In this document: positions 1-64,000 of the stretch, piece after piece
How the letters are laid out: every line of letters begins with the position of its first letter
Position numbering within the stretch: the stretch's first letter is position 1
Source: an archaeon
GTDB lineage: Archaea; Aenigmatarchaeota; Aenigmatarchaeia; QMZP01; JAFGSV01
Assembly (NCBI GenBank): GCA_028279705.1
Contig: JANQNF010000016.1
Coordinates: 64,001-128,000 of the forward strand
Direction of reading: 5' to 3'
Length of the DNA: 64,000 bases
The notes under the pieces: generated by a model
Told to the model about the DNA's origin: nothing
The model's database searches: none
Seen by the model: the letters and a program-made list of their open reading frames with translations, nothing else
Translations under genes and position numbers: made by a program

Positions 1-977
1 TCCCCGTAGCTTTGTGTGGCTCTATTTACCAGAGTACACCAACGCCATTTGGCACTTGGAGCAATGGTACGTATGAAGGTAACAACTATGGATTGGTAGA
101 AGTTAATACTTCTCCTAGACATGAAATTGTTATTAGTATTAGAGACGATACTGGTGCCGAAGCAACAGGACCGACACCGCTGACAATTCCTGACCAAAAC
201 ACAGTAGACCCAACACACGTATCTGGCCTAATCTTCTGGTTAAAGGCTGAGTCTGGAACTATGTATACCGATGGTAGTAAGACGACTACTGCTACCAGCG
301 GCGATAGTGTTCAGGTTTGGGAAGACAACAGTGGTAGCGGCAACGACGCTAGTCAGTCCAGTGCTGGTTTACAGCCAACATACGTTCAGAACTACTTCAA
401 CGGACGTGACGCACTGGTATTCGATGGCACTGAAGATATGTTCATCAATGCTATTACTGGTATGTTTACTGGTTCTGATACACCATTTAATGTATTTGCA
501 CTAATCAAGCAAAACTCAATTTCTACCAATCAGAATGTTGTAGGTGTGGGTAACTCTGCTTCTAATACTCAGGCACTAACACTACGCACACGTATTGATG
601 GCGGCGGCGGTTCTGATGATGTTTATGGGGCTAGAAAGTCTGACAACGCAGGCTCTCAGTCGGTAGTAGAAAGCACTACGCCACCAGACACTTCCGGTCT
701 GTATCTGCTTAACTGGCGCACAAATCCTGATGGTAACTCAATATCAATGTGGAGGAATGGTAGTGGTTTGTTTGATGCAGCAACTTTCAATGTTGGCGCT
801 GCTACATACAATCAGGCTACCATCGGTGGTTTAAACCGTATTAGTAACTCACCGAGTTTCGATGGTGGTATTTTAGAAGTTTTTGGTTTTGATACTCCTC
901 TTTCTAGGCTCGACCGACTAAGGATGGAGAGCTATATTCAGCGCACCTATGGTGTGGTAATGAGTGGTGCAGTATAA
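1..977 (+). CDS. LamG-like virion protein, 5' end outside window
   Basis: The frame is open from the first complete codon at base 3. The TTG at 12 has no ribosome-binding site, so the true start lies upstream and about 325 codons are visible. Most of this is a concanavalin/LamG-like jelly roll: a W-x-D-x-SG-x-G-N-D-A segment, an N-G-x-x-x-x-V-F-D-G strand and a C-terminal R-x-E-S-Y-I-Q tail ending in Y-G. The next genes share this plan. LamG folds usually bind carbohydrate or make trimeric fibre tips. Ser-Gly occurs 8 times. The stop overlaps the next start (TAATG). The role as a fibre or capsid decoration is inferred from domain and place. Confidence 0.75.
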   Translation, partial: PVALCGSIYQSTPTPFGTWSNGTYEGNNYGLVEVNTSPRHEIVISIRDDTGAEATGPTPLTIPDQNTVDPTHVSGLIFWLKAESGTMYTDGSKTTTATSGDSVQVWEDNSGSGNDASQSSAGLQPTYVQNYFNGRDALVFDGTEDMFINAITGMFTGSDTPFNVFALIKQNSISTNQNVVGVGNSASNTQALTLRTRIDGGGGSDDVYGARKSDNAGSQSVVESTTPPDTSGLYLLNWRTNPDGNSISMWRNGSGLFDAATFNVGAATYNQATIGGLNRISNSPSFDGGILEVFGFDTPLSRLDRLRMESYIQRTYGVVMSGAV

Positions 978-1951
978 TGCCTAGACATATCACAAATCAA
1001 ACAGACCACATTATTAGTGGCGCACTAGACCTAGAAGACCACGGTCCCGATGCAGCCGACAACAGGCTGATGGTGCCAGTGGTAAGTGGTCTTCCAGCAA
1101 TTACTGTCAACAATGGTCAGATGTGTTATGTTGCTGATTCTGGCGTATTAGCCGTAACCAGAGATGGCGCGTGGCAGACTAAAGCTTCTGAGACTTTTGG
1201 AAGTGGCATTTCTCCTGTTGATACTCCACAGATTCATGCATGGTGGGATGCAACAGAAAGCGTAATTACAAAAGGTGGCGATGTAAGCGGTGTACAGACT
1301 TGGGCTGATGCTGGTCCAAATGGTTTTGATTTATCGATTAATAATGACCGAGCACACGTTGTTGATGTAGATGGCATGTCTGGCGTATATTTCGATGGTG
1401 ATGATATGCTAGAAAATACCGCAGTAGACAATGCTATTGATGGTAATGACCAGCCTGTTACAGTCATAATGGTTTATGAGCCCACCGAAGATTTAAGTTT
1501 GGGAACTAACACTGTATTTATGTGTTGGAGTACAGTTTCTAATACACCGGGTTATGTAATGGCCTTCAACGCAGATAATACATACAATTTATTCAAGCGC
1601 GGCCAAGACGTAGACCAGATTAGTGTTAGTGCAGGATTTGCTCCAAGTGGCAATAAACAAGTAGTAACATTTTGGCATAACGGAACTCAGACTGCCATAT
1701 ATAGTAGTGGGGTAGCGCAGCAGACAGCAATTTCTGGTCAAGATGTATCTAATATTACGGCGGGTAAATGCACAGTTGGCGCTCAAGACCGTCCGGGTTT
1801 TGGTAAACAGAATTACTGCCGAGGTATTCTATATTCTCTAGCCGTATTTACATCTGGTTTGAGTAGCGAGCACAGAAAACAAGTGGAAACCAATTTGGCT
1901 TATAGGTATGGCGTAGCTGTACTAGAACCGTTTGAAGATAACTTGGCATAA
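977..1951 (+). CDS. LamG-like virion protein, paralogue 2
   Basis: The 324-residue protein has two parts. Residues 1-75 are a short N-terminal module with a D-H-G-P-D-A motif and a V-x-N-G-Q-M-C-Y-V-A-D-S-G hairpin, probably for assembly. Residues 85-315 are a LamG-like domain with the same W-A-D, F-D-G-D-D and Y-R-Y-G landmarks as its neighbours. About ten Ser-Gly dipeptides are spread along it. The start overlaps the upstream stop, and the next start lies 3 bases after its own stop, so translation is probably coupled. It lies before the neck genes, so a capsid-surface fibre is as likely as a tail fibre. No catalytic motif was seen. Confidence 0.75.
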   Translation: MPRHITNQTDHIISGALDLEDHGPDAADNRLMVPVVSGLPAITVNNGQMCYVADSGVLAVTRDGAWQTKASETFGSGISPVDTPQIHAWWDATESVITKGGDVSGVQTWADAGPNGFDLSINNDRAHVVDVDGMSGVYFDGDDMLENTAVDNAIDGNDQPVTVIMVYEPTEDLSLGTNTVFMCWSTVSNTPGYVMAFNADNTYNLFKRGQDVDQISVSAGFAPSGNKQVVTFWHNGTQTAIYSSGVAQQTAISGQDVSNITAGKCTVGAQDRPGFGKQNYCRGILYSLAVFTSGLSSEHRKQVETNLAYRYGVAVLEPFEDNLA

Positions 1952-1953
1952 TA

Positions 1954-2922
1954 ATGGTTAACAACAGATTTTTATCCAGCGCAGGAACACATTCTCCTTC
2001 TGGCGAGTGGATGTATGAAAACCATGGTCCAGATGCAGGAAATAACGTATGCGTTATACCTATTGGAACAGGAGCACCGGCTGTTACATTTAACGATGGC
2101 GAGTTGTTTTTTGTTGCACCCAGTAGTATGCTCCTGATGAGTCATGGTGGCGTTTGGAAATCTGTCAGCGGTGTTAAACCACCCTCTGCTCCTCCTGCTG
2201 CTGTTACAGGATTGTCGTTCCATTTAGATGCGCAGAGAGAAGCAGATGCTAGTGGCTATGTTGATGGCGTTTCAGTTAGCGGTGCTACAGATATATCTGC
2301 ATCAGGATTTGATATTGTTGTTAGTGGTGCTACATCTACCTATCCAACTTTCCGAGCAACAGGCATAAACGGACTACCTTCGTTTGAGTTCGACGGTGGT
2401 GATTATCTACGTGTAGACCAAGCAGTAAGATTGTTTGATACTAGATTTACTGGTCAAGATAGCGAATACACAGTATTTATTGTAACTAGTCCAAACAATT
2501 TAGATTCTACATCAGACAATCTTTTCTCTTGTGGTAATACTTTAGTGAATATTTATTTCCAAAGTCATTATCATCGAGGTGTAAATGGTTGGACTATGGC
2601 TAAAAGCGACATAGATGAAAACGTGTTTATCTCTGAAGGAGCCAGCGGTTCTATCACACCAGTATATCTATCATTTACTTCACATCCAACTAGTGGTATA
2701 GTACGAAGAGATGGTAATGTCGTTGGTTCTGGTTCTACTTGGGGTAACCTAGAAGAAATCCAGCTCAATACACTCTTAATTGCTGCTCAAGATAGGCAAA
2801 CTGGTGGAGTACAAAACTTCTTCAATGGACATATTGGTGAGATTCTAGTATACGACAGTGCTCTTAGCGATGCTGATAGAGTGCAAATTGAACAATACAT
2901 TCAAGATAGGTGGGGATTATAA
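1954..2922 (+). CDS. LamG-like virion protein, paralogue 3
   Basis: The 322-residue protein has the same architecture as its neighbours. The N-terminal module carries the same G-P-D-A segment as paralogue 2 and a V-T-F-N-D-G-E-L-F-F-V hairpin. The LamG-like domain holds a G-L-P-S-F-E-F-D-G-G-D-Y-L strand and ends Q-Y-I-Q-D-R-W-G-L. Ser-Gly occurs about ten times. Its first 15 coding bases are identical to those of the major tail protein gene at 7599. This may reflect module exchange or chance. The stop overlaps the ATG of the next gene. Sugar binding or host adhesion is inferred from the fold only. Confidence 0.75.
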   Translation: MVNNRFLSSAGTHSPSGEWMYENHGPDAGNNVCVIPIGTGAPAVTFNDGELFFVAPSSMLLMSHGGVWKSVSGVKPPSAPPAAVTGLSFHLDAQREADASGYVDGVSVSGATDISASGFDIVVSGATSTYPTFRATGINGLPSFEFDGGDYLRVDQAVRLFDTRFTGQDSEYTVFIVTSPNNLDSTSDNLFSCGNTLVNIYFQSHYHRGVNGWTMAKSDIDENVFISEGASGSITPVYLSFTSHPTSGIVRRDGNVVGSGSTWGNLEEIQLNTLLIAAQDRQTGGVQNFFNGHIGEILVYDSALSDADRVQIEQYIQDRWGL

Positions 2923-3158
2923 TGCCAAGGTTTTTATCAGAGTCAGGAAGATTCCAGCCTTTTGACGGTGTAATTCATCATTACTCTAGTGGTGTCTTTG
3001 TAGTTCCTAGTGGTGAAGCATTTAACGATGTAGAAACTCGTTCGATTTCTGATACACTGACAAGTCTAGAATCTGAGGTGCAGATGTCACCTGCTAGTGG
3101 TGTTCTTGGTGTTGTGACCGAAAGTAGTGGTTGGATTGGTTTGGATTTTGGAAGTTAA
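2922..3158 (+). CDS. Short paralogue of the LamG proteins lacking the lectin domain
   Basis: I placed the start at ATG 2922, which overlaps the upstream stop, rather than the in-frame GTG at 2910. The 78-residue product begins M-P-R-F-L-S-E-S-G and matches only the N-terminal module of its neighbours: the F-V-V-P-S-G-E-A-F-N-D strand and the S-G-V-L-G-V hairpin followed by a G-W motif. It ends where the LamG domain would begin. It is either a degenerate duplicate or a stand-alone assembly module. About five Ser-Gly dipeptides in 78 residues make it one of the densest in the window. The next gene follows after 3 bases. Confidence 0.65.
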   Translation: MPRFLSESGRFQPFDGVIHHYSSGVFVVPSGEAFNDVETRSISDTLTSLESEVQMSPASGVLGVVTESSGWIGLDFGS

Positions 3159-3161
3159 GAC

Positions 3162-4157
3162 ATGACCATAAACACGTTTTTAAATGAATCAGGCACAAGT
3201 CCTAACTTGCAAGGCCAATATAATTTTGGCGGTGCTAGGTTGTGGTTTCCTTCTGAAGAGAATCTAACGGCCGCACCTACTACTTCTGGTGAAATTCGTT
3301 ACATCACTAACAGTGGTATGCTGGTTATTTACAATGGTGAAGACTGGACTAGATTCCAGATGGCTCCTGTTGTGGGAACTGGTTTGCCTCCATCTGAAAT
3401 TAACAACTTGTTTGCTTGGCTGCGAGCTGATAACATAGAAACTAGTGGTGTTAGCGGAATTAAAACTTGGTTTGATAATTCTGCTAATGGTAATGATTTT
3501 TTGGGGAACGCTGATGACCCCGGAGGCGGAACCACAGAATTTCCATTTATTGCTAGCGGCTCCGATGGCATTAACGGTAAAGACGCTTGTTATTTCAATG
3601 GCGTAGATGATAGAAAACCATATTTCATCTTAAATGATTCGACTTTTGCTAGTGCTGATAAAGCAATGACCGTTATCATGACTTACGAGCAGGGTCGTGA
3701 TATTGATGCTGTTGCTGCCGAGTATTGCTTGTTGGGTCTTGGTTTGACTACAGACAACTCTCCATTTATGGAATTCGGTATTAGAGACAGCACAGATGCG
3801 TGGCAGTTCAACCGCCGCGATGACGCAGATTTAGCCATAGTTAGCGATGACGGTGCTCCTGCCAGTCAGGAAGGAAGACAAACTATTGCAGCGTTTGTCT
3901 TCGACGGTACAGTTTATCATGCGTATATTGATGGAAACGAAATAACGCCTTCGAGCGGTATTCTTGCTGATGTTGGCTCAATGGGTACTAATAGGATTTC
4001 TATTGGTGGTCTTATTCGTTCATCCAATATTCACTTTATGATTGGTAAGATTGGTGAAGTGGCGATATACGAATCAGGCTTGAGTAACGAAGATAGACGC
4101 AATGTTCAAAAGTATATGTCAGACTATTGGGGTATTGCTCTAAGTGGAACCGATTAA
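3162..4157 (+). CDS. LamG-like virion protein, paralogue 4
   Basis: The 331-residue protein starts with M-T-I-N-T-F-L-N-E-S-G, matching the F-L-S-E-S-G start of the short gene before it. A hairpin module follows (S-G-E-I-R-Y-I-T-N-S-G-M-L). The LamG-like domain, residues ~90-325, has W-F-D-N-S-A-N-G-N-D, an N-G-K-D-A-C-Y-F-N-G strand and a C-terminal Y-M-S-D-Y-W-G. About nine Ser-Gly dipeptides are present. It is the last of the tandem family. The 38-base gap after it holds an AT-repeat stretch (about 4160-4176) and a GGTGA ribosome-binding site for the next gene. Function as in its paralogues, inferred. Confidence 0.75.
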   Translation: MTINTFLNESGTSPNLQGQYNFGGARLWFPSEENLTAAPTTSGEIRYITNSGMLVIYNGEDWTRFQMAPVVGTGLPPSEINNLFAWLRADNIETSGVSGIKTWFDNSANGNDFLGNADDPGGGTTEFPFIASGSDGINGKDACYFNGVDDRKPYFILNDSTFASADKAMTVIMTYEQGRDIDAVAAEYCLLGLGLTTDNSPFMEFGIRDSTDAWQFNRRDDADLAIVSDDGAPASQEGRQTIAAFVFDGTVYHAYIDGNEITPSSGILADVGSMGTNRISIGGLIRSSNIHFMIGKIGEVAIYESGLSNEDRRNVQKYMSDYWGIALSGTD

Positions 4158-4195
4158 TGTTTAATATATATATATAGATTGAATGGTGAATTATA

Positions 4196-4726
4196 ATGGC
4201 AGACCAAGGACTACCACCCGCAGGCCGATTTGTTGGCGATGCACTAGTAAACCTGTTCCAAGATAGAATCAAGCAATTGATTGCTGACCTAGGAAGAGAA
4301 GTTACCTACGTGCTAACTCCGCAGCAGGTCGATTGCCCTAACTGTGGTTTTGACTTTGTTAATAACAGGTCTAACAATGTTCATACGCCAAATGCTTCTG
4401 GCGCATCTTTTAACAAGTCCTTTACTACAGGGCAAAGGTGCCCGGTATGTCAGGGTAGAGGCAAGCTAGAATTCTCGCGCTCTGTCACACACAAATCACT
4501 AGTAGGTTTTCAACCTGCACCTGAAGAGTTCAACTACACCGAATATGGTTTGACGCCAGACCAAGTATTGAGAACTAAGAATGCACTAGCTGTTCTTCCA
4601 GATATTGAAGTAGCTCAGTACGCCATCATTGATGGCTTTGAGTGTGAGAAAATTACTATTCCAAGAAAAACAGGATTGCGAGATTTAGCTTTTCTTGTTA
4701 CATATTGGAAGAGAAGGAATACATAA
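4196..4726 (+). CDS. Zinc-ribbon neck or head-tail connector candidate
   Basis: The 176-residue protein carries two C-x-x-C pairs, near residues 46/49 (C-P-N-C-G) and 82/85 (C-P-V-C-Q-G-R-G). Together they form a probable zinc ribbon. It is not SG-rich. Its place between the fibre-like genes and the tail tube gene is where phages keep small head-completion and neck proteins, so a connector or stopper role is inferred from context. I do not recognise the family. A GGTGA ribosome-binding site precedes ATG 4196, and the stop overlaps the next ATG (TAATG). Confidence 0.6.
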   Translation: MADQGLPPAGRFVGDALVNLFQDRIKQLIADLGREVTYVLTPQQVDCPNCGFDFVNNRSNNVHTPNASGASFNKSFTTGQRCPVCQGRGKLEFSRSVTHKSLVGFQPAPEEFNYTEYGLTPDQVLRTKNALAVLPDIEVAQYAIIDGFECEKITIPRKTGLRDLAFLVTYWKRRNT

Positions 4727-4902
4727 TGGATGAAAAGAGAAAGCACGATGAGGGCGGCTTCATCTTTGAAGAAAATGATATTGGTACTGACCAAGGTAGA
4801 GAACTGCCCGAAGACGGCAAGATTCTAGACAACTTTGATACTATTGATTTTGGTCTACCTCCTAGCTATAGAGGTAAGCAGAAATACGAACCTGATGCCT
4901 AA
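4726..4902 (+). CDS. Small acidic protein, unknown
   Basis: This 58-residue protein starts at ATG 4726, which overlaps the upstream stop. An in-frame TTG 21 bases earlier looks spurious. It is rich in Asp and Glu, with an E-E-N-D-I-G-T-D-Q-G-R-E-L-P-E-D stretch, and has no hydrophobic core. It looks like a disordered or scaffold-like adaptor. Its 3' end overlaps the start of the next gene by 8 bases, so the two are probably translated together. No family recognised. Confidence 0.55.
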   Translation: MDEKRKHDEGGFIFEENDIGTDQGRELPEDGKILDNFDTIDFGLPPSYRGKQKYEPDA

Positions 4903-5632
4903 TCTTCGATTCAAGATTCGTAATGCCAAGAAGCTAGAAGCACGCATTGCCGTGGCGGCGCGCAATTATGCCAACGCTGCATTCAATGCTATTGAGAAAG
5001 AGCTAGAGAAAACAGGCGCACGAATCATTAGGCGAATCGAAAACAGCGAAGAATATAGGCAGCTAGTCAGTGACCCTATTCTTCGTGGCAAGCTAGGATT
5101 AGCGGCTCCGGGTCGTAAGTCTGGCGGGGATACTGATGCACCAGACTTAATCAGAGCCCTAGGAAACTTTAAGGTCACCAGAAACAGAGCCTTTAACACT
5201 AGGCGTTTCAGGTTGGAAATGCCCAGCCTGCAAGACTTAGAGCAGCAGTTAACACATAGACTGACTACTTTTGGTCGTGGAGCATTTCTACCGGGACCTA
5301 TCCAAAGTTGGTTCAGGTGGTGGGAGTTTGGAGATAGAGGAGAGATTGATACACTTACTGTATTCCAGAGAAGTTCTGCTGCGGCAGCAGGAAGACTCAG
5401 GACATCTCGTGTATCATTAAATAGGTTAATTGCCGAAAGAAGCCGTTCTGGTAGTGCTATTCAGATAGCTAGCGAGCCTGCAAACGATGCAAGTAGTATC
5501 ACTGGCTCTAACTTAATCGGCAGGACCTATGCGAATTTCGGTAGGATTTTACCGGCTCAGTTGGGGAAGGTATTAAGGCAGTTTACTAGAAACAACAAGC
5601 CTAACAGCTTCTTTGCTAGGGTGGTTCGATAA
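4895..5632 (+). CDS. Tail-completion or neck protein candidate
   Basis: The start is taken as ATG 4895 (M-P-N-L-R-F-K-I-R), which overlaps the upstream stop. This gives 245 residues, and the longer upstream frame is out of phase with the real neighbour. The N-terminus is a basic, helical K-L-E-A-R-I-A-V-A-A-R-N-Y segment followed by a long amphipathic helix. This resembles the HK97-gp10-like tail-completion proteins found between connector and tail tube genes. That likeness and the gene order are the only support for the function. It is not SG-rich. Its stop overlaps the next ATG. Confidence 0.5.
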   Translation: MPNLRFKIRNAKKLEARIAVAARNYANAAFNAIEKELEKTGARIIRRIENSEEYRQLVSDPILRGKLGLAAPGRKSGGDTDAPDLIRALGNFKVTRNRAFNTRRFRLEMPSLQDLEQQLTHRLTTFGRGAFLPGPIQSWFRWWEFGDRGEIDTLTVFQRSSAAAAGRLRTSRVSLNRLIAERSRSGSAIQIASEPANDASSITGSNLIGRTYANFGRILPAQLGKVLRQFTRNNKPNSFFARVVR

Positions 5633-6573
5633 TGGCATTTGGACAGAGAAAGCGTGGATTTAGAAATCGCGTCTATCATAATCTGAAGATGTTCCTAGAT
5701 GATTTCTTCATTAGTAGGGGGTTCTTCGATACGGTAGCATCTGGCGAAACAACATACGAAGGCATCAATCAGTCACAGCTATTGCCTGTTCAGAACGACC
5801 CGCTGTATCCAGTTGACTCTGGAACCACCGTCCATGTGTGGCAGGGTTACAGAAGGAACTGGGTAAGTGAATCGGGAACGCAACAAGTTCACCCGAATAT
5901 GTCCGACCCAATTCTAGTTAGCGGTGTATATATTAATGGTGTTTTCCACGAACCCACACCATTTAACTCGGGAGGTAGTAGTGGGCTTGCAGTAGACAGA
6001 TTAAACGGTAGAGTTATCGTAGAGTCGGGTTTGCCAGCCAGCTACACCGTGGAAGTGGAGCACTCGTTTAAGGAAGTCTGGGTGGATACTATCTCACGAG
6101 ATATGATTACCAACCAGATTACCGCTATTGACAATACCAAGCGTATCGTCATCAACAATGCGCCATCGGGGGAAATCGGACAACTCCCGATGGTGCTAAT
6201 GGAAATGAAGAACAATCCAAGCCCAGAAGGATTACAACTTGGTGGCGGCATTATTTTCCGTCCTGTAGTCGATTTGCATGTTGTGACCAATAGCAGATAC
6301 GACAAAGATGAGATTATTGATGCTCTCACACTCAGAGCTTTTAACACTATGCAGATGGTGGATTTGGACGCAGCGCCGCAGGAACAGTTTACTTTCTACG
6401 GTAACTATGGTTCAGGATACCAAACATATAGTGAGTTAAAGGCAAATTACTTAGACCGTAATGCTTTCGTGCAGAGCGTTTCATTGGTGGCCAACGATGA
6501 TATTGCTCAAGAAGGCTATTACACAGCACTAGTGCGAATGGAATTCAGAATTGATATTCCAGAAGAAGTTTAA
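5632..6573 (+). CDS. Virion protein, tail terminator candidate, Ser-Gly rich
   Basis: The 313-residue protein starts M-A-F-G-Q-R-K-R-G-F with a basic N-terminus. The rest is predicted mostly beta strand, with N-G-V-F-H-E-P and S-G-V-Y-I-N-G hairpins. Ser-Gly occurs about nine times. This separates it from the three non-SG neck genes before it and groups it with the exposed tail proteins. Its place just before the tail tube block suits a tail terminator or neck-surface protein. No family motif is recognised, so the call rests on position. It begins in a TAATG overlap and is followed by a good AAGGAG site for the next gene. Confidence 0.5.
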   Translation: MAFGQRKRGFRNRVYHNLKMFLDDFFISRGFFDTVASGETTYEGINQSQLLPVQNDPLYPVDSGTTVHVWQGYRRNWVSESGTQQVHPNMSDPILVSGVYINGVFHEPTPFNSGGSSGLAVDRLNGRVIVESGLPASYTVEVEHSFKEVWVDTISRDMITNQITAIDNTKRIVINNAPSGEIGQLPMVLMEMKNNPSPEGLQLGGGIIFRPVVDLHVVTNSRYDKDEIIDALTLRAFNTMQMVDLDAAPQEQFTFYGNYGSGYQTYSELKANYLDRNAFVQSVSLVANDDIAQEGYYTALVRMEFRIDIPEEV

Positions 6574-6584
6574 GGAGATTAGAC

Positions 6585-7487
6585 ATGTCTATGAGTCACG
6601 AGATGGTGAAGGCATATGTCAAGAACCAGCTTGCTAAGGCAGTATCAGGTGGTATCGTTAAGGGTACTACTGAACTTGCTAACGGCCACACTCATAAGTT
6701 TGCCGTCCTATACGACGAGCACAACAAGATGTTTGTTGGCGAGACAAGCTTCGATGGCAGAGGCCCTCACACACATTACATTATGATGGGTTTTCAGGAT
6801 GTTGTTGAAACACACCTGAACAATGACCCACAGCCTAGAGATGAAGACGCAATTAATGCGGTTGTTCCCATGGCCAACCTACCAGAGAACATGCGCCGTA
6901 TTATTGACTTTTACAATCTAAAGGCAATCCGTATGGAGACACACCCTGCGCACCCAGACAACCACACTCACGTTTTGGTGGTTCGTTTTGCTGGTCACGA
7001 CGTTGACCATATGGGTCGTAAGGTAGAAGCCAAGCTTGACTTTGAAAAGGGCGAGCAGTATGGCGAGCAGATGGAAAAGGCTAAGAAGAACCGTGCTGAA
7101 GCTGAAGCAGAGCTTTCTGCTGTTCTTACTAAGGCTATCCGCCCAAGTGTCGTAGAACAGGAAGGTGCTAAGAAGCCTACTGGTCCAGATACAGCGCAGA
7201 TGCCAGCCGAAGAAGTTGCCAAGCCAGCCGATACTTCTACTATGCCTACTGACACACCCGATGTGGAAATTGAAGCAGAAGTAGAGCTTAAGGATGAAGC
7301 TGGTGACGTTAGCTCGCCACAGGCTTCGCGTGATATTGATGGGGCTGTAGATGGCACCCCTAAGACCGTAGCCGAGAAGATGGTCGAAGATATCCGCCGT
7401 AAGGCTATGAGTGCCGAAGAAGAGCTTATGGCTCGTCTAAAAGAGCACATGAAGGCTCGTAAAGAAGCCAAAACTAAGTACGAGTAA
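6585..7487 (+). CDS. His-Thr-His repeat virion-associated protein, unknown
   Basis: The 300-residue protein has a strong AAGGAG ribosome-binding site. The N-terminal half holds three H-T-H tripeptides, near residues 33 (G-H-T-H-K-F), 60 (P-H-T-H-Y-I) and 125 (N-H-T-H-V-L), plus further histidines. These could bind metal ions. The C-terminal half from about residue 165 is charged, Ala/Glu/Pro-rich and ends in a lysine-rich helix, so it is probably disordered or coiled coil. It has little Ser-Gly content. A structural or assembly role is likely from its place before the major tail gene. A scaffold or chaperone is another option. Confidence 0.5.
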   Translation: MSMSHEMVKAYVKNQLAKAVSGGIVKGTTELANGHTHKFAVLYDEHNKMFVGETSFDGRGPHTHYIMMGFQDVVETHLNNDPQPRDEDAINAVVPMANLPENMRRIIDFYNLKAIRMETHPAHPDNHTHVLVVRFAGHDVDHMGRKVEAKLDFEKGEQYGEQMEKAKKNRAEAEAELSAVLTKAIRPSVVEQEGAKKPTGPDTAQMPAEEVAKPADTSTMPTDTPDVEIEAEVELKDEAGDVSSPQASRDIDGAVDGTPKTVAEKMVEDIRRKAMSAEEELMARLKEHMKARKEAKTKYE

Positions 7488-7598
7488 TTTTTATAAATAT
7501 AACTAAATGGTGTATAATTATTGAGATTTTATCTTTACCCAGAGAGACGAGTCTCAGCGTGGACCATAATTGCCCTATATATTAGGGGGGAAGTCTAA
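7488..7598 (+). promoter_or_regulatory. Promoter-like elements and RBS hairpin upstream of major tail gene
   Basis: This 111-base gap holds TATAAATA at 7492-7499, TATAAT at 7513-7518, a GAGAC/GTCTC inverted repeat near 7540-7555, and a CCCTA-TATAT-TAGGG hairpin at 7573-7587. The hairpin's 3' arm merges into the G-run and GAAG that form the ribosome-binding site of the gene at 7599. A separate promoter suits a gene whose product is needed in many copies. The hairpin could limit ribosome access. No clear -35 box was found, and whether the phage sigma factor reads TATAAATA is unknown. Confidence 0.45.
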
Positions 7599-8891
7599 AT
7601 GGTTAACAACAGAACTTTCTATGCTGTCAAGCAGCTCAGCATCAAGAACAACGACTACGCTAACAACAGTGTACTACTTGACGCAATTCAGGTTAACGCT
7701 TCTGGTCAGCACGCTTCAGGTGTTACCCAAATCGACCTAAACGCTAGCGGTTCCCTAGATGCACTACCGTCTATCGGTCAGTTCATCACCCCGTCTGGCG
7801 AGTTGATTACCTACACAAGCACATCAGGTGACTCACTTGGTGGTGGTCTTCTAGGTGTAACACGTGGTGCTACCAACACACAGGCAACTGTGATTGAAAG
7901 CGGCGACCTACTCAAGTATGCAGGTTGGGAAGTTGTCCACGGTGTTCAGAGTGTTGGCGTAACAACCAACTTCAGTCTAGAGCAGGTTTTCGAATTTGGT
8001 CAGATTGAGATTTACGAGAACATCGAGGCGCTACCAGAGCTAGAAGTAACCGTTGAGCGTGTACTTGATGGCACAAAGCCACTATGGTTCATGGTAACTG
8101 ACGATACTAAGACCACTTTGAACGAAGCGGTTGCTAACTATAAGGCCGACGTCGGTCTTAACATCTATGCAGACTCACAGAACCGTGCGTCTGGTACCAT
8201 CCGTCAGTTCATGTTTATGTCTGGTATGTTCATCTCGAACGCTACCTACACCTTCCCTGTTGATGGAAACTTCACTGAGTCTATCACCATGGTCGGTAAC
8301 GACAAGACATGGACACAGAGTGCAAACGCCCCAAGCGGCAACTGGACTCAAGAGCGTGTTGGTAATGGTGGTGTAGAGGATGCAACTGTCATCGGCTCAG
8401 GTGTTCAGCGTCGTGAAAACCTATCTCTAACTGCTTCTGAAGTTCCAACAGACCTACCGGGCGTGCCCGGCGCAGGCGTTGGTAACCTTGGTTCAGGTAT
8501 TAACGAGCACCTCCAGACCATTACTCTCTCTGTAGATATTGGTCGTGAGGACTTGTTCGAGCTAGGTGCTAAGAAGCCATTCTTCAAGTCTGTAACCTTC
8601 CCAGTGGAGGTTTCAGCAACTTTCGAAGTAGTAACCGCTGAAGGTGACCTCGTTGAAGCTCTAAGCGACAACGACACTAACCTCGTCAACCAGAACATTC
8701 TAATTAAGACTGACTCTGGTCTCACCGTTAACCTTGGTGCCGAGAACAAGCTTCTCAGCATTGATTTCGGTGGTGGCGATGCTGGTGGTGGTAACGACAA
8801 CGTTACTTACACCTACCAGACATTCAACGTGTTCAGTGTGTCACACGATAACGCTGACTACTCACGCAGAGTGGCCGCAACTGGTGCGTAA
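7599..8891 (+). CDS. Major tail (tube) protein
   Basis: The 430-residue protein is mainly beta strand and sits where tail tube genes lie: after the neck genes, before assembly genes and the tape measure, with its own promoter region and a strong terminator behind it. The single-gene transcription unit suits a highly expressed structural protein. It contains an N-terminal S-I-G-Q-F-I-T-P-S-G-E-L-I-T-Y segment, seen in phage tail proteins for coordinate and slope values, and V-T-R-G-A-T-N-T. Ser-Gly occurs about 12 times. It is longer than simple tube proteins, which leaves room for an extra surface domain. The start has a G-rich site partly held in a hairpin. Confidence 0.7.
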   Translation: MVNNRTFYAVKQLSIKNNDYANNSVLLDAIQVNASGQHASGVTQIDLNASGSLDALPSIGQFITPSGELITYTSTSGDSLGGGLLGVTRGATNTQATVIESGDLLKYAGWEVVHGVQSVGVTTNFSLEQVFEFGQIEIYENIEALPELEVTVERVLDGTKPLWFMVTDDTKTTLNEAVANYKADVGLNIYADSQNRASGTIRQFMFMSGMFISNATYTFPVDGNFTESITMVGNDKTWTQSANAPSGNWTQERVGNGGVEDATVIGSGVQRRENLSLTASEVPTDLPGVPGAGVGNLGSGINEHLQTITLSVDIGREDLFELGAKKPFFKSVTFPVEVSATFEVVTAEGDLVEALSDNDTNLVNQNILIKTDSGLTVNLGAENKLLSIDFGGGDAGGGNDNVTYTYQTFNVFSVSHDNADYSRRVAATGA

Positions 8892-8928
8892 TTTCGTATA
8901 AGTTACCGGAACTGGTACGTAAATATGA

Positions 8929-8955
8929 GGGGAGCCTTCGGGCTCCCCTTTTTTT
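8929..8955 (+). terminator. Rho-independent terminator after major tail gene
   Basis: A perfect 8-bp stem (GGGGAGCC at 8929-8936 with GGCTCCCC at 8941-8948) closed by a TTCG tetraloop is followed directly by seven T residues (8949-8955). This is a textbook intrinsic terminator. It separates the tail tube unit from the tape measure operon. Confidence 0.93.
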
Positions 8956-9007
8956 CGTGTATTATACATAGCTGTAAAGCAGGTTCGTCTAGCGACGGAG
9001 GATTGGT
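8956..9007 (+). promoter_or_regulatory. Possible promoter for the tail assembly operon
   Basis: Just after the terminator, GTGTATTATAC (TATTAT at 8960-8965) resembles the GTGTATAATTA upstream of the major tail gene. No good -35 box exists because the terminator occupies that place. A CGGAGGA ribosome-binding site lies 8 bases before ATG 9008. Transcription must restart here or read through the terminator. Confidence 0.35.
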
Positions 9008-10141
9008 ATGGTTGAGAATAGTGATAGACTGGAAGAGATTCTAAATGAAATTATCACTGACAGGCGTTATATCATTGCCGTAGATAGTGCCGGTGATGAA
9101 CGGGTTTTAGCGATAAGGACACCTCTACCAGCAGAGAAGCACTATGCCCGCCATATCTACAGACAAGAGTTGAAGCGTGCAAAACTCAATGGTCTGCCTT
9201 CCGAACATGAAATGCTGGAATCCGCCCTGCTCCGCGGTGATTGGTCTGATGACAATGAACGTCTAATTAAACTGTATAAAAGCAAGATACAGCAATTAGA
9301 ACAACTCATTGACCCCCGTACCGGGATGTTCAGACATAACAAAGGTAAAGCTCACAAGACTCGTCTTGAGATTATTAAAAGCCGAAAGGAGCTAGAAAGA
9401 TTAGAAGAAACGCGAGATGCGTTACTCGTCTTCACGGCGGAGTATCACGCCCGAAATCAAGAATTCATCTATGTATTTAGCAGACTGGTTGTTGATGAAA
9501 CTGGTGACCAGCTATGGCCTAGATGGAGTGATTATCAGACTGAGCGTGATGATAAACTAATTGCTTCTATTATCCTGAAGTATAGACACCTTAAGTCTCC
9601 TACAGAATCAGACTTTAGAGCTTTGGTTCGTTCTTCAGGTTGGAGTATTATTTGGAATACCGCAAAGAAGACAGCGGCTAATATTTTTGACAGGCCGCCA
9701 AGTGATTATACCAGAGACCAACTTAGTTTGCTTTTTTGGTCTATGATGTACGATAGTGTTTACGAATCTATTGACCGACCACCGGACGATGTTATTGAAA
9801 ACGATGACAAGCTAGACAAGTGGTTCGAAGAACAGCGAGAAGAAAGAAAGAAGGACGCCAAGAAGAAGCAGCGAGAGAAGAGTTCTACTAGCAGGCATCC
9901 AGAACAGTTCATTATGGTAAACAACGAACAGGAAGCCGATGAAATTTACCAGATGAACGATAAGATGACACTAGCTAGAATTCAGAAAGAAATTCGCAGA
10001 GTTGCAGAAAGTAAGAAAGAATACGTTGACGAAGTTGAACTGCGAAAAGGTCAGATTATCAAACAGGCACTACTACAGAGAGACACAGGAAAAGCAAGAC
10101 AAGCTGGTCTTAAAAACCGTTCAAGGCGCTTTCTAGGATAG
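9008..10141 (+). CDS. Tail assembly operon protein, unknown
   Basis: The 377-residue, charged, largely helical protein has a strong GGAGG site. Residues ~75-145 form a coiled coil with many K/E heptads. The middle carries a Trp-rich segment (S-G-W-S-I-I-W-N-T) and a D-R-P-P-S-D-Y-T-R-D-Q-L motif. The C-terminus from ~275 is lysine-rich and probably disordered. It opens the operon that ends in the tape measure gene, a place usually held by tail assembly chaperones, but I do not recognise the family. It lacks Ser-Gly enrichment, which suggests it is not an exposed virion protein. Confidence 0.5.
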   Translation: MVENSDRLEEILNEIITDRRYIIAVDSAGDERVLAIRTPLPAEKHYARHIYRQELKRAKLNGLPSEHEMLESALLRGDWSDDNERLIKLYKSKIQQLEQLIDPRTGMFRHNKGKAHKTRLEIIKSRKELERLEETRDALLVFTAEYHARNQEFIYVFSRLVVDETGDQLWPRWSDYQTERDDKLIASIILKYRHLKSPTESDFRALVRSSGWSIIWNTAKKTAANIFDRPPSDYTRDQLSLLFWSMMYDSVYESIDRPPDDVIENDDKLDKWFEEQREERKKDAKKKQREKSSTSRHPEQFIMVNNEQEADEIYQMNDKMTLARIQKEIRRVAESKKEYVDEVELRKGQIIKQALLQRDTGKARQAGLKNRSRRFLG

Positions 10142-10151
10142 GAAAGGTAAG

Positions 10152-10466
10152 ATGAAAAGAAGGATTAGTGATATCACTAGAAGCACCGACCCCTATGATG
10201 TGAATTCGCGTCGTCGTCTTGAAGCAAATCTAGAGCGTAAATTCAAGCAATTATTTGGCAAAGCTCTATATTTATTTGAGACAGCCGTGCGTGAAGAAAT
10301 TGAAAGGAATCCAGAACTCCACAGGGAATTCAAGTCGGAGCTATTCAGGATTGGAAATCGTATTATTCAAAATATGAAGAAAGAAGTCAATTGTTACAAT
10401 GTACAGTATATTCCAGTAAGTGTAACAATGGCCGGACCGGAGAAGAAAGATGAGAGACAGGATTGA
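10152..10466 (+). CDS. Small helical protein, tail assembly chaperone candidate
   Basis: The 104-residue basic, helical protein is preceded by AGGAAAGGT. It overlaps the next gene by 17 bases in another frame. Two overlapping frames before the tape measure recall the G/GT tail chaperone pair, in which a frameshift makes a fusion. Here the second frame has its own ATG and the shift would be +1, so a programmed frameshift is not supported by anything clear. Function is inferred from position only. Confidence 0.45.
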   Translation: MKRRISDITRSTDPYDVNSRRRLEANLERKFKQLFGKALYLFETAVREEIERNPELHREFKSELFRIGNRIIQNMKKEVNCYNVQYIPVSVTMAGPEKKDERQD

Positions 10467-11163
10467 ATTTGTTGTAGATGGTAAGAAGTACCACGTACTT
10501 AAGCCAACTCAGGAACAAACAGCACAGGCAGAGTTTGTTTACAAAACTAAGTATTCGGAAGCTCTACGATACGGCGCTTTGACTCATCATGAAGCACAGC
10601 GTATTATCGAAGAGCGTAATCTATTTAATGAAGACGATGCAAAGAAGTCAGCTAAACTTCTACTCAAAGCTACTGAGCTTGGTAGTAAGCTAGGTGAGAC
10701 TACATCTGTTACAGAAGGACTAGAAGTCCTAACTGAAATTGATGCTACTCGCAAAGAGATTCTAATGTTGAACAGGAAGCGTAATGCTATCCTAGACAAT
10801 ACTGCGGAAGCTTATGCTGACGAGCAGCGTCTACATTATTACATTGTATCAACTACTTTTCAGGAGAACGGTGAAAGGGCCTTTGCCAGCACCGAAGACC
10901 TTATTAGTAGAAGTGACGACGAAGTAGCAGTAAAGGCTACTCGTTATGTAATTTACATGGTTGCCAATGATGGCGAAGACTTCCGTGTTGATTGGCCTGA
11001 TTATCAGTGGCGTGTCAAGCACGGTCTAGTTGATTCTGAAATGGAGCCTGTATCAGAACTCCCAGAAGAGTTTGTTAAGCAGCTAGAAGCTGAAAAGAAG
11101 CCAGCTCCAAAGAAGAAGACTGCTCGCCGTCCTAGGAAAAAGAAGACAACCAAAGAAAGCTAA
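10450..11163 (+). CDS. Tail assembly chaperone candidate
   Basis: The 237-residue protein begins M-R-D-R-I-E-F-V-V-D-G-K-K-Y-H-V, a short beta hairpin, followed by P-T-Q-E-Q-T-A-Q-A-E-F-V-Y. That pattern is common in phage tail assembly chaperones, which bind tape measure protein before tube polymerisation. The middle is helical, a W-P-D-Y-Q-W-R-V motif lies near residue 180, and the C-terminus is a disordered Lys/Arg tract. The tape measure gene starts 4 bases after its stop. This adjacency and the low Ser-Gly content support a chaperone, but the family match is weak. Confidence 0.5.
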   Translation: MRDRIEFVVDGKKYHVLKPTQEQTAQAEFVYKTKYSEALRYGALTHHEAQRIIEERNLFNEDDAKKSAKLLLKATELGSKLGETTSVTEGLEVLTEIDATRKEILMLNRKRNAILDNTAEAYADEQRLHYYIVSTTFQENGERAFASTEDLISRSDDEVAVKATRYVIYMVANDGEDFRVDWPDYQWRVKHGLVDSEMEPVSELPEEFVKQLEAEKKPAPKKKTARRPRKKKTTKES

Positions 11164-11167
11164 GTAA

Positions 11168-14100
11168 ATGGTTACCGAGAGACTAGAGCTTGATGTAGCG
11201 TTACGAACGCAACAGCTACAACGAGACGCTCGTGAAGTATTGCGTACCGCACGTGCTCTTGACAGGGCTTTTGCGGGTATTAGCCCGCGCTCAGTAAGTT
11301 TGGTAGAAAGAGAACTACGTAGGTCTAAGACTACTGTAGATAGACTTGCTGGCTCTGTACGTAACGCGGACAGTAATCTAACCGGTCTAGGCAGAACTGC
11401 CCAGTTGACCGCGCGCAGATTCATTGTTTATAACATCATCGCTGGTTTCTTCTTCCGTCTAGCGGGTGCGATACGTGAAGGTGTGAGCGCGTTTGTGGCG
11501 TTCGATGCCGAACTCAACAAAGCACGCCAGATTCTTAACCCGCTTAACACAGACTTCGAACAGTTTGTAAGTAGTATCTTCGAGCTAGGCGAAGCATTCG
11601 GCGTAAGTATTGCTGAAATTCAGTCAGCTCAGGAAACATTCATTAGACAGGGTAAGTCACAAGCTGATACTCTTGAGCTTACTCGTCAGGCTCTTGCACT
11701 TGCGGCAGCCGCAGGTGTGGACTACGCAGAAGCCACAGAAGCTATCACCGCAGCAGTTAACCAGTTCACTCAGGAACAGCTAACAGCGGTAGAAGTAGCC
11801 GACAAGTTTACTGCGGTATCTATTCGTAACGCTGTAACAGCAACAGACCTTGACCAAGCAATTCGTCGTGCTGGTGCTGCCGCTGCAACCGTAGGCGTAG
11901 AATTCGACAACCTAGTCGGCTTCATCACCGCCGCTCAGGAAGCCACTCGTCGTGGTGGTACTGTTATCGGTACTGGTCTTCGTACTATCTTCACTCGTAT
12001 TTTCCGTGCTCCTGCTATCGAAGCATTGCAAGAACTTGGCATTGAAACTCGAAAGGCGACTGGTGAGTTCCGTAACGCCGACGCTATTATCGCAGACTTG
12101 GCTGCACGATTCGAAGACCTTAACCAGACTCAGCGTATTGCTGTAGCATCTACTATCGCTGGTCAGCGTCAGATTGCTACTTTGCTTGCTGTTCTAAGTA
12201 ACTTTGAAAGCGCGCAGAGAGCGGCTACTGACGCCCAGACTTCTAGCGGTGAAGCCGCACGTCTTGTACGTATTCGTCAGGAATCTCTAGAAGCACAGCT
12301 TCAGAAGGTAACTAACCAGTTCCTACGCTTCGGTGCAGCAATTGGTGAAGCTATCTCTGATGACGTTATTGCTTTCTTGAAGACCTTTGCTGATGCTTTC
12401 GGTTTCTTGGGCGAAGCAATCACTGGTGCTGATGGCCTTGGTATCGGCCCTCTAATTGGTACTCTTGGTAAGCTTGGTGCTATTCTTGCCCTACAGACTG
12501 TTGGCGTTGGTAAGATTGGTCAGTCTTTCAGAACTGCTCGTGAAGAAGCTAAGGATGCCCGTGTGGCGGTACAAGAGTTCAATGCGGCGCAGGGTAGAAC
12601 GCAGAGTAGGTTTAGTCGCGCACGTGAGCTATTCACCGGTACAGACCCACAGCTTCTACTTAAGGCTCGTGAGAAGCAGGTTGTTGACCAACAGGCTCAG
12701 GTCGAAGCAGTTATCGTCCAGCAGAAAGAACTACAGCTACAGCGTGAGCGTGAAATTGTAACACAGAAGGATGCTACTGCTCGCCTAACCGCTGAAGAGA
12801 AGGCTCTTAACGATATTAACAACTCTATCCTTAAGGATGTACAAGCCATCCGTAAGGCAGAGGTTGAAATCATCAGAGAGCGTAACAAACTCGACCAGCA
12901 GGGCACACGCATTAAGAGAAGTGAAGACAACCTTAAGGTTCTCGAAGCAGAACGTAAGGAAATTGAAAAGGCTGTCGCCGCGGCGCAAGGCAGACTTGCT
13001 GAAGTAGTAGGTACTCGTGGCGCCGGTCGTGGTACTGCGGGTGGTCGTGGTATTCAGCTTGAACGTGACCGTATCAATCTAGCCAAAGAACTTCTGCGTA
13101 ATCAGGAGAAGATTGAGCGTATTGATTCGCGTATTGCACGTTCGCGCGAAGCAGCCAGTGCAGGCAGACAGAGAGAAGTTCTTACTGAGACACAACTAGC
13201 TCGTGCTACTCAGGCTCGTGAGCGTCTACGTGGTCAGAATGCTAGGGTTTTGCGCGACCTACGTGCAGATGCTTCGAACGAAGAAATTAAGGCTGCAAGA
13301 GCAGTTGGTTCTGCTGAATTGAAGCAGCTACGTAACACTCAAGCTGTTGCACGAGAGAAGAAGAAGCTCACCGACTTGGATAAGGGTCGTGAGAACATTG
13401 CTAACAATGTTGCTGCTGCTGAAAGCCGTGTAGCCCAGATTACTGCGCAGATTGCCACCAAGGAACAAGATATCGCTTTCATTAAGAGTGAGATTGTTCG
13501 CTTGGAGCAGTTGCGTTCTAGCTCTGCCGCCAACAACGAGCAGCTTGCTGTACGAGAGCTTGCTCTTACTAAGCAACTAGCTGGTGAAGAAAAGAAGCTT
13601 CTAGACCTAGAGAATAAGCGTGTCGCTGCTCAAGAGCAGGCTAGCGGCCGCTTGATTCGTGGCGGAGCACTACGCCGTGGTATCGGCGCGTTTGGTATTT
13701 CTGCTATCTTCCAAGTAGCAACCGAATCTCTTGAAATCTTCGGTGACGAAGCAGATAAGCAGACTCAGCGCGTTAAGGGCTTCGTACAAGATATTGGTGG
13801 CGCTCTAAGCACCGCATTCCTACTCGGTGGACCACTGGGTATTGTCCTAGGTGGTGTACAGGCAATCTTCGCGGTCGTGAAGTTGATTCGCGGCCAAGCT
13901 TTCGAATGGAAGGATGCTACAGAAGCCATTGAAGACCTACAATCTAAGATTAACAACAGTCTTCGTGCAAGTAAGGGTCTGTTTGAAAGCATTCTAAGTC
14001 TATCGCAAAAGGTACAACTTGAAGGTCTAAGTTCTGCTAACTTTGCCGAGTTGACTACTAGACTAAATGAACTTAAGGATACTTTCGAAGGTCTTACCGA

Positions 14101-17100
14101 TGCTCAGCTTGCTTCATTCAGAGATAGGCTAACACGCGCTGTCGAAAGAAACGACATTGAAGAATTCGCTAGACTCCGTAAGGAAATTGAGCGTCTCAAC
14201 ATCATTGAGGGAATTAAGCTTGGTGGTGATTTCTTCGACAGAGAGAGTTTCGAGAGAGGCCTTGCATCTGTAATCGATACACGAAACGAAATTCAGGACC
14301 TTGAGAGACTAATCGAAAGTGCGCGTAGAACTGCTGCCGACCCGGGTCTGGGCGACCAACTACTTAACGGTCTACTAGGCACACCGGGTGAACGTGTAAA
14401 GATTCTTGAAGGTGACTTGCGTGGACTACGCGCTGAGCTAGAAAAGAACGTTGCCGCGCTACAGGGCCAGGGTCCAGCACTGGTACAGCTATTCACACAG
14501 GTTATTGACCCAGTACGTACACTTAGGCAGAACCTACAGGAAGGCTTGCTAGAGAACTTCATTGAAGAAGCAGGCGTTCTTGGCATTGCAGCCGAAAGAT
14601 TCCTAGAGGTTAAGGCTTCAGCAACTATTGCTGCGACCGCTATTGAAGAATTAGATAACCGAAGCAAGACTCAGGTAGATACTACAAGGGCTCTTGTTGA
14701 GCGTCTAAGACAAGAAGAAGACGGTATTCGTGGCGTTATTAATGCTCTAGCTGAAAATGAACTTACTCAGAACAAACTCACTCAGTCTGTTGTAGAGTTT
14801 ACTGATAATATTCCAGAAGACCAGCTTCGTGCGCTTTCTAGGCAGTTCGCTACTATCACACAGCAACAGCCTGATGCAGTATTCAGAGACCTAAACAACG
14901 TCATCAACGAAGGAAATGGAAACATCCGTGTTCTAAGAGATGAAACTGGCGCACTGTTCATTGCTGTTGATGGTCTAAATGGTGTCATTCCTCAGGGAAC
15001 TCAGGCTTTCGAAGACTTGTTCGCAATCATTGAGCGTGGCGCAACATTCACCGACCTAGCAATCACAGGATTCAACAAGTTAGGCGTAGATATTATCAGC
15101 AATGCTCGTATTACAGAAATTCTAGCAAGAAGCTACGAAGCACTAACTTCTAGACTAAACCGTACAACCGAAGCTCTTTCAGAGACACGTCGTTCTTTGT
15201 CTTCTGTAGCTGCGGCCAATGCCACCATCGCTCAGTCGTTCCCAACAAGGGCTCTACAGAGCAACAGAGATATCTTGGCAGACCTTGCTATTACAGCATT
15301 GGATGTTGATGAGTCTATTCTAGCAAGCATCGATACTTTCAACGCTCTAGAAAAGGTAGCACAAGATAACGCTATTACTTTCGGTACTAGGTTGCAGGAA
15401 GCACTAACTCAGGGCGGTAAGGCTGCTGACCTAATTAACATTCAGCTTGATGTTGCAAGAGAAAGCCTAGAGAGGTTCAGAGACACAGGAGAAAGAACAG
15501 CAGAAGTATTCCGTACAGCTAACTTTGGTGGTGGCGAAGGTTTCGAAAGCGTACGTACTGGCGCTGTCAGGTTGGTAGAAGAGCTTATTGCTGTACAGGA
15601 GCTAGGTGCAGCAGTTCTTGGACTAGATGCATTGAAGCAGAAGCTACTTCGTGATACTGGTGAAGTTCTAGCAGAAGACGTAGACTTAATCATTCAGTTC
15701 CGCGAAGTTCTAAGCCGAGGCTTTAACATTGGCCCTACAGAGTTTGCTGGTGAAGACCTAATTGACTCTCGTGCGCTTGGACAGCAAATTGCTGACTTGT
15801 TGAATTCTTTGGGTGCGAACATCATTCGTGATAGTGAAAGCCCATTCGCAGCAGCCGGTCAGAGACTAGCAACTGCTCTTATCGAAAGCACCAACAGAGA
15901 AATCTCTACTGGTGGTGACGCCATCGCTAAGAGGTTCGATACTATTCTAACAGAACTAGCTATCGTTGTAGCCGAGAGACTACAGGAGCCTATCCAGAAT
16001 CTACGCGAAGCTCTTGCGGCCGTTCGACAGGAGAGCGACGAGTCTCTAGGATTTGTAGTAGAGTCTGTAGGTAAGGGATTAGATAGTCTCGGTTCTATCA
16101 TTCAGCGTGGCGTTGTTCCGCCCGAGCAGACACTATCTGAATTCCTAGTTGGAGACTTCAACGTTGCTATTGTGGCGGCAGAAGAACTTGTAAGTCGTGC
16201 TACAGATGAAGTTGATAAGTTTAACGCACGACTTGAACCACAAATTGAGCTTCGTGATGAAATTAGAAAGCTAAGCGAATTAGATGCCGACCAAGCTGCA
16301 TTACTAAAATCACTTGAAGAGGAAATTAATGCAGAGCGAGAAAAAGGCGCAGAGCTAGAATCTAAGAAGAGAGAAGCTCTTGCTAACCAGAATGCTCTAC
16401 TATCCAGATTTAATCAGGTTCTACAGGCAGGACTACAACGTCTGGGCCAGAATTTCCAAGAAGTCATTAGAACACAGGCTGCGGTTGCTACAGCAGAAAC
16501 CAAGTTGTTCCAGCTACGCCTTGGATTCATTGATGAAGAAACCTCTCTATTCACAGAAAGAACTGCACAGCTCGCTCTTGAAAGAGAGCAGGTAGCGCAA
16601 ATTCGTCGTAGCATTGCCGGTCTAGCTGATGAGGTTGACGTTCAGGCTGTAGGTCAGCAAATCGAGCAGCTTACCGCTGAAGCTGCAACTGCGGCATTTA
16701 GTGATACTGCTCAGGCTCAGGCTATTGAAAACCGAATCGCCAACCTAAACAACCAGCTATCCTTAGAGAAGACTATTAGCGAAGCTCGCCTAGGTTCTCT
16801 ACAAAAGGAACTTGAGCTGATTAATAAGCAGTCTGATGCTATCACTAGCCTTGGCGTGAACTTCGTTAAGGCAAGCGATGAGCAGCAGCGCGAGCTACTA
16901 CAGGCGGCTCGACTAACCGAGCAGTTCTTCGGTGGTCTACGACCACAAGCTTTTGATAGTGGTCAGGTAACTGGTTCTATTCAGAACTTCTTGCGTAATG
17001 CTAATGAGCAGACAAGAAGTTTGGTAATCGGACAGCTAGAGCGTCTAAAGGCAGCCGGTGGCGAAATTGCTCCGGGTGTTGGTGCCGCTGAAATTCTACG

Positions 17101-19000
17101 TCAGATTGGTGACGCTGTTGGCGGTGCGATTCTACGCAACCCAGAGATTGAGCTTGCTGAAAGACAGAAGCAGCTACAAGAAGAGATTGTTGCTGAACAG
17201 AAGCGTCTTATTGAGATTGCTGCTGTGCAGTTGCGCGTTCAGACTGCGCAGCTTAACGCTACTCAGGGACTAGTAAACTCACTAACAGTTAAGGCTGTTG
17301 CCGGTGACGTAACTGGTGGCGAGACTCTGGCAGAAGTACAGCGCAACGCAACTGCGACCGAAGCTGCAACTAGGGCGGCTGACTCGCTAATCAGAAAGGA
17401 AGAAGAGAGAGCAAGAGTTCTAGCAGAAGAAACAGCAGAAGCAGGCCGTGCGGCTGTTTCTAACAAGAGATTCGTAGATAGCTTCCGCGGAGTTGAACTC
17501 AGTGCTGGCGATGCAGGAATCACAGTAGAAGAATTTAGAAGTCAACTAGTAGAACTGCGCGATGCTCTAATTACAGCAGAAGATGCGGTAATCGAAGCGC
17601 GTGACGGCGTGACTGAAGCATTCAACGGCGTTGCTGATGCACTACGTGCATCTACCGTTGCTCAGTCTCAGTACATCCTAGGTCTACGTGCCGCTGAAGC
17701 TGAGAACATCAGAGCAGTTGGTGGATTCCAGACATTCACAGACGAGCTTAACTTCCTAGCAGATGCTTTCCAGACTCAGATTAGAACTCTTGAGCAGGTA
17801 GGCGCTGCTGAGACGGAAGTGGCGCGTCTGCGTGCAGATTTGGCACAACAGCAGCTTAACATTTTCCAGCAGCAGATTCAGAGAGTTGAAGCTAACGCTG
17901 AGCGCCTGCTAACTTCTGCAAGCGGACGAGACTTCTTCGAAGCTTCGCGCGCTGGTGAAATTGTCGGCCAGCTTGTACGCAGCATCGGTATTGACCCAAG
18001 CCGCGGAGCTACTGCCACACAGCAGAGTCAGCTAGCTGATGCGGTCCTATCATTGCCACTTGAGCTACGCCAGTCTCTAGCAGACTCGTTCCGCTTGGCT
18101 CCACCGGGCACCACATTTGCCGGATTCTCACCAGAAGAACTAAGACAGCTTGTTCTTTCTTCTGTAGGTGGCCAAGGTCCTGCAACACCAGACCTGTTGA
18201 CCCTACAGCAGAGAGCTGCCGAACAGCGTAACATTATTGCTGAGAATCAGATTCAGCAGCTTGAACAGACTAGAATCGGTGTAAACACCGCTCTAGATAG
18301 GCTGCGTGTTGCTCAGGAAGAGTTGCTAGCTGCGGAAGCACAGAGAGATTTGGCTCAGTTACAGCTTGATGCCCTACAGCTTGAGCTACCACGCCAGACT
18401 AGCTTGCTACAGGAAGTGGCAGACCAGCTAAGAAGTGGTGTGGCAACACTGGAATCATTCAACAGTTTTGTAAGAACACCGGTTGGAACTGCGAGCCAGT
18501 TGCTCAACGCGGCGGGTGGTACTTTGACACCAGCAGAAGTTGGTGGGCTAGTACGCGCTGCTTCTCGTGAGAAGCGTGCTATGCCTTCTGGCGCACAGTT
18601 GGGCGTATTTAATACTTCCGAAACAGTGCTAACAAACCGTCAGGCTAGAATGCTCAGGAAGACAAGCAGGATTCCAAACGCAGTTGACGGATTCGGAAAT
18701 GTAAGCACAGACAACCAAGCAATTATTGCCGGTCTAAATGCAATCAGCAATAAGCTTGATAGAGTTGTTCGTGACGATGGAACACGTACTGTGAACCTAC
18801 AGCTAGATAGCGCACGTCGTATCCGCGTAGATGGTGCTGCTGGCCTAGACACAGCACTACAGGATATCTTCTCAGAGAGAAGTGCTGAGATGTTCTCAAG
18901 AGAAGAGGGTGATGCTATTAGAAGTTTCATCCTAGGATTGGTACAGAGACTCAGAGTGAATGGCTTGAACCTACCACCTGATGTAGAACGAGGTCTATAA
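11168..19000 (+). CDS. Tape measure protein (2610 residues)
   Basis: This is the largest gene in the window. Residues ~70-400 are a PhageMin-type tape measure domain, with F-V-A-F-D-A-E-L, the A-A-A-A-G-V-D-Y-A-E-A segment and the T-V-I-G-T-G-L-R-T-I-F-T-R-I-F motif. A long coiled coil rich in K, E and Q follows to ~860, then a Gly-rich hydrophobic segment at ~880-910. A mixed helical region follows, with extended Gln/Ala/Leu-rich coiled coil from ~1600 to 2350. The protein sets tail length and may enter the host envelope with the DNA. By the usual 0.15 nm per residue rule, the length predicts a tail near 390 nm. No muramidase or peptidase motif was seen. Confidence 0.95.
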   Translation: MVTERLELDVALRTQQLQRDAREVLRTARALDRAFAGISPRSVSLVERELRRSKTTVDRLAGSVRNADSNLTGLGRTAQLTARRFIVYNIIAGFFFRLAGAIREGVSAFVAFDAELNKARQILNPLNTDFEQFVSSIFELGEAFGVSIAEIQSAQETFIRQGKSQADTLELTRQALALAAAAGVDYAEATEAITAAVNQFTQEQLTAVEVADKFTAVSIRNAVTATDLDQAIRRAGAAAATVGVEFDNLVGFITAAQEATRRGGTVIGTGLRTIFTRIFRAPAIEALQELGIETRKATGEFRNADAIIADLAARFEDLNQTQRIAVASTIAGQRQIATLLAVLSNFESAQRAATDAQTSSGEAARLVRIRQESLEAQLQKVTNQFLRFGAAIGEAISDDVIAFLKTFADAFGFLGEAITGADGLGIGPLIGTLGKLGAILALQTVGVGKIGQSFRTAREEAKDARVAVQEFNAAQGRTQSRFSRARELFTGTDPQLLLKAREKQVVDQQAQVEAVIVQQKELQLQREREIVTQKDATARLTAEEKALNDINNSILKDVQAIRKAEVEIIRERNKLDQQGTRIKRSEDNLKVLEAERKEIEKAVAAAQGRLAEVVGTRGAGRGTAGGRGIQLERDRINLAKELLRNQEKIERIDSRIARSREAASAGRQREVLTETQLARATQARERLRGQNARVLRDLRADASNEEIKAARAVGSAELKQLRNTQAVAREKKKLTDLDKGRENIANNVAAAESRVAQITAQIATKEQDIAFIKSEIVRLEQLRSSSAANNEQLAVRELALTKQLAGEEKKLLDLENKRVAAQEQASGRLIRGGALRRGIGAFGISAIFQVATESLEIFGDEADKQTQRVKGFVQDIGGALSTAFLLGGPLGIVLGGVQAIFAVVKLIRGQAFEWKDATEAIEDLQSKINNSLRASKGLFESILSLSQKVQLEGLSSANFAELTTRLNELKDTFEGLTDAQLASFRDRLTRAVERNDIEEFARLRKEIERLNIIEGIKLGGDFFDRESFERGLASVIDTRNEIQDLERLIESARRTAADPGLGDQLLNGLLGTPGERVKILEGDLRGLRAELEKNVAALQGQGPALVQLFTQVIDPVRTLRQNLQEGLLENFIEEAGVLGIAAERFLEVKASATIAATAIEELDNRSKTQVDTTRALVERLRQEEDGIRGVINALAENELTQNKLTQSVVEFTDNIPEDQLRALSRQFATITQQQPDAVFRDLNNVINEGNGNIRVLRDETGALFIAVDGLNGVIPQGTQAFEDLFAIIERGATFTDLAITGFNKLGVDIISNARITEILARSYEALTSRLNRTTEALSETRRSLSSVAAANATIAQSFPTRALQSNRDILADLAITALDVDESILASIDTFNALEKVAQDNAITFGTRLQEALTQGGKAADLINIQLDVARESLERFRDTGERTAEVFRTANFGGGEGFESVRTGAVRLVEELIAVQELGAAVLGLDALKQKLLRDTGEVLAEDVDLIIQFREVLSRGFNIGPTEFAGEDLIDSRALGQQIADLLNSLGANIIRDSESPFAAAGQRLATALIESTNREISTGGDAIAKRFDTILTELAIVVAERLQEPIQNLREALAAVRQESDESLGFVVESVGKGLDSLGSIIQRGVVPPEQTLSEFLVGDFNVAIVAAEELVSRATDEVDKFNARLEPQIELRDEIRKLSELDADQAALLKSLEEEINAEREKGAELESKKREALANQNALLSRFNQVLQAGLQRLGQNFQEVIRTQAAVATAETKLFQLRLGFIDEETSLFTERTAQLALEREQVAQIRRSIAGLADEVDVQAVGQQIEQLTAEAATAAFSDTAQAQAIENRIANLNNQLSLEKTISEARLGSLQKELELINKQSDAITSLGVNFVKASDEQQRELLQAARLTEQFFGGLRPQAFDSGQVTGSIQNFLRNANEQTRSLVIGQLERLKAAGGEIAPGVGAAEILRQIGDAVGGAILRNPEIELAERQKQLQEEIVAEQKRLIEIAAVQLRVQTAQLNATQGLVNSLTVKAVAGDVTGGETLAEVQRNATATEAATRAADSLIRKEEERARVLAEETAEAGRAAVSNKRFVDSFRGVELSAGDAGITVEEFRSQLVELRDALITAEDAVIEARDGVTEAFNGVADALRASTVAQSQYILGLRAAEAENIRAVGGFQTFTDELNFLADAFQTQIRTLEQVGAAETEVARLRADLAQQQLNIFQQQIQRVEANAERLLTSASGRDFFEASRAGEIVGQLVRSIGIDPSRGATATQQSQLADAVLSLPLELRQSLADSFRLAPPGTTFAGFSPEELRQLVLSSVGGQGPATPDLLTLQQRAAEQRNIIAENQIQQLEQTRIGVNTALDRLRVAQEELLAAEAQRDLAQLQLDALQLELPRQTSLLQEVADQLRSGVATLESFNSFVRTPVGTASQLLNAAGGTLTPAEVGGLVRAASREKRAMPSGAQLGVFNTSETVLTNRQARMLRKTSRIPNAVDGFGNVSTDNQAIIAGLNAISNKLDRVVRDDGTRTVNLQLDSARRIRVDGAAGLDTALQDIFSERSAEMFSREEGDAIRSFILGLVQRLRVNGLNLPPDVERGL

Positions 19001-20400
19001 TGACAGCTCACGTTGATGAATCAAAGGTAGCAATTTTCTATGGTGACCATAGACTTAATCCAGCTCCCTTAATTACATATGCACAGCAATCACTCACCAA
19101 TGATGCTGGTGAGCGTCTGGCTGATGAAGTTACTATTACATTAAATGGTAGTCTTCTAAATCTAGATAACCTAACATCTGGCGATGCTTCGCAGATGATT
19201 ACTAGGAGAGATGAACTTATCGCTGCTATGAGTGGCGATAGGAGAGAATTCAGAGTTGTTCACGGAATCAATGGTTCAGCTCCTTCTGGAACTTCCATTA
19301 TTTCTAATGTGTTCCCGAAAGTTGCAGACTTATCATTTGATGAAGGCATCTGGACCAATCAGATTAATTATAGTATCACGCTGGTATATGAGACTAACTT
19401 CGCCAGTGGTCAGGTGCCAGTTGCCGACTTTTCTGATGATTGGTCGTTTGAAGAAGATGCTGACAAGAGAGTAATTCGTATTACTCACAGCGTACAAGCT
19501 AATGGTATTGATACTTCTGTATCAGGCTCATCAAGTACGGCATTAGATAATGCTAAGACTTGGGTATTAGCTAGGGCGGGCGTAGATACGGTTCCCGCTG
19601 GCTTCCCAGCATTTGCTGATAGTGGAACGCTAGGCGACCTGAAGTTTGAGAAATATAGGACTGAAAGTGCCAGCGTAACGGATGGCAGCTATAACATTCA
19701 AGAAGAAATTGTTATGGCTTCTGGCAACTATGCAAATAGCTTTACAAGTCAGTTCCAAACAAACGAAGAGGGTATTACTACAGTAACAATTAATGGTAGC
19801 ATTGAAGGTATGGGTCGATTCGAGACTGCCATCAATGCTGCGATGAGTGGTTGGAACGATAACGTTCAGCCAGCGTTGTCTGGTCAGGCATATGATATAT
19901 ACTTGGCTCTTGGTGGTTCAGGCAGTTTGAATGTCGGACGACAGCAAGCTTTCTCTGTATCCCGCGATGGATTTAATGGTACAGTAGGATACTCAGTAAG
20001 CTACAACGACGACCCGGCAGAAGACCTGCCGAGCGGTATTTCAGACATTCAAATTACAAAGCAAGTACAGTTCCCAGTAGAGAAGGCCGTCCCGTTTGAG
20101 ATTCCGGGACGTGCTCAGGGTAGCATCCTACATAAGATTGGTACACCCACTGACGGACAGATTACAATTAACGGAACAGTACAAGGAGAAGCACAAACCC
20201 AGCTAACGTATGTAAAGCAGATTGCCGAAGACGAAGTAAACGCACTACGTCCGAATGTGGCATCGTTTAACGAACTATGGCTTCAGACTAAGAATGGAAC
20301 TGAAAATGATAAGCAAAAGAGCTTTTCATTCAATCTAGTTTGGGGTTACACTGATAACCTAGCTGGTGTTCAGAGCGCAAGTGGTGAGGTAACATTCTAA
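19000..20400 (+). CDS. Distal tail protein candidate, Ser-Gly rich
   Basis: The 466-residue protein follows the tape measure in a TAATG overlap, the usual site of the distal tail protein. It is mostly beta strand, with repeated V-T-I-N-G-S-I-E-G and I-T-I-N-G-T-V-Q-G segments that suggest two similar beta-sandwich domains. It begins with an F-Y-G-D-H-R-L-N-P module. Ser-Gly occurs about 12 times. A symmetric ring at the tail tip that carries the receptor-binding proteins is the likely role, inferred from order. No family signature is certain. Confidence 0.5.
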   Translation: MTAHVDESKVAIFYGDHRLNPAPLITYAQQSLTNDAGERLADEVTITLNGSLLNLDNLTSGDASQMITRRDELIAAMSGDRREFRVVHGINGSAPSGTSIISNVFPKVADLSFDEGIWTNQINYSITLVYETNFASGQVPVADFSDDWSFEEDADKRVIRITHSVQANGIDTSVSGSSSTALDNAKTWVLARAGVDTVPAGFPAFADSGTLGDLKFEKYRTESASVTDGSYNIQEEIVMASGNYANSFTSQFQTNEEGITTVTINGSIEGMGRFETAINAAMSGWNDNVQPALSGQAYDIYLALGGSGSLNVGRQQAFSVSRDGFNGTVGYSVSYNDDPAEDLPSGISDIQITKQVQFPVEKAVPFEIPGRAQGSILHKIGTPTDGQITINGTVQGEAQTQLTYVKQIAEDEVNALRPNVASFNELWLQTKNGTENDKQKSFSFNLVWGYTDNLAGVQSASGEVTF

Positions 20401-20939
20401 TGGCAGCTCCAACAATCGTATTCAGACAGTTTGCTGTATCTGGCGTTGACCCGTCTGGGTTTAGGGCACAAGATACGCACCCGTCTTTTATTAAGCAACT
20501 GGGTGTTGGAGCCGACGAGCAACTAGACTTTGGCTCTAACGACATTAGTATCTCTGGTGTTAATTCACCAACAAGAGTAGCATCTGCACATATGGAGGCT
20601 AGTGGCGATTTAACCACTCAGCTTTTCAATATGAAATTCTGGCTACCAAGTGTTACTTCTTTTGAAGGCACTGTTAGATTCAATATGCTAACTTCGTCTG
20701 GTTGGTTGCAAAACGAAGTTGTACAAAATAACTCTGTTCAGCAAGTTCCAGTTACTCTACCTACATCTGGTAATATCTTAAGACAAGATGCTAGTGGTAT
20801 TATTACAGGTAGCGGAGATGCAGAAGTTACGGAGTGGATTTATCTGAGTGTATTTACGGGAACTGATGAATCACCCGGAATTAAAGGTGGCGCTGGGCAG
20901 AATACTTTTAGATACAGGCTTACTGCGGATTACTATTAA
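20400..20939 (+). CDS. Tail protein, Ser-Gly rich, unknown
   Basis: The 179-residue beta-rich protein begins in a TAATG overlap and ends in another. It has about eight Ser-Gly dipeptides. Its core (S-T-R-V-A-S-A-H-M-E-A-S-G-like strands, then W-L-P-S-V-T-S-F-E-G) and its closing S-E-W-I-Y-L-S-V-F-T-G-type strand match the C-terminal domain of the next gene, which has I-K-V-W-L and S-Q-Y-I-Y-L-A-L-H-T at equivalent places. The two probably share a domain by duplication. The function is unknown. A minor tail or tip component is inferred from context. Confidence 0.5.
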   Translation: MAAPTIVFRQFAVSGVDPSGFRAQDTHPSFIKQLGVGADEQLDFGSNDISISGVNSPTRVASAHMEASGDLTTQLFNMKFWLPSVTSFEGTVRFNMLTSSGWLQNEVVQNNSVQQVPVTLPTSGNILRQDASGIITGSGDAEVTEWIYLSVFTGTDESPGIKGGAGQNTFRYRLTADYY

Positions 20940-22330
20940 TGCCCGAAAACGTAATTGTAACTGACAACAACCTCGTCGCACTATACAGGTTTAAGACTTG
21001 GGTAGAAGACGAAGCGTTGGTCAATATTTCAGAATCACCTACCTACACTGGTTTGAATACCATGCAGGTAAGTGGTACGTCTGTACGTGATGGCGACGTC
21101 CCGGCAAACGCTCCTAGCGGCAGCGGTGTTAAGTTTGATAGCTCTGCTGACTCTTTCCACATTAGCATGACAAGTGGCAATGCTAGTGGATTAGAAGTTG
21201 CATCTGGAATGAGATTCTCTTTCGGCTTCTTTGGTAGACCGGGACAGATGCACAATGGCGATAGAAGCTGGTTTACAAAACACCACTCTAACACGAGTGG
21301 TTCTTTTTATAGACTACAATCTGCTTCTGGCGGTGACAACATCTTGAATTGGGAGTTAACATTAGGTAGAAGCAATGGTGGCTCTAATTTACTGATTGCA
21401 AGTCCTTTTACTATTAACACTGGCGTTTACGAAAGTGTTGTTGCAGTCGTAGACACTGTAGCTGACACAGCTATTCTTTATGTAAGCGGTGTACCTGCTG
21501 CTAGTTCTACTTCGGTTCAGTATTCTCCGGGACCTTCTGGCTGGGGCCAGTCTCCTGTTAGATTAGGTAACCATCGTTCTTTCAGCAGTCAAGGTAACAC
21601 TAACGCTGTCGGCTTTGAAAGCGGCCTTATGGCTGAAGCTTTCTTTATGGATAGGGCTCTAACAGAAGATGAAGTTCAGGGGTATCATGCCAGTGGTTTT
21701 AGAGCTGGACAAGGCGCTTTTGTTCCAAGCGACGATAGTAACACAAACGATTCACAGAAAGATAATATTGGAACCATCTCAACTGATGCTCCTACACTAA
21801 GAATAACAGCTTGGAATGCAACCGACGCTGCCAACCCTTCTGGTATGAGACATACCGAATCTGGCTCACACCCAGCGTTTGTTAAGGTTATCGGAACTGG
21901 TTCTGGAATCACATTCAATAGAGCAATATTCAATGGAGTTTCTGACCCGCTGGCACTTACCGTCAGAAACGTGACACCAAGTAAAGTAGTCAGCGGCATT
22001 AAAGTATGGTTACAGAACGAAGCCGCTTTTGCTGGCGTAGATGGCTATGAAGTATCTGCTCGAATTAAAAGTGAGTGGGACCCGAATCTAGAGATGGGTA
22101 GTGGTGGTGGCTTCTTGGCGAGGAATTTTGCAGCAGCGTCTTCTGTGTTGCGCTCAGACCTTGGGCTTACTATAAATGGTGTAGTGGCACAAAGCAATGC
22201 TACTTCTGGAGAGCCAGACGTTTCTCAATATATCTACTTGGCTCTACACACAGACGGCAACTTTATTCCGGGCACATATGGCCCTAGCGGTTTTAACATC
22301 AGAATAACTTCGGATTTTGTAGATGCATAG
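20939..22330 (+). CDS. LamG-domain tail tip protein
   Basis: Of 463 residues, ~1-255 form a LamG-like jelly roll (R-F-S-F-G-F-F-G-R-P, a Y-E-S-V-V-A-V-V-D strand, W-G-Q-S-P-V-R-L-G-N-H) ending E-D-E-V-Q-G-Y-H-A-S-G-F. Residues ~275-463 are a second domain that resembles the preceding 179-residue protein. Ser-Gly occurs 19 times, about one per 24 residues. It is distinct from the upstream tandem LamG family and lies among distal tail genes, so binding to host surface sugars is a reasonable inference. It overlaps the next gene by 8 bases. Confidence 0.65.
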   Translation: MPENVIVTDNNLVALYRFKTWVEDEALVNISESPTYTGLNTMQVSGTSVRDGDVPANAPSGSGVKFDSSADSFHISMTSGNASGLEVASGMRFSFGFFGRPGQMHNGDRSWFTKHHSNTSGSFYRLQSASGGDNILNWELTLGRSNGGSNLLIASPFTINTGVYESVVAVVDTVADTAILYVSGVPAASSTSVQYSPGPSGWGQSPVRLGNHRSFSSQGNTNAVGFESGLMAEAFFMDRALTEDEVQGYHASGFRAGQGAFVPSDDSNTNDSQKDNIGTISTDAPTLRITAWNATDAANPSGMRHTESGSHPAFVKVIGTGSGITFNRAIFNGVSDPLALTVRNVTPSKVVSGIKVWLQNEAAFAGVDGYEVSARIKSEWDPNLEMGSGGGFLARNFAAASSVLRSDLGLTINGVVAQSNATSGEPDVSQYIYLALHTDGNFIPGTYGPSGFNIRITSDFVDA

Positions 22331-22745
22331 AGTTCATGAATTCAGCTATTCTCCAATTCTAATTGGTGGCAAGAAGCGTTATCTTTTAGAATTACCTGTG
22401 GATGATAAGCCAGTCGTATTTAAAACCATGACTACCGATATGGGCGCTTGGTTCGGAGAAGTAGAGCTTATTATAACAAATCAAGACATAGTGGGGGACG
22501 AAGGGCCTATGGCAACCGTCATGACCGCCAAGGGGGCTCTCATGGGCCGCCTGATTGGCCCTGTGACGCGCAAAGGCCCAGCATGGGTCATGGAGCATCT
22601 AACAGTAGACGGCCGCATGGAGTACGTGGTGGCTTCTGAGCGCCTGCTTGAAGGTAATCAGAATTTTGTCAATTACGGCGTACCTCAAGGCAAGTATTTG
22701 AGAATTGATATATATACTGGTGAGCATAGGATTATAAATGCCTAA
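22323..22745 (+). CDS. Tail tip protein, unknown
   Basis: The 140-residue protein begins M-H-R-V-H-E-F and ends Y-T-G-E-H-R-I-I-N-A. It is beta-rich with an F-K-T-M-T-T-D-M-G-A-W-F-G strand pair and one Met/Gly-rich central hairpin. It is not SG-rich, unlike both neighbours, which suggests an inner or assembly role. It overlaps both neighbours by 8 bases, so all three are probably translated together. No family recognised. Confidence 0.5.
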   Translation: MHRVHEFSYSPILIGGKKRYLLELPVDDKPVVFKTMTTDMGAWFGEVELIITNQDIVGDEGPMATVMTAKGALMGRLIGPVTRKGPAWVMEHLTVDGRMEYVVASERLLEGNQNFVNYGVPQGKYLRIDIYTGEHRIINA

Positions 22746-23475
22746 TACAAGTGGATTATTCGGCGGAGTAGCCGGTATCGCAGACCTAGCTGCGCAGGGT
22801 GACGTTGAGGCGGCTGCCACAGTGTCCGGCGTTAGTGTAGCTAATTTTGATGCTGAGCTAATCACTCAAATCGAATTCTTCTCAGAGTTTGATGCTATGC
22901 TGTGTGTAGGCGTTCAGGCTACTCAGGTGGCTCCGTCTGCTATTATCCAGCTTCCACTTGCGGCAAACACCAGCGGCTTGCCGGACTTCAATGTGACGTT
23001 CTCTGGTATCGGTCAGGCTTCTGGCCAGAAGAGAATTGTAGATTATAAATGGTTCTTTAACGACATAGAAACTAGCGTGAGTGGCGGACAGGTCACAGAC
23101 CATACCTTTACTGAATCGGGTTCATTCTTGGTAACTTTCAGAGTTATGGATGAGGACGGGCTATTTGGATTCGATACAATCCGAATCAACACATTCAGTG
23201 GTATTGCTCTTGAACTGCCGGGTTTGGAAACATCTGGTACACCACAGGGCGGTGAAGCACCGCTTGTTGTGGACTTTACATCATCTGGTAGTGGCGTAGC
23301 CGGAACAACCATTCTAGGTTATAGCTGGAACTTTGGTAACGGAACTCTATCGCGCAGACAAAACCAGAACGATATTACATATCATGTACCGGGTCTGTAC
23401 ATTCCAGTATGTACTTTGGTTGACTCTAGAAATGTCAAGGTATCTGACAGTATTACTATCGGGGTAAATAACTAA
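22738..23475 (+). CDS. PKD-domain (Ig-like) tail protein
   Basis: The 245-residue protein has an N-terminal helical part (G-V-A-G-I-A-D-L-A-A-Q-G) and two PKD-like Ig folds. Residues ~75-155 carry Y-K-W-F-F-N-D and D-H-T-F-T-E-S-G-S-F-L-V-T-F-R-V-x-D-E-D-G. Residues ~160-245 carry Y-S-W-N-F-G-N-G and a P-G-L-Y-I-P strand. PKD domains are common add-ons to phage tail proteins and may help weak sugar or surface binding. About eleven Ser-Gly dipeptides are present. The stop overlaps the next start. Confidence 0.7.
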   Translation: MPNTSGLFGGVAGIADLAAQGDVEAAATVSGVSVANFDAELITQIEFFSEFDAMLCVGVQATQVAPSAIIQLPLAANTSGLPDFNVTFSGIGQASGQKRIVDYKWFFNDIETSVSGGQVTDHTFTESGSFLVTFRVMDEDGLFGFDTIRINTFSGIALELPGLETSGTPQGGEAPLVVDFTSSGSGVAGTTILGYSWNFGNGTLSRRQNQNDITYHVPGLYIPVCTLVDSRNVKVSDSITIGVNN

Positions 23476-26400
23476 TGAGCAACATAGTTGCAGCAAGCGG
23501 CCTTGAAGGCAATTTCATTCCTTTTAAGGCTCCATCAGGTCAGTGGGGTGTAGACCTAGACGCTAGTCTTGTTTCCATGAACGCTTCGTTCGGATTTAAT
23601 GAGACTGCACATAGGTTTAACCTCCAGTTCGTAACGGAAGATTTCAATGGTGGTTCGGGTAACTTGCCGCCAATTGATACGTATACCCGTTTCGAAATCA
23701 GACCTAATGCTTGTGACCAAGGATTCTTTCTTGCTGGTAAGATTATTCATGCTGATTACAGCAACAGTGCTAACGGCACCAGTGTAAGTATCGAAATAGA
23801 AGATAGGCGCAAGTGCATTCTAGATGAAGTTAAGATTACCACAGAAGACCTTGGAGAAGGTGTGCCATCTGGCCTAGTGTCTGTGGGCGCTTACTATCGC
23901 AATGCGATTGGCTTTAAGGATGCTGGTGGTTCTATCTCTGATGCTAGAGTGAAAGAGTATCGTAACATTCTAGAGCTTGGCGCTACATATGAGCAGATTT
24001 ACAATGCGTTGATTTGGGCTAGCGGTCAGAACCAGACTACGTTCGATACTTCACGCCTGCCCGAGCCTGCTGTAATCTCAGCTAACCTACTGGGTTCTAC
24101 AGAGCCTCTAAGGTGGAAGTTAACTTCTACCACTCTGTCTACAGTAATTAGCACAGTATGCAGCGACTCTTCTTACGATTGGTATTGGGGTATGCGTGAT
24201 GACAAGGTTAAGCTTGTCAACCGCAAAGTTGAGTTCATCGTAAATGAAGATGCCCTACCAATTCAGACTCTAAGCCCAGACAGTGTGGACTTCAAGTTCG
24301 GCGCTGACCGTGTTCAGGCTCCGGGCGAAGTAACCGTTCTAGGTGCTCATCAGGAAGGTTTCCTGAACTCACGACTACTATCACCTATTGACGGTATTGA
24401 TGAACCATCTGTAGACTTCACATTCACACCAGCTTGGAGTGAAATCAGCATCAGTTTCTATGATGCATTCGGCGTATACAGAACTTATAAGCCAACCGAC
24501 ACAGAGCTTAAGATGGCTCTTATGGGTATTGATTGGTGGTCTCACTATAAAAAGTTCCAAGTGACTGATTACGGTGATGCAGAAGACGAAGGCGTTGTTG
24601 CTGCGCAACATCCAACTTTCCAATCTCGCCTAGACCCAGCGATGCCTGTTTCAGATTTCTTCAATAACTCTGTAAGCGGTATTCGAGTAATTAACAGCAG
24701 GTATGGCGATGAGCACATCTGGACTCTAGAGTGGTTCTCTCGTGTGGCCAACCATGCAAACAACCACTTCGGTAAGACCTATAAGCTTGAAGGCTTCGCT
24801 TTTGACGAGACAGATGGTTTCTTCCAGCCTGTTGAAGCTGCGTGGTGTAACCTAGAGAATCAGAAAGACGGTCCTCTATTCGTAGAGAACTATTCTATTA
24901 ACCCGCTTTACCTAGCGGTAAGCCCATTCGTAACTCAGGACTTCAAGGTTCGCGCACACGCGGTTATGCCATCAAGCACTATTTATGGTGCTGATGGTCT
25001 CAATGCGCCTGCGGCGTTTACTGACTGGAACGAAGATGCTCACCCAAGCGGTGACCAGACCTATGAACACTATGTTCCTGTAACAGTTAAGAGGGTTGGT
25101 CAGAAGGTGATTAACCCAAGAGATGAACAAAACGCATTTGAAGATTATCCAGAAGGAACTATCATTGCGCAGTTTCCTATTCTAGTAGCTTCAGGTCGTA
25201 ATCCAAATGTCATTCTGGCCGACTTGGTAACGCTACATGAACTAGGCGTTCTAGCTGCATCTTCTGGCGTAGAAGATATCATTGACCCAACACAGCTTGT
25301 TGAGCCATATCAAAGTATCTCTGGTATTGCCATTCCAGTGCAGACACGTAAGAGATATGGTCAGACATATCCAGCACCGTGGGCTTCTGGTAGCGCCAGC
25401 GGCGTGCGCCACGAAATGGTGGTCGAAGATAGATTTGCTCCATGGAACTACTTCGCCAGCAATAACAATAGTTCTGTAGATATTATGAGTCAGAGAGTGT
25501 CTGGTTTTATTCAGGCAAGACTGATTGGCGTAGATGAATCTAGATTTGCCGAGCTAAATAAGATTGACTGGCCATTCGTTGGTTTCGACGAATATTCATC
25601 TCAGTCATTCATTAGTGGGGTTTACGGACGTCGTGACCACGGCGTAAGCGATATTTCTGTATCTTACACGCAGGGTGTACCGCGTACCACTTATGGTGTT
25701 AAGAGCTTCTTCACTGATTTTGTTAAGGATGCTCCGCTAGGTGAAAAGAACTTTGCCGACCTAAACAACATTATCCACCCGGTTGATTTCCAAGAGTTGA
25801 ACAATAACCCAATTCGACCTGACCCAGACTTCAGGAGCATTGGAGATGGTTCACCAAGACCTCTGGGAATTCCATCACAGAGTATTAGAAAGCAGACTTA
25901 TGCTGTAACTATCACTCAGGTTCTTAATCGTGGTAGCACCACGGAACCAGAGCGTTACTTCAGCATTACAAAAGATAGTGTTCCTAAGCCCGGTGGTGCA
26001 GTTGACCCACTGGATTCTAACGACCTTATTTGCCGTGACGGCTTCCTGAATGTAGGCGACCCAGCTCTATACATTGTAGAGTATAAGAGCAACGGACAGA
26101 GGCGTCGTTATTACACCAATGGAACAGACTTAACAGAAGGCGGCGCACTTGCACAGGTAACATCTGTTGGCGCTTCTACTGTAGATATTTCTTACCGTGG
26201 ATTCAGCCTAACAAGCGTTCCAACTATCGGTAAAGACCCATCAGAGATTGTGGTTAACGAGCAGGGTACTATTGTAACGGATGGTACCATGAAGCCGGAC
26301 AATGATGGTGGCCTCAATGGTCTCCGTCCTGATAGGGACGTGCCAGCGGGCGTATTCTTCCAGCCTTCGAGCGGTGCTGCTGTTGCAGGTAGCGGTGCTG

Positions 26401-26654
26401 CTCTACCAGTAATCATTAACGAGATTTCAAACTTTGCTACATGCAGCGGAATCGCTGTTGTTCAGCCTGTTATTCCTAGCGGTGCTGACGGCTGCTCTTT
26501 TGCTGGTAGCGGAGCTACGACAGGTAGTGTGCAACCAATTCCAATTCCAGAGTTCGCACAGAGCGGAGATATCGGAGTATTTACTCAGAACTCTGCTGGT
26601 GACAAATTTGTCTTTATCAACAGGCAGTCTTTCTCTGCCTATAACGGTAGCTAA
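23475..26654 (+). CDS. Tail hub / tail-associated protein
   Basis: The 1059-residue protein lies where the tail hub (gp27/Tal-like) gene is expected. The N-terminal ~400 residues look hub-like: beta domains with F-E-I-R-P-N-A-x-D-Q-G-F-F-L-A-G-K-I, a V-S-I-E-I-E-D-R-R strand, an S-Y-D-W-Y-W-G-M-R-D-D-K-V-K-L-V-N segment and a P-G-E-V-T-V-L-G-A strand. The C-terminal part from ~640 is an extended beta region that probably forms the tip. It holds many Ser-Gly dipeptides, mostly in loops. No lysozyme motif was seen. It should cap the tube and connect it to the fibres, based on order and size. Confidence 0.6.
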   Translation: MSNIVAASGLEGNFIPFKAPSGQWGVDLDASLVSMNASFGFNETAHRFNLQFVTEDFNGGSGNLPPIDTYTRFEIRPNACDQGFFLAGKIIHADYSNSANGTSVSIEIEDRRKCILDEVKITTEDLGEGVPSGLVSVGAYYRNAIGFKDAGGSISDARVKEYRNILELGATYEQIYNALIWASGQNQTTFDTSRLPEPAVISANLLGSTEPLRWKLTSTTLSTVISTVCSDSSYDWYWGMRDDKVKLVNRKVEFIVNEDALPIQTLSPDSVDFKFGADRVQAPGEVTVLGAHQEGFLNSRLLSPIDGIDEPSVDFTFTPAWSEISISFYDAFGVYRTYKPTDTELKMALMGIDWWSHYKKFQVTDYGDAEDEGVVAAQHPTFQSRLDPAMPVSDFFNNSVSGIRVINSRYGDEHIWTLEWFSRVANHANNHFGKTYKLEGFAFDETDGFFQPVEAAWCNLENQKDGPLFVENYSINPLYLAVSPFVTQDFKVRAHAVMPSSTIYGADGLNAPAAFTDWNEDAHPSGDQTYEHYVPVTVKRVGQKVINPRDEQNAFEDYPEGTIIAQFPILVASGRNPNVILADLVTLHELGVLAASSGVEDIIDPTQLVEPYQSISGIAIPVQTRKRYGQTYPAPWASGSASGVRHEMVVEDRFAPWNYFASNNNSSVDIMSQRVSGFIQARLIGVDESRFAELNKIDWPFVGFDEYSSQSFISGVYGRRDHGVSDISVSYTQGVPRTTYGVKSFFTDFVKDAPLGEKNFADLNNIIHPVDFQELNNNPIRPDPDFRSIGDGSPRPLGIPSQSIRKQTYAVTITQVLNRGSTTEPERYFSITKDSVPKPGGAVDPLDSNDLICRDGFLNVGDPALYIVEYKSNGQRRRYYTNGTDLTEGGALAQVTSVGASTVDISYRGFSLTSVPTIGKDPSEIVVNEQGTIVTDGTMKPDNDGGLNGLRPDRDVPAGVFFQPSSGAAVAGSGAALPVIINEISNFATCSGIAVVQPVIPSGADGCSFAGSGATTGSVQPIPIPEFAQSGDIGVFTQNSAGDKFVFINRQSFSAYNGS

Positions 26655-26657
26655 TAC

Positions 26658-28910
26658 ATGGTAGTAGAGTCAGGACAGGCACCCTACCAATACGTAGGGT
26701 CGAAACTTCGTTTTAGTGCTTTAGGCCAGAATATCGCACCTAGTGCTATTCTGTACGAAGAGGCTATGTTCGCGCTTAAAGCGGAGTACAATCGTGTCAG
26801 AACGCAATCAAGTGGTTTTAACGCAACCAATCGTGAAATCACTGGCGCTGACTACGACCCTGAAAACCCTGAAGCTTCTTTCAAGTTTGTAAACAGCAGC
26901 GGCAGTTTCATCAAGTATGTTAACGTAGGACTTTCTGGTATATTCGACCCTAACCCAAGTGGCGGATATCTTGACGGTAGATTAACACCTGTTAGCGGCA
27001 CCGCTTCTGGTATGGAGAATCTGCCGGGCGCTTGGCATTCTCGTGATTATATCACAGACATGCAAGATGTAATGGTGAGTGTGCATACTCGAATTGCTGA
27101 CTATATCGATGATGATGCGGACGTATCTCCATCTGATGTTTACCGTTCATGGTTTACTTCTTACAAAGGTTACAAGGACGGGTGGGCTGAGTCTGGTCTG
27201 TTCTATGAAGAATCTGGCGTACTGGACGAACTTAATGGTGACTTCTGGGACGACATTAGGTTCAACACTAGTAGGGCTAATATCGGAGTTACCAGCGGTA
27301 TTTTCGATAGACACTTAGACGAAGTAAGAATTCAGCCTATGCCTTATATCTTAGGGCAGTCGGGTAGTCTAACCAGCCTAGGCGCTGGTGGCGCTGCACC
27401 ATGGGAAGATGGCGTTTCAAATCTCAATCCAACTAAACCGAGATATTTTAGAACTGACGGAACTGTAGCTTCTGGTTGGGATAATATCAAAGTCTACGGA
27501 GATGTTCTGGTTTCCGGAATGGACATTGTTCTTAGTGGGTTAAATGGCGACACCCATGTAACTCAAAGTTGGGTAGCTGAAACTGATGACTTCTTTCCTA
27601 ACTTCCCGCGTAGTGGAGCATTCACACCTCCTGCAATGTCTGCTGGTTGGTATAAGATGATTCTTAGTGCCAGCGGCACAGACAATGACTTAGATGTTTT
27701 GTTTCCTTGGGGAACTGGTACAGACGATGCGTCTCTAATAGCGCAATGGCCTAGGCAAACCAGATGGTACGGCGAAGGTGGTAACCGTGGCTTTATTGTA
27801 AACAACACTATTCAGGGTTTGCAAGACCATGAGCCTAACGCAGCTCGAACAAGCTTTAGTCCACCTGACACCGAATCGGGTTTGTTCTGGTACGGTCTAT
27901 CGCCAAGCGGGGTTGAAGATGGTCCTGCTGATGCGCAAATTGTTGACCTAGTTCCAGTAAGGCCTTTTACTAGCGGTGTTGGTGATGGTGTTTGGGGACA
28001 TGACCTAAGAACTAAGTGGGGTAATGGAACCGGCACAAAGGTTAGGTCTGGTGGCTGGATTTATGATAGAAGCAACGACCAGATTGTTAGAACTATGAGT
28101 AGCGGCGGTCATGATGTGTGGTTGACCGCAGCGGCTCAGACAGACTACATCTTTGGAAGTGGTGTTATTAATGTATTCGAACCGCGAACCATTGACCTGC
28201 AAAGCGTTAACCTAGTAGGCACCGCTGGCGGTGCAGGCGGGGAAACTTTTAGGGCGTATGGACTATCTGCTATCACATTTGATGGTACGGATTATATCGT
28301 CAATGGTTTTCTTAACCACGACCCGCCTTCTGGCACACAAAGCCAAAGTGGCGCATATCTCAAAATTAATACATCGTTTAACCTAGTAGATGCTGTATTA
28401 TATACAGCAAGCTCTGGTTCGTTCAGACTGCACTGGGCTCGTGATACTGATGAATTTTTGGGCGTATCTAATGCTTTATCTACTTCTATGCCGGGAGTTG
28501 GTAGTGGTGGATATTTTGTTGTAGATTTGACCTTTGGTGCTATTACATCTGCTGGTGGTGGAAGTTATACCGTATTACGTCATACAATGCAATTAGCTTC
28601 TGGTGTTTCCGGCTTACTAAACCTAGACGGAGTAGGGCCAAGGGATAGAACACCTAGGATTATTGACTTTTTTGATGCTGAAGATGGCAGCAATACTCTC
28701 CACTGTATGTTCTGGGGATATGCTGCGGGAACAGCTAGTGGCGCAGGCAACACTTGGAGAAGATGGATTGGTGAAGTAGATACTGCCGGTGGTCATCCGT
28801 ATGAGATTACAGAAGCATGGCAAGTTGGATTAGATTCTACAAGAAACTCGATTAACTCTAATGTCCAGAATGCTGAGTTTAGTATGTACATGGACAACTG
28901 GGAATACTAA
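26658..28910 (+). CDS. Large tail fibre or tip protein, Ser-Gly rich
   Basis: The 750-residue protein is mostly beta strand and carries 29 Ser-Gly dipeptides, about one per 26 residues. Residues ~1-200 look like an attachment region with an R-D-Y-I-T-D-M-Q-D helix. The C-terminal ~430 residues have repeating W/Y-rich strands (G-G-W-I-Y-D-R-S-N-D-Q-I, F-D-G-T-D-Y-I-V-N-G-F, F-R-L-H-W-A-R-D-T-D-E-F-L-G-V) typical of a beta-propeller or beta-helix. It is the best receptor-binding candidate because of its place near the end of the tail module. No enzymatic motif was seen. Confidence 0.55.
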   Translation: MVVESGQAPYQYVGSKLRFSALGQNIAPSAILYEEAMFALKAEYNRVRTQSSGFNATNREITGADYDPENPEASFKFVNSSGSFIKYVNVGLSGIFDPNPSGGYLDGRLTPVSGTASGMENLPGAWHSRDYITDMQDVMVSVHTRIADYIDDDADVSPSDVYRSWFTSYKGYKDGWAESGLFYEESGVLDELNGDFWDDIRFNTSRANIGVTSGIFDRHLDEVRIQPMPYILGQSGSLTSLGAGGAAPWEDGVSNLNPTKPRYFRTDGTVASGWDNIKVYGDVLVSGMDIVLSGLNGDTHVTQSWVAETDDFFPNFPRSGAFTPPAMSAGWYKMILSASGTDNDLDVLFPWGTGTDDASLIAQWPRQTRWYGEGGNRGFIVNNTIQGLQDHEPNAARTSFSPPDTESGLFWYGLSPSGVEDGPADAQIVDLVPVRPFTSGVGDGVWGHDLRTKWGNGTGTKVRSGGWIYDRSNDQIVRTMSSGGHDVWLTAAAQTDYIFGSGVINVFEPRTIDLQSVNLVGTAGGAGGETFRAYGLSAITFDGTDYIVNGFLNHDPPSGTQSQSGAYLKINTSFNLVDAVLYTASSGSFRLHWARDTDEFLGVSNALSTSMPGVGSGGYFVVDLTFGAITSAGGGSYTVLRHTMQLASGVSGLLNLDGVGPRDRTPRIIDFFDAEDGSNTLHCMFWGYAAGTASGAGNTWRRWIGEVDTAGGHPYEITEAWQVGLDSTRNSINSNVQNAEFSMYMDNWEY

Positions 28911-28911
28911 T

Positions 28912-29556
28912 ATGGCAAACGTAAGGTTTTACATTGCTGGCGGTCCGGGTTCGGGTCTGGAAATTCAGCCACTATCCGACACAGAGAGGTTTAAGTACAT
29001 TGGTTTCTACGCTTCTAGTGGAGCGGGAGACTTTGTTACTGTGGGTGAATCTCAAGACTTAACTTGGCTAAGTGACCCATCTGGATTTATTGATGGAGCT
29101 ATCGCGGGCTCTGGTAAGATGGTAAATAACAAATGGGTTGACGCTAGCGGTGTATCTATTGACGGCGCCTCAAGGGAACCACTATCAGGCGTGAGAGAAT
29201 CGGGTGAAGCGACAATTAGAATTGCCGTAGAATCTACGTCAGGCATCTGGGTTCATAATCCGCGACTTTACGCTTATAATGGGACTTCTGTAGATAGTGA
29301 CTCTGATGACGTATTTGTGTTGTCATACGAGATTATACCTCAAGGTACTTCTGGTATTGGCGATAATGAATGGGCGGTAACAGATTCAACAAATTACAAT
29401 CAGTTTGTAGATAGAGCGTCAGGTGTTGGATATACTAGTGGGTTGGAGCATAACTTTTACGTTGGTCTAGCTATAAGACCTAAAGCAGCATCTACCAGCG
29501 GACACCGAATCTTTGGATTAAGATTTGAATGTGACGTTACAGATATTCCTGCGTAA
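28912..29556 (+). CDS. Tail fibre-associated protein, Ser-Gly rich
   Basis: The start is ATG 28912, just after the upstream stop. The longer frame from 28861 lies inside the previous gene. The 214-residue product is beta-rich and begins V-R-F-Y-I-A-G-G-P-G-S-G-L-E-I-Q. Twelve Ser-Gly dipeptides make it the densest of the larger proteins, about one per 18 residues. A R-I-F-G-L-R-F-E-C closing strand suggests a compact beta sandwich. It is the last tail gene. A fibre tip, fibre chaperone or decoration are all possible, and I do not recognise the family. Confidence 0.5.
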   Translation: MANVRFYIAGGPGSGLEIQPLSDTERFKYIGFYASSGAGDFVTVGESQDLTWLSDPSGFIDGAIAGSGKMVNNKWVDASGVSIDGASREPLSGVRESGEATIRIAVESTSGIWVHNPRLYAYNGTSVDSDSDDVFVLSYEIIPQGTSGIGDNEWAVTDSTNYNQFVDRASGVGYTSGLEHNFYVGLAIRPKAASTSGHRIFGLRFECDVTDIPA

Positions 29557-29698
29557 ACAAATATAATCTTATTTTTTTACGTATAGTTGTGTAGATTTTG
29601 AGATATAATCCTAATATGGGGAACTAAGCATAAGACTTTGAGTTGAACTTAAAACTTGCTATGAACGTTAAAAGGGTTAAGCCCCATTGGAGGCATAG
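29557..29698 (+). promoter_or_regulatory. Promoter region of the replication operon
   Basis: This 142-base gap separates tail genes from replication genes. It contains a T-run (TTTTTTT near 29572) without a clear hairpin, then GAGATATAATCC, with TATAAT at 29604-29609. If used, transcription would start near 29616 and leave an ~83-base leader ending in a TTGGAGG ribosome-binding site before ATG 29699. A weak TATAGT lies 16 bases upstream of the -10 box. No tRNA or other RNA gene is visible. Confidence 0.5.
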
Positions 29699-30172
29699 AT
29701 GGCACGAGAATTTACGTACAGAACAGAACCAACGAAACAATGTCCCTACCCACTAGTGCTAACGCCACAACCTCACTACGTTAGCGCGAGCCATAAGATT
29801 ATCGAAATAATTCTTGTCAATAATTTTGGTAAGAAGAATATCCCTCCTTGTATCTGGTGGCGACAGAGTGACCCTCACACTCCGGTTACGGTCTATAATT
29901 TCCAGAAGAGTTATTGGCCTACCGTAAAACGATTACTTAAAACCTATGATGACGAAGTCGTTATCGCCATGGTTGAGAGTAGACGTTTAAAGTGGCTATC
30001 TCCCAAGCTTATTGCTAAATATTTGTACTGGTGTAAGATTACTCAGACGAAAATGAAGCAAAAGCCCGAGGAATTTAGATATAATAAAGAAGACACTATC
30101 GTTGTAGAAGATAGTCCAGTTATTGAAATTGAAAAACAAGAGGATGAAAATCTAAGGGATTGGCTTGATTAA
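29699..30172 (+). CDS. Unknown protein at head of replication operon
   Basis: The 157-residue protein has a strong GGAGG site. It is rich in aromatic and basic residues (P-P-C-I-W-W-R-Q, Y-L-Y-W-C-K-I-T-Q-T-K-M-K-Q-K). The C-terminus is acidic and ends E-N-L-R-D-W-L-D, like a partner-binding tail. The stop overlaps the recA ATG (TAATG), so the products are co-translated and a DNA-metabolism role is likely. The family is not recognised. Confidence 0.55.
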   Translation: MAREFTYRTEPTKQCPYPLVLTPQPHYVSASHKIIEIILVNNFGKKNIPPCIWWRQSDPHTPVTVYNFQKSYWPTVKRLLKTYDDEVVIAMVESRRLKWLSPKLIAKYLYWCKITQTKMKQKPEEFRYNKEDTIVVEDSPVIEIEKQEDENLRDWLD

Positions 30173-31146
30173 TGGACCAGAATACACTAAAGGCTATTCT
30201 TAAAAAGCATAAAGACACAGTAGTTCGCCCAGCGAATGAAATCCGCATTAAGAATCTAAAGCCTATTTCTACAGGGAGTCTCTCCCTAGACATTGCCCTC
30301 GGAGTGCCTCTACCTTACGGCATTACCGAATTTGCTGGTGGTAAAGGTGTGGGCAAAACTACCATCGCACTTGAGTCAGCAGCTAACGCTCAGAAGATGG
30401 GTTTTGAAGTTCACTACTTTAATATTGAGCGTTCCGTAAACGAGAAGTCGTTTGATGGTATCGATATTAATAGAGAGCAGATGCAGGTCTGGTATCCAGA
30501 TAGTGCAGAAGCTACTCTTGATATTATCGAGTCCGTTGCACGTAGTGGAAAGAATAAGTTCTTCGTTCTTGACTCTGTGGCTGCAATGGTTTCAGAGAAA
30601 GCACTGGCTGAGAGTGCCGGTAAAGAATTCATGGCTCTTATCGCTCGACTATTGAGCGGCTGGCTTCCAAAAGCGTCTATGCTGCTTGAGAAGCAGGAGT
30701 CTGTTCTTCTACTTATCAACCAGCTACGTGATAGTCTAAACCCTTACGGTGGCGCATACACCACGCCGGGTGGTAAGAGTAAAGACTTCTACTCGCATGA
30801 ACAGGTATTCTTCCGTACCAATAAGTCTTCTCGACTAACTGGCTCGGAAGCAGACGATTATCAGGGCCATATGGTTATGGCAGAAGTGACAAAGAATCGC
30901 TTCGCTCCACCATTCAAAAAGGCTCAATTCCCAATTATGTATCTCCCCGGCCCGCATATCGACCAGTGCCGCGAAGTAGCACAGCTAGCTATTGACTTTG
31001 CTCTGGTTCAGAAAGGCGGTGCTTGGATTACCCTACCAGACGGTGAGACTAAGATTCAGGGAATGGATTCATTTGTTCAGACACTTCGTGATAACAACGA
31101 ACTACGAAAAGAGCTAACGGACAATATCAAAGAGATTGTCGCATGA
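30172..31146 (+). CDS. recA: RecA-family recombinase
   Basis: The 324-residue protein has a Walker A loop G-G-K-G-V-G-K-T-T near residues 55-63 after the classic S-T-G-S-L-S-L-D-I-A-L-G-V-P lead-in. A Walker B strand K-F-F-V-L-D-S-V-A-A lies at ~129-137, followed by the L-I-N-Q-L-R-D and T-P-G-G-K-S-K-D-F-Y-S motifs. It should form filaments on single-stranded DNA and drive strand exchange in recombination-dependent replication and repair. It is near RecA in core plan but lacks a typical full C-terminal domain. It lies in an operon with helicase, primase and polymerase. Confidence 0.95.
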   Translation: MDQNTLKAILKKHKDTVVRPANEIRIKNLKPISTGSLSLDIALGVPLPYGITEFAGGKGVGKTTIALESAANAQKMGFEVHYFNIERSVNEKSFDGIDINREQMQVWYPDSAEATLDIIESVARSGKNKFFVLDSVAAMVSEKALAESAGKEFMALIARLLSGWLPKASMLLEKQESVLLLINQLRDSLNPYGGAYTTPGGKSKDFYSHEQVFFRTNKSSRLTGSEADDYQGHMVMAEVTKNRFAPPFKKAQFPIMYLPGPHIDQCREVAQLAIDFALVQKGGAWITLPDGETKIQGMDSFVQTLRDNNELRKELTDNIKEIVA

Positions 31147-31346
31147 ACGAGTACGACTATAACATAGGCGATGAAAATTGGCGTAATTCAGAAAAGATGC
31201 TGAATGTCTTTGTTCAGCTAGAGTCGGGCTTCGTAGCATGTCAGTATGATGTTTTGCTCGCAGTAGAGTGTTTACAGAAAACTAGAAAAGATGGCGTATC
31301 ATCAGATGATATAGAAGCCTTTTGCTGCGCCATGGTAGGCTATTAA
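31143..31346 (+). CDS. Small protein, unknown
   Basis: The 67-residue acidic, helical protein starts in an ATGA overlap with recA. It contains three cysteines (A-C-Q-Y, E-C-L-Q and F-C-C-A) but no spaced metal-binding pair. The S-S-D-D-I-E-A-F helix near the end is the only notable pattern. The family is not recognised, and operon position is the only clue. Confidence 0.5.
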   Translation: MNEYDYNIGDENWRNSEKMLNVFVQLESGFVACQYDVLLAVECLQKTRKDGVSSDDIEAFCCAMVGY

Positions 31347-31347
31347 A

Positions 31348-31572
31348 ATGTACGATGTAAAAAGCATGTTAGTACCTAACGACGGTAATCTTGGTAATGA
31401 CACCAAAGTACCACTTGGCGAAGCTTTGAAAGAGGCTTTTATTCATAGGGCTGCTGCTGAGTGTATTCGTAGAATTAATCACATGGGCAGCTACGGGTGC
31501 CATCGTGAAGCAATTAAAGACGTTGCGCACGCTATGTTGCGCGCATACGAACTAGCGGAAAAATCAGAATGA
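31348..31572 (+). CDS. Small protein, unknown
   Basis: The 74-residue helical protein follows the previous stop by one base. It contains E-A-F-I-H-R-A-A-A-E-C-I-R-R-I and a C-terminal A-H-A-M-L-R-A-Y-E-L-A-E-K helix. Its 3' end overlaps the nuclease-like gene by 4 bases (ATGA). It could be a small regulator or adaptor. No family recognised. Confidence 0.5.
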   Translation: MYDVKSMLVPNDGNLGNDTKVPLGEALKEAFIHRAAAECIRRINHMGSYGCHREAIKDVAHAMLRAYELAEKSE

Positions 31573-31946
31573 ACTTCGTTGGCGTAGACGGACAGATTCA
31601 TATTATCACCACAAATCCACGTAAGTATCCTTTAAGGCTCAGTGCATCTAAGCTGCACTTAGAAGCCATGGCAAAGGTTGAGCAGGAATTCGGCAACTAC
31701 GATATTTTGCATGAGTTCCCCGTTGCTGGAAGTAAGATGCGTTTCGATATGTTTTTGCCGCAAATCAATGTGGCTGTCGAAGCACAGGGTGAACAACACG
31801 ACAAATACGTCAAGCACTTTCATAGGAATCGCAAGAAATTTGCGCAAGCAAGAATGCGTGACGAAAAGAAGAAATCCTTTTGCATAAGGAATCAAATCTC
31901 ACTATATCACTACATGACAGATGGTACTTTCAAGCAGGTGGTGTGA
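31569..31946 (+). CDS. PD-(D/E)XK / Vsr-like endonuclease fold protein
   Basis: The 125-residue protein has the core of small restriction-like nucleases: an N-terminal S-K-L-H-L-E-A-M helix, then F-P-V-A-G-S-K-M-R-F-D-M-F-L-P (the D strand) and V-A-V-E-A-Q-G-E-Q-H (E-x-Q in place of E-x-K), followed by a helix with R-D-E-K-K-K-S-F. This pattern is widespread in phage and homing-type nucleases of the Vsr/DUF559-like group, which also use E-x-Q-H. It may process recombination or replication intermediates, or be a homing nuclease. It overlaps both neighbours by a few bases. Confidence 0.65.
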   Translation: MNFVGVDGQIHIITTNPRKYPLRLSASKLHLEAMAKVEQEFGNYDILHEFPVAGSKMRFDMFLPQINVAVEAQGEQHDKYVKHFHRNRKKFAQARMRDEKKKSFCIRNQISLYHYMTDGTFKQVV

Positions 31947-32404
31947 TGGGACGACTAAATGAATGGGTGAAAGAGAATTTCACCGACGAACCGAACAAGC
32001 CTGATGAAGAAAAGCTTAGTGGGATTATGGGTTTGCCGTACGCTCGTTTTCGTGAAATGCCAATGCACGAAGTTGAGCGTGCTGTTTTCATTCTCGGCTC
32101 TTGGGTCTACTATATCGGATACCAACTAGGTGTTCTAGAAGGCCGAGCTAGAGCTATGGAAAACGCTTTGAATATAGACATTGCATTCGAAGCACAGAAG
32201 CTAAAAGATGGTTATTTCCCGGAGCGATGCGAACTCGCTAAAGCGAATAATCCAAAGCTTCGTGACCGTTCTATAAAACTTTTTGAGCTAAAAGCACAGG
32301 CTGGTACGTTGAAAGAGATGAAATTTGCGATAAAAGATAAGGTAGATGCACTAAAGATGATTTACTATAGGAGACGCAAAGTAAATGAACGAAGTGGTGA
32401 GTGA
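31946..32404 (+). CDS. Helical protein between nuclease and helicase, mediator candidate
   Basis: The start is ATG 31946 in a TGATG overlap, giving 152 residues. A longer frame from 31880 only adds sequence inside the preceding gene. It is predicted almost all helix, with a basic C-terminus (K-M-I-Y-Y-R-R-R-K). Its size, basic tail and place between recA and dnaB resemble recombination mediators such as UvsY, but I see no decisive motif. A helicase loader or structural adaptor are alternatives. It overlaps the helicase gene by 20 bases. Confidence 0.45.
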   Translation: MGRLNEWVKENFTDEPNKPDEEKLSGIMGLPYARFREMPMHEVERAVFILGSWVYYIGYQLGVLEGRARAMENALNIDIAFEAQKLKDGYFPERCELAKANNPKLRDRSIKLFELKAQAGTLKEMKFAIKDKVDALKMIYYRRRKVNERSGE

Positions 32405-33773
32405 GTCAATCGTACTAGCTGGGATTTCTAAGAATCCCAAAATGCTATTTGAATTGGACGGTAAGATTGGTGAGCATGACTTTTTTCATGAGCAGCACAG
32501 TAAGCTGTATAAGCTACTCAAGCATGTGATTGTTGAAATTCAGCCAGAAAGAGTTGATGAGTTTGTTTGTTTGACGACAGCTAATGAACTTGGTCTAACT
32601 TTAAACAAAGTAGAGAAAGAAGCACTTGACGTAGCACTTAGTAGAAACGTTGGCAAAGAAGCCTTGGTATCAGCAGCTAAAGCTGTTAAGAAAGCTTCTG
32701 TCAAGCGTTATCTAAATGAAGTGTTGCAGAATGAAGCAGACGAGATTCTAAACTCAGAAGGCTCGGTCAACGAAATGTTGGGCGGAGTTGAGAGTAGACT
32801 CTTTGATGCGTTTACTCATTTGGGCGCACAGCAAGAAGGTGAGTTGACACCTATCTCTGATAAGGTGTTCAAATATGTTCGCGGACTTGTTGGTAGCGAG
32901 CCAGTCGGCCTAGACCTAGGCTTTCCAAACTGGCAGCGTGCGTTTGGTAAAATCCGCAATGGCTCTGTTAATGGCGTATTTGCACGAATGAAGCAGGGTA
33001 AGTCTCAGCTTGCTCTACAGCTTGCAATTCGCGCTGCGGTATTTAAGAACATCCCAACGCTAATTCTTGACACAGAGCTAACTGAAGAGATGCAGATGAT
33101 TCGTATGGCTGCCCAGCTTGCTAAGGTTCCATATGACCTAGTAGAAGAAGGTAAGTGGGTTAACACGCACGAATATGTAAGACGTATGGAAGAAGCAGAG
33201 AAAGTAATTGCTGGTAAGCCTATTATCTATGAGAGCATCTCAGGTATGCCAATTGAAGAAGTTATACCCATTATCCGTCGTTTTGCTATGAAGTTTAATG
33301 CTAAGCCTACGACTACACCACAGGCTCTTGTAATCTACGACTACATCAAGCTGCCTGACATTGGTCAGCTTAGCACAGCAAACGAGTATCAGATTCTCGG
33401 TGCGATTACTTCAAAGCTACACGACGAAGCAGTTCGCTGCAAACTACCTTTCTTTGTAGTAGGCCAGCAGAATCGCTCAGGTGCAGAAGAAGACTCTATT
33501 ACCACCATTGCTGACTCAGACAAGATTGCACGTGATATCGACTCAATTAGCATCATCAGACGTAAGACTGAGAGAGAGCTAAACATGGACCCAACTGATA
33601 ATGGTAGTCATGTGCTTAAGGTTCTCGCGGCTCGCAATGGTGCGGGTCATCTTGGTGATGAATATGTTAACCTGCATTTCGATATGAGTTGTGGTTTCAT
33701 GACTGAAGGAAATGCTTTTACATATGATAGATTGCAGCAGCTAAGAGATAAGGTTGCAGAACAAGAGCTATAA
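32385..33773 (+). CDS. dnaB: Replicative DNA helicase, DnaB family
   Basis: The 462-residue protein starts with a good AGGAG site. Residues ~1-120 are a DnaB N-terminal-like helical domain with H-D-F-F-H-E-Q-H-S-K-L-Y-K-L-L. The RecA-like motor carries Walker A as A-R-M-K-Q-G-K-S-Q near 199-207, T-L-I-L-D-T-E-L-T-E-E-M (H1a), Walker B as A-L-V-I-Y-D-Y-I-K-L at ~314-322, and V-V-G-Q-Q-N-R-S-G (H3). It unwinds the fork ahead of the phage polymerase and works with the primase two genes downstream. Its stop overlaps the next ATG. Confidence 0.95.
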   Translation: MNEVVSESIVLAGISKNPKMLFELDGKIGEHDFFHEQHSKLYKLLKHVIVEIQPERVDEFVCLTTANELGLTLNKVEKEALDVALSRNVGKEALVSAAKAVKKASVKRYLNEVLQNEADEILNSEGSVNEMLGGVESRLFDAFTHLGAQQEGELTPISDKVFKYVRGLVGSEPVGLDLGFPNWQRAFGKIRNGSVNGVFARMKQGKSQLALQLAIRAAVFKNIPTLILDTELTEEMQMIRMAAQLAKVPYDLVEEGKWVNTHEYVRRMEEAEKVIAGKPIIYESISGMPIEEVIPIIRRFAMKFNAKPTTTPQALVIYDYIKLPDIGQLSTANEYQILGAITSKLHDEAVRCKLPFFVVGQQNRSGAEEDSITTIADSDKIARDIDSISIIRRKTERELNMDPTDNGSHVLKVLAARNGAGHLGDEYVNLHFDMSCGFMTEGNAFTYDRLQQLRDKVAEQEL

Positions 33774-34210
33774 TGAAGCATAAAAAGATAGGTTTTGTAT
33801 GTAGCGCGTTTGATTTGCTTCATGCTGGACATATTCTCATGCTTAAAGATTGTAGGTCGCGCTGTGACAGGCTAATCGTTGGATTACAGATTAATCCTAA
33901 TGTTGATAGAAAATGGAAGAACAAACCGATTCAGAGCCTAGAAGAAAGAAAGATTCAACTAGAAGCTGTGAAATATGTTGATGAAATCATACTGTACAAA
34001 ACAGAAGAAGACTTGAGAAACTTGCTCGGACACCTAATGCCTGATGTACGTTTCTTGGGCAACGATTACATCGGTAAGAGATTTACCGGCGACCAACTTG
34101 AAATGAAATACGAATTTTTGGATAGGAGCCATGGCTACTCTTCAAGCGAATTACGAAAAAGAATCTGGGAAGCTGAGAATGAACACAGACGCACTGAAGG
34201 AAATAGCTAA
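33773..34210 (+). CDS. Cytidylyltransferase-like nucleotidyltransferase
   Basis: The 145-residue protein has the full signature of the glycerol-3-phosphate cytidylyltransferase/RfaE-C group: G-F-V-C-S-A-F-D-L-L-H-A-G-H at residues ~7-20 (HxGH site), R-L-I-V-G-L-Q-I-N, E-E-R-K-I-Q-L, and the closing S-S-S-E-L-R-K-R-I. These enzymes join a phosphorylated alcohol or sugar to CMP or AMP. In this genome it could activate a building block for the glycosylation locus, though it lies between helicase and primase. Its end overlaps the primase gene. The substrate cannot be told from sequence. Confidence 0.85.
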   Translation: MKHKKIGFVCSAFDLLHAGHILMLKDCRSRCDRLIVGLQINPNVDRKWKNKPIQSLEERKIQLEAVKYVDEIILYKTEEDLRNLLGHLMPDVRFLGNDYIGKRFTGDQLEMKYEFLDRSHGYSSSELRKRIWEAENEHRRTEGNS

Positions 34211-35165
34211 CGAGAACGTTACTAAAATCTTTGACGCTCTAGAGTTAGATTACCACGACAGGTATGACTATTATCAGATGGCCTGTCCAATTCACGGCGG
34301 CGATAATCCCACAGCATTTTCGTGGGTAAAGCACCGTGGTTACTTCCGTTGCTTCACGCATAAGTGTGAGCGAGGCGGCGCAGACATTTTTGATTTCGTT
34401 CAGAAACTAAAGCGTTGCAGTTTTGCTAGAGCCAAAGAAATCGTTCAGTCTATCGTTATTGATGAGAACTACGAACAGATGAGCGATGCGGAAGTAGCAG
34501 CAGAAGTAGCTTTCCAGAAGTATATTAAGAATAATGCGCCACGAAAGAAGATTGCAAAGCTATATGACCCAGCGGTTCTTAAGGGTCTTGAACCCCATCC
34601 TTATTTAGAAGAACGCGGCTTTGCTAAAGAAGTATTGGATGAATTCAATGTTGGCTATTGCAGCAACCCTAAAAGTCGCTTTCATCGCCGTATGTGTATT
34701 CCTGTTACCAATCCTGATGGGGGGATTATCGGATTCACAGGTAGAGCGGTTTTTGACTGGGAAGCCGAAGGAAAAGGCAAGTGGCTCCACACTAACGGAA
34801 TGCCAAAGTCCGAAACCCTCTTTAACTTCCACAGAGCGGCAGAGCATATTAGAAAACAACACACCGTCATTCTTGTTGAAGGACCACTCGATGTTTTCAA
34901 GTTTGAAATGGCCGGAATTAAAAACTCAGTGGCCGTACTTGGTTCAAGCTTGTCAGGACCGCAGCGTTCTTTACTCTTAGAGAATGATTGTTACGATATT
35001 ATAATGGCATTTGACGATGATGAAGCCGGAGTTATCTGCACAAACGACGTTATAAAAACATGTGCATCATATTTCGGATTATCTAAGTATCTACTGCCTC
35101 AAGGCAAAGATGTTGGAGACTTAGACGTAGAAACTATTAGAAATTTGGATATCATAAGAGTATGA
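34179..35165 (+). CDS. DNA primase (CHC2 zinc finger and TOPRIM)
   Basis: Start 34179 is chosen for its GGGAAG site at good spacing. ATG 34131, with AGGAG only 2 bases away, is an alternative. From 34179 there are 328 residues. A zinc-binding domain carries C-P-I-H near 36-39 and C-F-T-H-K-C near 58-63. A TOPRIM fold follows, with V-E-G-P-L-D at ~233 and F-D-D-D-E-A-G at ~277. It makes RNA primers for the DnaB helicase. It lacks a long C-terminal helicase-binding domain, so it is shorter than bacterial DnaG. It overlaps the next gene by 4 bases. Confidence 0.93.
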   Translation: MNTDALKEIANENVTKIFDALELDYHDRYDYYQMACPIHGGDNPTAFSWVKHRGYFRCFTHKCERGGADIFDFVQKLKRCSFARAKEIVQSIVIDENYEQMSDAEVAAEVAFQKYIKNNAPRKKIAKLYDPAVLKGLEPHPYLEERGFAKEVLDEFNVGYCSNPKSRFHRRMCIPVTNPDGGIIGFTGRAVFDWEAEGKGKWLHTNGMPKSETLFNFHRAAEHIRKQHTVILVEGPLDVFKFEMAGIKNSVAVLGSSLSGPQRSLLLENDCYDIIMAFDDDEAGVICTNDVIKTCASYFGLSKYLLPQGKDVGDLDVETIRNLDIIRV

Positions 35166-35731
35166 GCGAACTTCTAAAGAACTATCCGAGCTTTCACGTA
35201 TACTTGGCCGGACCTATTGATTTCCTAGATGATAGGGGAGTAGGGTTCAGGAAACCGTTAAAAGAGAAGCTCATGTCCATCGGGTTGACTAGAAACATGA
35301 TTCTAGACCCAACCGACAAGCCTGTTACATATGCAGGCTATGCAGATTTTGATACTGAAAAGGATTACTACTATAATTTACGCAAGCACGGTCATTGGGA
35401 CGAACTCGAAAGAATGTGTCAGATGACCATGCACGTAGACTTGCGTCTTGTTGATAAGAGCGACGTAGTAATTGCTGTCCTCAACCCGGATGTTCCTATG
35501 TTCGGAACTATTCACGAGATTGTAGCCGCGCGCCAGCAGAAGAAACCAGTTCTTCTTATTGACCCACGTGGGCGTGAAGGTACTTCCATTTGGGCAATTG
35601 GACTTGTTGGTTATAAGCACATCTTCTCAACTATTGACGAAGCTGTGGATTACATGGCAGATATTCTACATGGGAAGCTAGCAGCAGACCATACAGAATG
35701 GTTATTTCTTAATTTCGAACATAATGACTAA
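35162..35731 (+). CDS. Nucleoside 2-deoxyribosyltransferase-like protein
   Basis: The 189-residue protein has the family's F-H-V-Y-L-A-G-P-I-D start (residues ~9-19), a D-L-R-L-V-D-K-S-D-V-V-I-A segment and the P-M-F-G-T-I-H-E-I active-site helix, whose glutamate would be the nucleophile. Enzymes of this group move deoxyribose between bases or hydrolyse N-glycosidic bonds. Here it could salvage or remodel nucleotides, or clear a modified base or signal nucleotide. It overlaps primase at one end and the dNMP kinase at the other. Confidence 0.85.
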   Translation: MSELLKNYPSFHVYLAGPIDFLDDRGVGFRKPLKEKLMSIGLTRNMILDPTDKPVTYAGYADFDTEKDYYYNLRKHGHWDELERMCQMTMHVDLRLVDKSDVVIAVLNPDVPMFGTIHEIVAARQQKKPVLLIDPRGREGTSIWAIGLVGYKHIFSTIDEAVDYMADILHGKLAADHTEWLFLNFEHND

Positions 35732-36401
35732 ATTTATTGTACTGTCGGGAAAGAAGCAGTCCGGTAAAACTACCGCCGCCAATCACCTTAAAGATAAGCT
35801 TAAGGGTAAGGTACACATTACTTCTTTCGCTTCTCCCATTAAAGACTTTTGCACCAATGTAATTGGGCTTACAGAAGCACAGGTTTACGGTAGTAATGCC
35901 GCTAAAGAAACAGAAACCCATGTTCTATGGGACACTATGCCTGATGAAATCAGATATCGTTATGCTGAAGGCGCGGCAAAACTACGACAGGAACTAAATA
36001 CCACCACAGTTCTTTACAGCGACAAGCTGGAACCTAGGTCTGGTCCAATGACTGCTAGAGAAGTTATGCAGATTTTCGGTACCGATGTAATGCGCAACTT
36101 CTTTGATTTCGATATGTGGGCCAAAGCACCGTTTAAGAAGTATGCAAACTCCAAGTATGACTTTGTAATTATTGACGATTGCCGTTTTCCTAACGAAGCG
36201 AACATGGCTCTTGCTAATGGTGCCATACTCATTCGTTTGCAGAGAGACGTACTAGGGGACGACGCACATGTCTCTGAAAAGGCCATGGACGATTATCCAG
36301 AAGATAAATACCATAAGGTGATAGACAATAATAACTTTGTCAACATCTATGCGTTACACGGCGCACTAGAGATGACACTCTATCAGTTGAATCTACTATA
36401 A
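35724..36401 (+). CDS. Deoxynucleoside monophosphate kinase
   Basis: The 225-residue P-loop kinase has Walker A as S-G-K-K-Q-S-G-K-T-T at ~8-17, an F-A-S-P-I-K-D-F base-binding segment, a T-A-R-E-V-M-Q-I-F-G-T-D-V-M-R motif and D-D-C-R-F-P-N-E-A, all typical of T4 gp1-like phage dNMP kinases. It turns dNMPs, including those from degraded host DNA or unusual bases, into dNDPs for replication. It overlaps the preceding gene by 8 bases and is followed after one base by the RecB-like nuclease. Confidence 0.9.
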   Translation: MTKFIVLSGKKQSGKTTAANHLKDKLKGKVHITSFASPIKDFCTNVIGLTEAQVYGSNAAKETETHVLWDTMPDEIRYRYAEGAAKLRQELNTTTVLYSDKLEPRSGPMTAREVMQIFGTDVMRNFFDFDMWAKAPFKKYANSKYDFVIIDDCRFPNEANMALANGAILIRLQRDVLGDDAHVSEKAMDDYPEDKYHKVIDNNNFVNIYALHGALEMTLYQLNLL

Positions 36402-36402
36402 T

Positions 36403-37398
36403 ATGCAACCACGTTCAGATTATCTATCGGCATCGCGCATTAAGACGCTGCGTTCTTGCCCGATGAAGTTCTACCTTCAGTATGTATCGCCAGATAAGCC
36501 GGTTATGCCGGACAACTGGGGAGCAGCTAATGGTACACTACTTCACGAAGTATTTGAAGATTACGCATCGGGTGAGCGCCGTGACTGGCGAGTTAATCTG
36601 ATGGAGAAGTTCCGTCGTTACATGGCGGATAATAACATTCTCGATTCGGTGTTCAAGTTCACTAAGGGTGTTAAGACTTCTGTAGAAGACAACATCAAAG
36701 CCACTAAGCGTAGTTGTCACGCCTGTCCGTTCGCACAGATTATGGCAGATGGTCAGACCGTACACTGTAATGCGGTTGGCAAGACCACTACAGAGTTTGT
36801 TGGCACTCCACGCAAGATGCTTGAAGATACAATCAAACTAGCTGAAGCTATCTTTGATGATGACTTCAATCCTATTGATGAAATGAAAGTCATTGGTATT
36901 GAGCAGAAGTTCGATATCACATTCCCTAATGGTGTACGCACATTTGGATTTATTGACTTAGTATCAGAGATTAGTGAAGACACTATCGAAATTCGAGACT
37001 ATAAGAGCGCCAAGCGTGTTCCAAGTGACAAAGAGATTACAGAAGGCTGGGTGGCTAAAGATATTCAGATGCAGATGTATTTCGCCGTTACGAAATATAT
37101 GTGCGACAATAATATTCCACCCTTTAAAGATACCTACAAAAATATCTTTGTTACAATCCATTTTCTACGCAAGTGTCCTATTACAATGACATATAGTGAT
37201 GGAGATTATCGTAGGATTTTGGATAAAATAGCTAAAGCCAAGCAGCACATTCTAGAAGTCGAAAAGCCTCTTCCTAAAGGAATGTGGGGTAGAGATAAAT
37301 TCTGGATTTGCAACTACTGTAACGTAGAAGCGTGTGAAAAGGCTTGCTTAGAAATTCATGGTAAAACTAGAGAGGAACTAGCTAATGAGCATTCGTAA
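36403..37398 (+). CDS. RecB/Cas4-like PD-(D/E)XK exonuclease with Fe-S cysteines
   Basis: The 331-residue protein has the family's S-A-S-R-I-K-T-L-R-S-C-P start, G-T-L-L-H-E-V-F-E helix (motif I His), G-F-I-D-L-V-S-E (catalytic Asp near 185) and I-E-I-R-D-Y-K-S-A-K (D-Y-K core near 199-202). One early Cys (C19) and three or four at the C-terminus (C-N-Y-C-N-V-E-A-C-E-K-A-C) suggest a 4Fe-4S cluster as in Cas4 and AddB. A middle C-H-A-C-P-F pair is extra. It probably resects DNA ends for RecA-driven recombination. No CRISPR genes are near. Confidence 0.9.
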   Translation: MQPRSDYLSASRIKTLRSCPMKFYLQYVSPDKPVMPDNWGAANGTLLHEVFEDYASGERRDWRVNLMEKFRRYMADNNILDSVFKFTKGVKTSVEDNIKATKRSCHACPFAQIMADGQTVHCNAVGKTTTEFVGTPRKMLEDTIKLAEAIFDDDFNPIDEMKVIGIEQKFDITFPNGVRTFGFIDLVSEISEDTIEIRDYKSAKRVPSDKEITEGWVAKDIQMQMYFAVTKYMCDNNIPPFKDTYKNIFVTIHFLRKCPITMTYSDGDYRRILDKIAKAKQHILEVEKPLPKGMWGRDKFWICNYCNVEACEKACLEIHGKTREELANEHS

Positions 37399-37639
37399 AG
37401 AGCCACTCAGTGAGTTGCTAGAAAAGTACGTACTCATTATGATTGAACTACAAAGGCTAAACGCTTTACTTGTTCATTACTCAGAAAGCGGCGTCAGTGC
37501 TAAGGTGGCACAGGCAGCCGACTCCATCAAGAGATTGGAACTATCTAAAAAGACAATCGCGCTAGAATTAGACCGCAGGATGCCAAATGCAGACAACCCA
37601 CCTACAGGAACAGAAGACGGCTCTAGTCCATCTTCATAA
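37385..37639 (+). CDS. Small protein, unknown
   Basis: The 84-residue protein starts in an overlap with the nuclease gene (14 bases). It is predicted as a helical hairpin (L-L-E-K-Y-V-L-I-M-I-E-L-Q-R-L, then I-K-R-L-E-L-S-K-K-T-I-A-L-E-L) with a disordered Pro/Ser tail. Its 3' end overlaps the polymerase gene by 53 bases. The close packing suggests a replication partner, but no family is recognised. Confidence 0.45.
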   Translation: MSIRKEPLSELLEKYVLIMIELQRLNALLVHYSESGVSAKVAQAADSIKRLELSKKTIALELDRRMPNADNPPTGTEDGSSPSS

Positions 37640-39353
37640 TCATTCAGACGCTTCTCTTCTAGACGGGCTCTCAAGAGTCCCCGATATTGTTGAGCGAGCG
37701 AAAGAGTTAGGCCACGAAGCTATTGCTATTACCGACCACGGTAATGTATTCAATGCATGGTCTTTCTATAAAGAAGCCAAGAAGAAAGGCATCAAGCCGA
37801 TTCTTGGTGTTGAAGCATATATCTGTAACGATATCAAAGAGAAGAATCGCAAACAGAACCACATCACCTTGTTGGCTAAGAGCTATCAGGGTCTTCGTAC
37901 TATCAACAAGCTGTTGACAATTGCCAACACCGAAGGGTTCTACTACTATCCTCGTATTGACCCTAACATCCTACTAGAAGTTAATGAAGATATCATCGTG
38001 CTGAGCGGGTGCTTGGGCGGTCTTTGGTCACAAGCTGTACTTCGTGGAGACATGCAGTACGCTTACGACCTAGCTAAGAAGTTCCGCGAGAAGTTTGGCG
38101 ATGACTTCTATATCGAGATTCAGGATTCAGGAATCGAAGACCAGAAGATTACCAAGCCGCGTCTTCGTGAGATAGCCGCAGATTTGGGCATTAAGACCGT
38201 ATGTTCTAACGATGCACATTATTCTAGACCAGAAGACGCTCTTACGCATGAGATTATTCTAACCAATGGTCAGCGTAGAAAGCTGTCTGACCCTGTTCGT
38301 GGTTATGATGATTTTAGCGGCGATGATTCATTGCCTACTCGCTGGCGTTTCGAAACTCCTGACTACTATCTCAAGTCACGCCAAGAGCTAGCTTCTGTAT
38401 ATACAGGAGATGAACTAGACAACACTGTTGAAGTTGCAGAAAAATGCAACGTAGAGTTTCCTAAGAAGACTTCGCACGTTCCAACTTTTGAGACACCAGA
38501 CGGAAGCACACCGTTCGACTATCTTCGTAAGATGTGTTGGGAGGGCTGGAAGAAGCTTGGATTAGACGATAAGGTGAATGTAGATGAATATAAAGAACGT
38601 ATGCGCAAAGAGCTTGCGGATATTGAGGATGGTGATTTGGCTAGCTATTTTCTTATTGTGTGGGATGTTTGCCGATACGCTGATATTCACGGGATTGGAC
38701 GCGGCGATGGTCGAGGCTCGGCCGTTGGCAGTCTTGTTAGCTATACTCTTTTCATTCATTCTTGTGACCCAATCACGTACAGTCTCATCTGGGAGAGGTT
38801 TTACAACAAAGCACGTAAAGGTTCAATGCCCGACATTGACCTCGACATCGAAACTGAAAGACGTGAAGAGGTTATTGAATACGTTAGAAGACGCTATGGT
38901 GAGAATAAGGTCTTCCAATTCATTACGTACGACACGTACAAGCTTAAAAACGCTATCAAAGACATTGGAAGAGTCCTTGGAATCCCTTTGGACGAATGCC
39001 AATTCATCTCGAATTGCGTTCCCTTCAAATACAAAGATTTTGACGACGCACTCGCTCAATCAGAAGATTTACGAGATTACGCAAAACAATACCCTGAGCT
39101 ATTCAGACATGTTAAGCGTGTTGAAAACGCTAAAAAAGCAAAGTCGTCTCACGCATCAGCAGTTCTTATCTGCGATGAAGATGTTATCACAAGTGGCTGC
39201 ATCCCTCTCAGTTACGATGCCAAGAACAAGAAGGTAGTAACCGGATGGGATATGTATACTCTAGATGACCACGGTTATCTAAAACTAGATGTTCTAGGAC
39301 TTAAGACAGTTAGTGTTCTAGATGAAGTAGAGAGAATTGTAAATGCAAATTAA
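37587..39353 (+). CDS. dnaE: DNA polymerase III alpha, N-terminal fragment (PHP and palm)
   Basis: The 588-residue protein matches the first half of bacterial DnaE. Residues ~12-250 are a PHP domain with H-L-H-N-H-S-D, T-D-H-G-N and S-N-D-A-H-Y, so its metal ligands look intact, unlike in E. coli DnaE. The palm has M-P-D-I-D-L-D-I near 414-421, giving two catalytic aspartates (~416, 418), and K-L-D-V-L-G-L with the third near 568. It ends 20 residues later, at the palm/fingers border. It cannot be a complete polymerase without the 40313 gene. The start has AGGA 7 bases upstream. No intein N-terminus follows. Confidence 0.95.
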   Translation: MQTTHLQEQKTALVHLHNHSDASLLDGLSRVPDIVERAKELGHEAIAITDHGNVFNAWSFYKEAKKKGIKPILGVEAYICNDIKEKNRKQNHITLLAKSYQGLRTINKLLTIANTEGFYYYPRIDPNILLEVNEDIIVLSGCLGGLWSQAVLRGDMQYAYDLAKKFREKFGDDFYIEIQDSGIEDQKITKPRLREIAADLGIKTVCSNDAHYSRPEDALTHEIILTNGQRRKLSDPVRGYDDFSGDDSLPTRWRFETPDYYLKSRQELASVYTGDELDNTVEVAEKCNVEFPKKTSHVPTFETPDGSTPFDYLRKMCWEGWKKLGLDDKVNVDEYKERMRKELADIEDGDLASYFLIVWDVCRYADIHGIGRGDGRGSAVGSLVSYTLFIHSCDPITYSLIWERFYNKARKGSMPDIDLDIETERREEVIEYVRRRYGENKVFQFITYDTYKLKNAIKDIGRVLGIPLDECQFISNCVPFKYKDFDDALAQSEDLRDYAKQYPELFRHVKRVENAKKAKSSHASAVLICDEDVITSGCIPLSYDAKNKKVVTGWDMYTLDDHGYLKLDVLGLKTVSVLDEVERIVNAN

Positions 39354-39552
39354 AAATATCATTAGAGATAGAATCACTCTTCACGTACAGAACTACTTTG
39401 AAGAAAATCATCCTGATTTTGATGACACAAATCTATCCGACGAAGAAGTGCATATGATTGCTAAAGATTTAGGACCGAAGTTGAAAGATAAAATTATGGA
39501 TGATTTGATGGAGCTACTAGGTGGTAATGAGGTGCATCCAAATGGAACTTAA
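39343..39552 (+). CDS. Small acidic protein between polymerase halves
   Basis: The 69-residue protein starts inside the end of the polymerase N-fragment gene, with an 11-base overlap. It is helical and acidic (E-E-N-H-P-D-F-D-D-T-N-L-S-D-E-E-V-H). The K-D-K-I-M-D-D-L-M-E-L-L-G-G segment near the end could pack in a coiled coil. Tight coupling with dnaE suggests it is made with the polymerase and may hold the two halves together, but that is a guess. No family recognised. Confidence 0.5.
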   Translation: MQIKNIIRDRITLHVQNYFEENHPDFDDTNLSDEEVHMIAKDLGPKLKDKIMDDLMELLGGNEVHPNGT

Positions 39553-39811
39553 ACCTAACGAACCTGAAAAGAAAGAGATTGGTATTAAGGTTCTTCGAGG
39601 GGAAGAAGAAATCCCCGTTGATGAGCTAAAGGTTATTCTCGACTTTGACGGAACAGAAGCGGAAGTGGAACTTAAAAACGCAGTAATTCGTAGTATGGTT
39701 CTAGCACAAGAGAATATCCTATTGAAGAATGCGTTGGCTCAAGCTAAGGCCATTATTACAGGTAAGGCACCACAGGCTAAGCCACAGAGGTTCTACGAAG
39801 GTGAAGAATAA
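39542..39811 (+). CDS. Small protein between polymerase halves
   Basis: I chose ATG 39542, which has GAGGTG at good spacing, over the in-frame GTG 21 bases upstream. The 89-residue product has an acidic N-terminus, two beta strands (E-I-G-I-K-V-L-R-G, V-D-E-L-K-V-I-L-D-F-D-G) and a C-terminal helix (A-Q-E-N-I-L-L-K-N-A-L-A-Q-A-K) that could be a coiled coil. It overlaps the previous gene by 11 bases. Unknown family. A polymerase accessory role is possible from context. Confidence 0.5.
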   Translation: MELKPNEPEKKEIGIKVLRGEEEIPVDELKVILDFDGTEAEVELKNAVIRSMVLAQENILLKNALAQAKAIITGKAPQAKPQRFYEGEE

Positions 39812-39812
39812 A

Positions 39813-40301
39813 GTGGCACGCGGCGGACCAATCAAGCGAAAGAAGTTTCTGTCTGATTTAAGAGACGGAAAGAAAATGGAAGAGTATGTTGCTTCCATCT
39901 ACAAAGAGAACTTCTTCCCGACTTGCGACTACATTTCCTATAACATTGGGAAAGAGTATGACATTAGCTTTTCATTTCCGCGTAAAGAAAGCATTCACGT
40001 AGAAGTGAAATACGACAAGATGGCAAATAAGACCGGCAATCTCTGTTTTGAGATGTTTGACCATAATCATGAGCCATCTGGAATCTTTGCGACCGAAGCA
40101 CACCTAATGGTCTTTGTTCTAAATAAAGAATTGATGTTCGAGTTCAAAGTTGAAGAGCTAAGACGCTTTGTGCAGCATCATGTAACTACAGGTAGGTACA
40201 GAGTATTAAAAGGTGGTGACGGCAACGCATTTGAAATGATGTTAGTGCCAATCACCGAGATTATGAAAGAAGATTTTTGTACAAGAATCGACATTACCTG
40301 A
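39813..40301 (+). CDS. PD-(D/E)XK endonuclease-like protein inserted between polymerase halves
   Basis: The start is GTG 39813, after an AAGGTG site. GTG 39801 is an alternative. The ~162-residue protein has a basic start (G-P-I-K-R-K-K) and a nuclease core: an E-Y-V-A-S-I-Y-K-E-N helix, K-E-Y-D-I-S-F (catalytic Asp near 50) and I-H-V-E-V-K-Y-D (E-x-K near 60). A long beta tail follows. This resembles phage resolvase-like or Hjc-like nucleases, and free-standing homing nucleases of this fold also exist. Its place in the polymerase break is notable. The stop lies directly before TATAAT and the ATG of the second half. Confidence 0.7.
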   Translation: MARGGPIKRKKFLSDLRDGKKMEEYVASIYKENFFPTCDYISYNIGKEYDISFSFPRKESIHVEVKYDKMANKTGNLCFEMFDHNHEPSGIFATEAHLMVFVLNKELMFEFKVEELRRFVQHHVTTGRYRVLKGGDGNAFEMMLVPITEIMKEDFCTRIDIT

Positions 40302-40307
40302 TATAAT
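40302..40307 (+). promoter_or_regulatory. Extended -10 promoter for polymerase C-terminal fragment
   Basis: TGATATAAT is a consensus extended -10 element, with TTGTAC 19 bases upstream as a weak -35. Only 5 bases separate TATAAT from ATG 40313, and no ribosome-binding site is seen, so transcription would start at or beside the start codon and give a leaderless message. Confidence 0.5.
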
Positions 40308-40312
40308 AGACT

Positions 40313-42004
40313 ATGCTAGATTTCGACACAATTCCACTGGACGACAAAAGCACCTACAACCTAATGAGTATGGGACTCACCAAAGGTATCTTTCAACTGG
40401 AAGAACACCTAGGCGAGCGTTACTCTCAAGTTGTAAAGCCCCAGAATATTGAAGATGTTGCCGACATTGTTTCAATCATCCGTCCGGGCTGTAAAGAAGC
40501 TTTTCATGTAGACGGCGAGACTTCAATGCTTGACGCCTATTGTAAGATTCGCAATGGGCAGATGGAAGAAGCTTATCTTCATGATGACCTAAAACCCATT
40601 CTGGGTAAAACACACAGCGTTCTTATCTATCAGGAGCAGATTATCGAAATCTGTCGTGACATGGCGGGTATGTCTCTAGAAGACGGAGACATGGTACGCA
40701 AAGCGATGGGTAAGAAACTTCCGTCTGAAATGAAGAAGTGGCAGGATGTTTTTGTTAAAGGTTGCATAGAGCAGGGTTATGAAGAAGAACTCGGCTTGAA
40801 GATGTGGGACTGGATTGAAAAAGCCGCAGGCTATCTATTCAATAAGTCGCACGCGGTGGCTTACGCTAAGATTGCATATAAGACCGCCTATGCTAAAACC
40901 AACCATCCAACTGCATTCTATTCAGCGATGCTGAAGTTTGCTGACAAGAAGACAGATACCTATGAAGAAATGCTTGAGTTAATCAATGACGCTAAGCTTT
41001 TCGGCATTAGAGTGATTCCACCGGTAATTAAAGAGGCCAACCCTGACTTTCACATTCTAAACAAGAGCACTATCGCTTTTGGTATTGAGTACCTAAAGGG
41101 TGTTGGGCATTCTTCTATGGCAGCAATTGAGCGCCTGCGTGGCGTTTCAAGCTGGACAGACTTCCTAATTATGGTGGATAGATACAAAGTCGACAAGACT
41201 TCTTGTGAAGCACTTATTAAGTCTGGCGTTCTAGATGAGCTTAATTTACCTAGAACATTCATGCTTGCCGAGTACGAGCTATTTCGCGCATTAACTCGCA
41301 ACGAGCAGGCAGTAGTCCTATCTTTGATTGGCCGAAAGTTACACCCACAGATTCTAATTGATATCGATAAATCTGATTTCGAACAGAAGCGTACAGTCAC
41401 CAAATATGTCAAGTTGCACAAGACTGGCGTCTTTGATATTTGTGGGCGCTACGGCCCTGTCAGAAGTATTCCTTTGCCTAGAAACGACATTAACTTCAAA
41501 GAAGAGACTTTCGACCTAGAACACGCCATCAGGCATTTAGTAAGTTGCGAGATTCCCACATCTAGGCGCAGACAGAAGCTTATGCAGCTTCTACTCGAAT
41601 ACACAGATAAAGAACCGTTCGGCATCAATAAGGGTCTTCATCAGGCGTGGGAAAAGTTCTACTTTGGCATTCCACTCACAGTTCAGGATAAGGGCCTAGT
41701 CGTAACTAGTGATGTGACACCCTGCATCGAAGTCATCAATATGGCCCCAGATTCCAACGTGACTATTGCTGGAATTATCGAGAGAGTAAACTATGCCAAA
41801 GTTAAGCGCGGCGAGTCTAAAGGTAAAACAATGGCTTTCCTAGATATTGCTGATGGAAGCTACATGCTAAAGGGTGTTTTGGTCTTCTCGAAAGCTTTTG
41901 AGAAGTACGGCGAGAATATCCAAAAGGGTATGGCGGTCACCATCCGTGGTAGAAAAATGGAAGATAGCAACTCAATTATGGCATATTCTGTGGAAAGATT
42001 GTAG
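40313..42004 (+). CDS. DNA polymerase III alpha, C-terminal fragment (fingers, HhH, OB)
   Basis: The 563-residue protein continues DnaE exactly where the first fragment stops: I-P-L-D-D-K-S-T-Y-N-L-M, then G-I-F-Q-L-E and V-S-I-I-R-P-G. The fingers follow (Y-Q-E-Q-I-I-E-I, R-K-A-M-G-K-K, then L-F-N-K-S-H-A-V-A-Y), then a G-V-G-H helix-hairpin-helix and a final OB fold (V-T-I-A-G-I-I-E-R-V). The F-N-K-S-H site, where cyanobacterial DnaE has a split intein, is uninterrupted. The tau-binding C-terminal domain is absent. It holds no catalytic aspartate triad, so it must join the N-fragment to act. No Shine-Dalgarno site is seen. Confidence 0.95.
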   Translation: MLDFDTIPLDDKSTYNLMSMGLTKGIFQLEEHLGERYSQVVKPQNIEDVADIVSIIRPGCKEAFHVDGETSMLDAYCKIRNGQMEEAYLHDDLKPILGKTHSVLIYQEQIIEICRDMAGMSLEDGDMVRKAMGKKLPSEMKKWQDVFVKGCIEQGYEEELGLKMWDWIEKAAGYLFNKSHAVAYAKIAYKTAYAKTNHPTAFYSAMLKFADKKTDTYEEMLELINDAKLFGIRVIPPVIKEANPDFHILNKSTIAFGIEYLKGVGHSSMAAIERLRGVSSWTDFLIMVDRYKVDKTSCEALIKSGVLDELNLPRTFMLAEYELFRALTRNEQAVVLSLIGRKLHPQILIDIDKSDFEQKRTVTKYVKLHKTGVFDICGRYGPVRSIPLPRNDINFKEETFDLEHAIRHLVSCEIPTSRRRQKLMQLLLEYTDKEPFGINKGLHQAWEKFYFGIPLTVQDKGLVVTSDVTPCIEVINMAPDSNVTIAGIIERVNYAKVKRGESKGKTMAFLDIADGSYMLKGVLVFSKAFEKYGENIQKGMAVTIRGRKMEDSNSIMAYSVERL

Positions 42005-42025
42005 GTTTTTAGATACAATATTTTT

Positions 42026-42042
42026 AGAGGCACAGTGCCTCT
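42026..42042 (+). promoter_or_regulatory. 17-base palindrome upstream of ssb, operator or hairpin
   Basis: AGAGGCAC-A-GTGCCTCT is an inverted repeat with 8-bp arms around one base. A T-rich stretch lies before it rather than after, so it is not a usual terminator for the + strand. It could be a repressor site or a small mRNA hairpin in the ssb leader. An AGGAG site precedes ATG 42076. Confidence 0.5.
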
Positions 42043-42075
42043 TCAGTGTGAACGTATTTATAATTAGGAGTAACG

Positions 42076-42459
42076 ATGAATTTCAACAGTTGCACACTTG
42101 TTGGTCGTATGGTTCGTGACCCTGAAATCAGGGAAGTTGGCGGAACTAACGTTGTAATGTTTACTGTAGCTTCAAACCGAAGCTTCAAGAAGAAAGATGG
42201 CGAAAAGGCGGAAAAGACCCTGTTCATGGACTGTGAGCTATGGGGACCAGCCGCAAGTATCATCAATGACCGTGGCGTAAAGGGTACCACAATCCTAGTC
42301 AGCGGACCCATTGAGCAGGATACATTCCAGACGCAGGATGGTAGCAAGCGTACTCGCTACAAGCTGCGTGTAGACTTTTTCCAGTTCGGTCAGGGCTCAG
42401 TAGTCCCAGCCGAGACTGGTAATGCCGCAGATGCGGGTGGCGATGACATTCCATTCTAA
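42076..42459 (+). CDS. ssb: Single-stranded DNA-binding protein
   Basis: The 127-residue protein has the OB-fold start M-N-F-N-S-C-T-L-V-G-R-M-V-R-D-P-E-I-R, V-V-M-F-T-V-A-S-N-R-S, L-F-M-D-C-E-L-W-G and K-R-T-R-Y-K-L-R-V-D. It ends in the acidic tip D-D-I-P-F, which in bacterial SSBs docks partner proteins. It is shorter than E. coli SSB because the linker is reduced. It coats single-stranded DNA at the phage fork. An AGGAG site is present, the palindrome at 42026 may regulate it, and its 3' end overlaps the sigma factor gene by 17 bases. Confidence 0.95.
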   Translation: MNFNSCTLVGRMVRDPEIREVGGTNVVMFTVASNRSFKKKDGEKAEKTLFMDCELWGPAASIINDRGVKGTTILVSGPIEQDTFQTQDGSKRTRYKLRVDFFQFGQGSVVPAETGNAADAGGDDIPF

Positions 42460-42946
42460 TTCGGAATTATACAACAAATACGACAAGACGGTTAGAGCAG
42501 TAGTAAATACGCTACTGCTCAGCCGTCGTTTAGTTTCCCTACCTATTGATAGGGATGACCTATACCAAGTGGGGTGGGTGGCACTTATTCAATGCCTGCC
42601 GCACTTCGATGAAACTCGCGGCGTAAAGTTCGAAACTTATGCGAGTAGAGTTATTGTAAACGCTGTTAATAGAGAGATTGGCCTACATCTTGCTCGACGC
42701 ATGGCCCACACCCACACTGACATAGCTGGAGAAGACTGTTGGGTTGACGAGCGTAGTCGAATGATGGCAGAGCTAATTGATGTTGTTGGCGACAAACTAT
42801 CTGTTAGGGAGCGAGAGGTTTTCTGGAAGAGGTTCATTGACGATAAAACCTTTGAAGAAATTGGCGTAGAAAAAGGATTTTCACGAGAAACTGCTAGAAA
42901 GATTTATCACCACTCTCTAGAAAAAATCAAGGAAGCAGTTGCATGA
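42443..42946 (+). CDS. Phage RNA polymerase sigma factor
   Basis: I place the start at ATG 42443, preceded by GGGTGG. ATG 42422 is in frame but lies deeper in ssb. The 167-residue protein has sigma region 2 (D-D-L-Y-Q-V-G-W-V-A-L-I-Q-C-L-P-x-F-D, F-E-T-Y-A-S-R-V-I-V-N-A-V-N-R) at ~33-78 and region 4 (L-S-V-R-E-R-E-V-F-W-K-R-F, E-E-I-G-V-x-x-G-F-S-R-E-T-A-R-K-I) at ~113-165. It lacks regions 1 and 3 and would redirect host RNA polymerase, probably to late genes. Its -10 and -35 targets are unknown. The stop overlaps the next gene (ATGA). Confidence 0.9.
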   Translation: MTFHSNSELYNKYDKTVRAVVNTLLLSRRLVSLPIDRDDLYQVGWVALIQCLPHFDETRGVKFETYASRVIVNAVNREIGLHLARRMAHTHTDIAGEDCWVDERSRMMAELIDVVGDKLSVREREVFWKRFIDDKTFEEIGVEKGFSRETARKIYHHSLEKIKEAVA

Positions 42947-45618
42947 GCAAGAAAGTAAAGGTAAAGGATTTAGGTCGTAAGCCTAAGATTCTTTTTGTCA
43001 ATGAGGCCAGCTTTTTGCGTACGGGATTCTCTACGTATGGTTGGCAGGTTCTAAAGAGGCTTCAAGCTACTGGCAGATATGAGCTAGTAGAACTAGCTTC
43101 TTATGCTAAGACTTCTGACCCGCGTTGGAAAGACCCTAAGTTTGGAATCACTTGGAAATACTACGGTGCAATGCCGGAAGATAATGACGCCGAAGCAGTC
43201 AGGGCATATCAGCAGAATTATCACTTCTACCAGTTCGGCAAGTCTATTTTCGATGATGTTCTAATCAAAGAAAAGCCTGATATCGTCATTGATATCAGAG
43301 ACAGGTGGATGGCTTCAGAATGGCAGCTTAAGTCGCCATACAGGAAGTATTTCACCTATATCTATATGCCGTGTGTGGACTCACATCCACCGCAGCCTGA
43401 TTGGGTCAAAGATTACAAAGAGACAGACTACATTCTCGGGTACTCACACTACGCTAAGCATGTTCTCGAACGAGAAGGTGTTAAGTGTTGGGATGTTACC
43501 AATCCCGGAGTAGACCGTAATGTATTCAACACAGATAAAACTCGTAAAGAAGCTTTATCACGTTGGGGTTTCCGTGAGAGCGTAAAGCCCATTCTCGGCG
43601 TTTTTAGAAATCAAAAGCGCAAGCTTCTACCAGAGATGATTTATTCTTATGTCATCCTAAAGAACAAGTATCCTGAAGCGTATAAGGATACCTGCTTGTG
43701 GTTCCATACTTCATGGCCAGATGTTGGTTTCAACATCGATATCGTCATGGAATGGGCTATGCAGGGCCGCGTACCAAGAGTAGACCAAAAAGGGCGCATC
43801 AAGGAAAAGAAGTACAAGATTCCGATTCGTCCAAGCGATGTATATTTCTCATACATTTGCCATAAGTGCGGTCATACTTTTGTAAGCGCATACATTCCTA
43901 AAGGTAAAGACGCCCAAGTTAAAAACAACGAGACTGGTGAAACACGTATCATTAAGATGGATTGCGCTACTGTGCCATGCCAGAAATGTGGTGAGTTCAC
44001 CGCTCGAATGCCTAATACTCAAAAGGGCTTCTATCCAGAAGACTTCGCTGATGTATACAGGGCGGCGTGGGTACACGTACAGCCAGCAATTGCCGGTGCG
44101 GACGAAATGCCCACCAATGAAGCTAAAGCTTGCGGTACTCCTATTATTGCTCCCGTACACGCTGCTATGCATGAAAAGGTAGAGAAAACCCACTTCTGTC
44201 CTGACGACAGGTGGAAGGGTGGTCTACCTATTGAAATCGCTTCTATGTACACCGAAGCGGAGACAATGCAGCAGCGAGCGTACTTCTGCAAAGATAGTTT
44301 AGCTAAGCAGCTAAATAAGATTCTCACACAACCTGCTCTAAGAGCTAAGCTAAGCAAAGAAGCTGAAGAGGTAACAAAGAAGTATTACGATTGGGATGAC
44401 ATTGCTGAAAAGTGGGATAGCCTACTCTGGAACACTGTAGAAATTAACACCGAGAGTAGCTGGGATGCTCCGGCGACACTTCGTGAATATGGTGATTTCC
44501 AAGTTCCAACCGAACAGGAAATGTCAGACCCCGAATTCATCAAGTGGTGCTATCAGCACTTCTTGCATGTTGAAGAACCAGATGCGCCCGGCTTCCAGTA
44601 TTGGATGGGTGATATCGGTAAAGGCAGGGCAAGAGATAACATCGTTGCATACTTTAAGCAGCAAGCCGATGAGCATAACGCTAAAGAACTTAAGCGCATT
44701 GGTAAGTCTGGCGCGGCAAAGGGCGGTAAGAGTATCACCATTTCTGACTACATTGACAAAGAAGATACATTCCGCATCTTAGTGGTAATGCCGGGCACCG
44801 CTGGTGACCTACACCTACTAACAGGCTCTTTGAAAGCACTTCATAAGAAGTTTAATCGTAAAGAAAAGTGGGGTCTATACCTATCTTGTGATGAAAGATT
44901 CTTTGATGTTGTTAAAAACCTACCGTTCATCAAGAACCTAATTCCGTACGGAAACACACTAGATAATGCTAAGGCTGTTGAAAAGAGCGGTCTGTTCAAC
45001 ATCTGCTACACACCACACATTATTACACAGCGTTTTGAACACTATGTGCATAATGGTTATGGCAAGCATCTAATTAATGCCTATGCAGATATGTGCGATG
45101 TGGAACCAGAAACTCCAGAAATCTGGCTAGACCCCGTTGATGGCCTTCCAGCTAAGTTTTATGCTCTACATGCCAAGACTTCTATGAATAGTAAAGACTG
45201 GCCTTTGGAGCGATTCAAGAGCATCGCTCGTATGTTCCCCGACGAACAGTTTGTTCAGGTAGGAGGCCCAAGTGACCCAAACATTGATGAACCTAACGTC
45301 ATTGATTTGCGTGGCAAGACTACATTTAACCAGATGGCTTACGTCATTCGCAAGTCAGACGGAATTATTGGTCTGGACAGCATTGCCCTACACCTAGCAT
45401 CCACACTAGGGACTAGAAGTGTAGGTATCTTCGCAGCTACCTATCCACAGGTATGTGGTCCAAAGGATATGCATGGCGGTCTTATTGTGATGCCTAATCA
45501 GCGTCCCGATACATGTAAGTCTCCATGTCATATGGCAGAATGTCCATCTAAGAATGACCCCTGCATCACACGTGTTTCTGTGAGGCACGTAGCAGCGGCT
45601 ATGGAGAAAGCGTTTTAA
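42943..45618 (+). CDS. Multidomain glycosyltransferase: GT4-like, zinc ribbon, DUF4214-like, GT9-like
   Basis: This 891-residue protein fuses four parts. Residues ~10-500 are a GT-B fold of GT4 type, with N-E-A-S-F-L-R-T-G-F-S-T-Y and the donor motif M-P-T-N-E-A-K-A-C-G-T-P-I-I-A-P. A zinc ribbon is inserted at ~303-350 (C-H-K-C and C-Q-K-C). Residues ~525-575 resemble DUF4214 (E-F-I-K-W-C-Y-Q-H-F-L, F-Q-Y-W-M-G-D-I-G-K-G). Residues ~610-890 resemble GT9 heptosyltransferases (M-P-G-T-A-G-D, G-L-D-S-I-A-L-H-L-A). It probably adds two sugars in sequence. It opens the glycosylation locus. Confidence 0.85.
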   Translation: MSKKVKVKDLGRKPKILFVNEASFLRTGFSTYGWQVLKRLQATGRYELVELASYAKTSDPRWKDPKFGITWKYYGAMPEDNDAEAVRAYQQNYHFYQFGKSIFDDVLIKEKPDIVIDIRDRWMASEWQLKSPYRKYFTYIYMPCVDSHPPQPDWVKDYKETDYILGYSHYAKHVLEREGVKCWDVTNPGVDRNVFNTDKTRKEALSRWGFRESVKPILGVFRNQKRKLLPEMIYSYVILKNKYPEAYKDTCLWFHTSWPDVGFNIDIVMEWAMQGRVPRVDQKGRIKEKKYKIPIRPSDVYFSYICHKCGHTFVSAYIPKGKDAQVKNNETGETRIIKMDCATVPCQKCGEFTARMPNTQKGFYPEDFADVYRAAWVHVQPAIAGADEMPTNEAKACGTPIIAPVHAAMHEKVEKTHFCPDDRWKGGLPIEIASMYTEAETMQQRAYFCKDSLAKQLNKILTQPALRAKLSKEAEEVTKKYYDWDDIAEKWDSLLWNTVEINTESSWDAPATLREYGDFQVPTEQEMSDPEFIKWCYQHFLHVEEPDAPGFQYWMGDIGKGRARDNIVAYFKQQADEHNAKELKRIGKSGAAKGGKSITISDYIDKEDTFRILVVMPGTAGDLHLLTGSLKALHKKFNRKEKWGLYLSCDERFFDVVKNLPFIKNLIPYGNTLDNAKAVEKSGLFNICYTPHIITQRFEHYVHNGYGKHLINAYADMCDVEPETPEIWLDPVDGLPAKFYALHAKTSMNSKDWPLERFKSIARMFPDEQFVQVGGPSDPNIDEPNVIDLRGKTTFNQMAYVIRKSDGIIGLDSIALHLASTLGTRSVGIFAATYPQVCGPKDMHGGLIVMPNQRPDTCKSPCHMAECPSKNDPCITRVSVRHVAAAMEKAF

Positions 45619-45951
45619 ATGAGTTTAACATTCGACGAATTACGACAGGCGAATGTACAGAGATGCATTAATGACTTTAATCACCCTCTTGACGAGTGGA
45701 GTCTAACTGACTGGTGCTGCGCTATGGCAGGTGAAGTTGGTGAAGCTTGTAACTTTGCCAAGAAGATTAGACGTGATTTAGAAGTTGATAAAGAGAATAA
45801 AGATTTAAAAGCAGAGCTAGCCAAAGAACTAGCTGATGTTGTTACATACGTAGACCTTATCGCGGCAAGCCTAGGAGTTGACCTAGGTGAAGTTATCAGA
45901 CAGAAGTTTAACGAAGTCTCGGACCGTCGCGGTGTAAAGACTAAGCTATAA
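45619..45951 (+). CDS. MazG-like nucleotide pyrophosphohydrolase
   Basis: The 110-residue all-helical protein has the single-domain MazG motif: M-A-G-E-V-G-E-A-C-N-F then K-E-L-A-D-V-V-T-Y-V-D, whose acidic residues bind magnesium. Family members hydrolyse NTPs or dNTPs to monophosphates, and phage versions may lower ppGpp or clear non-standard dNTPs. It starts one base after the glycosyltransferase stop. A separate role from glycosylation is likely, as phages often scatter such genes. Confidence 0.88.
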   Translation: MSLTFDELRQANVQRCINDFNHPLDEWSLTDWCCAMAGEVGEACNFAKKIRRDLEVDKENKDLKAELAKELADVVTYVDLIAASLGVDLGEVIRQKFNEVSDRRGVKTKL

Positions 45952-45959
45952 GGTGTAAG

Positions 45960-46223
45960 ATGCAGAATATTAGAAGTAGAAATTTCTATGATGTATTTCA
46001 GCGTGAACTTGGTAAAGCCGAAAGATTAGGTTTGACCGAAGTTCTCCTAACCGTTCGTGACAAACAGCAAAAGGGTTGGGAATATCTAGAAGTTGAAGAG
46101 TCTCTAGATAGAATTAAGTCTGAAGGACACAGTATTAAAACTGAGCGTCATGATAGCAATAATGAACACGGGTTCTTCGGTTATTTCATCATCATTTCTG
46201 TGAGCAAGAGTAATGCAAGCTAA
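45960..46223 (+). CDS. Small protein, unknown
   Basis: The 87-residue basic protein has a GGTGTAAG start region. It has a single alpha/beta pattern: F-Y-D-V-F-Q-R-E-L-G-K-A-E-R-L, then E-V-L-L-T-V-R-D, and a C-terminal G-Y-F-I-I-I-S-V strand. Size and order suggest a ferredoxin-like small domain. It overlaps the next glycosyltransferase by 11 bases. No family recognised. Confidence 0.5.
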   Translation: MQNIRSRNFYDVFQRELGKAERLGLTEVLLTVRDKQQKGWEYLEVEESLDRIKSEGHSIKTERHDSNNEHGFFGYFIIISVSKSNAS

Positions 46224-48171
46224 GTTACCAACCTTTGGTGCATACCTAATCCTATATAATGCAGAAGCTTCTCGCTACCCGTGGCGCGAGTGTATCCATA
46301 ACGCACTTACATTCTGTGACCAAGTATACATTCTAGAGTGTAACTCACAGGATGATACTTATGAGAAGATTCTTGAAGAATTTGGCGATGTGGCGAATAT
46401 CACACTTAAGCGTTCGGAAACCGAATGGGATATGGATGATACCACCGTTGTCGGAAAGAAGAAGCAAGAAGCCCGCGAAATGGTGCGCACAGACTATTGT
46501 GTATACCTAGACGCAGATGAGATTCTTGTTGTTAAGAGCAGAGAAGTTCTTATGGACTTGATTCTTCATCATCCATCAGCAGAGGTGTTCTCGCTTCCAT
46601 ACGTAACTTTCTTCGGTAACCCATACGAGATTGGTAATTTCAAAGACGCAGAAAATTTCTGGCGTTGGAAGGTTTTTGCCAACAAGCCACACATCGGCCA
46701 TGGCGTACATGGAAACGCGCGCAAGTATGATGAGAACGGCAAGATGTATCTAGATAAAACCATTTCTGATGGTTGTGAAATCATCAATATGGAAACACTA
46801 GAAGTAATGCCGTCTCTGATGTACATGCCAGTACCATACGCTCAAGCTGGTGAAAAGTACAGAGAAGCACCTGAAGACCCACAGATGAAGAAAGGTATTG
46901 GTCTTGTATTCTCTGAAATGGTTAATGATTTCCCACTAATCTGCCTACATTATGGTTGGGTAAACTTCGAAGATAAGGCTCGTAATGGAATCGAATACTG
47001 GACTAAGACAAAGAACTTCCGCGAAGGCAATGTCGAACATAGTAGGCTTTTCGACGGTCTAGAAGAAGGTAAGATTCAGGATAAGATTACTCAGTGGGAA
47101 CAGCTTGATACAATCCAACTCCGAGTAAAAGAACATCCTGAAATCATGCGACCACGCCTAGCTCCACAGCTTAAGCCAAAGGTCTTGAATGTTGCTTTGA
47201 CTTCTGATGGTCCTTTTGGCGTACCTAAGTGGGGTAAGCAACTAGAAGCAGCACTTGCAGATTACGATGTACAGAACTTTGCTTTTACTGATTATAACAC
47301 TGTGGCTCCACCTAACGCACTAGAGTTCCACAAAGCTGAATCGATGATTAAGCACATTAAGTCTATCGAAGCTGATAAGAACGCCCTAGTGGTATTCGGT
47401 GATGGATTCTGGGCAGCTACATATCCCGGACCAGCAAAGGTAGTCTCTGTCGTACACGGCCTTTGGCACCACCCTCTAAGAGAGAAGTGGGGAGACGATG
47501 GTCTACTAGAGCAACGTAAGCAGCTATTCCAATACCAGATTGAATACTTCAAGAAAGCTAAAGAGATGGGTCACACATTGGCTTGTGTTAGCCCATTTAT
47601 CGCTAACATCTTAAAAGAAGAGCATGGTGTTGATACCGTTGTAATTCCTAACGCTGTTGACCTAGATTTCTGGGACAGCGTTACCATCAAGAGTATGGAA
47701 GCCGAAAGGCCGCTCATTCTCCACGGTATCACTTCACATAACAAGGGTTTGGACATTCTTGAACAGATTGAGAACCACCCACTACTTAAAGATAGGTTTG
47801 ACATTGCCAGCATCGACGAAGTGTCCGAGCACTGTCAGGTGCCGAAAGCCGTCGCTTTTAAGGCGGCTGACGTCGCGTTTCTGCCAACGAAGTGGGAAGC
47901 TTCTAGCTATCTGCTTCTTGAGTGCTTGGCTAACAATCTACCCGTTGTCGCTCATCGAGCGGGTATCCTCAATTGTAAGGATTTACACCGCTTGGATGAT
48001 ATCGGCATCATCCTTGATGATTATGATGTGGACAAGTTCGCAGAGGCTCTCGTTGAAGCATACGAAAATCGTATGAACTATAAGATGGGTCGTATCTTCC
48101 TACAAGAGAACGGTATGACTAAAGAACATTGGGACGACAGTATTAAGAAACTCGTCTACGGAGTTATGTAA
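46213..48171 (+). CDS. Fused GT2-like and GT4-like glycosyltransferase
   Basis: Of 652 residues, ~1-310 resemble a GT2 (GT-A) enzyme: A-Y-L-I-L-Y-N-A-E-A, D-Q-V-Y-I-L-E-C-N-S-Q-D-D-T, and the Y-L-D-A-D-E metal-binding motif near 100-105. Residues ~320-650 are a GT4-like GT-B enzyme: S-D-G-P-F-G-V-P-K-W-G, V-V-H-G-L-W-H, V-I-P-N-A-V-D and S-S-Y-L-L-L-E-C-L-A-N-N-L-P-V-V-A-H. The two active sites in one chain suggest ordered sugar addition. The C-terminal motif E-x7-E is largely kept. Its stop overlaps the next small gene. Confidence 0.88.
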   Translation: MQAKLPTFGAYLILYNAEASRYPWRECIHNALTFCDQVYILECNSQDDTYEKILEEFGDVANITLKRSETEWDMDDTTVVGKKKQEAREMVRTDYCVYLDADEILVVKSREVLMDLILHHPSAEVFSLPYVTFFGNPYEIGNFKDAENFWRWKVFANKPHIGHGVHGNARKYDENGKMYLDKTISDGCEIINMETLEVMPSLMYMPVPYAQAGEKYREAPEDPQMKKGIGLVFSEMVNDFPLICLHYGWVNFEDKARNGIEYWTKTKNFREGNVEHSRLFDGLEEGKIQDKITQWEQLDTIQLRVKEHPEIMRPRLAPQLKPKVLNVALTSDGPFGVPKWGKQLEAALADYDVQNFAFTDYNTVAPPNALEFHKAESMIKHIKSIEADKNALVVFGDGFWAATYPGPAKVVSVVHGLWHHPLREKWGDDGLLEQRKQLFQYQIEYFKKAKEMGHTLACVSPFIANILKEEHGVDTVVIPNAVDLDFWDSVTIKSMEAERPLILHGITSHNKGLDILEQIENHPLLKDRFDIASIDEVSEHCQVPKAVAFKAADVAFLPTKWEASSYLLLECLANNLPVVAHRAGILNCKDLHRLDDIGIILDDYDVDKFAEALVEAYENRMNYKMGRIFLQENGMTKEHWDDSIKKLVYGVM

Positions 48172-48350
48172 TGGACCACACTACAAGATATGCCTTTTGC
48201 CTAGAGATGGCACAGAAAGCGGAAGCTAATGAGCAGCATAAAGCTGCTAACCAGTGGTATGCTCGTGCTTGGCACTTTCTTTTGAAAGACACCGACTACG
48301 AAAACATGGCATCCATGAAGGATTTTTGGGAAGTATATAAGAATGCCTAG
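48171..48350 (+). CDS. Small protein between glycosyltransferases, unknown
   Basis: This 59-residue frame fills the gap between two glycosyltransferase genes. ATG 48171 overlaps the upstream stop (TAATG), and its end overlaps the next gene by 8 bases, both signs of a real gene. The product is a likely two-helix protein (F-C-L-E-M-A-Q-K-A-E-A-N-E-Q-H-K-A-A and Y-A-R-A-W-H-F-L-L-K-D), like one TPR unit. It might adapt partner proteins. No family recognised. Confidence 0.6.
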   Translation: MDHTTRYAFCLEMAQKAEANEQHKAANQWYARAWHFLLKDTDYENMASMKDFWEVYKNA

Positions 48351-49200
48351 ACTATGGATTTGCGGCATCATGCAGAACAACGCTGATGACCTTAAAGAGA
48401 TTTTTGAGCCGCTAGAACACTTACTAGAGACTCGTGAAATTGGGGCTTTATGGGTTGATGGTGGAAGTTCAGCAGACCAGATTATGCATGTAAAGTCGTT
48501 AGGTGTTTGGGTTAAGCATCGTGCTTGGACAAACGACCACGACTTCTCTATGAATGAATATCTACGTGACCGTGATATTAAGCATGGAGACTGGATTATC
48601 CAGTGTGATACATCTGAGCGTATTCATCCAGACTTCGTGCATAAGCTTTTAGACCAGATGCTAGACAACTTTGAAGAGCAGGGAATTAATACGGTCTATC
48701 AGAGAAGCAAACCGTTACTGTTCAGAAAATTTGACGACCAGTTCTTTATGGGTACTCCGCACTGGGGACTACAGAACCAAATGCCGCACACTGTTGATAT
48801 TGCTACCTTTGATGGATTCGAAGACGACAAGACCTACTTTTGGTCTAATAGGGATGATATTAACAAGTGGATTACCAACGGGATGAAATACTACTATGTT
48901 TACGGCCGTTCTAATCATATGTGGCTTGTTTATAGCCCGGCAAACTATCCTGAAAGTACAAGAAATCTTATCCGTGAACACGAGATTCAACGTATGGTAT
49001 TTCGCCGTTATTGTCGTACTGAGCTTGGTTTGTCTATGGACAATTTGGATGATATCACCGAATTCATGAAAAACGAAGAACTTACACAAACATTCATTGC
49101 TTTTCTAAATTATGAAAAAGTTCTAGCAAATTATTACAGATATATTCACGGTGAAGACCAACAAATTATTTATGATACGCAGAATTCTTGGAAATTTTGA
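48343..49200 (+). CDS. GT2-like glycosyltransferase candidate
   Basis: The 285-residue protein opens with R-L-W-I-C-G-I-M-Q-N-N-A-D-D-L and G-A-L-W-V-D-G-G-S-S-A-D, and has I-Q-C-D-T-S-E-R-I-H near 85-95 where GT-A enzymes keep a D-x-D or D-x-S-E metal site. The second half is rich in Tyr, Trp and His. It is more divergent than the other glycosyltransferases, so the acceptor and donor are unknown. Its stop lies directly before TATAAT at 49201. Confidence 0.65.
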   Translation: MPRLWICGIMQNNADDLKEIFEPLEHLLETREIGALWVDGGSSADQIMHVKSLGVWVKHRAWTNDHDFSMNEYLRDRDIKHGDWIIQCDTSERIHPDFVHKLLDQMLDNFEEQGINTVYQRSKPLLFRKFDDQFFMGTPHWGLQNQMPHTVDIATFDGFEDDKTYFWSNRDDINKWITNGMKYYYVYGRSNHMWLVYSPANYPESTRNLIREHEIQRMVFRRYCRTELGLSMDNLDDITEFMKNEELTQTFIAFLNYEKVLANYYRYIHGEDQQIIYDTQNSWKF

Positions 49201-49206
49201 TATAAT
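49201..49206 (+). promoter_or_regulatory. Extended -10 promoter for dCMP deaminase
   Basis: TTTTGATATAAT carries a TGN-TATAAT extended -10. ATG 49215 lies 8 bases after it and no ribosome-binding site is visible, so the message would start within a base or so of the start codon. It closely matches the element at 40302. No -35 box is clear. Confidence 0.5.
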
Positions 49207-49214
49207 AAAGTAAT

Positions 49215-49739
49215 ATGTTCAAAGCCGGATATCAGCTAGCCGCAGAAGAAATGGGCAAAAGTAGAATTAAAGCACAGCGCAAACAGCGCGAGTGGGACCT
49301 GTATTTCTTGGAAATGGTTGAACTAGTACGCCAGAAGTCGGAAGACCCGAATACAAAGGTGGGCTGCATTCTAGTTGCTGAAGATAATCAGCTAGTCAGC
49401 ACTGGATATAACGGTCTACCGCGCAAAGTGAAAGCGCACAAGCATAGGCTCACACGAGAGAATGGTGAGAAGTACCATTGGTTTGAACACGCTGAGCGCA
49501 ATGCTATTTACAATGCGGTAAGACACGGAGTAAGACTGCTTGGTTGCACAGCTTATGTTAGTATGTATCCATGCACAGATTGTGCTCGTGCTCTTATTCA
49601 ATCGGGTATTTCAGAGATAGTAATTGATATCAACAACCTAGATTTGGACAATGTACGTTGGAGGGAAAGATACGCTCGTTCCAGTGCTATGCTCATGGAA
49701 GCTAAAGTTAGAATTCGCAAGGTGAACTGTGATGCCTAA
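49215..49739 (+). CDS. dCMP deaminase
   Basis: The 174-residue zinc enzyme has D-P-N-T-K-V-G-C-I-L-V, S-T-G-Y-N-G-L-P-R, the F-E-H-A-E-R-N-A-I catalytic H-A-E near residues 93-95 and S-M-Y-P-C-T-D-C-A near 118-124, which supply the zinc ligands. It converts dCMP to dUMP, the ThyX substrate, so it links pyrimidine supply with the ThyX at 61219 and the dUTPase at 57537. A basic N-terminal extension of ~30 residues precedes the fold. It may have its own leaderless promoter. Confidence 0.93.
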   Translation: MFKAGYQLAAEEMGKSRIKAQRKQREWDLYFLEMVELVRQKSEDPNTKVGCILVAEDNQLVSTGYNGLPRKVKAHKHRLTRENGEKYHWFEHAERNAIYNAVRHGVRLLGCTAYVSMYPCTDCARALIQSGISEIVIDINNLDLDNVRWRERYARSSAMLMEAKVRIRKVNCDA

Positions 49740-50469
49740 TCTTAGTTTTGGTTTTCTAGCTTTCAACAACTGGCCAATTCTTAAGCGCACACTAGAGTCT
49801 GCGAAGAAGCTACAGCATACTCAGGGCGAAGTACAGTGGGTTATCGTAGATAATAGCACACCCGATTGTTGCTCAGATATGGTGAAAAACATCATTGCTT
49901 GGGAAAAAGAGCAGGGTGGAATCTGGCTCGATACTATATTTAACAATGGCGTAAATGGCGGAGAAGGCGCTGGTATGAATCAGTGCTTTGATGCGTGTCG
50001 TGCTGACAATATCTTGTTTTTTCAGGATGACTGGGAATGTGTTGTAGACTATCCGTTCGTTGACACCGCTATTGAGATACTAGATAGGTTTAACGACCTA
50101 TTTATGATACAGTTTAGTAAGAGAGCGTGGAGTACGACCAATCCGAATATTCGTATCGGTCGTGTTCTACATAATGAAGGCGATAAGACTGTTTTTGAAA
50201 TGCAGAATAACGGATACGGAAATAATACTTTCCAAGTTCGTATGTTCAAGAAAGAACGTTGGCAGCAAGTTGGACCATATCTGGAAGATAAAGATATCGG
50301 ACCACAATGGAAAGGTCACCGTCCCGGCTCCGTAAGTGAGCGCGACTACGGCATTCGCCTACAGTCTTTAGGCTATAAGGCTGCTAAAATCAATGATGGG
50401 CAGTTCATTCATACTATTGCCGAGAACGCCCGTTGGAATGTGGAGAAAGTTCCAGATGAGTCAACTTAA
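49732..50469 (+). CDS. GT2 family glycosyltransferase
   Basis: ATG 49732 is preferred over the adjacent GTG because AAGGTG lies at good spacing. The 245-residue GT-A enzyme has L-S-F-G-F-L-A-F-N-N-W-P-I-L-K-R-T-L, W-V-I-V-D-N-S-T-P-D, an N-N-G-V-N-G-G-E-G-A-G-M-N segment and F-F-Q-D-D-W-E (metal-binding D-D near 95-100). It probably transfers one sugar from a nucleotide donor. The acceptor could be a virion protein or a glycan chain. It overlaps dCMP deaminase by 8 bases. Confidence 0.85.
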   Translation: MPNLSFGFLAFNNWPILKRTLESAKKLQHTQGEVQWVIVDNSTPDCCSDMVKNIIAWEKEQGGIWLDTIFNNGVNGGEGAGMNQCFDACRADNILFFQDDWECVVDYPFVDTAIEILDRFNDLFMIQFSKRAWSTTNPNIRIGRVLHNEGDKTVFEMQNNGYGNNTFQVRMFKKERWQQVGPYLEDKDIGPQWKGHRPGSVSERDYGIRLQSLGYKAAKINDGQFIHTIAENARWNVEKVPDEST

Positions 50470-50662
50470 TTTGTTAAATGAATTGAAAAGACTTGGTAAC
50501 CTTGCTGGCAAAGGCGGGCGTGTTACTATTTCAGTAGTATGCGAAGACGGAATTAAGAACTCCATTTCATGGGCTTCTGAATACAGCGATAAAGAACCTA
50601 TGATGGCACGAGCAGTTGCCGTGCTTAACGATGGTATTGAAATCGCTCAGGAGGAAAAGTAA
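50456..50662 (+). CDS. Small protein, unknown
   Basis: The start is ATG 50456, which gives a 68-residue product and a 14-base overlap with the glycosyltransferase. The longer frame is spurious. It is helix-strand-helix: L-N-E-L-K-R-L-G-N-L, then G-G-R-V-T-I-S-V-V-C-E-D and M-M-A-R-A-V-A-V-L-N-D-G-I-E. A GGAGG site for the next gene lies near its end. No family recognised. Confidence 0.5.
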   Translation: MSQLNLLNELKRLGNLAGKGGRVTISVVCEDGIKNSISWASEYSDKEPMMARAVAVLNDGIEIAQEEK

Positions 50663-50928
50663 TGAGTGATAGTTTCGTATATAAAAGCAATGTAAGCGAC
50701 GAAGAATTTAAGCAAGCCCTAGTTAACCTAGAGCGTGCTATTCTCGTTAAAGATACACCAGAAGAGTGGGCGAAATTTACAGGTAAGGTACTGCTCACCG
50801 TTGGTAAGCTGGCTGTCAACCACTTCGGTTTTGGCCCAGCAATTTCTCTCCTTGAGGAGATTTTTGGACAGGACCATGAGCTAATTGCTCTGGTCAAGCT
50901 ATTAGGAGATAGCGATGAGAACACTTAA
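50662..50928 (+). CDS. Small helical protein sharing an N-terminal motif with the 51416 gene
   Basis: The 88-residue protein has a strong GGAGG site. Its start, F-V-Y-K-S-N-V-S-D-E-E-F-K-Q-A-L then L-E-R-A-I-L, matches the 51416 product (Y-V-S-N-V-T-E-Q-Q-F-E-E-A then L-D-R-A-L-L). The two flank a lipoprotein gene. An amphipathic helix (F-T-G-K-V-L-L-T-V-G-K-L-A) and a G-F-G-P-A-I-S-L-L segment follow. Membrane association is possible but weak. The function is unknown, and the group could serve lysis or superinfection exclusion. Confidence 0.55.
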   Translation: MSDSFVYKSNVSDEEFKQALVNLERAILVKDTPEEWAKFTGKVLLTVGKLAVNHFGFGPAISLLEEIFGQDHELIALVKLLGDSDENT

Positions 50929-51412
50929 GAGTTTGGTACTCGTTCTCGTTCTTGCGGTTGCTGCGTGTCGTTCAGTGCCAAGTGATGTTGCCACAGCACA
51001 CCAGACCAGTAAGACCGAGAGTGCAGCAGCGTTGACTCTCGCAGAAGGTACTCTTCAGAAGATTGAAGATAAGTCTGCCGAGCTAAATGACGCTTCTGTG
51101 ACCGCAGCATACAACGAGTGGGCTGCTCACGTGGCTAAGATTCGTGAAGCACGCGCCGTTGTTGCGAAGTATCTGGTGGACACCAGCGCAGGCCCAGACC
51201 TCACTGGTCCATATCAGGTTGCAAATCAGATTCTTGCAGACATGGATACCGGCTTCGGTCTGGTAAACCTTCATTGGCAAGAAATGCTAGAAGATGGGCG
51301 AGCAGCCGATGCAGCAGAATTTAGGCGACTATTTCGTAGAGATATCGAGCGTTATCGCATTCTACAGCGTAAGTTCGATGAGTGGATTAGTCAGTTTAGG
51401 GTAAAGGATTAA
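50915..51412 (+). CDS. Phage lipoprotein, unknown
   Basis: The 165-residue protein has a lipoprotein signal: basic M-R-T-L-K, hydrophobic core S-L-V-L-V-L-V-L-A-V, lipobox A-V-A-A-C with Cys near 18, then a polar mature region. The rest is helical, with E-S-A-A-A-L-T-L-A-E-G-T-L-Q and R-R-L-F-R-R-D-I-E-R-Y-R-I-L-Q coiled segments. Anchoring to a membrane suits an o-spanin-like, exclusion or envelope protein. The 165-residue length is longer than an Rz1. It overlaps the preceding gene by 14 bases and precedes its paralogue-flanked partner. Confidence 0.7.
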   Translation: MRTLKSLVLVLVLAVAACRSVPSDVATAHQTSKTESAAALTLAEGTLQKIEDKSAELNDASVTAAYNEWAAHVAKIREARAVVAKYLVDTSAGPDLTGPYQVANQILADMDTGFGLVNLHWQEMLEDGRAADAAEFRRLFRRDIERYRILQRKFDEWISQFRVKD

Positions 51413-51415
51413 GCC

Positions 51416-51892
51416 ATGCCAGAAACTAGTCTATCGTGGGGTTACGTAAGCAACGTAACCGAACAGCAGTTTGAAGAGGCATCAGCCGCTCTCGACCGCG
51501 CTCTACTACGTGAAATCGGCTTGCCCGAGAGTATTGAGATTCGTGAGTTTGAGAATGGCGTGTTCGCCATGACAGAAAAGGTTAAGAGCCTTGTCAAAGA
51601 CTTCTCTGTAGGTAAGTTTATCGGTATTCTACCGCTGCTTATTGCTGATGGTGAAGCACTGTGGTCAAAGGTTAAGCCAAAGCTTACCGAGCCCATGGAC
51701 CGCAAGATTTTCATTAGCAACGTAATTCGTTACGTCTACAAGAAGCACAACCCTGACCTACCAGTTCTCATCGAGCCTTTCGAGACAATCGTTGAGAACA
51801 TGATTCTAGACGCAGTACCCGGCCTAATTGACAGCTTGGAAGGACAGCTTGAAAAGCTTGAAGCTAAGCTAAGGTCAATTTTCGGTGGATAA
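51416..51892 (+). CDS. Helical partner of the lipoprotein, unknown
   Basis: The 158-residue protein shares its N-terminal motif with the gene at 50662. A hydrophobic stretch (G-K-F-I-G-I-L-P-L-L-I-A) near 65-75 is too short for a sure transmembrane helix. The C-terminus is a helix pair ending K-L-E-A-K-L-R-S-I-F-G-G. With the lipoprotein between the paralogues, a three-gene unit is likely. Lysis is one option because no endolysin is found in the window. The family is not recognised. Confidence 0.5.
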   Translation: MPETSLSWGYVSNVTEQQFEEASAALDRALLREIGLPESIEIREFENGVFAMTEKVKSLVKDFSVGKFIGILPLLIADGEALWSKVKPKLTEPMDRKIFISNVIRYVYKKHNPDLPVLIEPFETIVENMILDAVPGLIDSLEGQLEKLEAKLRSIFGG

Positions 51893-52877
51893 TATCCGCG
51901 TAGCAACCAACTTGCTGGACTCCCCGGCTCATTCAGGGCCGGGGAAGTTCGGCCGTTTACTAGCGAAGCACATCGCTCCGCTAGGCGTGGACCTATTGCC
52001 AAGCCACACTCTCATGCGTGGCGCTCGTGCATATCTGGGCTCAGCCATTATTCCGCCCAACATCGTCAACTTCGCTAAGCAGAATGAAATTCCTATCATT
52101 CTAAGATTAGATGGTGTTGGCGAGATTTTCCCTTATGGTACATTCAACGACGATTTTTCTAGAGTCAAGTACGCACACGCCAATGCTGATTATGTAATTT
52201 ACCAAAGTAACTTTGCACGTCAGTATGTACAGCGTACAACTAGATTTATTCCAACTCGTTGCGGCGTCATCTTAAATGGCATCGAAGTAAGCCCTCCGGT
52301 AATTCGCGCACCCGAAAAGACAGACAGAGACTTCATCTCTATTTGTAACAACTGGACCGAATTTAGATATCATATCTTTAAGAAAGCCATTCTAGATAAC
52401 TTCAAAACTCTAAAAGCGCAGCACCCACATCTCAGATGGGTCATTATCGGTAAGAATGAAAAATTCAAAAGGCTCGTTGGTAGTGTAGACGGTATAGAGT
52501 TTGTCGGATTTACAGAAGACCTAGACAAGCTAAGGCGCGAAGCCTACGGCGTTATTCATCTAGTTGGCAAAGATTCTTGTCCGAATAGTTTGATTGAGTC
52601 TATGTCTTTTTCTCTTCCGGCTATTGTGTGGCATGAATCTGGTGGTCCAGAGATTGCATTGAGCGGCGGCGTGGTGCTACAGAACACCGAGCCTAAGTCT
52701 GTACTCAATGCTTTCAACACCATCGAACAGAATTATCAAAACATGTCGTTGGCAGCACATAAGTCAATCATGAGTAACTGTAATATTCTTGATGTGGCGG
52801 TTAAATATAAGAAAGCTATTCTAGAGGCTCTAAATGAGGACGATAGCACTAGCGGTATCTACGTACAATCACCCTAA
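51885..52877 (+). CDS. GT4-like glycosyltransferase
   Basis: The start is GTG 51885, overlapping the upstream stop by 8 bases. The 330-residue GT-B protein has an N-terminal S-G-P-G-K-F-G-R-L-L-A-K glycine-rich loop, R-L-D-G-V-G-E, V-I-L-N-G-I-E and the donor-site motif S-C-P-N-S-L-I-E-S-M-S-F-S-L-P-A-I-V-W near 230-250, whose E is typical of the E-x7-E site. It ends 44 bases inside the next gene. It should add a hexose from an NDP-sugar. The product is unknown. Confidence 0.88.
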   Translation: MDNIRVATNLLDSPAHSGPGKFGRLLAKHIAPLGVDLLPSHTLMRGARAYLGSAIIPPNIVNFAKQNEIPIILRLDGVGEIFPYGTFNDDFSRVKYAHANADYVIYQSNFARQYVQRTTRFIPTRCGVILNGIEVSPPVIRAPEKTDRDFISICNNWTEFRYHIFKKAILDNFKTLKAQHPHLRWVIIGKNEKFKRLVGSVDGIEFVGFTEDLDKLRREAYGVIHLVGKDSCPNSLIESMSFSLPAIVWHESGGPEIALSGGVVLQNTEPKSVLNAFNTIEQNYQNMSLAAHKSIMSNCNILDVAVKYKKAILEALNEDDSTSGIYVQSP

Positions 52878-53514
52878 GTATCTTAAGGGATTCGTTGAAT
52901 CTTTCGAGCAGTACACAGAACATTCAGATAGTCTGGACCTGTCTTTACAGATTCACAGCGATGACCCTAGGTACAAAATCGAAGATTACCTACCCGAAAC
53001 TCTAAAGTTTGCTTGGACTGCCATCGAAGATGGACAGAACATTCTATTCGGAGCTAGGCGTAATCGTATGATTGACGAAACGCTGGCAACTAATCCAGAC
53101 TATGTTCTGCTATTCGATGATGACATGCGTTTCATCAAAGAGAACTGGCTTCTGTATGCTATTAATCAGATGGATGCCTATAAAGAAGTTGGCATTATGG
53201 GACTTCATTGGGCACGACTGAAAGATGGTAAGACTCGTCAGGCGCATCACGCACCAGTAAATACGGTCTATGCTCTTGGAGCAGACCCTATTCATATCAA
53301 GCGAGTTGCTCCCGGCAATTCTTGGATTTGTAGGCCAGAAGCACTCAGGCAAACGGGTCACTTCATTACTGCTAAGACTAGGGAAGAATGGAAAGCACAG
53401 TCTCCCGGTCCTGACACAGAATACCATAACAGAATGCTTGCAAAGACTGACTTCTGGCTTGCAGCCACAGTCGATGACCTTGTGTGGCATTCAGGATTGG
53501 ACGAAATGAGATGA
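52834..53514 (+). CDS. GT2-like glycosyltransferase
   Basis: The 226-residue GT-A protein begins T-I-A-L-A-V-S-T-Y-N-H-P-K-Y-L and has G-A-R-R-N-R-M-I-D-E and Y-V-L-L-F-D-D-D-M-R, the D-D-D metal site near 90-95. It overlaps the GT4 gene by 44 bases, an unusually long overlap, and ends in ATGA with the methyltransferase. It is shorter than many GT2 enzymes but the core is complete. The transferred sugar is unknown. Confidence 0.85.
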   Translation: MRTIALAVSTYNHPKYLKGFVESFEQYTEHSDSLDLSLQIHSDDPRYKIEDYLPETLKFAWTAIEDGQNILFGARRNRMIDETLATNPDYVLLFDDDMRFIKENWLLYAINQMDAYKEVGIMGLHWARLKDGKTRQAHHAPVNTVYALGADPIHIKRVAPGNSWICRPEALRQTGHFITAKTREEWKAQSPGPDTEYHNRMLAKTDFWLAATVDDLVWHSGLDEMR

Positions 53515-54188
53515 GAGAAGACGTATACGTCGGTAAGTTCAAAGTAGTATATCGCCCTGATATTCCCGGTGACTACACAGTTATCGAAGAACATTGTAAG
53601 GGTAGCTCCTACTCGGACCATCTAAATTTAGAGGAAACCGACCGCTGGTTAGACCTAGGTTCTCACATCGGTTGCTTTGCGCTAGATATCGCTCGTACAG
53701 TTGATTATGTACATTGCGTAGAAGCTGAACATTCTAATGTACGCCTAGCTCTTAGAAATGTTTCTCTGAATCCCTACGCTAATGTAGTTACTCAGCACGC
53801 AGCGGTTGTACCCAGCACCTTCCCTGACGACCACATTACATTATATCTGGCTAAGAAGTCTCATAGTAACTCTTTGCATCCAGAAATGTATAATGTCCAG
53901 CATGGTCCAGCGGGAACTGTCAAAGTTCCAGTCGTTCATGCGAACGAGTTGATTGAGAAGCACAACATCAACAAGATTAAGCTAGACATTGAAGGAGCCG
54001 AATATGATGTAGTTCCTGATATCGACTGGTCTAAGATTGACGAGTTTATCATGGAAGCGCATACACAGGTTCCCAAGGCTGACGTAACTGGACTATTCAA
54101 CTTCTTCGAAGAGCAGGGATTTTCAGTGTTGCAGACTACCGCTGGTGTTCCGCAACCTAATTTCCTACTTCATGGAGTTAGAGAATAA
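53511..54188 (+). CDS. FkbM-family methyltransferase
   Basis: The start is ATG 53511 in an ATGA overlap, giving 225 residues. SAM-binding motif I is W-L-D-L-G-S-H-I-G-C-F-A near 43-54, followed by V-H-C-V-E-A-E-H-S-N (acidic D/E post-strand) and K-L-D-I-E-G-A-E-Y-D near 155-165, the FkbM signature. These enzymes methylate sugar hydroxyls, often in glycan chains. Here it would cap or modify the glycan made by the surrounding transferases. The stop overlaps the next start. Confidence 0.9.
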   Translation: MREDVYVGKFKVVYRPDIPGDYTVIEEHCKGSSYSDHLNLEETDRWLDLGSHIGCFALDIARTVDYVHCVEAEHSNVRLALRNVSLNPYANVVTQHAAVVPSTFPDDHITLYLAKKSHSNSLHPEMYNVQHGPAGTVKVPVVHANELIEKHNINKIKLDIEGAEYDVVPDIDWSKIDEFIMEAHTQVPKADVTGLFNFFEEQGFSVLQTTAGVPQPNFLLHGVRE

Positions 54189-55207
54189 TGGAACACTTTA
54201 CACCTTATTTCAAAAGAGATATAAAAGATATTCCGCCAGCTAGAACCGACTTACTTGACATGGTCGGTGACCGAAAGCTAATTGTTCTTGGTCCCTTTAC
54301 TGGTGGTTACGGACACTTCTTTTGCCAATACTTAACAGCATTGGCAGGTATTCGTGAAGCCAACCCCGACGCATACATTATCGCATCGGCGGCACATGTG
54401 TTTGCGCACTATTGTCTACGTTTTGCCGATGCGTTTTACGGCTTCAAGCACAACTGGGCTCACATCAAGCCCGCGGCCAGCGTATCAGACGGCTTAAAGG
54501 TAAACCCTGACCTTACACGTTTTCTCGACTACGTTGAGCGTGATTTCCGTTCACCGGACACACTCTTAAACACTTTGCGTGATAACGATGCGTGCCACAA
54601 TCTGTACATTGGTCAATTCGGCAGCGCCATGCCGATGCTCCGCGAGAAGCCATACAACCCAGATTCTAACCTAATCATTGTCTGGGGTAGGATGAAGAAG
54701 GGCGCTGACTGGCGCAATGGGAACGCTAAACAGTGGCGCGAAACGATTAGGCACCTACAGGGTCGCGGATTCGACATTGCCGTTGCAGGTGCTCGTGGTT
54801 CGTCTATGTTCTTCGAGGATATGGACAACATTCGGGACCTCACCGACTTTGACGATGTGAAGCGCGGTGCCATCATTAATGAAGCCCTACAGGAAGCACG
54901 CTGTGCCTTAGTTGACATGAGCGGCACCATGTGCGAATGTTACCTAGTAGGCTGCCCACTCCTAACCTACAATGCAGACCCAAGGCACATCGTAGTCATT
55001 CCGCGCCGCAATATCTTTGGCGTACGTGAAGACTTCATGGTTCCTAAGCCTTGGCCGCACTGGCAGAAGAATCCGATGGTCGATGGCGACATGTCATTCA
55101 TGCCGGACTGGCTAGTTGCGGTAGACAAGTTCGTGGACGGGTGCGCGACAGAGCCGCCCTTTAAGAGAGAGGTATCGACTAGTCGTGGCGTCTTTAAACC
55201 CTTCTGA
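54188..55207 (+). CDS. GT-B glycosyltransferase-like protein (GT9-like)
   Basis: The 339-residue protein has a GT-B layout: G-P-F-T-G-G-Y-G-H-F-F near 35, a long helical first domain, then L-I-I-V-W-G-R-M-K-K-G-A-D-W near 160 and A-R-C-A-L-V-D-M-S-G-T-M-C-E near 245. This resembles the heptosyltransferase donor domain G-L-D-T/S region, but the motif is diverged. Because it sits between methyltransferase and UDP-galactopyranose mutase, a glycosyl transfer role is likely. It overlaps the NADAR gene by 23 bases. Confidence 0.6.
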   Translation: MEHFTPYFKRDIKDIPPARTDLLDMVGDRKLIVLGPFTGGYGHFFCQYLTALAGIREANPDAYIIASAAHVFAHYCLRFADAFYGFKHNWAHIKPAASVSDGLKVNPDLTRFLDYVERDFRSPDTLLNTLRDNDACHNLYIGQFGSAMPMLREKPYNPDSNLIIVWGRMKKGADWRNGNAKQWRETIRHLQGRGFDIAVAGARGSSMFFEDMDNIRDLTDFDDVKRGAIINEALQEARCALVDMSGTMCECYLVGCPLLTYNADPRHIVVIPRRNIFGVREDFMVPKPWPHWQKNPMVDGDMSFMPDWLVAVDKFVDGCATEPPFKREVSTSRGVFKPF

Positions 55208-55655
55208 CCCTAAGTGGGATAACGCTATTCTATTCTGTGGCAGAGATGCTGCTAAATATCCGTGGCTATCAAACTTTTATGTTCACCCGCTCATTGATTC
55301 AGATGCGCGCGAGTGGCGTACGGCAGAACACTATTATCAGGCCCTTAAGTTTGAAGATAAGCTACTGCAAGAAGAGATTAGGAAAGTTAGAACACCTAAG
55401 CAGGCTAAAGAGCTAGCGCATCTAATGGCACCAGCCAGTGGCCGCAAAGATTGGCTGGAAGTTAGAATTAACATGATGCGCATTGTGTTGCGAAGAAAAT
55501 TTGCTGACCCTGAGTTGCGTGACAAACTAGAAAATACGGGTGGCAAATGGCTGGTTGAACACCGCCTAAAGGATGGTTTCTGGGGGTGCGGTCCACGCAT
55601 GACAGGACACAACTGGCTAGGCAAACTGTTGATGGAGATTAGAGATGAAGTCTGA
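55185..55655 (+). CDS. NADAR (YbiA-like) domain protein
   Basis: The 156-residue protein, GTG start at 55185, has the full NADAR pattern: L-S-N-F-Y-V near 28, W-R-T-A-E-H-Y-Y-Q-A-L-K-F near 44, F-A-D-P-E-L-R-D-K-L and the C-terminal D-G-F-W-G-C-G-P with G-H-N-W-L-G-K-L-L. Family members act on N-glycosidic bonds of ADP-ribose-like substrates, and some remove ADP-ribose from guanine in DNA. In a phage it could reverse a host defence or clear an NAD-derived signal. That role is inferred. It starts inside the preceding gene and overlaps glf by 11 bases. Confidence 0.9.
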   Translation: MASLNPSDPKWDNAILFCGRDAAKYPWLSNFYVHPLIDSDAREWRTAEHYYQALKFEDKLLQEEIRKVRTPKQAKELAHLMAPASGRKDWLEVRINMMRIVLRRKFADPELRDKLENTGGKWLVEHRLKDGFWGCGPRMTGHNWLGKLLMEIRDEV

Positions 55656-56799
55656 AGTACATATCATCGGAGCAGGTTTGGCAGGATGTTGTCTTGCGCG
55701 CGTTGCCGCGGAGAATGATTGTAAGGTAATTCTGTATGAAGCCGCCCGCCATGTCGGAGGTATCTGCCGCGAGAAGGAAAAGGAAGGTATTAGATACCAT
55801 CCACTTGGTCCGCATGTATTTCATAGTCATCTGAAAGAGCGCACAGACTTCTTCAAGCGTTTCACAGACGTCGTTAAGTACGTACAGCGTACCAAGACGC
55901 TAGTGGACGTGAACGGCAAGACAGGCTACGTACCGTGGCCACCAACTCAAGAGTCTATCGAGAAGCTAGATGAGTTAGAGCCGGGCATCAAGCAGAAGAT
56001 TCTAGACGAAATAGCCGCTCGTCCCGATGAACTCGACATGACTAACTTCGAGACTTGCGTTCGAACACTAGTTGGCGACACACTCTATGAGCTATTCATT
56101 AAGAACTATACAGAGAAGTTCTGGAAGGTACCAGCGACTACACTATCTTCCGAGTGGGCTCCAAAGAGAATGGATGTACGTCCCAACTATGATGATAGGG
56201 TCTTCAAAGACCAGATTCAGTTCATGCCGGATTATAATAAGTTCTTCGAGAACGTGATTGACCATCCGAACATCGAAGTGCGTTACAAGCACAGTATGAA
56301 GAAAGTAGACGCCTATCGTCTCGCGGAAGAGGGTCATATTGTAGTTTGGACCGGCAACCTAGATAAGCTGCGTGATACTGATAAGTTGAAATACACCGGG
56401 CCGACCATCCACGTCGAGTTGCATAAGCAGGAGCACTATCAGGACTTCCCAGTTGTCAACTATCCTAACACCACGCATGATTATCACCGCATCACGGAGT
56501 ACAAGAAGATGACCGGTCAGGAGCACCCATGGACCGTCATCACTAAAGAGTATCCGGGCCGTTCGCGTATGTACCCCATCAACACTAAAGAGACCGCGGC
56601 GGAGCGAGAGAGGCTGGTATTAGAATTAGCCCGAGAAGGCAAAGTAATCCCATACGGTAGACTAGGCCTCTACCGCTACCTAGACATGCATATCGTAGTA
56701 GGTATGGGACTTTATTTTGGGACTATTGTCGGAAAGTGGGACAAACTTTCTGAGGATGAAAGAGTTGATGCATGTAGAAAACTCTTAGAAATTGAATAG
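55645..56799 (+). CDS. glf: UDP-galactopyranose mutase
   Basis: The 384-residue flavoenzyme has the Rossmann loop H-I-I-G-A-G-L-A-G-C near 6-15, an E-A-A-R-H-V-G-G-I-C strand, G-P-H-V-F-H near 51-56, and E-F-P-like K-E-Y-P-G-R near 300 plus a G-R-L-G-L-Y-R-Y-L-D-M-H C-terminal motif. It converts UDP-galactopyranose to UDP-galactofuranose, the donor of Galf. Galf is found in surface glycans of many bacteria. In this phage it supports a Galf-containing virion or lipid-linked glycan. Overlaps NADAR by 11 bases. Confidence 0.95.
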   Translation: MKSEVHIIGAGLAGCCLARVAAENDCKVILYEAARHVGGICREKEKEGIRYHPLGPHVFHSHLKERTDFFKRFTDVVKYVQRTKTLVDVNGKTGYVPWPPTQESIEKLDELEPGIKQKILDEIAARPDELDMTNFETCVRTLVGDTLYELFIKNYTEKFWKVPATTLSSEWAPKRMDVRPNYDDRVFKDQIQFMPDYNKFFENVIDHPNIEVRYKHSMKKVDAYRLAEEGHIVVWTGNLDKLRDTDKLKYTGPTIHVELHKQEHYQDFPVVNYPNTTHDYHRITEYKKMTGQEHPWTVITKEYPGRSRMYPINTKETAAERERLVLELAREGKVIPYGRLGLYRYLDMHIVVGMGLYFGTIVGKWDKLSEDERVDACRKLLEIE

Positions 56800-56807
56800 A
56801 ATATATC

Positions 56808-57107
56808 ATGAAGTTATTCCTATATAACGATGACTTCGATATGAATGGTGACTTCGCTGTTCTGCACGGATTTAGGTTGGCGATGGATAAATGCCACCGT
56901 AGACCAGAGCTACTAGAAGCAGCATCACCATCTAGCGTGTACGGCAGAGTCGTAGACGTTGATGAATTTGACCTAGAAAAGTTCGATACATACTATTGCC
57001 TAGGTCTTGAAGTATACCACCGTATTGAAGTGGAAGTAGTTCTAGGCGGCGGGGAGACAATCGTCGCCTTCACATACAAGTTCAATGTTGAAGAGCCAGT
57101 AAAATGA
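56808..57107 (+). CDS. Small acidic protein, unknown
   Basis: The 99-residue protein is alpha/beta with a strongly acidic surface (V-D-V-D-E-F-D-L-E-K-F-D-T-Y). A TAGAAT at 56797-56802 ends 5 bases before its ATG and there is no obvious ribosome-binding site, similar to the leaderless candidates at 40313 and 49215. It overlaps the next gene by 4 bases. No family recognised. Confidence 0.5.
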   Translation: MKLFLYNDDFDMNGDFAVLHGFRLAMDKCHRRPELLEAASPSSVYGRVVDVDEFDLEKFDTYYCLGLEVYHRIEVEVVLGGGETIVAFTYKFNVEEPVK

Positions 57108-57520
57108 TTAGATGGTTATTAGATAAATTTGCTCGCCGTCGTGTTATGGAAATGACTTTTGGTGAGCTACTCGATAAGCGAAGCATCTTTGCTGTTAAAG
57201 CAGACCGTGGCATTGCGCCTGACCAGCATTGGGAGCAGATTAAGCGTATCGACGCATGGTTGATGCCTTACGTTAGACGTAATTTTGACCCTGACACCAG
57301 AGCGCGAATTGTAGTTTTGATGGGTCTTTTGTTCGACTGTAACAACACACAGTTTGATTTCGAAGACCAAGTTTTTGAACTAGGTGGCGAAGAAGGATTA
57401 CAAGCTGCGAAGAATTCTCGCAAATATAATCAGCGCCGTGCAGCCCTTAAAAAAGAGATTGATGAGATTTTTGGCGAGAAGTATTTAGAAGTCAAAAAGT
57501 ACGCGAAGTTAAACAATTAG
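57104..57520 (+). CDS. Small helical protein, unknown
   Basis: The 138-residue protein starts in an ATGA overlap. It contains M-E-M-T-F-G-E-L-L-D-K-R-S-I-F-A-V-K-A-D-R and A-R-I-V-V-L-M-G-L-L-F-D-C, with a charged, helical C-terminus (Q-R-R-A-A-L-K-K-E-I-D-E-I-F-G-E). It resembles small helical proteins that sit near sugar genes in bacterial polysaccharide loci, but I cannot assign the family. Codon use and spacing match the neighbours. Confidence 0.5.
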   Translation: MIRWLLDKFARRRVMEMTFGELLDKRSIFAVKADRGIAPDQHWEQIKRIDAWLMPYVRRNFDPDTRARIVVLMGLLFDCNNTQFDFEDQVFELGGEEGLQAAKNSRKYNQRRAALKKEIDEIFGEKYLEVKKYAKLNN

Positions 57521-57536
57521 AATGGGTTAATATCAT

Positions 57537-57980
57537 ATGCAAAACAACAACGAACTAAAGGTTATTGTAGAAAAACTACATCCAGACGCAAAAATTCCTA
57601 CCAAAGGAAGTGCAGAAGCGGCATGTTTTGATATTTATTCAGTAGAGAATGCTGTTGTCCAGCAGGGTCTAGTGACTATTGTCAGAACGGGCGTAAAAAT
57701 GCGCATTCCAACTGGTTACATGATTCATATTGTGCCTAGAAGCGGGCTGGCTTATCATCATGGCGTTGCTGTGCTGGGTGGTATTGTCGACTCAGATTAT
57801 CGTGGCGAAATTATGGTCATGCTTTCGGCGCTGGATTCAGGAACTTACAAAACAATTGAAGTTGGCGAACGTATCGCTCAGCTTCAAATCATTCCTGTAC
57901 CACCAGTTTCGATGGTAGAAGGAAGTGTTGATAATGACACAGAGCGAGGTGAAGGCGGGTTCGGAAGCACGGGTAGTTAA
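57537..57980 (+). CDS. dut: dUTPase
   Basis: The 147-residue protein has the trimeric dUTPase motifs: A-A-C-F-D-I-Y (I), P-R-S-G-L-A-Y (II), G-I-V-D-S-D-Y-R-G-E-I (III), G-E-R-I-A-Q-L (IV) and R-G-E-G-G-F-G-S-T-G (V). It hydrolyses dUTP to dUMP, which ThyX methylates, and keeps uracil out of phage DNA. An AT-rich TAATAT at 57528 lies just upstream and no Shine-Dalgarno site is clear. It overlaps the DUF4326 gene by 47 bases. Confidence 0.95.
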   Translation: MQNNNELKVIVEKLHPDAKIPTKGSAEAACFDIYSVENAVVQQGLVTIVRTGVKMRIPTGYMIHIVPRSGLAYHHGVAVLGGIVDSDYRGEIMVMLSALDSGTYKTIEVGERIAQLQIIPVPPVSMVEGSVDNDTERGEGGFGSTGS

Positions 57981-58245
57981 TCTCTACAAGGAACGATACG
58001 ATGTTTATATCGGGCGTGCTGGTAAAGGAAAAGATGGGTACTTTGGAAACCCATTTAGACTAGAAACAGGAGAAGCGCGCGGTGGTACTATTGAAAGATA
58101 TCGTAAATGGTTTTATACTCGCCTACAGAACGACAAAGAATTTCGAAAAAGAATTGAAAGCCTTAGAGGTAAAACTCTCGGCTGCTTCTGTAAACCAAAA
58201 CCCTGCCATGGGGACGTAATTGTGGAGTATTTGAATGGCGCGTAA
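57934..58245 (+). CDS. DUF4326 domain protein
   Basis: The start is ATG 57934, after AAGGAAG. The 103-residue protein has the family's pattern: V-V-N-L-Y-K-E-R-Y-D-V-Y-I-G-R, Y-F-G-N-P-F, I-E-R-Y-R-K-W-F-Y, L-R-G-K-T-L-G-C-F-C-K-P-K-P-C-H-G-D-V-I. The C-F-C-x-P-x-x-C-H cluster may bind metal. The family is common in phages and its biochemical role is not known to me. It starts inside dut and overlaps the ClpP-like gene, so it is tightly linked to nucleotide genes. Confidence 0.88.
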   Translation: MTQSEVKAGSEARVVNLYKERYDVYIGRAGKGKDGYFGNPFRLETGEARGGTIERYRKWFYTRLQNDKEFRKRIESLRGKTLGCFCKPKPCHGDVIVEYLNGA

Positions 58246-58822
58246 TAACGACTTTTACGATAACTACTTTTCGTACGGTATTGACCCGCGTCGTCGCCGT
58301 ATTTTTCTGGATGAGAGTATCGATGAAGTAAGTATCGGTAGGCTTATCCAGTCTCTTTATGTGATGAAGGATGAGAGCACCGATAGGCCAATTGAGATTG
58401 TCATTTCGTCTTTCGGTGGTTGTGAATACGAAATGTTTGCAGCTTACGATGTTATCCGTAGTCTGCATAATGTTACCATTAAAACAATTGCTGTAGGTAA
58501 AGTAATGAGTGCAGCGCCGCTTATCTTAGCGGCTGGCGATGAGCGTTATTGCTATCCAACAACTCAGTTTATGGTTCACGAGAGCGCATACGAAATGCTT
58601 GAGCGTCATAATAACGCCAAGGTTACAGTAGCACATTTCGAAGACCTGACAAAAATCTGGGCTGAAAAGATGGCTGAGCGCACAGCACTTTCTGCAAAAC
58701 AATGGCTTAACCTAACTGAGCGTACGGGTAGAGATAAATACTTTGGCGCTAAGCAAGCACTAAAGTACGAACTGGTAGATGGTATCATCATGCCAGATGG
58801 TAAGATTTATAGAGGCGAGTAA
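58235..58822 (+). CDS. ClpP-like serine protease
   Basis: The 195-residue protein aligns with ClpP. The catalytic Ser lies in G-K-V-M-S-A-A-P near 91-92, His in F-M-V-H-E-S near 114, and Asp in G-R-D-K-Y-F near 167. I-V-I-S-S-F-G-G takes the place of the usual S-P-G-G oxyanion loop, so Pro is replaced by Phe. The N-terminal residues that gate the barrel are different. It could degrade host or phage proteins, or act as a protease with a phage partner. It is not next to capsid genes, so a prohead protease role is less likely. Confidence 0.88.
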   Translation: MARNNDFYDNYFSYGIDPRRRRIFLDESIDEVSIGRLIQSLYVMKDESTDRPIEIVISSFGGCEYEMFAAYDVIRSLHNVTIKTIAVGKVMSAAPLILAAGDERYCYPTTQFMVHESAYEMLERHNNAKVTVAHFEDLTKIWAEKMAERTALSAKQWLNLTERTGRDKYFGAKQALKYELVDGIIMPDGKIYRGE

Positions 58823-59166
58823 TGCCTACATATGAATTCAAATGCGCTGACTGTGAAGTCATCATTGAAGAAGAGCATTCTATGAAAGATGCTCCATCGG
58901 AAACTACATGTCCTGACTGTGGAAACACAGTCGGGCGTTTTTATGGCTCCATGAACTTCGTTCTGAAGGGTGGAGATTGGCCCGGCAAAATTGTTAAGCG
59001 TTCTGGAGGCAAGGTTCTTGGTAAAGGCGCTACTCTAGACGAAGTAATGGCAGACCGTAAGAAAAAGGGATTGGATACGCGCGAGAAAGAAAAGCCAATG
59101 TCTGACGCAGAGTTCGAGCGTCGTAGAGCATTGAATAAAAGGTGGTTGGAGGAGAATAAGGGCTAA
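58822..59166 (+). CDS. FmdB-type zinc ribbon protein
   Basis: The 114-residue protein starts M-P-T-Y-E-F-K-C-A-D-C with a second pair T-C-P-D-C-G near 33-36, the FmdB-type putative regulator zinc ribbon. The middle is F-V-L-K-G-G-D-W-P-G-K, then a charged C-terminal helical region. It may bind nucleic acid or regulate transcription. It is tightly coupled to the ClpP-like gene (TAATG) and the RNR gene (TAATG), so all three may be co-made. Confidence 0.85.
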   Translation: MPTYEFKCADCEVIIEEEHSMKDAPSETTCPDCGNTVGRFYGSMNFVLKGGDWPGKIVKRSGGKVLGKGATLDEVMADRKKKGLDTREKEKPMSDAEFERRRALNKRWLEENKG

Positions 59167-61148
59167 TGCAATATTTTAAGCTCTCCGAAGTATTCTTGGA
59201 GGGTTATAAAGGACGACAACCGGACTGGGGGTTCGGCGCGTTGTCCTTTTTTACCTTCAAGCGCACATACGCAAGAAATGTTCCCGGAGAAAACCGCACG
59301 GAAGAATTTTGGGAAGCTGTAAAGCGAATTGTTGAAGGTGTGTTCACCATTCAAAAGATGCATTGCAGCTACCATAAGTTAATCTGGGATAACCGCAAAG
59401 CGCAGCGTTCAGCGCAAAAGATGTTCGAGAAGATTTGGAACTTCAAGTTCTCTCCACCCGGCCGTGGCTGGTGGGCTATGGGAACTCCGATGATTTACAA
59501 CAACTCGGCAGCACTGAATAACTGCGGTTTTGTTTCCACCAAAGACATTGCCAAAGAAGGACTAGCATCACCATTCTGCTGGTCTATGGATATGTTAATG
59601 CTTGGTGTTGGCATTGGGTTCGACACCAAAGGCGCTGGCTTTGTAGTAAAAGAGCCGCGCTCACGCGAAGGCGAATTTGTCATTCCTGATACAAGAGAGG
59701 GGTGGGTCGAAGCACTTAACATGGTCCTTTCGGCCTTCGAAGGGCGCAACTTGCCTAACTTCGTATATGACAAAATTCGCAAAGCCGGGGAGCCCATTAA
59801 GGGTTTCGGTGGAGTCGCTTCTGGACCTGCTCCTCTCAAGCAATTACTCGAAGATATTGATGCGATGCTAACCGCAAAGGTTGGTGAAGAACTAGATTCG
59901 GTTGATATCGTCGATATTATGAATATGGTTGGACGAGCCGTTGTGGCTGGCAACGTCCGTCGTTCAGCCGAAGTAGCACTAGGCGAATCTGGTGACCACT
60001 ACTTTATCCAGTGCAAAGACCCTGACAAATACAAAGACCAGCTTCTCAGCCATAGGTGGGCGTCTAATAACTCTGTCTATGCTAAGACTGATGATGACCT
60101 TACTTTCCCAGCGCAATATACTGCTAAAAACGGAGAGCCGGGTTATGCATTCGAAGATATTATCAAGAAGTATGGCCGTCTAAAAGATGAGCCAGATTGG
60201 ATTGACATTGACTTTGCTGGTCTGAATCCTTGCATGGAGCAGATTCTTGAATCGTATGAACTATGCTGCCTAGTGGAAACTTATCCAAGCAACCACGAGT
60301 CAGCAGAGGAATACTATGATACTCTTAAGTATGCCTATCTATATGCTAAGAGCGTAACGCTTCTACCCACACATGAGCCAAGAACAAATGCTGTGATGCT
60401 TCGTAATCGTCGTATTGGCGTTAGTCAGAGTGGCATTGAAATGGCAAAGGCTAAGTTTGGGTCAGGTAGTTACTATCGTGAGTTCTGCGATAAAGGCTAT
60501 GATGCAGTCAAGCATTGGGATAAGATTTACTCTCGTTGGCTCTGCATTCCAATGTCTAAGCGTGTTACATCGGTGAAACCTAGCGGCACAGTCTCCCTAC
60601 TAGCTGGTGTGACTCCGGGAGTTCATTATGACCATGCGGAATTCTATTACCGTACGGTACGTGTCGCTAAGAACTCCCCACTTGTTATCAAGTTGCGCGA
60701 AGCTGGATATAGAATTGAAAATGCTCTGACCGACCCTAATAACACAGTTGTTATCTACTTCCCAATCAAAGCAAAGAACTTCCGTAAGAGCAAAGATGAT
60801 GTTACAGTATGGGAGCAGCTTAATAATGTAGCTCAGATGCAGTATTATTGGGCCGACAATTCGGTAAGCTGTACAGTCACGTTCAAACCGCACGAAGCCG
60901 CCGATATCCCAGAAGCTATTGAAATGTTTAGGGATAAGCTAAAGGCCGTATCATTCCTACCATTGATGGACCACGGCTATGAGCAGGCACCATATCAGAC
61001 TATCACTGAATCAGAATATCTAAATGCTATTAAGGGCCTCAAGGAATTCTCCTTGGATGAAGAGATATCTGAAGAAGACAGGAAGTTTGATAAATACTGT
61101 ACTGGCGAAGCCTGCGAGCTAGATATTACCGAAAAAATAAATACATAA
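59166..61148 (+). CDS. nrdJ: Adenosylcobalamin-dependent (class II) ribonucleotide reductase
   Basis: The 660-residue monomer matches the Lactobacillus-type enzyme. N-terminal L-N-N-C-G-F near 118-122 gives one active-site Cys, N-P-C-M-E-Q near 354-359 gives the thiyl Cys and the Glu, and the redox pair sits in the C-terminal C-T-G-E-A-C. The P-S-G-T-V-S-L-L-A-G phosphate-binding loop is near 475. It reduces ribonucleotides to deoxyribonucleotides without oxygen or iron radical, using host B12. It supplies the phage replisome and is followed by a strong terminator. Confidence 0.95.
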   Translation: MQYFKLSEVFLEGYKGRQPDWGFGALSFFTFKRTYARNVPGENRTEEFWEAVKRIVEGVFTIQKMHCSYHKLIWDNRKAQRSAQKMFEKIWNFKFSPPGRGWWAMGTPMIYNNSAALNNCGFVSTKDIAKEGLASPFCWSMDMLMLGVGIGFDTKGAGFVVKEPRSREGEFVIPDTREGWVEALNMVLSAFEGRNLPNFVYDKIRKAGEPIKGFGGVASGPAPLKQLLEDIDAMLTAKVGEELDSVDIVDIMNMVGRAVVAGNVRRSAEVALGESGDHYFIQCKDPDKYKDQLLSHRWASNNSVYAKTDDDLTFPAQYTAKNGEPGYAFEDIIKKYGRLKDEPDWIDIDFAGLNPCMEQILESYELCCLVETYPSNHESAEEYYDTLKYAYLYAKSVTLLPTHEPRTNAVMLRNRRIGVSQSGIEMAKAKFGSGSYYREFCDKGYDAVKHWDKIYSRWLCIPMSKRVTSVKPSGTVSLLAGVTPGVHYDHAEFYYRTVRVAKNSPLVIKLREAGYRIENALTDPNNTVVIYFPIKAKNFRKSKDDVTVWEQLNNVAQMQYYWADNSVSCTVTFKPHEAADIPEAIEMFRDKLKAVSFLPLMDHGYEQAPYQTITESEYLNAIKGLKEFSLDEEISEEDRKFDKYCTGEACELDITEKINT

Positions 61149-61175
61149 ATTGGTAGACCGCTGCTCTTTTTTGAG

Positions 61176-61204
61176 AAACCCCGCGTAAATATGCGGGGTT
61201 TTTC
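61176..61204 (+). terminator. Rho-independent terminator after nrdJ
   Basis: AACCCCGC (61177-61184) pairs with GCGGGGTT (61193-61200) around an 8-base AT-rich loop, followed by TTT and a short C. The 8-bp GC-rich stem is stable. It ends the long nucleotide-metabolism transcript. Confidence 0.88.
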
Positions 61205-61206
61205 TA

Positions 61207-61212
61207 TATAAT
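61207..61212 (+). promoter_or_regulatory. -10-like element for thyX
   Basis: TATAAT lies 6 bases before ATG 61219 and directly after the terminator. No ribosome-binding site is present, so the message would be leaderless, as with the elements at 40302 and 49201. No -35 box is seen. Confidence 0.45.
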
Positions 61213-61218
61213 AAGCTT

Positions 61219-61920
61219 ATGCAAGAACAAAAAATCAGCGTTCTAGACCACGGACATGTCACGCTGATTGACCACCTAGGCGACGACCTAACGGTAGTCA
61301 ATAGTGCTCGTGTATCTTTCGGTAATAAGAAAGAAAAGCTAGACAAACGCGATATAAAACTAATCGAATATCTAGTCAAAAATAAACACGATTCCCCCCT
61401 TCGCCACGTACAACTACAGTTCCGAGTTAAAGCGCCTGAGTTCATCATGCGTCAGTGGTACAAGCACGTAATTGGTATTGGTTATACCGTACATCGTGAG
61501 CCTGACCACGCTTGGAATGAAATTAGTGGCAGATACGTAACCTACGAACCTCAGTTCTATAGACCTGAAAGGTTCCGCTTACAGTCCGAAGATAACAAAC
61601 AAGCCACTAAAGATGAAGCAGTAGAAAACAATCTTGGTGCTAAAGTAGCCTATAATACAGCCATTGAACTATCCTATAAGCTGTATAAAGAACTATTAGG
61701 TATGGGTGTTGGTAAAGAGCAGGCACGAGGCGTTCTGCCTGTCTCATTCTATACAGAAGTAATTTGGACAGCATCACTACAAGCTGTTATGAATTTCGTG
61801 TCTTTGCGCGACCATGAGCACGCACAGTGGGAAATTCGTGAGTATGCTAAAGCTGTTCGTAGTCTAGTATCTCAAGTTGCACCACACACGCTGGAAGCAT
61901 GGGATAAATTTAGGAGTTAA
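61219..61920 (+). CDS. thyX: Flavin-dependent thymidylate synthase
   Basis: The 233-residue protein has V-N-S-A-R-V-S-F-G, D-S-P-L-R-H near 58-62, F-I-M-R-Q-W-Y-K-H and the signature region with H-A-W-N-E-I-S-G-R-Y near 97-106, plus R-G-V-L-P-V-S and Y-T-E-V-I-W-T-A-S near 175-190. The usual R-H-R-x-x-S motif is changed here (H-R-E-P-D-H-A-W-N-E), which may alter FAD or dUMP binding. It methylates dUMP using FAD and methylene-folate and links to the dCMP deaminase and dUTPase. An AGGAG site for the next gene lies at its end. Confidence 0.9.
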   Translation: MQEQKISVLDHGHVTLIDHLGDDLTVVNSARVSFGNKKEKLDKRDIKLIEYLVKNKHDSPLRHVQLQFRVKAPEFIMRQWYKHVIGIGYTVHREPDHAWNEISGRYVTYEPQFYRPERFRLQSEDNKQATKDEAVENNLGAKVAYNTAIELSYKLYKELLGMGVGKEQARGVLPVSFYTEVIWTASLQAVMNFVSLRDHEHAQWEIREYAKAVRSLVSQVAPHTLEAWDKFRS

Positions 61921-61921
61921 G

Positions 61922-62287
61922 ATGAGAAGCCTAATCACAATAGCTATGGTATTGGTGCTATTTTTCGGTGGCCTGAGCATCATGGATGCAAGAGCACAAG
62001 AAGATGCGATTGGTGGCGGTGTTGTCAAGACAGTTAAAACTAAGATGACACCCGCACAGTTTATCGCTAGGTTTGTAGAACTTGGAAATCAAGATGGCAC
62101 ACTGAGAGGCCCGTTTGATATTATCGTTGGCACTACAGATAAGGGCGCTGGCGGCATGAAGTATTCAAATGTTCCTTTTGCTATTCTGCTTGGCGATGGT
62201 AGCATTGCTTTTCCAAATGGTGATAAGGGTAAAGGCGGCAAAGCAGTCCTAGTCCTCACATCTAATTGGACTTTGAGAACTAAGTAA
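61922..62287 (+). CDS. Secreted protein, unknown
   Basis: The start is ATG 61922 with AGGAG upstream. The 121-residue protein has a Sec signal: M-R-S, hydrophobic L-I-T-I-A-M-V-L-V-L-F-F-G-G, and a probable signal peptidase site after A-R-A near residue 24. The mature region is small and beta-rich (F-D-I-I-V-G-T-T, G-K-A-V-L-V-L-T-S-N-W) without known catalytic residues. Export suggests action in the envelope, for example in blocking other phages. The stop overlaps the next ATG. Confidence 0.65.
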   Translation: MRSLITIAMVLVLFFGGLSIMDARAQEDAIGGGVVKTVKTKMTPAQFIARFVELGNQDGTLRGPFDIIVGTTDKGAGGMKYSNVPFAILLGDGSIAFPNGDKGKGGKAVLVLTSNWTLRTK

Positions 62288-63291
62288 TGAAAACAGCACT
62301 AATTACTGGCGCTAGCGGACAAGACGCCTACTACCTAGCACTTCTTCTTCTAGAGAAGGGGTATAGGGTGGTAGCAACTCAGCGTCGTTCTGCGCGCGCT
62401 TATTCTAGCACAGTTGAAGAATTGTGCAAGAACGACAACTACATTCTAGAATGGGGTGATGTAACTGATATGTCGGCCATTCTGAGAGTTGTTAAACAAT
62501 ATCAGCCGGATGAGTTTTACCATCTGGCGGCACAATCGGAAGTTGGCACAAGCTTTCACGAGCCTCTAAGCACCATCAGTATTACAGGAAAAGGTGCTGC
62601 AATTTGCTTAGAAGCTGTACGTATCGGAGCGCCAGAATGCAAGTTCTACTTTGCAGGTAGTTCAGAGCAGTACGGTGACGCTCACGGTGGTCTACCCACT
62701 AATGAAGAATCACCAATGCTCCCGCGCAGTCCCTATGCATGTGCTAAGCTTATGGGGTATAACCTAACTCGTGTCTATCGTGAATCATATGGAATGTTTG
62801 CATGTGCGGGCGTTCTATTTAATCATGAATCACCAGAGCGCAAGCCATACTTTGTTACTCGTAAGATTACTCACGGCGTAGCTCGTATCGTAGCTGGCAT
62901 TGACAAGCATATTGAACTCGGTAATCTGGACTCTGGTCGAGATTGGGGTCATTCTGCTGACTACATGCGTGCTGCGTGGATGATGCTACAAGCCGACAAG
63001 CCTGATGACTACGTAGTAGCAATGGGTACATTTAACACAATTGAAGACTTACTTAGGATTGCTTTTGCAGAGGCAGGACTATCATCATGGGAGAATCCAG
63101 ATGGATGGAAGCCTTATATCAAACAGAATCCTAAGTGGATGCGCCCACACGACGTTACTCGTCTAATCGGAGATTCATCTAAAATTAGAAAGAGTCTTGG
63201 CTGGCAGCCAGACTATACTTTCGAAAAGATGATTAGAGAGATGGTTCAGCATGACCTTAGACTTCTTAAGTGCGCTAGCAATAGCAATTAG
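62287..63291 (+). CDS. gmd: GDP-mannose 4,6-dehydratase
   Basis: The 334-residue SDR enzyme has N-terminal I-T-G-A-S-G-Q-D-A-Y-Y-L-A, E-W-G-D-V-T-D, Y-H-L-A-A-Q-S, a catalytic S-S-E-Q-Y-G near 125 (where Gmd has S-E-L-Y-G), S-P-Y-A-C-A-K with the Y-x-x-x-K pair near 148-152, and F-N-H-E-S-P-E-R-K-P-Y-F-V-T-R-K-I. It converts GDP-mannose to GDP-4-keto-6-deoxymannose, the precursor of fucose, rhamnose or perosamine. No next enzyme for that sugar is found in the window, so the host must provide it or the gene lies further on. Confidence 0.93.
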   Translation: MKTALITGASGQDAYYLALLLLEKGYRVVATQRRSARAYSSTVEELCKNDNYILEWGDVTDMSAILRVVKQYQPDEFYHLAAQSEVGTSFHEPLSTISITGKGAAICLEAVRIGAPECKFYFAGSSEQYGDAHGGLPTNEESPMLPRSPYACAKLMGYNLTRVYRESYGMFACAGVLFNHESPERKPYFVTRKITHGVARIVAGIDKHIELGNLDSGRDWGHSADYMRAAWMMLQADKPDDYVVAMGTFNTIEDLLRIAFAEAGLSSWENPDGWKPYIKQNPKWMRPHDVTRLIGDSSKIRKSLGWQPDYTFEKMIREMVQHDLRLLKCASNSN

Positions 63292-63751
63292 CATCGTAGT
63301 CGGATTTGTATTACAGCATAAGCGCAACAAGAAGCTTATCAGCTTGCTATCTGATAAAAACAGAAAACTAGATAAACACTTAGCGAAAAAGACTAGTGAG
63401 TTAGCTTCTGTACGAGTAAAGCACGGGCAAGCATGGGAAGTCTTCCTGCCATTGATGGAAGTATTTGAGGAAGAACTAGGAGACAGAAACGAAGCTGTAT
63501 TCTTAGGTCAACCTATTGACCTTATATACTTCAAACAAGACGAAATTGTCTTTGCCGAAGTGAAAACCGGAAATAGTCGTTTGTCCCAGAGACAGCGAAA
63601 TATCAAAAAGTTAGTACAAGAAGGAAAAATCCGATGGGCAGAAGTCAACGACGACTTAAGGTTTGCTTCACCGGCCACCGACCAGATAAACTCGGTGGAT
63701 ACGATGACAACCCAACCCAAAAACGAACCAGAAAAGCACTCGCAGGAATGA
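63251..63751 (+). CDS. Membrane-anchored Holliday junction resolvase-like nuclease
   Basis: The 166-residue protein starts inside gmd with a 41-base overlap. Residues ~3-22 are a transmembrane helix (F-L-S-A-L-A-I-A-I-S-I-V-V-G-F-V-L). A basic coiled linker follows (~25-55), then a PD-(D/E)XK core: G-Q-P-I-D-L-I-Y-F near 85-93 and I-V-F-A-E-V-K-T-G near 98-106, with S-R-L-S-Q-R-Q-R-N-I after. This is the archaeal-type Holliday junction resolvase-like family with a membrane anchor. A role in DNA at the cell membrane is inferred. It overlaps the next gene by 118 bases. Confidence 0.75.
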   Translation: MTLDFLSALAIAISIVVGFVLQHKRNKKLISLLSDKNRKLDKHLAKKTSELASVRVKHGQAWEVFLPLMEVFEEELGDRNEAVFLGQPIDLIYFKQDEIVFAEVKTGNSRLSQRQRNIKKLVQEGKIRWAEVNDDLRFASPATDQINSVDTMTTQPKNEPEKHSQE

Positions 63752-64000
63752 TTGCAAAGCTTGTCGAAGACAACGACTTTGTTGAATTCACTTCCGGTAT
63801 GGCTGTTGGAGTAGATACTTGGGCAGCTATTGAAGTTCTCAAATTAAGATTGGCCCACCCAGATAAAGTGTCTCTGCGTCTTGCCATCCCATTCGTAGGA
63901 CAGCAAAACAAGTGGCCGCTTGCTTCACAAATGGAGTGGCTCGAAGTGTATCGAGCAGCCGATTCTGTACAGTTTGTAGATGAAGAAGGCTATGCTCCGT
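63634..64000 (+). CDS. SLOG-superfamily protein (DUF1273/YpsA-like), 3' end outside window
   Basis: The ATG at 63634 has AAGGA upstream and opens a frame that runs off the window, overlapping the nuclease gene by 118 bases. The visible 122 residues carry V-C-F-T-G-H-R-P-D-K-L-G-G-Y near 10-23, F-T-S-G-M-A-V-G-V-D-T-W-A-A near 55-69 and L-A-I-P-F near 87. This is the Rossmann-like SLOG fold that binds nucleotide ligands and is linked to defence signalling and regulation. In a phage it may sense or sequester a nucleotide signal. The function is inferred. Confidence 0.8.
   Translation, partial: MGRSQRRLKVCFTGHRPDKLGGYDDNPTQKRTRKALAGMIAKLVEDNDFVEFTSGMAVGVDTWAAIEVLKLRLAHPDKVSLRLAIPFVGQQNKWPLASQMEWLEVYRAADSVQFVDEEGYAP

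Follow-up and report, generated by a model that had tools for sequence, protein, structure and literature searches.

Excess of Ser-Gly dipeptides in the virion proteins of an uncultivated siphophage lineage, a candidate acceptor motif for O-glycosylation

In the outer proteins of the phage described here, and likewise in those of most relatives sampled, the dipeptide Ser-Gly (SG) is found about two to three times as often as expected by chance, and no other pair of residues stands out. Judged from sequence, SG may well be the acceptor motif, or sequon, of a phage-encoded Ser-O-glycosylation that would coat the virion surface, a reading to which we assign a probability of about 0.6. The window analysed is a stretch of 64,000 nucleotides, bases 64,001-128,000 of a 175,863-bp contig (C74) binned with a 1.9-Mb MAG. 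Since the final 40 bases of the contig reappear at position 60, its ends seem to share a repeat of about 99 bp, which makes it a probable phage genome, assembled as a circle and placed in the bin of a bacterial MAG. All of its clearly SG-rich genes belong to the head-tail module (contig 54,804-93,556), and no SG excess was seen in the genes for portal, terminase, tape measure and replication proteins.

The structural genes of the window are all on the + strand and are given here with the observed against the expected number of SG in brackets. The window opens inside an 813-aa virion protein (phrog_10356, virion structural protein), whose C-terminal part lies at 3-977 and whose N-terminus, which is phosphodiesterase-like, falls outside the window on its left side (26 vs 9.8 for the whole protein). 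Two further virion proteins of the phrog_10356 paralogue family are encoded at 977-1951 (10 vs 2.4) and 3162-4157 (9 vs 3.1), and between them are a virion protein with a weak Laminin_G_3 match at 1954-2922 (9 vs 4.0) and a small ORF at 2910-3158 (5 vs 1.7). They are followed by a core protein of the structural module present in all 18 genomes first compared (5632-6573; 9 vs 1.8) and by the major tail tube protein (7599-8891; 12 vs 3.6), whose AlphaFold2 model was matched by Foldseek to the tail tube proteins of T5, P74-26 and SH-Ab15497. The tape measure protein of 2,610 aa (11168-19000; 6 vs 9.6, a ratio of 0.62) is internal and served as a control without excess. Beyond it lie a core tail-region protein, again in 18 of 18 genomes (19000-20400; 12 vs 4.1), two tail-region proteins at 20400-20939 (8 vs 1.9) and 20939-22330 (19 vs 6.5), the second with no relative found among isolated phages, and a PKD-domain protein at 22738-23475 (11 vs 2.6) that has 50% of its Ser in SG. 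The module ends with tail-region proteins of 1,059 aa (23475-26654; 20 vs 8.3) and 750 aa (26658-28910; 29 vs 8.8) and a final gene at 28861-29556 (12 vs 3.3). Going by gene identity, the SG-rich proteins would be exposed on the virion; in the tail-tube model, which is of modest confidence, 9 of the 12 SG serines are in coil vs 25 of 34 other Gly, no clear excess, and this counts against SG as an acceptor site.

For the counts, 70 window ORFs picked as likely genes were translated, and SG in each protein was compared with 2,000 composition-preserving shuffles. The enrichment claimed in the first-pass annotation was borne out by this comparison: pooled over 14 virion ORFs (5,519 aa), 173 SG were observed against 56.2 expected (O/E 3.08), and the z value of 15.6 was the highest of all 400 dipeptides, the runner-up being PS with 3.9. 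In the remaining 56 ORFs of the window, 53 SG were counted against 48.9 expected (O/E 1.08). None of the 2,000 shuffles reached the observed number for the ORFs at 977, 5632, 7599, 19000, 20400, 20939, 22738, 23475, 26658 and 28861, and p was 0.0015-0.04 for those at 3162, 1954 and 2910 and for the cut ORF at 3. Because the set of 14 genes was picked post hoc, after inspection, an unselected regional count was added, in which every ORF of at least 80 aa in contig 54,000-94,000 was included, and 251 SG were found against 97 expected. The residues around SG are not arbitrary, with A, P or V before it and V, I or L after it, i.e. (A/P/V)-SG-(V/I/L).

The hand counts on which the enrichment had first been noticed were correct for 26658 (29 SG in 750 aa), 20939 (19 in 463), 7599 (12 in 430), 22738 (11 in 245) and RecA (2 in 324), as well as for the small ORF (5 SG, in 82 aa or in the 78 aa that follow a later start) and the final tail gene (12 SG in 231 aa, or in 214 aa from the start at 28912). 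Only the 588-aa polymerase fragment was miscounted, having four SG and not three. The absence of an excess from the neck, chaperone and His-rich genes also stood, the ORFs at 9008, 10152, 10450 and 22323 carrying 0-1 SG. Enriched genes that had gone unmentioned are those at 977, 3162, 5632, 19000, 20400 and 23475, together with genes left of the window.

The tail tube protein has 49 matching IMG/VR loci, with no isolated phage among these relatives, and no relative was found in the viral contigs scanned with a single TerL sequence. The MAGs in which tail-tube relatives occur are labelled Heimdallarchaeota, SAR202, Verrucomicrobiales, Flavobacteriales, Micavibrio and Bacteroidetes. The first comparison comprised 17 large relatives and the window phage, 18 genomes in all. 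Common to those covering the respective regions are the terminase, portal, a 352-aa capsid-region protein, tail genes, PolIII, primase and helicase; SG enrichment was not clear in the portal and in the conserved 352-aa protein. SG outranks all other dipeptides in 15 of the 18 genomes, the window phage included, again mostly with A, P or V before it and V, I or L after it, and an SG excess at p<0.005 was found in 83 proteins of these genomes vs 2-9 for GS, TG, NG, DG, AG and GT. Five more genomes were recruited via a glycosyltransferase, and SG was on top in four of them but not in G023, so that in total SG leads all dipeptides in 19 of 23 genomes of this uncultivated siphophage lineage. The lineage genomes were recruited by genes they have in common and do not represent independent samples. 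The SG-poor relatives are G009, G015, G017 and G023.

The SG sites tend to be kept as a unit. In alignments of SG-rich proteins at 35-50% identity, SG remained SG in 62% of aligned sites, a figure somewhat inflated as the alignment set was chosen for SG excess, compared with 30% for GS and 38% for other Ser; in our judgement this selection does not account for the twofold gap between SG and GS. A giant tail protein of 3,700-5,400 aa contains 77-104 SG in the SG-rich phages vs 32-48 expected, and the Ser of SG is kept in 66% and other Ser in 38%. In the SG-poor G009 and G017, the same protein has 50 and 53 SG vs 35 expected, and the Ser of SG is kept in 33-34%, other Ser in 30%. Since the Ser of SG is so poorly kept there, the fold does not need the majority of its SG sites. 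On the other side, 245 of about 955 aligned SG sites, roughly a quarter, are still SG in the SG-poor relatives, a point against the modification reading. In the tail tube of the window phage, the majority of SG sites are absent from the relatives, and five SG fall within N-terminal residues 35-76, for which the 49 homologues have nothing comparable. The SG at residue 208, placed in a strand by the model, is kept in 46 of the 49, and at least some SG sites are therefore structural. Among the paralogous virion proteins, 22 of 28 SG columns are present in one paralogue only. As SG is kept at old sites and mostly private in the tail tube and the paralogues, the excess is both conserved and renewed at new sites.

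Five glycosyltransferases, one of them weak, are encoded in the window by Pfam/PHROGs matches, all on the + strand: an 891-aa protein with an N-terminal GT4-type domain, DUF4214 and a C-terminal GT9-like domain (42943-45618), a 652-aa two-domain protein (GT2 + GT4; 46213-48171), a GT2 enzyme (49729-50469), a GT4 enzyme (51885-52877) and a weakly matched GT2-like protein (52834-53514). On the same strand are genes for a nucleotidyltransferase similar to HldE domain II and glycerol-3-phosphate cytidylyltransferase (33773-34210), an FkbM-type methyltransferase that possibly methylates a glycan (53484-54188), and members of the UDP-galactopyranose mutase (55645-56799) and GDP-mannose 4,6-dehydratase (62287-63291) families, the last two under the NCBIfam equivalog cut-off; the family names of the sugar genes come from Pfam and such sub-cut-off NCBIfam matches. 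Directly right of the window follow a DegT aminotransferase with perosamine synthetases among its matches, an NDP-sugar epimerase matching UDP-glucose 4-epimerases best and UDP-glucuronate decarboxylases more weakly, and a UDP-glucose dehydrogenase.

Among the glycosyltransferases of the window, only the N-terminal domain of the 891-aa protein has BLAST relatives lineage-wide, its first 540 residues being matched in each of the 15 relatives first checked whose contigs reach this region. Further glycosyltransferases and Gmd-like genes occur in nearly all relatives, with sequences that differ from those of the window. A scan of viral contigs for the conserved enzyme yielded 572 stretches with relatives of the conserved glycosyltransferase, of which 80 were kept. 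A GT-B fold of GT4 type was predicted for the N-terminal domain (AlphaFold2 mostly confident over residues 1-580; Foldseek E 1e-13), with a chlorovirus glycosyltransferase, PDB 3oy2, as the closest match. The E-x7-E motif of GT4 reads GADEMPTNE in the window copy, where Gly replaces the first Glu, so that this copy may act differently or not initiate the glycan; a close relative has GADEMPMNE, and 14 aligned relatives keep an EGFGLP-type motif. The GT9 match covers residues 736-849 (E 7e-15), where the model is of low confidence, and most copies in relatives are about 550 aa long and end ahead of it. The conserved glycosyltransferase is also present in all four SG-poor phages, which, like the altered motif, counts against the glycosylation reading. 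When gene presence and absence were compared between SG-rich and SG-poor relatives, whose contigs are fragmentary, no gene tracked the SG level cleanly. The glycosyltransferase tree was tried as a predictor of SG level and rejected, as the SG-poor phages are scattered on it and shuffled labels equalled it in 108 of 500 trials. To explain the SG-poor states, a minimum of two to three separate changes is needed, three on both trees. A DUF1501 protein was noted near the phage glycan cluster of one relative, G001 (L070:2759-4000).

We infer that the Ser of SG is glycosylated and that the phage sugar genes act on virion proteins. The head-decoration, neck and tail proteins would be modified when newly made, in the host cytoplasm, by a phage glycosyltransferase acting on the Ser of (A/P/V)-Ser-Gly-(V/I/L) sites, and the glycan would then be extended by the variable phage glycosyltransferases. 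The sugars would be supplied by the GDP-mannose dehydratase, sugar aminotransferase, UDP-glucose dehydrogenase, epimerase and UDP-Galp mutase of the phage. One of the phage enzymes presumably starts the chain, and the benefit could lie in binding to a receptor or to mucus, in stability or in shielding.

Several other causes of the SG excess were weighed. The SG-bearing proteins are rich in Ser and Gly, and an artefact of composition or codon use in such Ser/Gly-rich or repeat-rich proteins might be suspected. However, with global or local composition kept, only 56-65 SG are expected vs the 173 observed: block shuffles gave 60.8 with blocks of 20 aa and 65.1 with blocks of 10 aa, the maxima in 1,000 shuffles being 82 and 87. 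In the 14 virion ORFs the reversed pair GS is at an O/E of 1.01, and the Ser and Gly codons within SG match those of the remaining Ser and Gly; together with the mostly paralogue-specific SG columns, this speaks against an artefact. The ordinary codon use places selection at the level of the protein, as the first-pass annotation had argued. The global and local shuffles and the codon comparison rule out an artefact of this kind, which we consider extremely improbable. A cause specific to one fold, that of the LamG-like paralogues, was also rejected, since the excess stays when three of the paralogues are removed (146 vs 46.6) and spans proteins as unrelated as the PKD, LamG-like and tail tube proteins. 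A host-wide SG bias was ruled out by the sampled host genes, in which the ratio is only 1.20.

A more serious, if still unlikely, alternative is that SG is an unmodified structural turn motif, selected for folding or stability at hairpin turns and strand entries of the beta-rich exterior proteins. Several SG of the tail tube are indeed in predicted loops or hairpin turns of the model (pLDDT 65, modest confidence), the model has the widely kept SG at residue 208 within a strand, and the context of a small residue, SG and a beta-branched residue would suit a turn ahead of a strand. In seven isolated phages (T4, lambda, S-PM2, HTVC008M, S-CBS4, MaeS and Staley) the ratio in Ser/Gly-rich proteins is 1.14-1.55 vs 2.73 here, and lambda and HTVC008M reach 1.5 without a known SG modification. 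Nevertheless, the excess is common to different folds. It is mostly lost from the homologous giant tail protein of two relatives at the same expected SG count, and the SG-poor states need more than one separate change. Turn architecture alone fits poorly because the other turn pairs are not enriched (NG 1.10, DG 1.16, GS as above) and TG is depleted (0.48; SS is at 0.57). Of the two readings in the first-pass annotation, the special beta-turn thus loses ground in spite of the tail-tube loops, and the modification site gains support from the glycosylation genes, the context motif, the conservation of SG as a unit and its loss in SG-poor relatives that have the same protein. Another Ser modification, e.g. 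phosphorylation or acylation by an unrecognised enzyme, would also suit an ordered, Ser-specific motif whose level is tracked one-to-one by no gene. The glycosyltransferases might then serve the host surface or DNA, and modification of DNA or O-antigen is a common role of phage glycosyltransferases; that they may modify DNA or host surface glycans also counts against SG glycosylation itself. The core families common to the relatives include one glycosyltransferase and none annotated as a protein kinase or acyltransferase, several having no assigned function, and we regard this alternative as improbable. The SG signal is ordered, Ser-only, context-dependent, restricted to virion proteins of several folds, kept as a unit and expendable in some relatives, which fits an acceptor better than a turn preference. 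Because such acceptor-like SG and glycosylation genes sit in the same genomes, phage-directed O-glycosylation appears to be the best reading.

No relevant paper was found when the literature was searched for Ser-Gly in phage virions, and the nearest known systems each differ. Eukaryotic glycosaminoglycan attachment by Ser-Gly xylosylation shares the acceptor dipeptide, and a UDP-glucose dehydrogenase is present here; however, the strong acidic flanks of that system were not found around the SG of the phage, which has mainly A/P before and V/L/I after, with only E at -1 (15 vs 7.8) and D at +4 mildly raised, and the epimerase resembles UDP-glucose 4-epimerases more closely than UDP-glucuronate decarboxylases. 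Chloroviruses of the PBCV-1 type likewise encode glycosyltransferases, among them the best fold match, and sugar-nucleotide enzymes. They have algal hosts and are glycosylated on Asn of the major capsid protein, whereas Ser-Gly is proposed here. O-glycosylation in Bacteroidetes uses the motif D-S/T-A/I/L/V/M/T. Such a short motif and the many Ser sites in surface proteins are points of likeness with bacterial Ser/Thr O-glycosylation, from which the present case differs in the Ser-Gly pair, the preference for Ser only, the phage-borne enzymes and a GT9-like domain that is just the C-terminal part of an 891-aa protein. Bacterial examples are the serine-rich repeat adhesins (PMC7661464) and the TibC/AIDA-I heptosylation of surface proteins (PMC4358343). 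Virion glycosylation is known in the mycobacteriophages Che8 and Rita (Freeman et al. 2023, cited in PMC11256854), which are also tailed phages with their own glycosyltransferases; the present system, predicted from sequence, differs in a Ser-Gly motif that recurs in 14 or more proteins of head and tail and in a large set of sugar-synthesis genes.

We see even odds that a wide group of uncultivated large siphophages has heavily O-glycosylated virions, made by phage enzymes via an SG sequon, with more than 150 sites in the structural set of a phage and a phage-specific glycan. If so, this would be an environmental phage group with genome-encoded sugar coats whose attachment sites are readable from sequence; phage biology would gain a protein glycosylation sequon and new glycosyltransferases with short acceptor motifs, as well as a testable idea of host access or of escape from surface recognition. 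The SG signal is strong enough for screening public viral genomes.

Some further features of the window were observed. DNA polymerase III alpha is split into a PHP/NTPase part (37587-39353) and a finger/HhH/OB part (40313-42004) with a 190-aa ORF between them, both parts being core families in 16 of 18 genomes. Nucleotide metabolism is represented by a B12-dependent ribonucleotide reductase (59166-61148) and ThyX (61219-61920). A ClpP-family protease (58235-58822) is common to 12 genomes and, since it adjoins the terminase gene in the relative G001, may serve as a capsid-maturation protease.

Follow-up and report, generated by a model that had tools for sequence, protein, structure and literature searches.

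A stretch of 64,000 nucleotides (hereafter the window; positions 64001-128000 of the 175,863-bp contig C74) carries the gene for a DNA polymerase III alpha subunit in two pieces with no intein, and the two products, the N half and the C half, very probably form one C-family (DnaE-type) replicase that is assembled non-covalently and to which both chains are indispensable. The preliminary description, which was made from this one locus, is correct, and the phenomenon is broader than it had stated: the split is widespread in phages, and the gap harbours a nuclease gene.

The window comes from a bin in which archaeal RNA polymerase N and B-family polymerases are encoded on other contigs. The host is unlikely to be the archaeon of that bin, given that contig C74 encodes sigma-70, DnaB, DnaG, RecA and SSB, and because of these genes the contig is most likely that of a bacterial phage put in the wrong bin. 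Apart from the two dnaE halves, no DNA polymerase gene was recognised on the contig, and the rest of the bin has no DnaE match; PolA, PolB and beta-clamp families gave no match on the contig.

The two half genes

The N-half gene, dnaE-N (37587-39353, forward strand, 588 aa), was assigned from its open reading frame, Pfam matches (PHP and DNA_pol3_alpha) and alignment, and comprises the PHP domain, palm and thumb. The C-half gene, dnaE-C (40313-42004, forward strand, 563 aa), which has its own ATG, comprises the fingers, HhH and OB fold, as assigned from its open reading frame, Pfam matches (DNA_pol3_finger, HHH_6 and OB) and structure matches. The DnaE-type domain order, which runs from PHP through polymerase core, fingers and HhH to OB, is thus complete across the halves, whose coordinates as first given (37587-42004) agree with the list of open reading frames. 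The pair is flanked by two conserved genes on the same strand, one for a PDDEXK_1 (RecB/Cas4-like) nuclease upstream (36403-37398) and one for a single-strand binding protein downstream (42076-42459).

The catalytic aspartates D416, D418 and D568 all lie in the N half, which stops exactly 20 residues past D568, where about 20 had been estimated. When compared with E. coli alpha (2hnh), the N half can be aligned up to residue 573 and the C half from residue 584, which places the start of the latter at the next conserved segment, the palm/fingers border, as first described; judging from this alignment, a variable palm/fingers loop of about 10 residues is the sole part missing between the halves. 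No intein sequence is found at the broken ends, which are directly homologous DnaE sequence: the N-half stop is immediate and leaves no room for an N-intein, and the C half starts at its own ATG. The break also differs from the cyanobacterial split-intein site, which adjoins the motif FNKSH, since this motif is unbroken here (C-half residues 176-180). In the N half, all nine PHP metal ligands are kept (H17, H19, D26, H51, E76, H92, C142, D209 and H211, or HHDHEHCDH), a set that is found in many, though not all, DnaE1 proteins. Modelled by itself, the C half gives a confident fold prediction (pLDDT 89, pTM 0.82), and the best matches of the model are DnaE structures over the whole length.

Relatives and history of the split

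The break is shared by five relatives (L001, L002, L110, L114 and L117), in which it lies at the same residue or a few residues away and in which a gene homologous to the PD-(D/E)XK (RecU-like) nuclease of the window occupies the gap. The independent IMG/VR contigs L001 and L002, at 67-74% identity, are broken at the same residue: their N halves end in VERLVNG and VEQLVNG, respectively, directly before the stop codon, and their C halves start with MLDF at the same residue, the start ATG overlapping the upstream stop codon. Both contain the nuclease, while their small gap ORFs differ. L110, L114 and L117, with approximately 33-40% identity, are split at the same hinge, and their gaps encode a dUTPase, the nuclease homolog, a zinc-ribbon protein and a thymidine kinase.

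Searching viral contigs (IMG/VR) with the C half revealed separate N and C ORFs at this hinge in 70 of the 80 best matches, some of the 70 being near duplicates of one another, and in 68 of these 70 the gap contains a gene for a DnaQ-like DEDDh exonuclease. Over the split loci, the gaps are 639-2104 nt long and hold differing protein-coding genes, including HNH genes in some of them; in every split locus read, the N half terminates just past the last homologous helix and leaves an N-intein no room. The catalytic D-D-D is retained in every sequence scored. Since all of the 79 bacterial dnaE genes with both halves scorable, as well as 73 of the 76 scorable viral loci found by the N half, are unsplit, the split is a property of particular phage lineages. 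A DNA-level search of the phage collection with the window locus gave no match, and a single-sequence search of viral contigs with the N half gave nothing, so that alignments were required; a first scan of genome contigs was likewise empty, and a second one returned ordinary unsplit bacterial dnaE only.

Both halves are under strong purifying selection. For N, C and the gap nuclease, pN is 0.18-0.24 against a pS of 0.74-0.95, a constraint like that of the neighbouring genes; synonymous differences are near saturation and nonsynonymous ones low in all of them alike. The distances of N and C are correlated at 0.91 in split loci and at 0.86 in unsplit ones.

In a 45-taxon tree, the unsplit L008, L020, L111 and L113 form the sister group of the window clade (ultrafast bootstrap 97), and the split L110, L114 and L117 are placed next to them. 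A search for an unsplit gene in related phages, which had been proposed as a check, thus found one in the sisters of the window lineage, which are the closest unsplit phage dnaE genes, and their position beside the window clade requires either re-fusion or more than one split. Re-fusion is suggested for the unsplit L057, which is nested within the split DnaQ clade (bootstrap 96) and in which the exonuclease gene immediately precedes the fused dnaE. Monophyly of the clade with the nuclease gap was not rejected by the AU test (p 0.20-0.26), and neither was a grouping of the nuclease and DnaQ clades together with L057 (p 0.06-0.09). One ancient event that also includes Rossellomorea phage phiT1 was rejected (p 1.5e-15), and because this common origin fails, the same hinge was broken at least twice.

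Genes in the gap and proofreading

The 960 bp between the halves are not empty but contain three forward ORFs, one of which encodes the conserved nuclease. The first (39343-39552, 69 aa) overlaps the end of dnaE-N and has no relatives among the compared gap ORFs; the second (39542-39811, 89 aa from the ATG at 39542, or 96 aa from a GTG at 39521) has at most a weak match to an L001 gap ORF (E 0.04). The third (39813-40301, 162 aa, starting with a GTG at 39813) is PD-(D/E)XK nuclease-like and carries the residues D50 and E64-x-K66. It gave no Pfam match over the cut-off and no match to RecU as a sequence family; its only sequence family is phrog_13596, of unknown function. Its AlphaFold2 model, of moderate quality (pLDDT 71), gave no significant match with Foldseek alone; in a second look with VIA-align, the best matches were RecU Holliday-junction resolvases (Z 7.1-7.7, all below Z 8, so that the fold call is supportive rather than proof), followed by BglI, PvuII, SfiI and Hjc, which share the PD-(D/E)XK fold, and there is some resemblance to I-Ssp6803I, a homing enzyme of the PD-(D/E)XK type (Z 4.9). 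E64-x-K66 is kept in all aligned homologs, while the upstream Asp varies in register and is absent from the shorter pelagiphage proteins. Because the homologs in Pelagibacter phages sit between the genes for DNA polymerase A and an exonuclease, outside any broken gene, the protein looks like a general phage replication or recombination nuclease. On an unlikely reading, the nuclease (PD-(D/E)XK here, a DnaQ-like exonuclease in the other clade) would be a stoichiometric component of a replicase with three parts: dnaE-N, nuclease and dnaE-C, produced in this order from one operon, would assemble together, and the split would thereby serve to place a nuclease at the palm/fingers hinge.

The gap protein of the DnaQ clade, of about 226 aa, matches the exonuclease family RNase_T and the PHROG "DNA polymerase exonuclease subunit", and its DEDDh motifs are conserved. 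Of the 68 loci with this gene, 37 have a fully degenerate PHP metal site and 27 (one of which is truncated) an intact one; L050 is intermediate and three could not be scored, and the polymerase aspartates are kept throughout. In the window clade the PHP site is intact, and it is probably responsible for proofreading there, because a search for a DnaQ-type exonuclease on contig C74 found none. It is a reasonable reading of these sequences that a DnaQ-like protein proofreads in the one clade and PHP in the other. In bacteria, related PHP/DnaQ proofreading trends have been described (PMC3919608).

Assembly, alternatives and known systems

As regards physical assembly, activity, the role of PHP and the mode of origin, we infer the following. 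The N chain would supply PHP and the palm/thumb with the three catalytic aspartates, and the C chain the fingers, HhH and OB, so that a working enzyme would need both halves, because neither chain has both the catalytic residues and the fingers; this agrees with the earlier claim that the polymerase must be built of two chains. The break lies in a palm-fingers loop that is variable in length and sequence, which may allow each half to fold, and the interface that is normally inside an ordinary DnaE would hold the halves together non-covalently within the infected cell. The split may have originated when other genes came to lie in the dnaE hinge, the PD-(D/E)XK RecU-like nuclease here and the DnaQ-like exonuclease elsewhere, and would afterwards have been inherited and maintained by purifying selection.

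A sequencing or assembly error or a decayed pseudogene might be suspected in a single metagenomic contig from an otherwise archaeal bin, but the independent contigs of the five relatives break alike, which rules out a sequencing error and makes the split real, and with purifying selection acting on both halves this explanation has a negligible probability. Joining of the halves into a single chain by an undescribed intron, a split intein or ribosome bypassing has precedents among phage replication genes, where introns and split inteins are known, such as the split PolB with an intein of MIJ3 (PMC6892783). It is nonetheless highly improbable at this locus: an Rfam search of the gap for introns (up to E 1) gave no match, and neither did such a search in five loci with other N-half interruptions, the N halves end where an N-intein would have to begin, the gaps vary in length and gene content, and the N-half stop and the C-half ATG, overlapping the upstream stop in L001 and L002, are identical in the close relatives. 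As far as sequence goes, the spliced RNA that had been named as a possible refutation is therefore ruled out. It is somewhat less improbable, yet still quite unlikely, that one half alone is functional, N as a PHP exonuclease or C as a DNA-binding factor, while a host polymerase or another phage polymerase copies the genome; many genes of the 176-kb contig are unnamed, which leaves room for this, whereas residues specific to polymerases, the D-D-D of N and those of the fingers in C, are kept in both halves over deep divergence, N and C are equally constrained and the search of the contig found no polymerase of another family. Full activity of a single fragment, also named at the outset as a refutation, is likewise unlikely with all catalytic aspartates in N and all fingers in C.

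An origin by homing, in which the gap nuclease, acting as a homing endonuclease, would have interrupted a formerly intact dnaE and would spread through cleavage of unsplit copies, is possible but not likely; such an origin has been proposed for mobE in Aeh1 nrdA. It is consistent with the presence of the nuclease gene within the gap in six lineages, the similarity to I-Ssp6803I, the HNH genes of some other gaps and the unsplit state of the sister lineages, but the nearest structures are RecU resolvases, the Pelagibacter phage homologs lie outside any broken gene, and the gaps of L110, L114 and L117 hold dUTPase and thymidine kinase genes beside that of the nuclease, an arrangement that resembles a cluster of replication genes.

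Replicative polymerases are usually viewed as single catalytic chains, and here a large set of C-family replicases seem to be two-chain enzymes without protein splicing, with one hinge broken at least twice. For engineering a split DnaE, the palm/fingers hinge marks a natural place to divide the protein, and split and unsplit sisters offer a comparative system for how essential enzymes survive fracture. A handover of proofreading from PHP to DnaQ has long been discussed, and the loci in which a DnaQ-like gap gene occurs together with a fully degenerate PHP site (about 37 of 68) make it testable in phages.

Among known systems, the T4-like Aeromonas phages 25 and 44RR likewise encode a replicative polymerase in two genes (43A/43B) with no intein (PMC2988022). 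Their gene 43 is of the B family, with a seg homing endonuclease gene or untranslated sequence between the parts, whereas the present split concerns C-family DnaE, a RecU-like nuclease or DnaQ-like exonuclease gene and a much wider set of phages. In Aeromonas phage Aeh1, an inserted nuclease gene (mobE) likewise divides the gene of an essential enzyme (nrdA), which is made as two chains (PMC2988022), although the enzyme is a ribonucleotide reductase and the inserted gene, unlike that of the present locus, a recognised HNH homing endonuclease. That gp43A and gp43B of phage 25 co-purify and show polymerase activity, and that the split NrdA of Aeh1 is a functional two-chain enzyme (PMC2988022), indicates that such splits can be functional. 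The present locus appears to fit this type of intein-less enzyme encoded by genes in pieces, with all conserved regions kept, the break in a loop and genes in the gap. Cyanobacterial DnaE, of the same protein family, also comes from two genes, but its halves are ligated by a split intein (PMC3919608), which the phage halves lack.

Split dnaE pairs are already annotated in database records. In phiT1 (gp20/gp18, PV767480.1), which is distant in the tree, the same hinge is broken with only a 49-aa ORF between the halves, both annotated as DNA polymerase III alpha; Corynebacterium phage P1201 (gp59/gp58) is also broken there, but its ORFs overlap and a sequencing frameshift is possible. Elsewhere, dnaE is broken in the fingers around an HNH gene in Bacillus phage KLEB27-3 (gp166/165/164), near the PHP domain, as judged by gene lengths, in Microbacterium phage Haunter (gp56/57), and at another site in Bacillus phage G (gp329/gp339), with a homing endonuclease and other genes between; the other deposited phages that were checked have a whole dnaE. 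A literature search, covering sources outside subscription journals, found no paper describing a non-intein split DnaE. Phage enzymes encoded by genes in pieces are known, and the present locus adds a case in which the enzyme is a C-family replicase and the break holds a nuclease gene.

Origin of the contig and surroundings of dnaE

The contig of the window (G000:C74) carries genes for sigma-70, DnaB, DnaG, RecA and a class II RNR, and the bin that contains it has archaeal markers; it is probably a bacterial phage contig that was misbinned. In L001, a close split relative of the window phage, a GIY-YIG-like endonuclease gene (4350-4931) lies just upstream of dnaE-N, and it has no counterpart at the equivalent place in the window. 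Just upstream of the dnaE-C start of the window there is a perfect TATAAT (40302-40308), which could be a promoter giving a near-leaderless message or could be due to chance.

Exonuclease genes and additional segments

A gene for a DnaQ-like DEDDh exonuclease is found between the dnaE halves in 68 loci (within the range L007-L083), as at 6316-6996 in L009, and in about half of these phages the PHP metal site is fully degenerate. The dnaE of L057 is unsplit, yet its position is nested within this split clade, with the exonuclease gene (4381-5094) directly upstream of the polymerase gene (5093-8521), and it likely represents a re-fusion.

In many split phages, among them L007, L011, L012, L017, L025, L032 and L061, the C half opens with an additional conserved stretch that includes Y/F-x-CGC-x-F and may form a metal-binding knuckle; dnaE-C of the window lacks this stretch. 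The N half of L019 and L062 has a second interruption near residue 370, just ahead of the GRGSAVGS motif, of about 0.4 and 1.2 kb, respectively. L158, L161 and L164 carry a stop-free, in-frame insertion of about 115 aa at N-half residues 410-413, immediately ahead of the catalytic PDIDLD motif. No Rfam intron was found at the interruptions or insertions of these five loci.

Broken or possibly broken dnaE genes in other deposited phages

In Bacillus phage vB_BpsS-140 (L269), the PHP and polymerase parts of dnaE (2022-5638, without annotation in the record) lie in different, overlapping frames, reflecting either a frameshift or a real split. The dnaE of Bacillus phage G is also in pieces (gp329-gp339; JN638751, 239245-250008), between which lie nine genes, one of them for a homing endonuclease; gp329 stops ahead of the catalytic motif and gp339 begins past it, so that a middle segment of dnaE is absent from both.

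Follow-up and report, generated by a model that had tools for sequence, protein, structure and literature searches.

The window, a 64,000-nucleotide stretch, comprises bases 64001 to 128000 of contig C74, which is 175,863 bp long and lies within a 1.9-Mb bin. Because the first and last 99 bases of the contig are identical (L020 1-99 and L023 7765-7863), C74 probably represents an entire phage genome of about 175.8 kb that is circular or circularly permuted. Family searches showed that it carries DnaB, primase, DnaE, RecA, RNR and ThyX, together with a terminase large subunit. The nearest relatives of the bin are mostly 0.5 to 1.5 Mb in size, and those of the same genus are 0.7 to 0.9 Mb, a range that resembles CPR genomes; since the bin is about twice as large as its congeners, the assignment of the phage to the bin organism as its host is doubtful.

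The gene under study occupies positions 42943..45618 on the plus strand, as do all its parts, and is a single ATG frame without interruption that encodes an 891-amino-acid protein with the architecture GT4[ribbon]-DUF4214-GT9. The GT4 N-terminal lobe (residues 1-205; 42943..43557) was assigned from the phrog_2170 match, the match to the solved structure 3oy2 and per-domain identity. The C-terminal lobe is formed by residues 206-299 (43558..43839), which include R222-N-Q-x-R-K227, and residues 359-503 (44017..44451), which include G385...E393, with the ribbon insertion (residues 300-358; 43840..44016) between the two. A DUF4214 segment (residues 519-573; 44497..44661), a variable linker (residues 581-606; 44683..44760) and a GT9 domain (residues 607-891; 44761..45615) complete the chain.

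The first-pass annotation, made from the sequence alone, had described a four-part chain with a zinc ribbon inside the first GT-B domain and a DUF4214-like segment between the two enzymes. Domain searches and a full-length homologue with 70% identity, L001 (IMGVR_UViG_3300037264_000217), confirmed this architecture: the ribbon cysteines lie inside the C-terminal half of GT4, and Pfam PF13946 places the DUF4214 segment between GT4 and GT9. An assembly artefact was ruled out as the source of the architecture, since L001 contains all four parts in one ORF. The identity between the window protein and L001 was highest in the GT4 N-terminal lobe (79%), followed by the GT9 domain (69-70%), the ribbon (64%), the DUF4214 segment (52%) and the linker (45%). 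The dN values were 0.17 to 0.43 over the named domains, with the GT4 N-terminal lobe the lowest, and 0.68 in the linker, and dS was saturated in all parts except the DUF4214 segment (about 3.9). Low dN with dS at or near saturation indicates purifying selection on every named part of the protein.

We then analyzed the GT4 half. Its first 500 or so residues match the phrog_2170 glycosyltransferase (E 1.5e-17), the Pfam GT4 match of the window protein is below the cut-offs (E 0.005), and the best solved structure for the profile of the GT4 family is 3oy2, chlorovirus B736L (E 4e-20). The R222-N-Q-x-R-K227 motif, which is invariant across the family and intact in the window protein, is probably the donor-phosphate site. 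The EX7E motif is characteristic of GT4 enzymes without being universal among them. In the window protein and L001 the first Glu of this motif is replaced by Gly (G385) while the second (E393) is kept, whereas both are present in all other family members examined. Because of G385 we refer to the first part as GT4-like, and the loss of the first Glu suggests that the GT4 half of this lineage may have altered or weakened activity. The profile alignment places the ribbon insertion between residues 231 and 260 of 3oy2. In GT4 (PimA-type) enzymes, this stretch corresponds to the loop that follows strand three of the C-lobe, close to the nucleobase.

The ribbon of the window protein has the cysteine pattern C306-x2-C309 and C346-x2-C349 (C-x2-C-x36-C-x2-C), with codons at 43858, 43867, 43978 and 43987. 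A Pfam search of the window protein gave no Zn_ribbon_8 match at the ribbon. Among 41 aligned family members, 19 have a Zn_ribbon_8 match at E 0.1 or better (best E 9.7e-6), and the matches checked individually, in L034 and L035, fall on the ribbon segment; that in L034 scores 18.0 bits, under the 34.4-bit cut-off. The ribbon's own best profile matches are to the nucleic-acid-type ribbons RPB9 and eL43, and these are weak (E 0.09 and worse).

Relatives of the GT4 half were searched for in viral contigs. Single-protein scans found one relative, and the large family emerged from a DNA pattern for YICxxCGHTF followed by a scan with a six-row alignment. The pattern retrieved GT4 proteins of 543 amino acids with the ribbon at the same place (L033-L035); its other hits were a 69-amino-acid small protein with a ribbon (L032), which was set aside, and L036, where no ORF was found. 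The alignment-based scan of IMG/VR yielded 270 relatives, of which the best-scoring 80, a top-scoring and not a random sample, were kept. The family members (L033-L035 and L038-L117) are 539 to 597 amino acids long when complete, and all 41 that were aligned match phrog_2170. They resemble the window protein in the position of the ribbon, the tail and the DnaE-SSB surroundings, and differ from it in having no GT9, an intact EX7E and a ribbon loop 22 residues shorter. Isolate phages gave weak matches, the closest being S-CBS4 (27% identity) and S-EIVl (20%).

The ribbon had been thought peculiar to this chain, and this view was refuted: ribbon-bearing GT4 proteins without GT9 are common in uncultured phages, so the ribbon is a trait of a large phage family. 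The suggestion that a GT4-GT9 fusion is unusual was borne out, with the fusion found only in the window protein and L001 in a sample built on the best-scoring 80 of 270 relatives. Judged from these alignments, the traits of the window lineage itself are the GT9 fusion, the 22 additional ribbon residues, G385 and a DUF4214 score above the cut-off. Bacterial and archaeal genomes were scanned twice with short exact peptide seeds, which can miss distant relatives, and no encoded relative was found. A literature search retrieved no paper joining DUF4214 and glycosyltransferase, and one combining phage, glycosyltransferase and zinc ribbon returned no title describing such a protein. A CPR protein with DUF4214 (L017) had no recognisable glycosyltransferase when its sequence was read.

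The ribbon was compared in 75 distinct rows. The loop is absent from the S-CBS4 row and present in the other 74, where it is 73 residues long in the window protein and L001 and 51 in every other relative. All four cysteines are present in 44 of the 74 rows; in 29 rows T, S or A stands in place of each of the last three, and a single row is intermediate (CCCT). Independent change at the same column frequencies would be expected to give about 53 mixed rows as opposed to the one observed, a contrast that is inflated by the relatedness of the rows. A tree from which the ribbon was left out still requires at least four switches of the cysteine state. Since the four cysteines are kept or lost as a set, with repeated switches, they form one predicted metal site where they are present. 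As 29 relatives are predicted to have no such site, the loop appears able to do without metal, and metal appears inessential for the fold or the chemistry. The all-or-none switch represents a natural experiment on the role of a metal ribbon in a GT-B enzyme.

The DUF4214 match (PF13946) in the window protein has an E value of 8e-6 over residues 519-573 and scores 26.3 bits against a cut-off of 23.2; the score in L001 is 27.6 bits. Because the C-terminal tail of the family aligns to this segment (hhalign E 1.6e-5, probability 79%), the DUF4214 segment probably represents the tail shared by the family rather than a domain acquired separately. The GT9 match (PF01075, Glyco_transf_9) has an E value of 7e-15 over residues 736-849 and scores 55.4 bits in the window protein and 60.2 bits in L001, against a cut-off of 22. 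Residues D622 (in a GD motif), K751, D812 and H817 align with D13, K192, D261 and H266 of the heptosyltransferase WaaC. With these counterparts of the WaaC catalytic residues intact, the GT9 half is probably active. The overall identity between WaaC and the window GT9 is only 13%, and the scores against the NCBIfam heptosyltransferase I, II and III equivalogs (26.6 to 34.8 bits) are far under their cut-offs (134.6 to 185.3). The C-terminal cysteine motif of the GT9 domain, C858-x3-C-x4-C-x6-C874 (45514..45564), was considered as a second special metal site and rejected, as an ordinary GT9 protein (L006) has the same spacing.

We also examined the gene neighbourhood. Upstream of the gene on the plus strand are an SSB gene (42076..42459) and a sigma-70-like factor gene (42422..42946), which overlaps the start of the glycosyltransferase gene by 4 bases. 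In 82 loci searched with the neighbours of three members, the second part of DnaE was found in 80, SSB in 80 and the sigma factor in 49, and a second and a third GT4 in 77 and 68, respectively; some of the gaps are contig ends, and sigma factors that have diverged may have escaped the search. The GT4 family is located just downstream of DnaE and SSB in nearly all loci, often with the sigma factor between, and usually two more GT4 genes follow. The ribbon-GT4 proteins form a glycosyltransferase module that is common in uncultured phages and linked to DnaE and SSB through gene order, and they point to a widespread, uncharacterised virus-encoded glycosylation system. DnaE is encoded by two genes (588 and 563 amino acids) at 37587-42004 of the window, and is likewise split in L001 and L010.

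Downstream, a MazG-like gene (45619-45951) separates the gene from the next large one, a two-domain GT2-GT4 glycosyltransferase gene (46213..48171, plus strand); its product likewise joins two enzymes in one chain, with GT2 ahead of GT4. The gene after the homologue in L001 starts like this enzyme, and no match to the usual second and third GT4 proteins of the family loci was found there. The window also carries plus-strand genes for UDP-galactopyranose mutase (55645..56799; PF03275, E 2e-41) and GDP-mannose 4,6-dehydratase (62287..63291; PF16363, E 9e-105). These belong, by family assignment, to a sugar cassette with several glycosyltransferases and an FkbM methyltransferase, and beyond the window the cassette includes DegT aminotransferase, epimerase and UDP-glucose/GDP-mannose dehydrogenase genes.

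Several known systems share single features with the window protein. B736L is likewise a viral GT-B enzyme, from a virus that also encodes GDP-mannose 4,6-dehydratase, and its preferred ligand is GDP-mannose (PMC4691112); unlike the window protein, it has no ribbon, DUF4214 or GT9, and has 28 residues where the window protein has about 97. The Synechococcus phage protein S-CBS4 gp014 (phrog_2170) is about 27% identical over the GT4 part but has no ribbon, and its gene lies between portal and head genes. The protein glycosyltransferase TibC, an autotransporter heptosyltransferase of the BAHT type, has a four-cysteine metal finger inserted in the GT-B C-lobe (PMC4358343), and is a precedent for the first-pass suggestion that the ribbon may recognise a protein acceptor. 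The TibC metal is iron rather than zinc, the enzyme is a dodecamer with a single heptosyltransferase domain, and its cysteines (339, 342, 358 and 370) are spaced unlike those of either the ribbon or the GT9 tail of the window protein (PMC4358343). In PBCV-1, A111/114R is a viral chain in which several glycosyltransferase domains build one glycan; it differs in having three domains with other predicted activities and in belonging to a eukaryotic virus, and its published abstract mentions no ribbon (PMC7826918). For mycobacteriophages, capsid glycans and virion glycosylation are described in work cited in PMC11256854.

Taken together, these results make it reasonably probable that the window protein is a bifunctional transferase that adds two sugars of a phage-encoded glycan, with zinc as the most likely metal of the Cys4 ribbon and a virion or host-surface acceptor. 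We infer that this cytoplasmic enzyme, made by a phage with its own glycan cassette, would transfer one sugar through its GT4 half, probably from a GDP-sugar. The GT9 half, joined to it through the DUF4214-like tail and a flexible linker, would then extend the glycan by a second sugar, so that the fusion predicts two consecutive sugars within it. The ribbon, in the loop that connects strand three to helix three of the GT4 C-lobe, would sit beside the nucleotide site, most likely bind one zinc ion and shape the loop as a docking surface for an acceptor or partner. The glycan would probably end on a virion or host-surface acceptor. A GDP-sugar donor is plausible for the GT4 half because B736L prefers GDP-mannose and the phage encodes GDP-mannose 4,6-dehydratase. 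The first-pass annotation had proposed activity tests with UDP-Galf and GDP-deoxyhexoses; the phage does encode UDP-galactopyranose mutase, but nothing links Galf to the GT4 or the GT9 half.

The cassette could instead serve to remodel the surface polysaccharide of the infected host, for instance to keep out competing phages, with the glycan not placed on the virion. We regard this as possible, if clearly the less probable course. The genes for UDP-glucose/GDP-mannose dehydrogenase, DegT and epimerase are of a kind typical for surface polysaccharide loci, GT9 enzymes are classically builders of the LPS core, and glycan clusters of jumbo cyanophages have been interpreted as altering host polysaccharide (PMC7824862). 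On the other hand, among the parts annotated we noticed no polymerase, flippase or ligase that would belong to a polysaccharide pathway, and the S-CBS4 relative sits among structural genes. As to the target of the glycan, the data favor neither the virion nor the host polysaccharide over the other.

It is unlikely that catalysis is due to the GT9 half only, with the GT4 half reduced to a degenerate scaffold. The lost first Glu of EX7E and the sub-threshold Pfam GT4 scores would fit such a scaffold, but dN is lower in the GT4 N-terminal lobe than in any other part, and both the R222-K227 motif and the second Glu are intact.

Virion glycosylation leaves the position of the family beside DnaE and SSB unexplained. 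That position, directly downstream of DnaE, SSB and sigma factor genes (80, 80 and 49 of 82 loci), together with the nucleic-acid-type best matches of the ribbon, would suit a family whose glycosylation target is phage DNA or a protein of replication or transcription, the ribbon serving to dock the enzyme on nucleic acid or on a partner. We consider this improbable. No ThyA-type hydroxymethylase was found on C74, which has ThyX, and the only PF00303 match of the bin is on C76; a search run without a positive control gave no Tet/JBP match. Moreover, two more GT4 genes lie downstream of most relatives, and the L035 and L010 loci continue with GT2-type or sugar-nucleotide genes, as in a glycan pathway. 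DNA is a less likely acceptor than a virion or host glycan, although it provides the sole idea that makes use of the replication neighbourhood. Equally improbable is a broader version, in which the phage GT4 ribbon has alternated many times between a zinc-binding and a zinc-free form and docks the enzyme on the replication or transcription machinery or on DNA, the window lineage having become a two-sugar enzyme through the GT9 fusion. Paired ribosomal proteins with zinc-binding and zinc-free forms provide a parallel for such switching.

There is little to recommend a metal-free ribbon with cysteines that are disulfide-bonded or have a purely structural role: of the 20 cysteines in the window protein, 18 are conserved in L001 anyway, but the CxxC pairs coincide with zinc-ribbon matches, no sign of export was noticed in the window protein, and the cysteines were lost in concert in several lineages with the loop length retained.

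Other features were observed in the cassettes and around them. In the window, a ClpP-like protease gene (58235-58822) adjoins ribonucleotide reductase, and a NADAR/YbiA-like protein, recognized by eye, is encoded at 55185-55655, between UDP-galactopyranose mutase and an unassigned gene at 54188-55207 that is perhaps a glycosyltransferase. A cassette protein starting with CxxC...C...C (SCKDCIF...GC), without a Pfam match, is encoded at L035 7783-8598 and L010 9061-9900 and is possibly a second metal-binding, glycosylation-related protein. In another phage contig (L013 3037-5345), an apparent UDP-galactopyranose mutase gene directly adjoins a GT9-like gene, hinting that the mutase and GT9 are a recurrent pairing.
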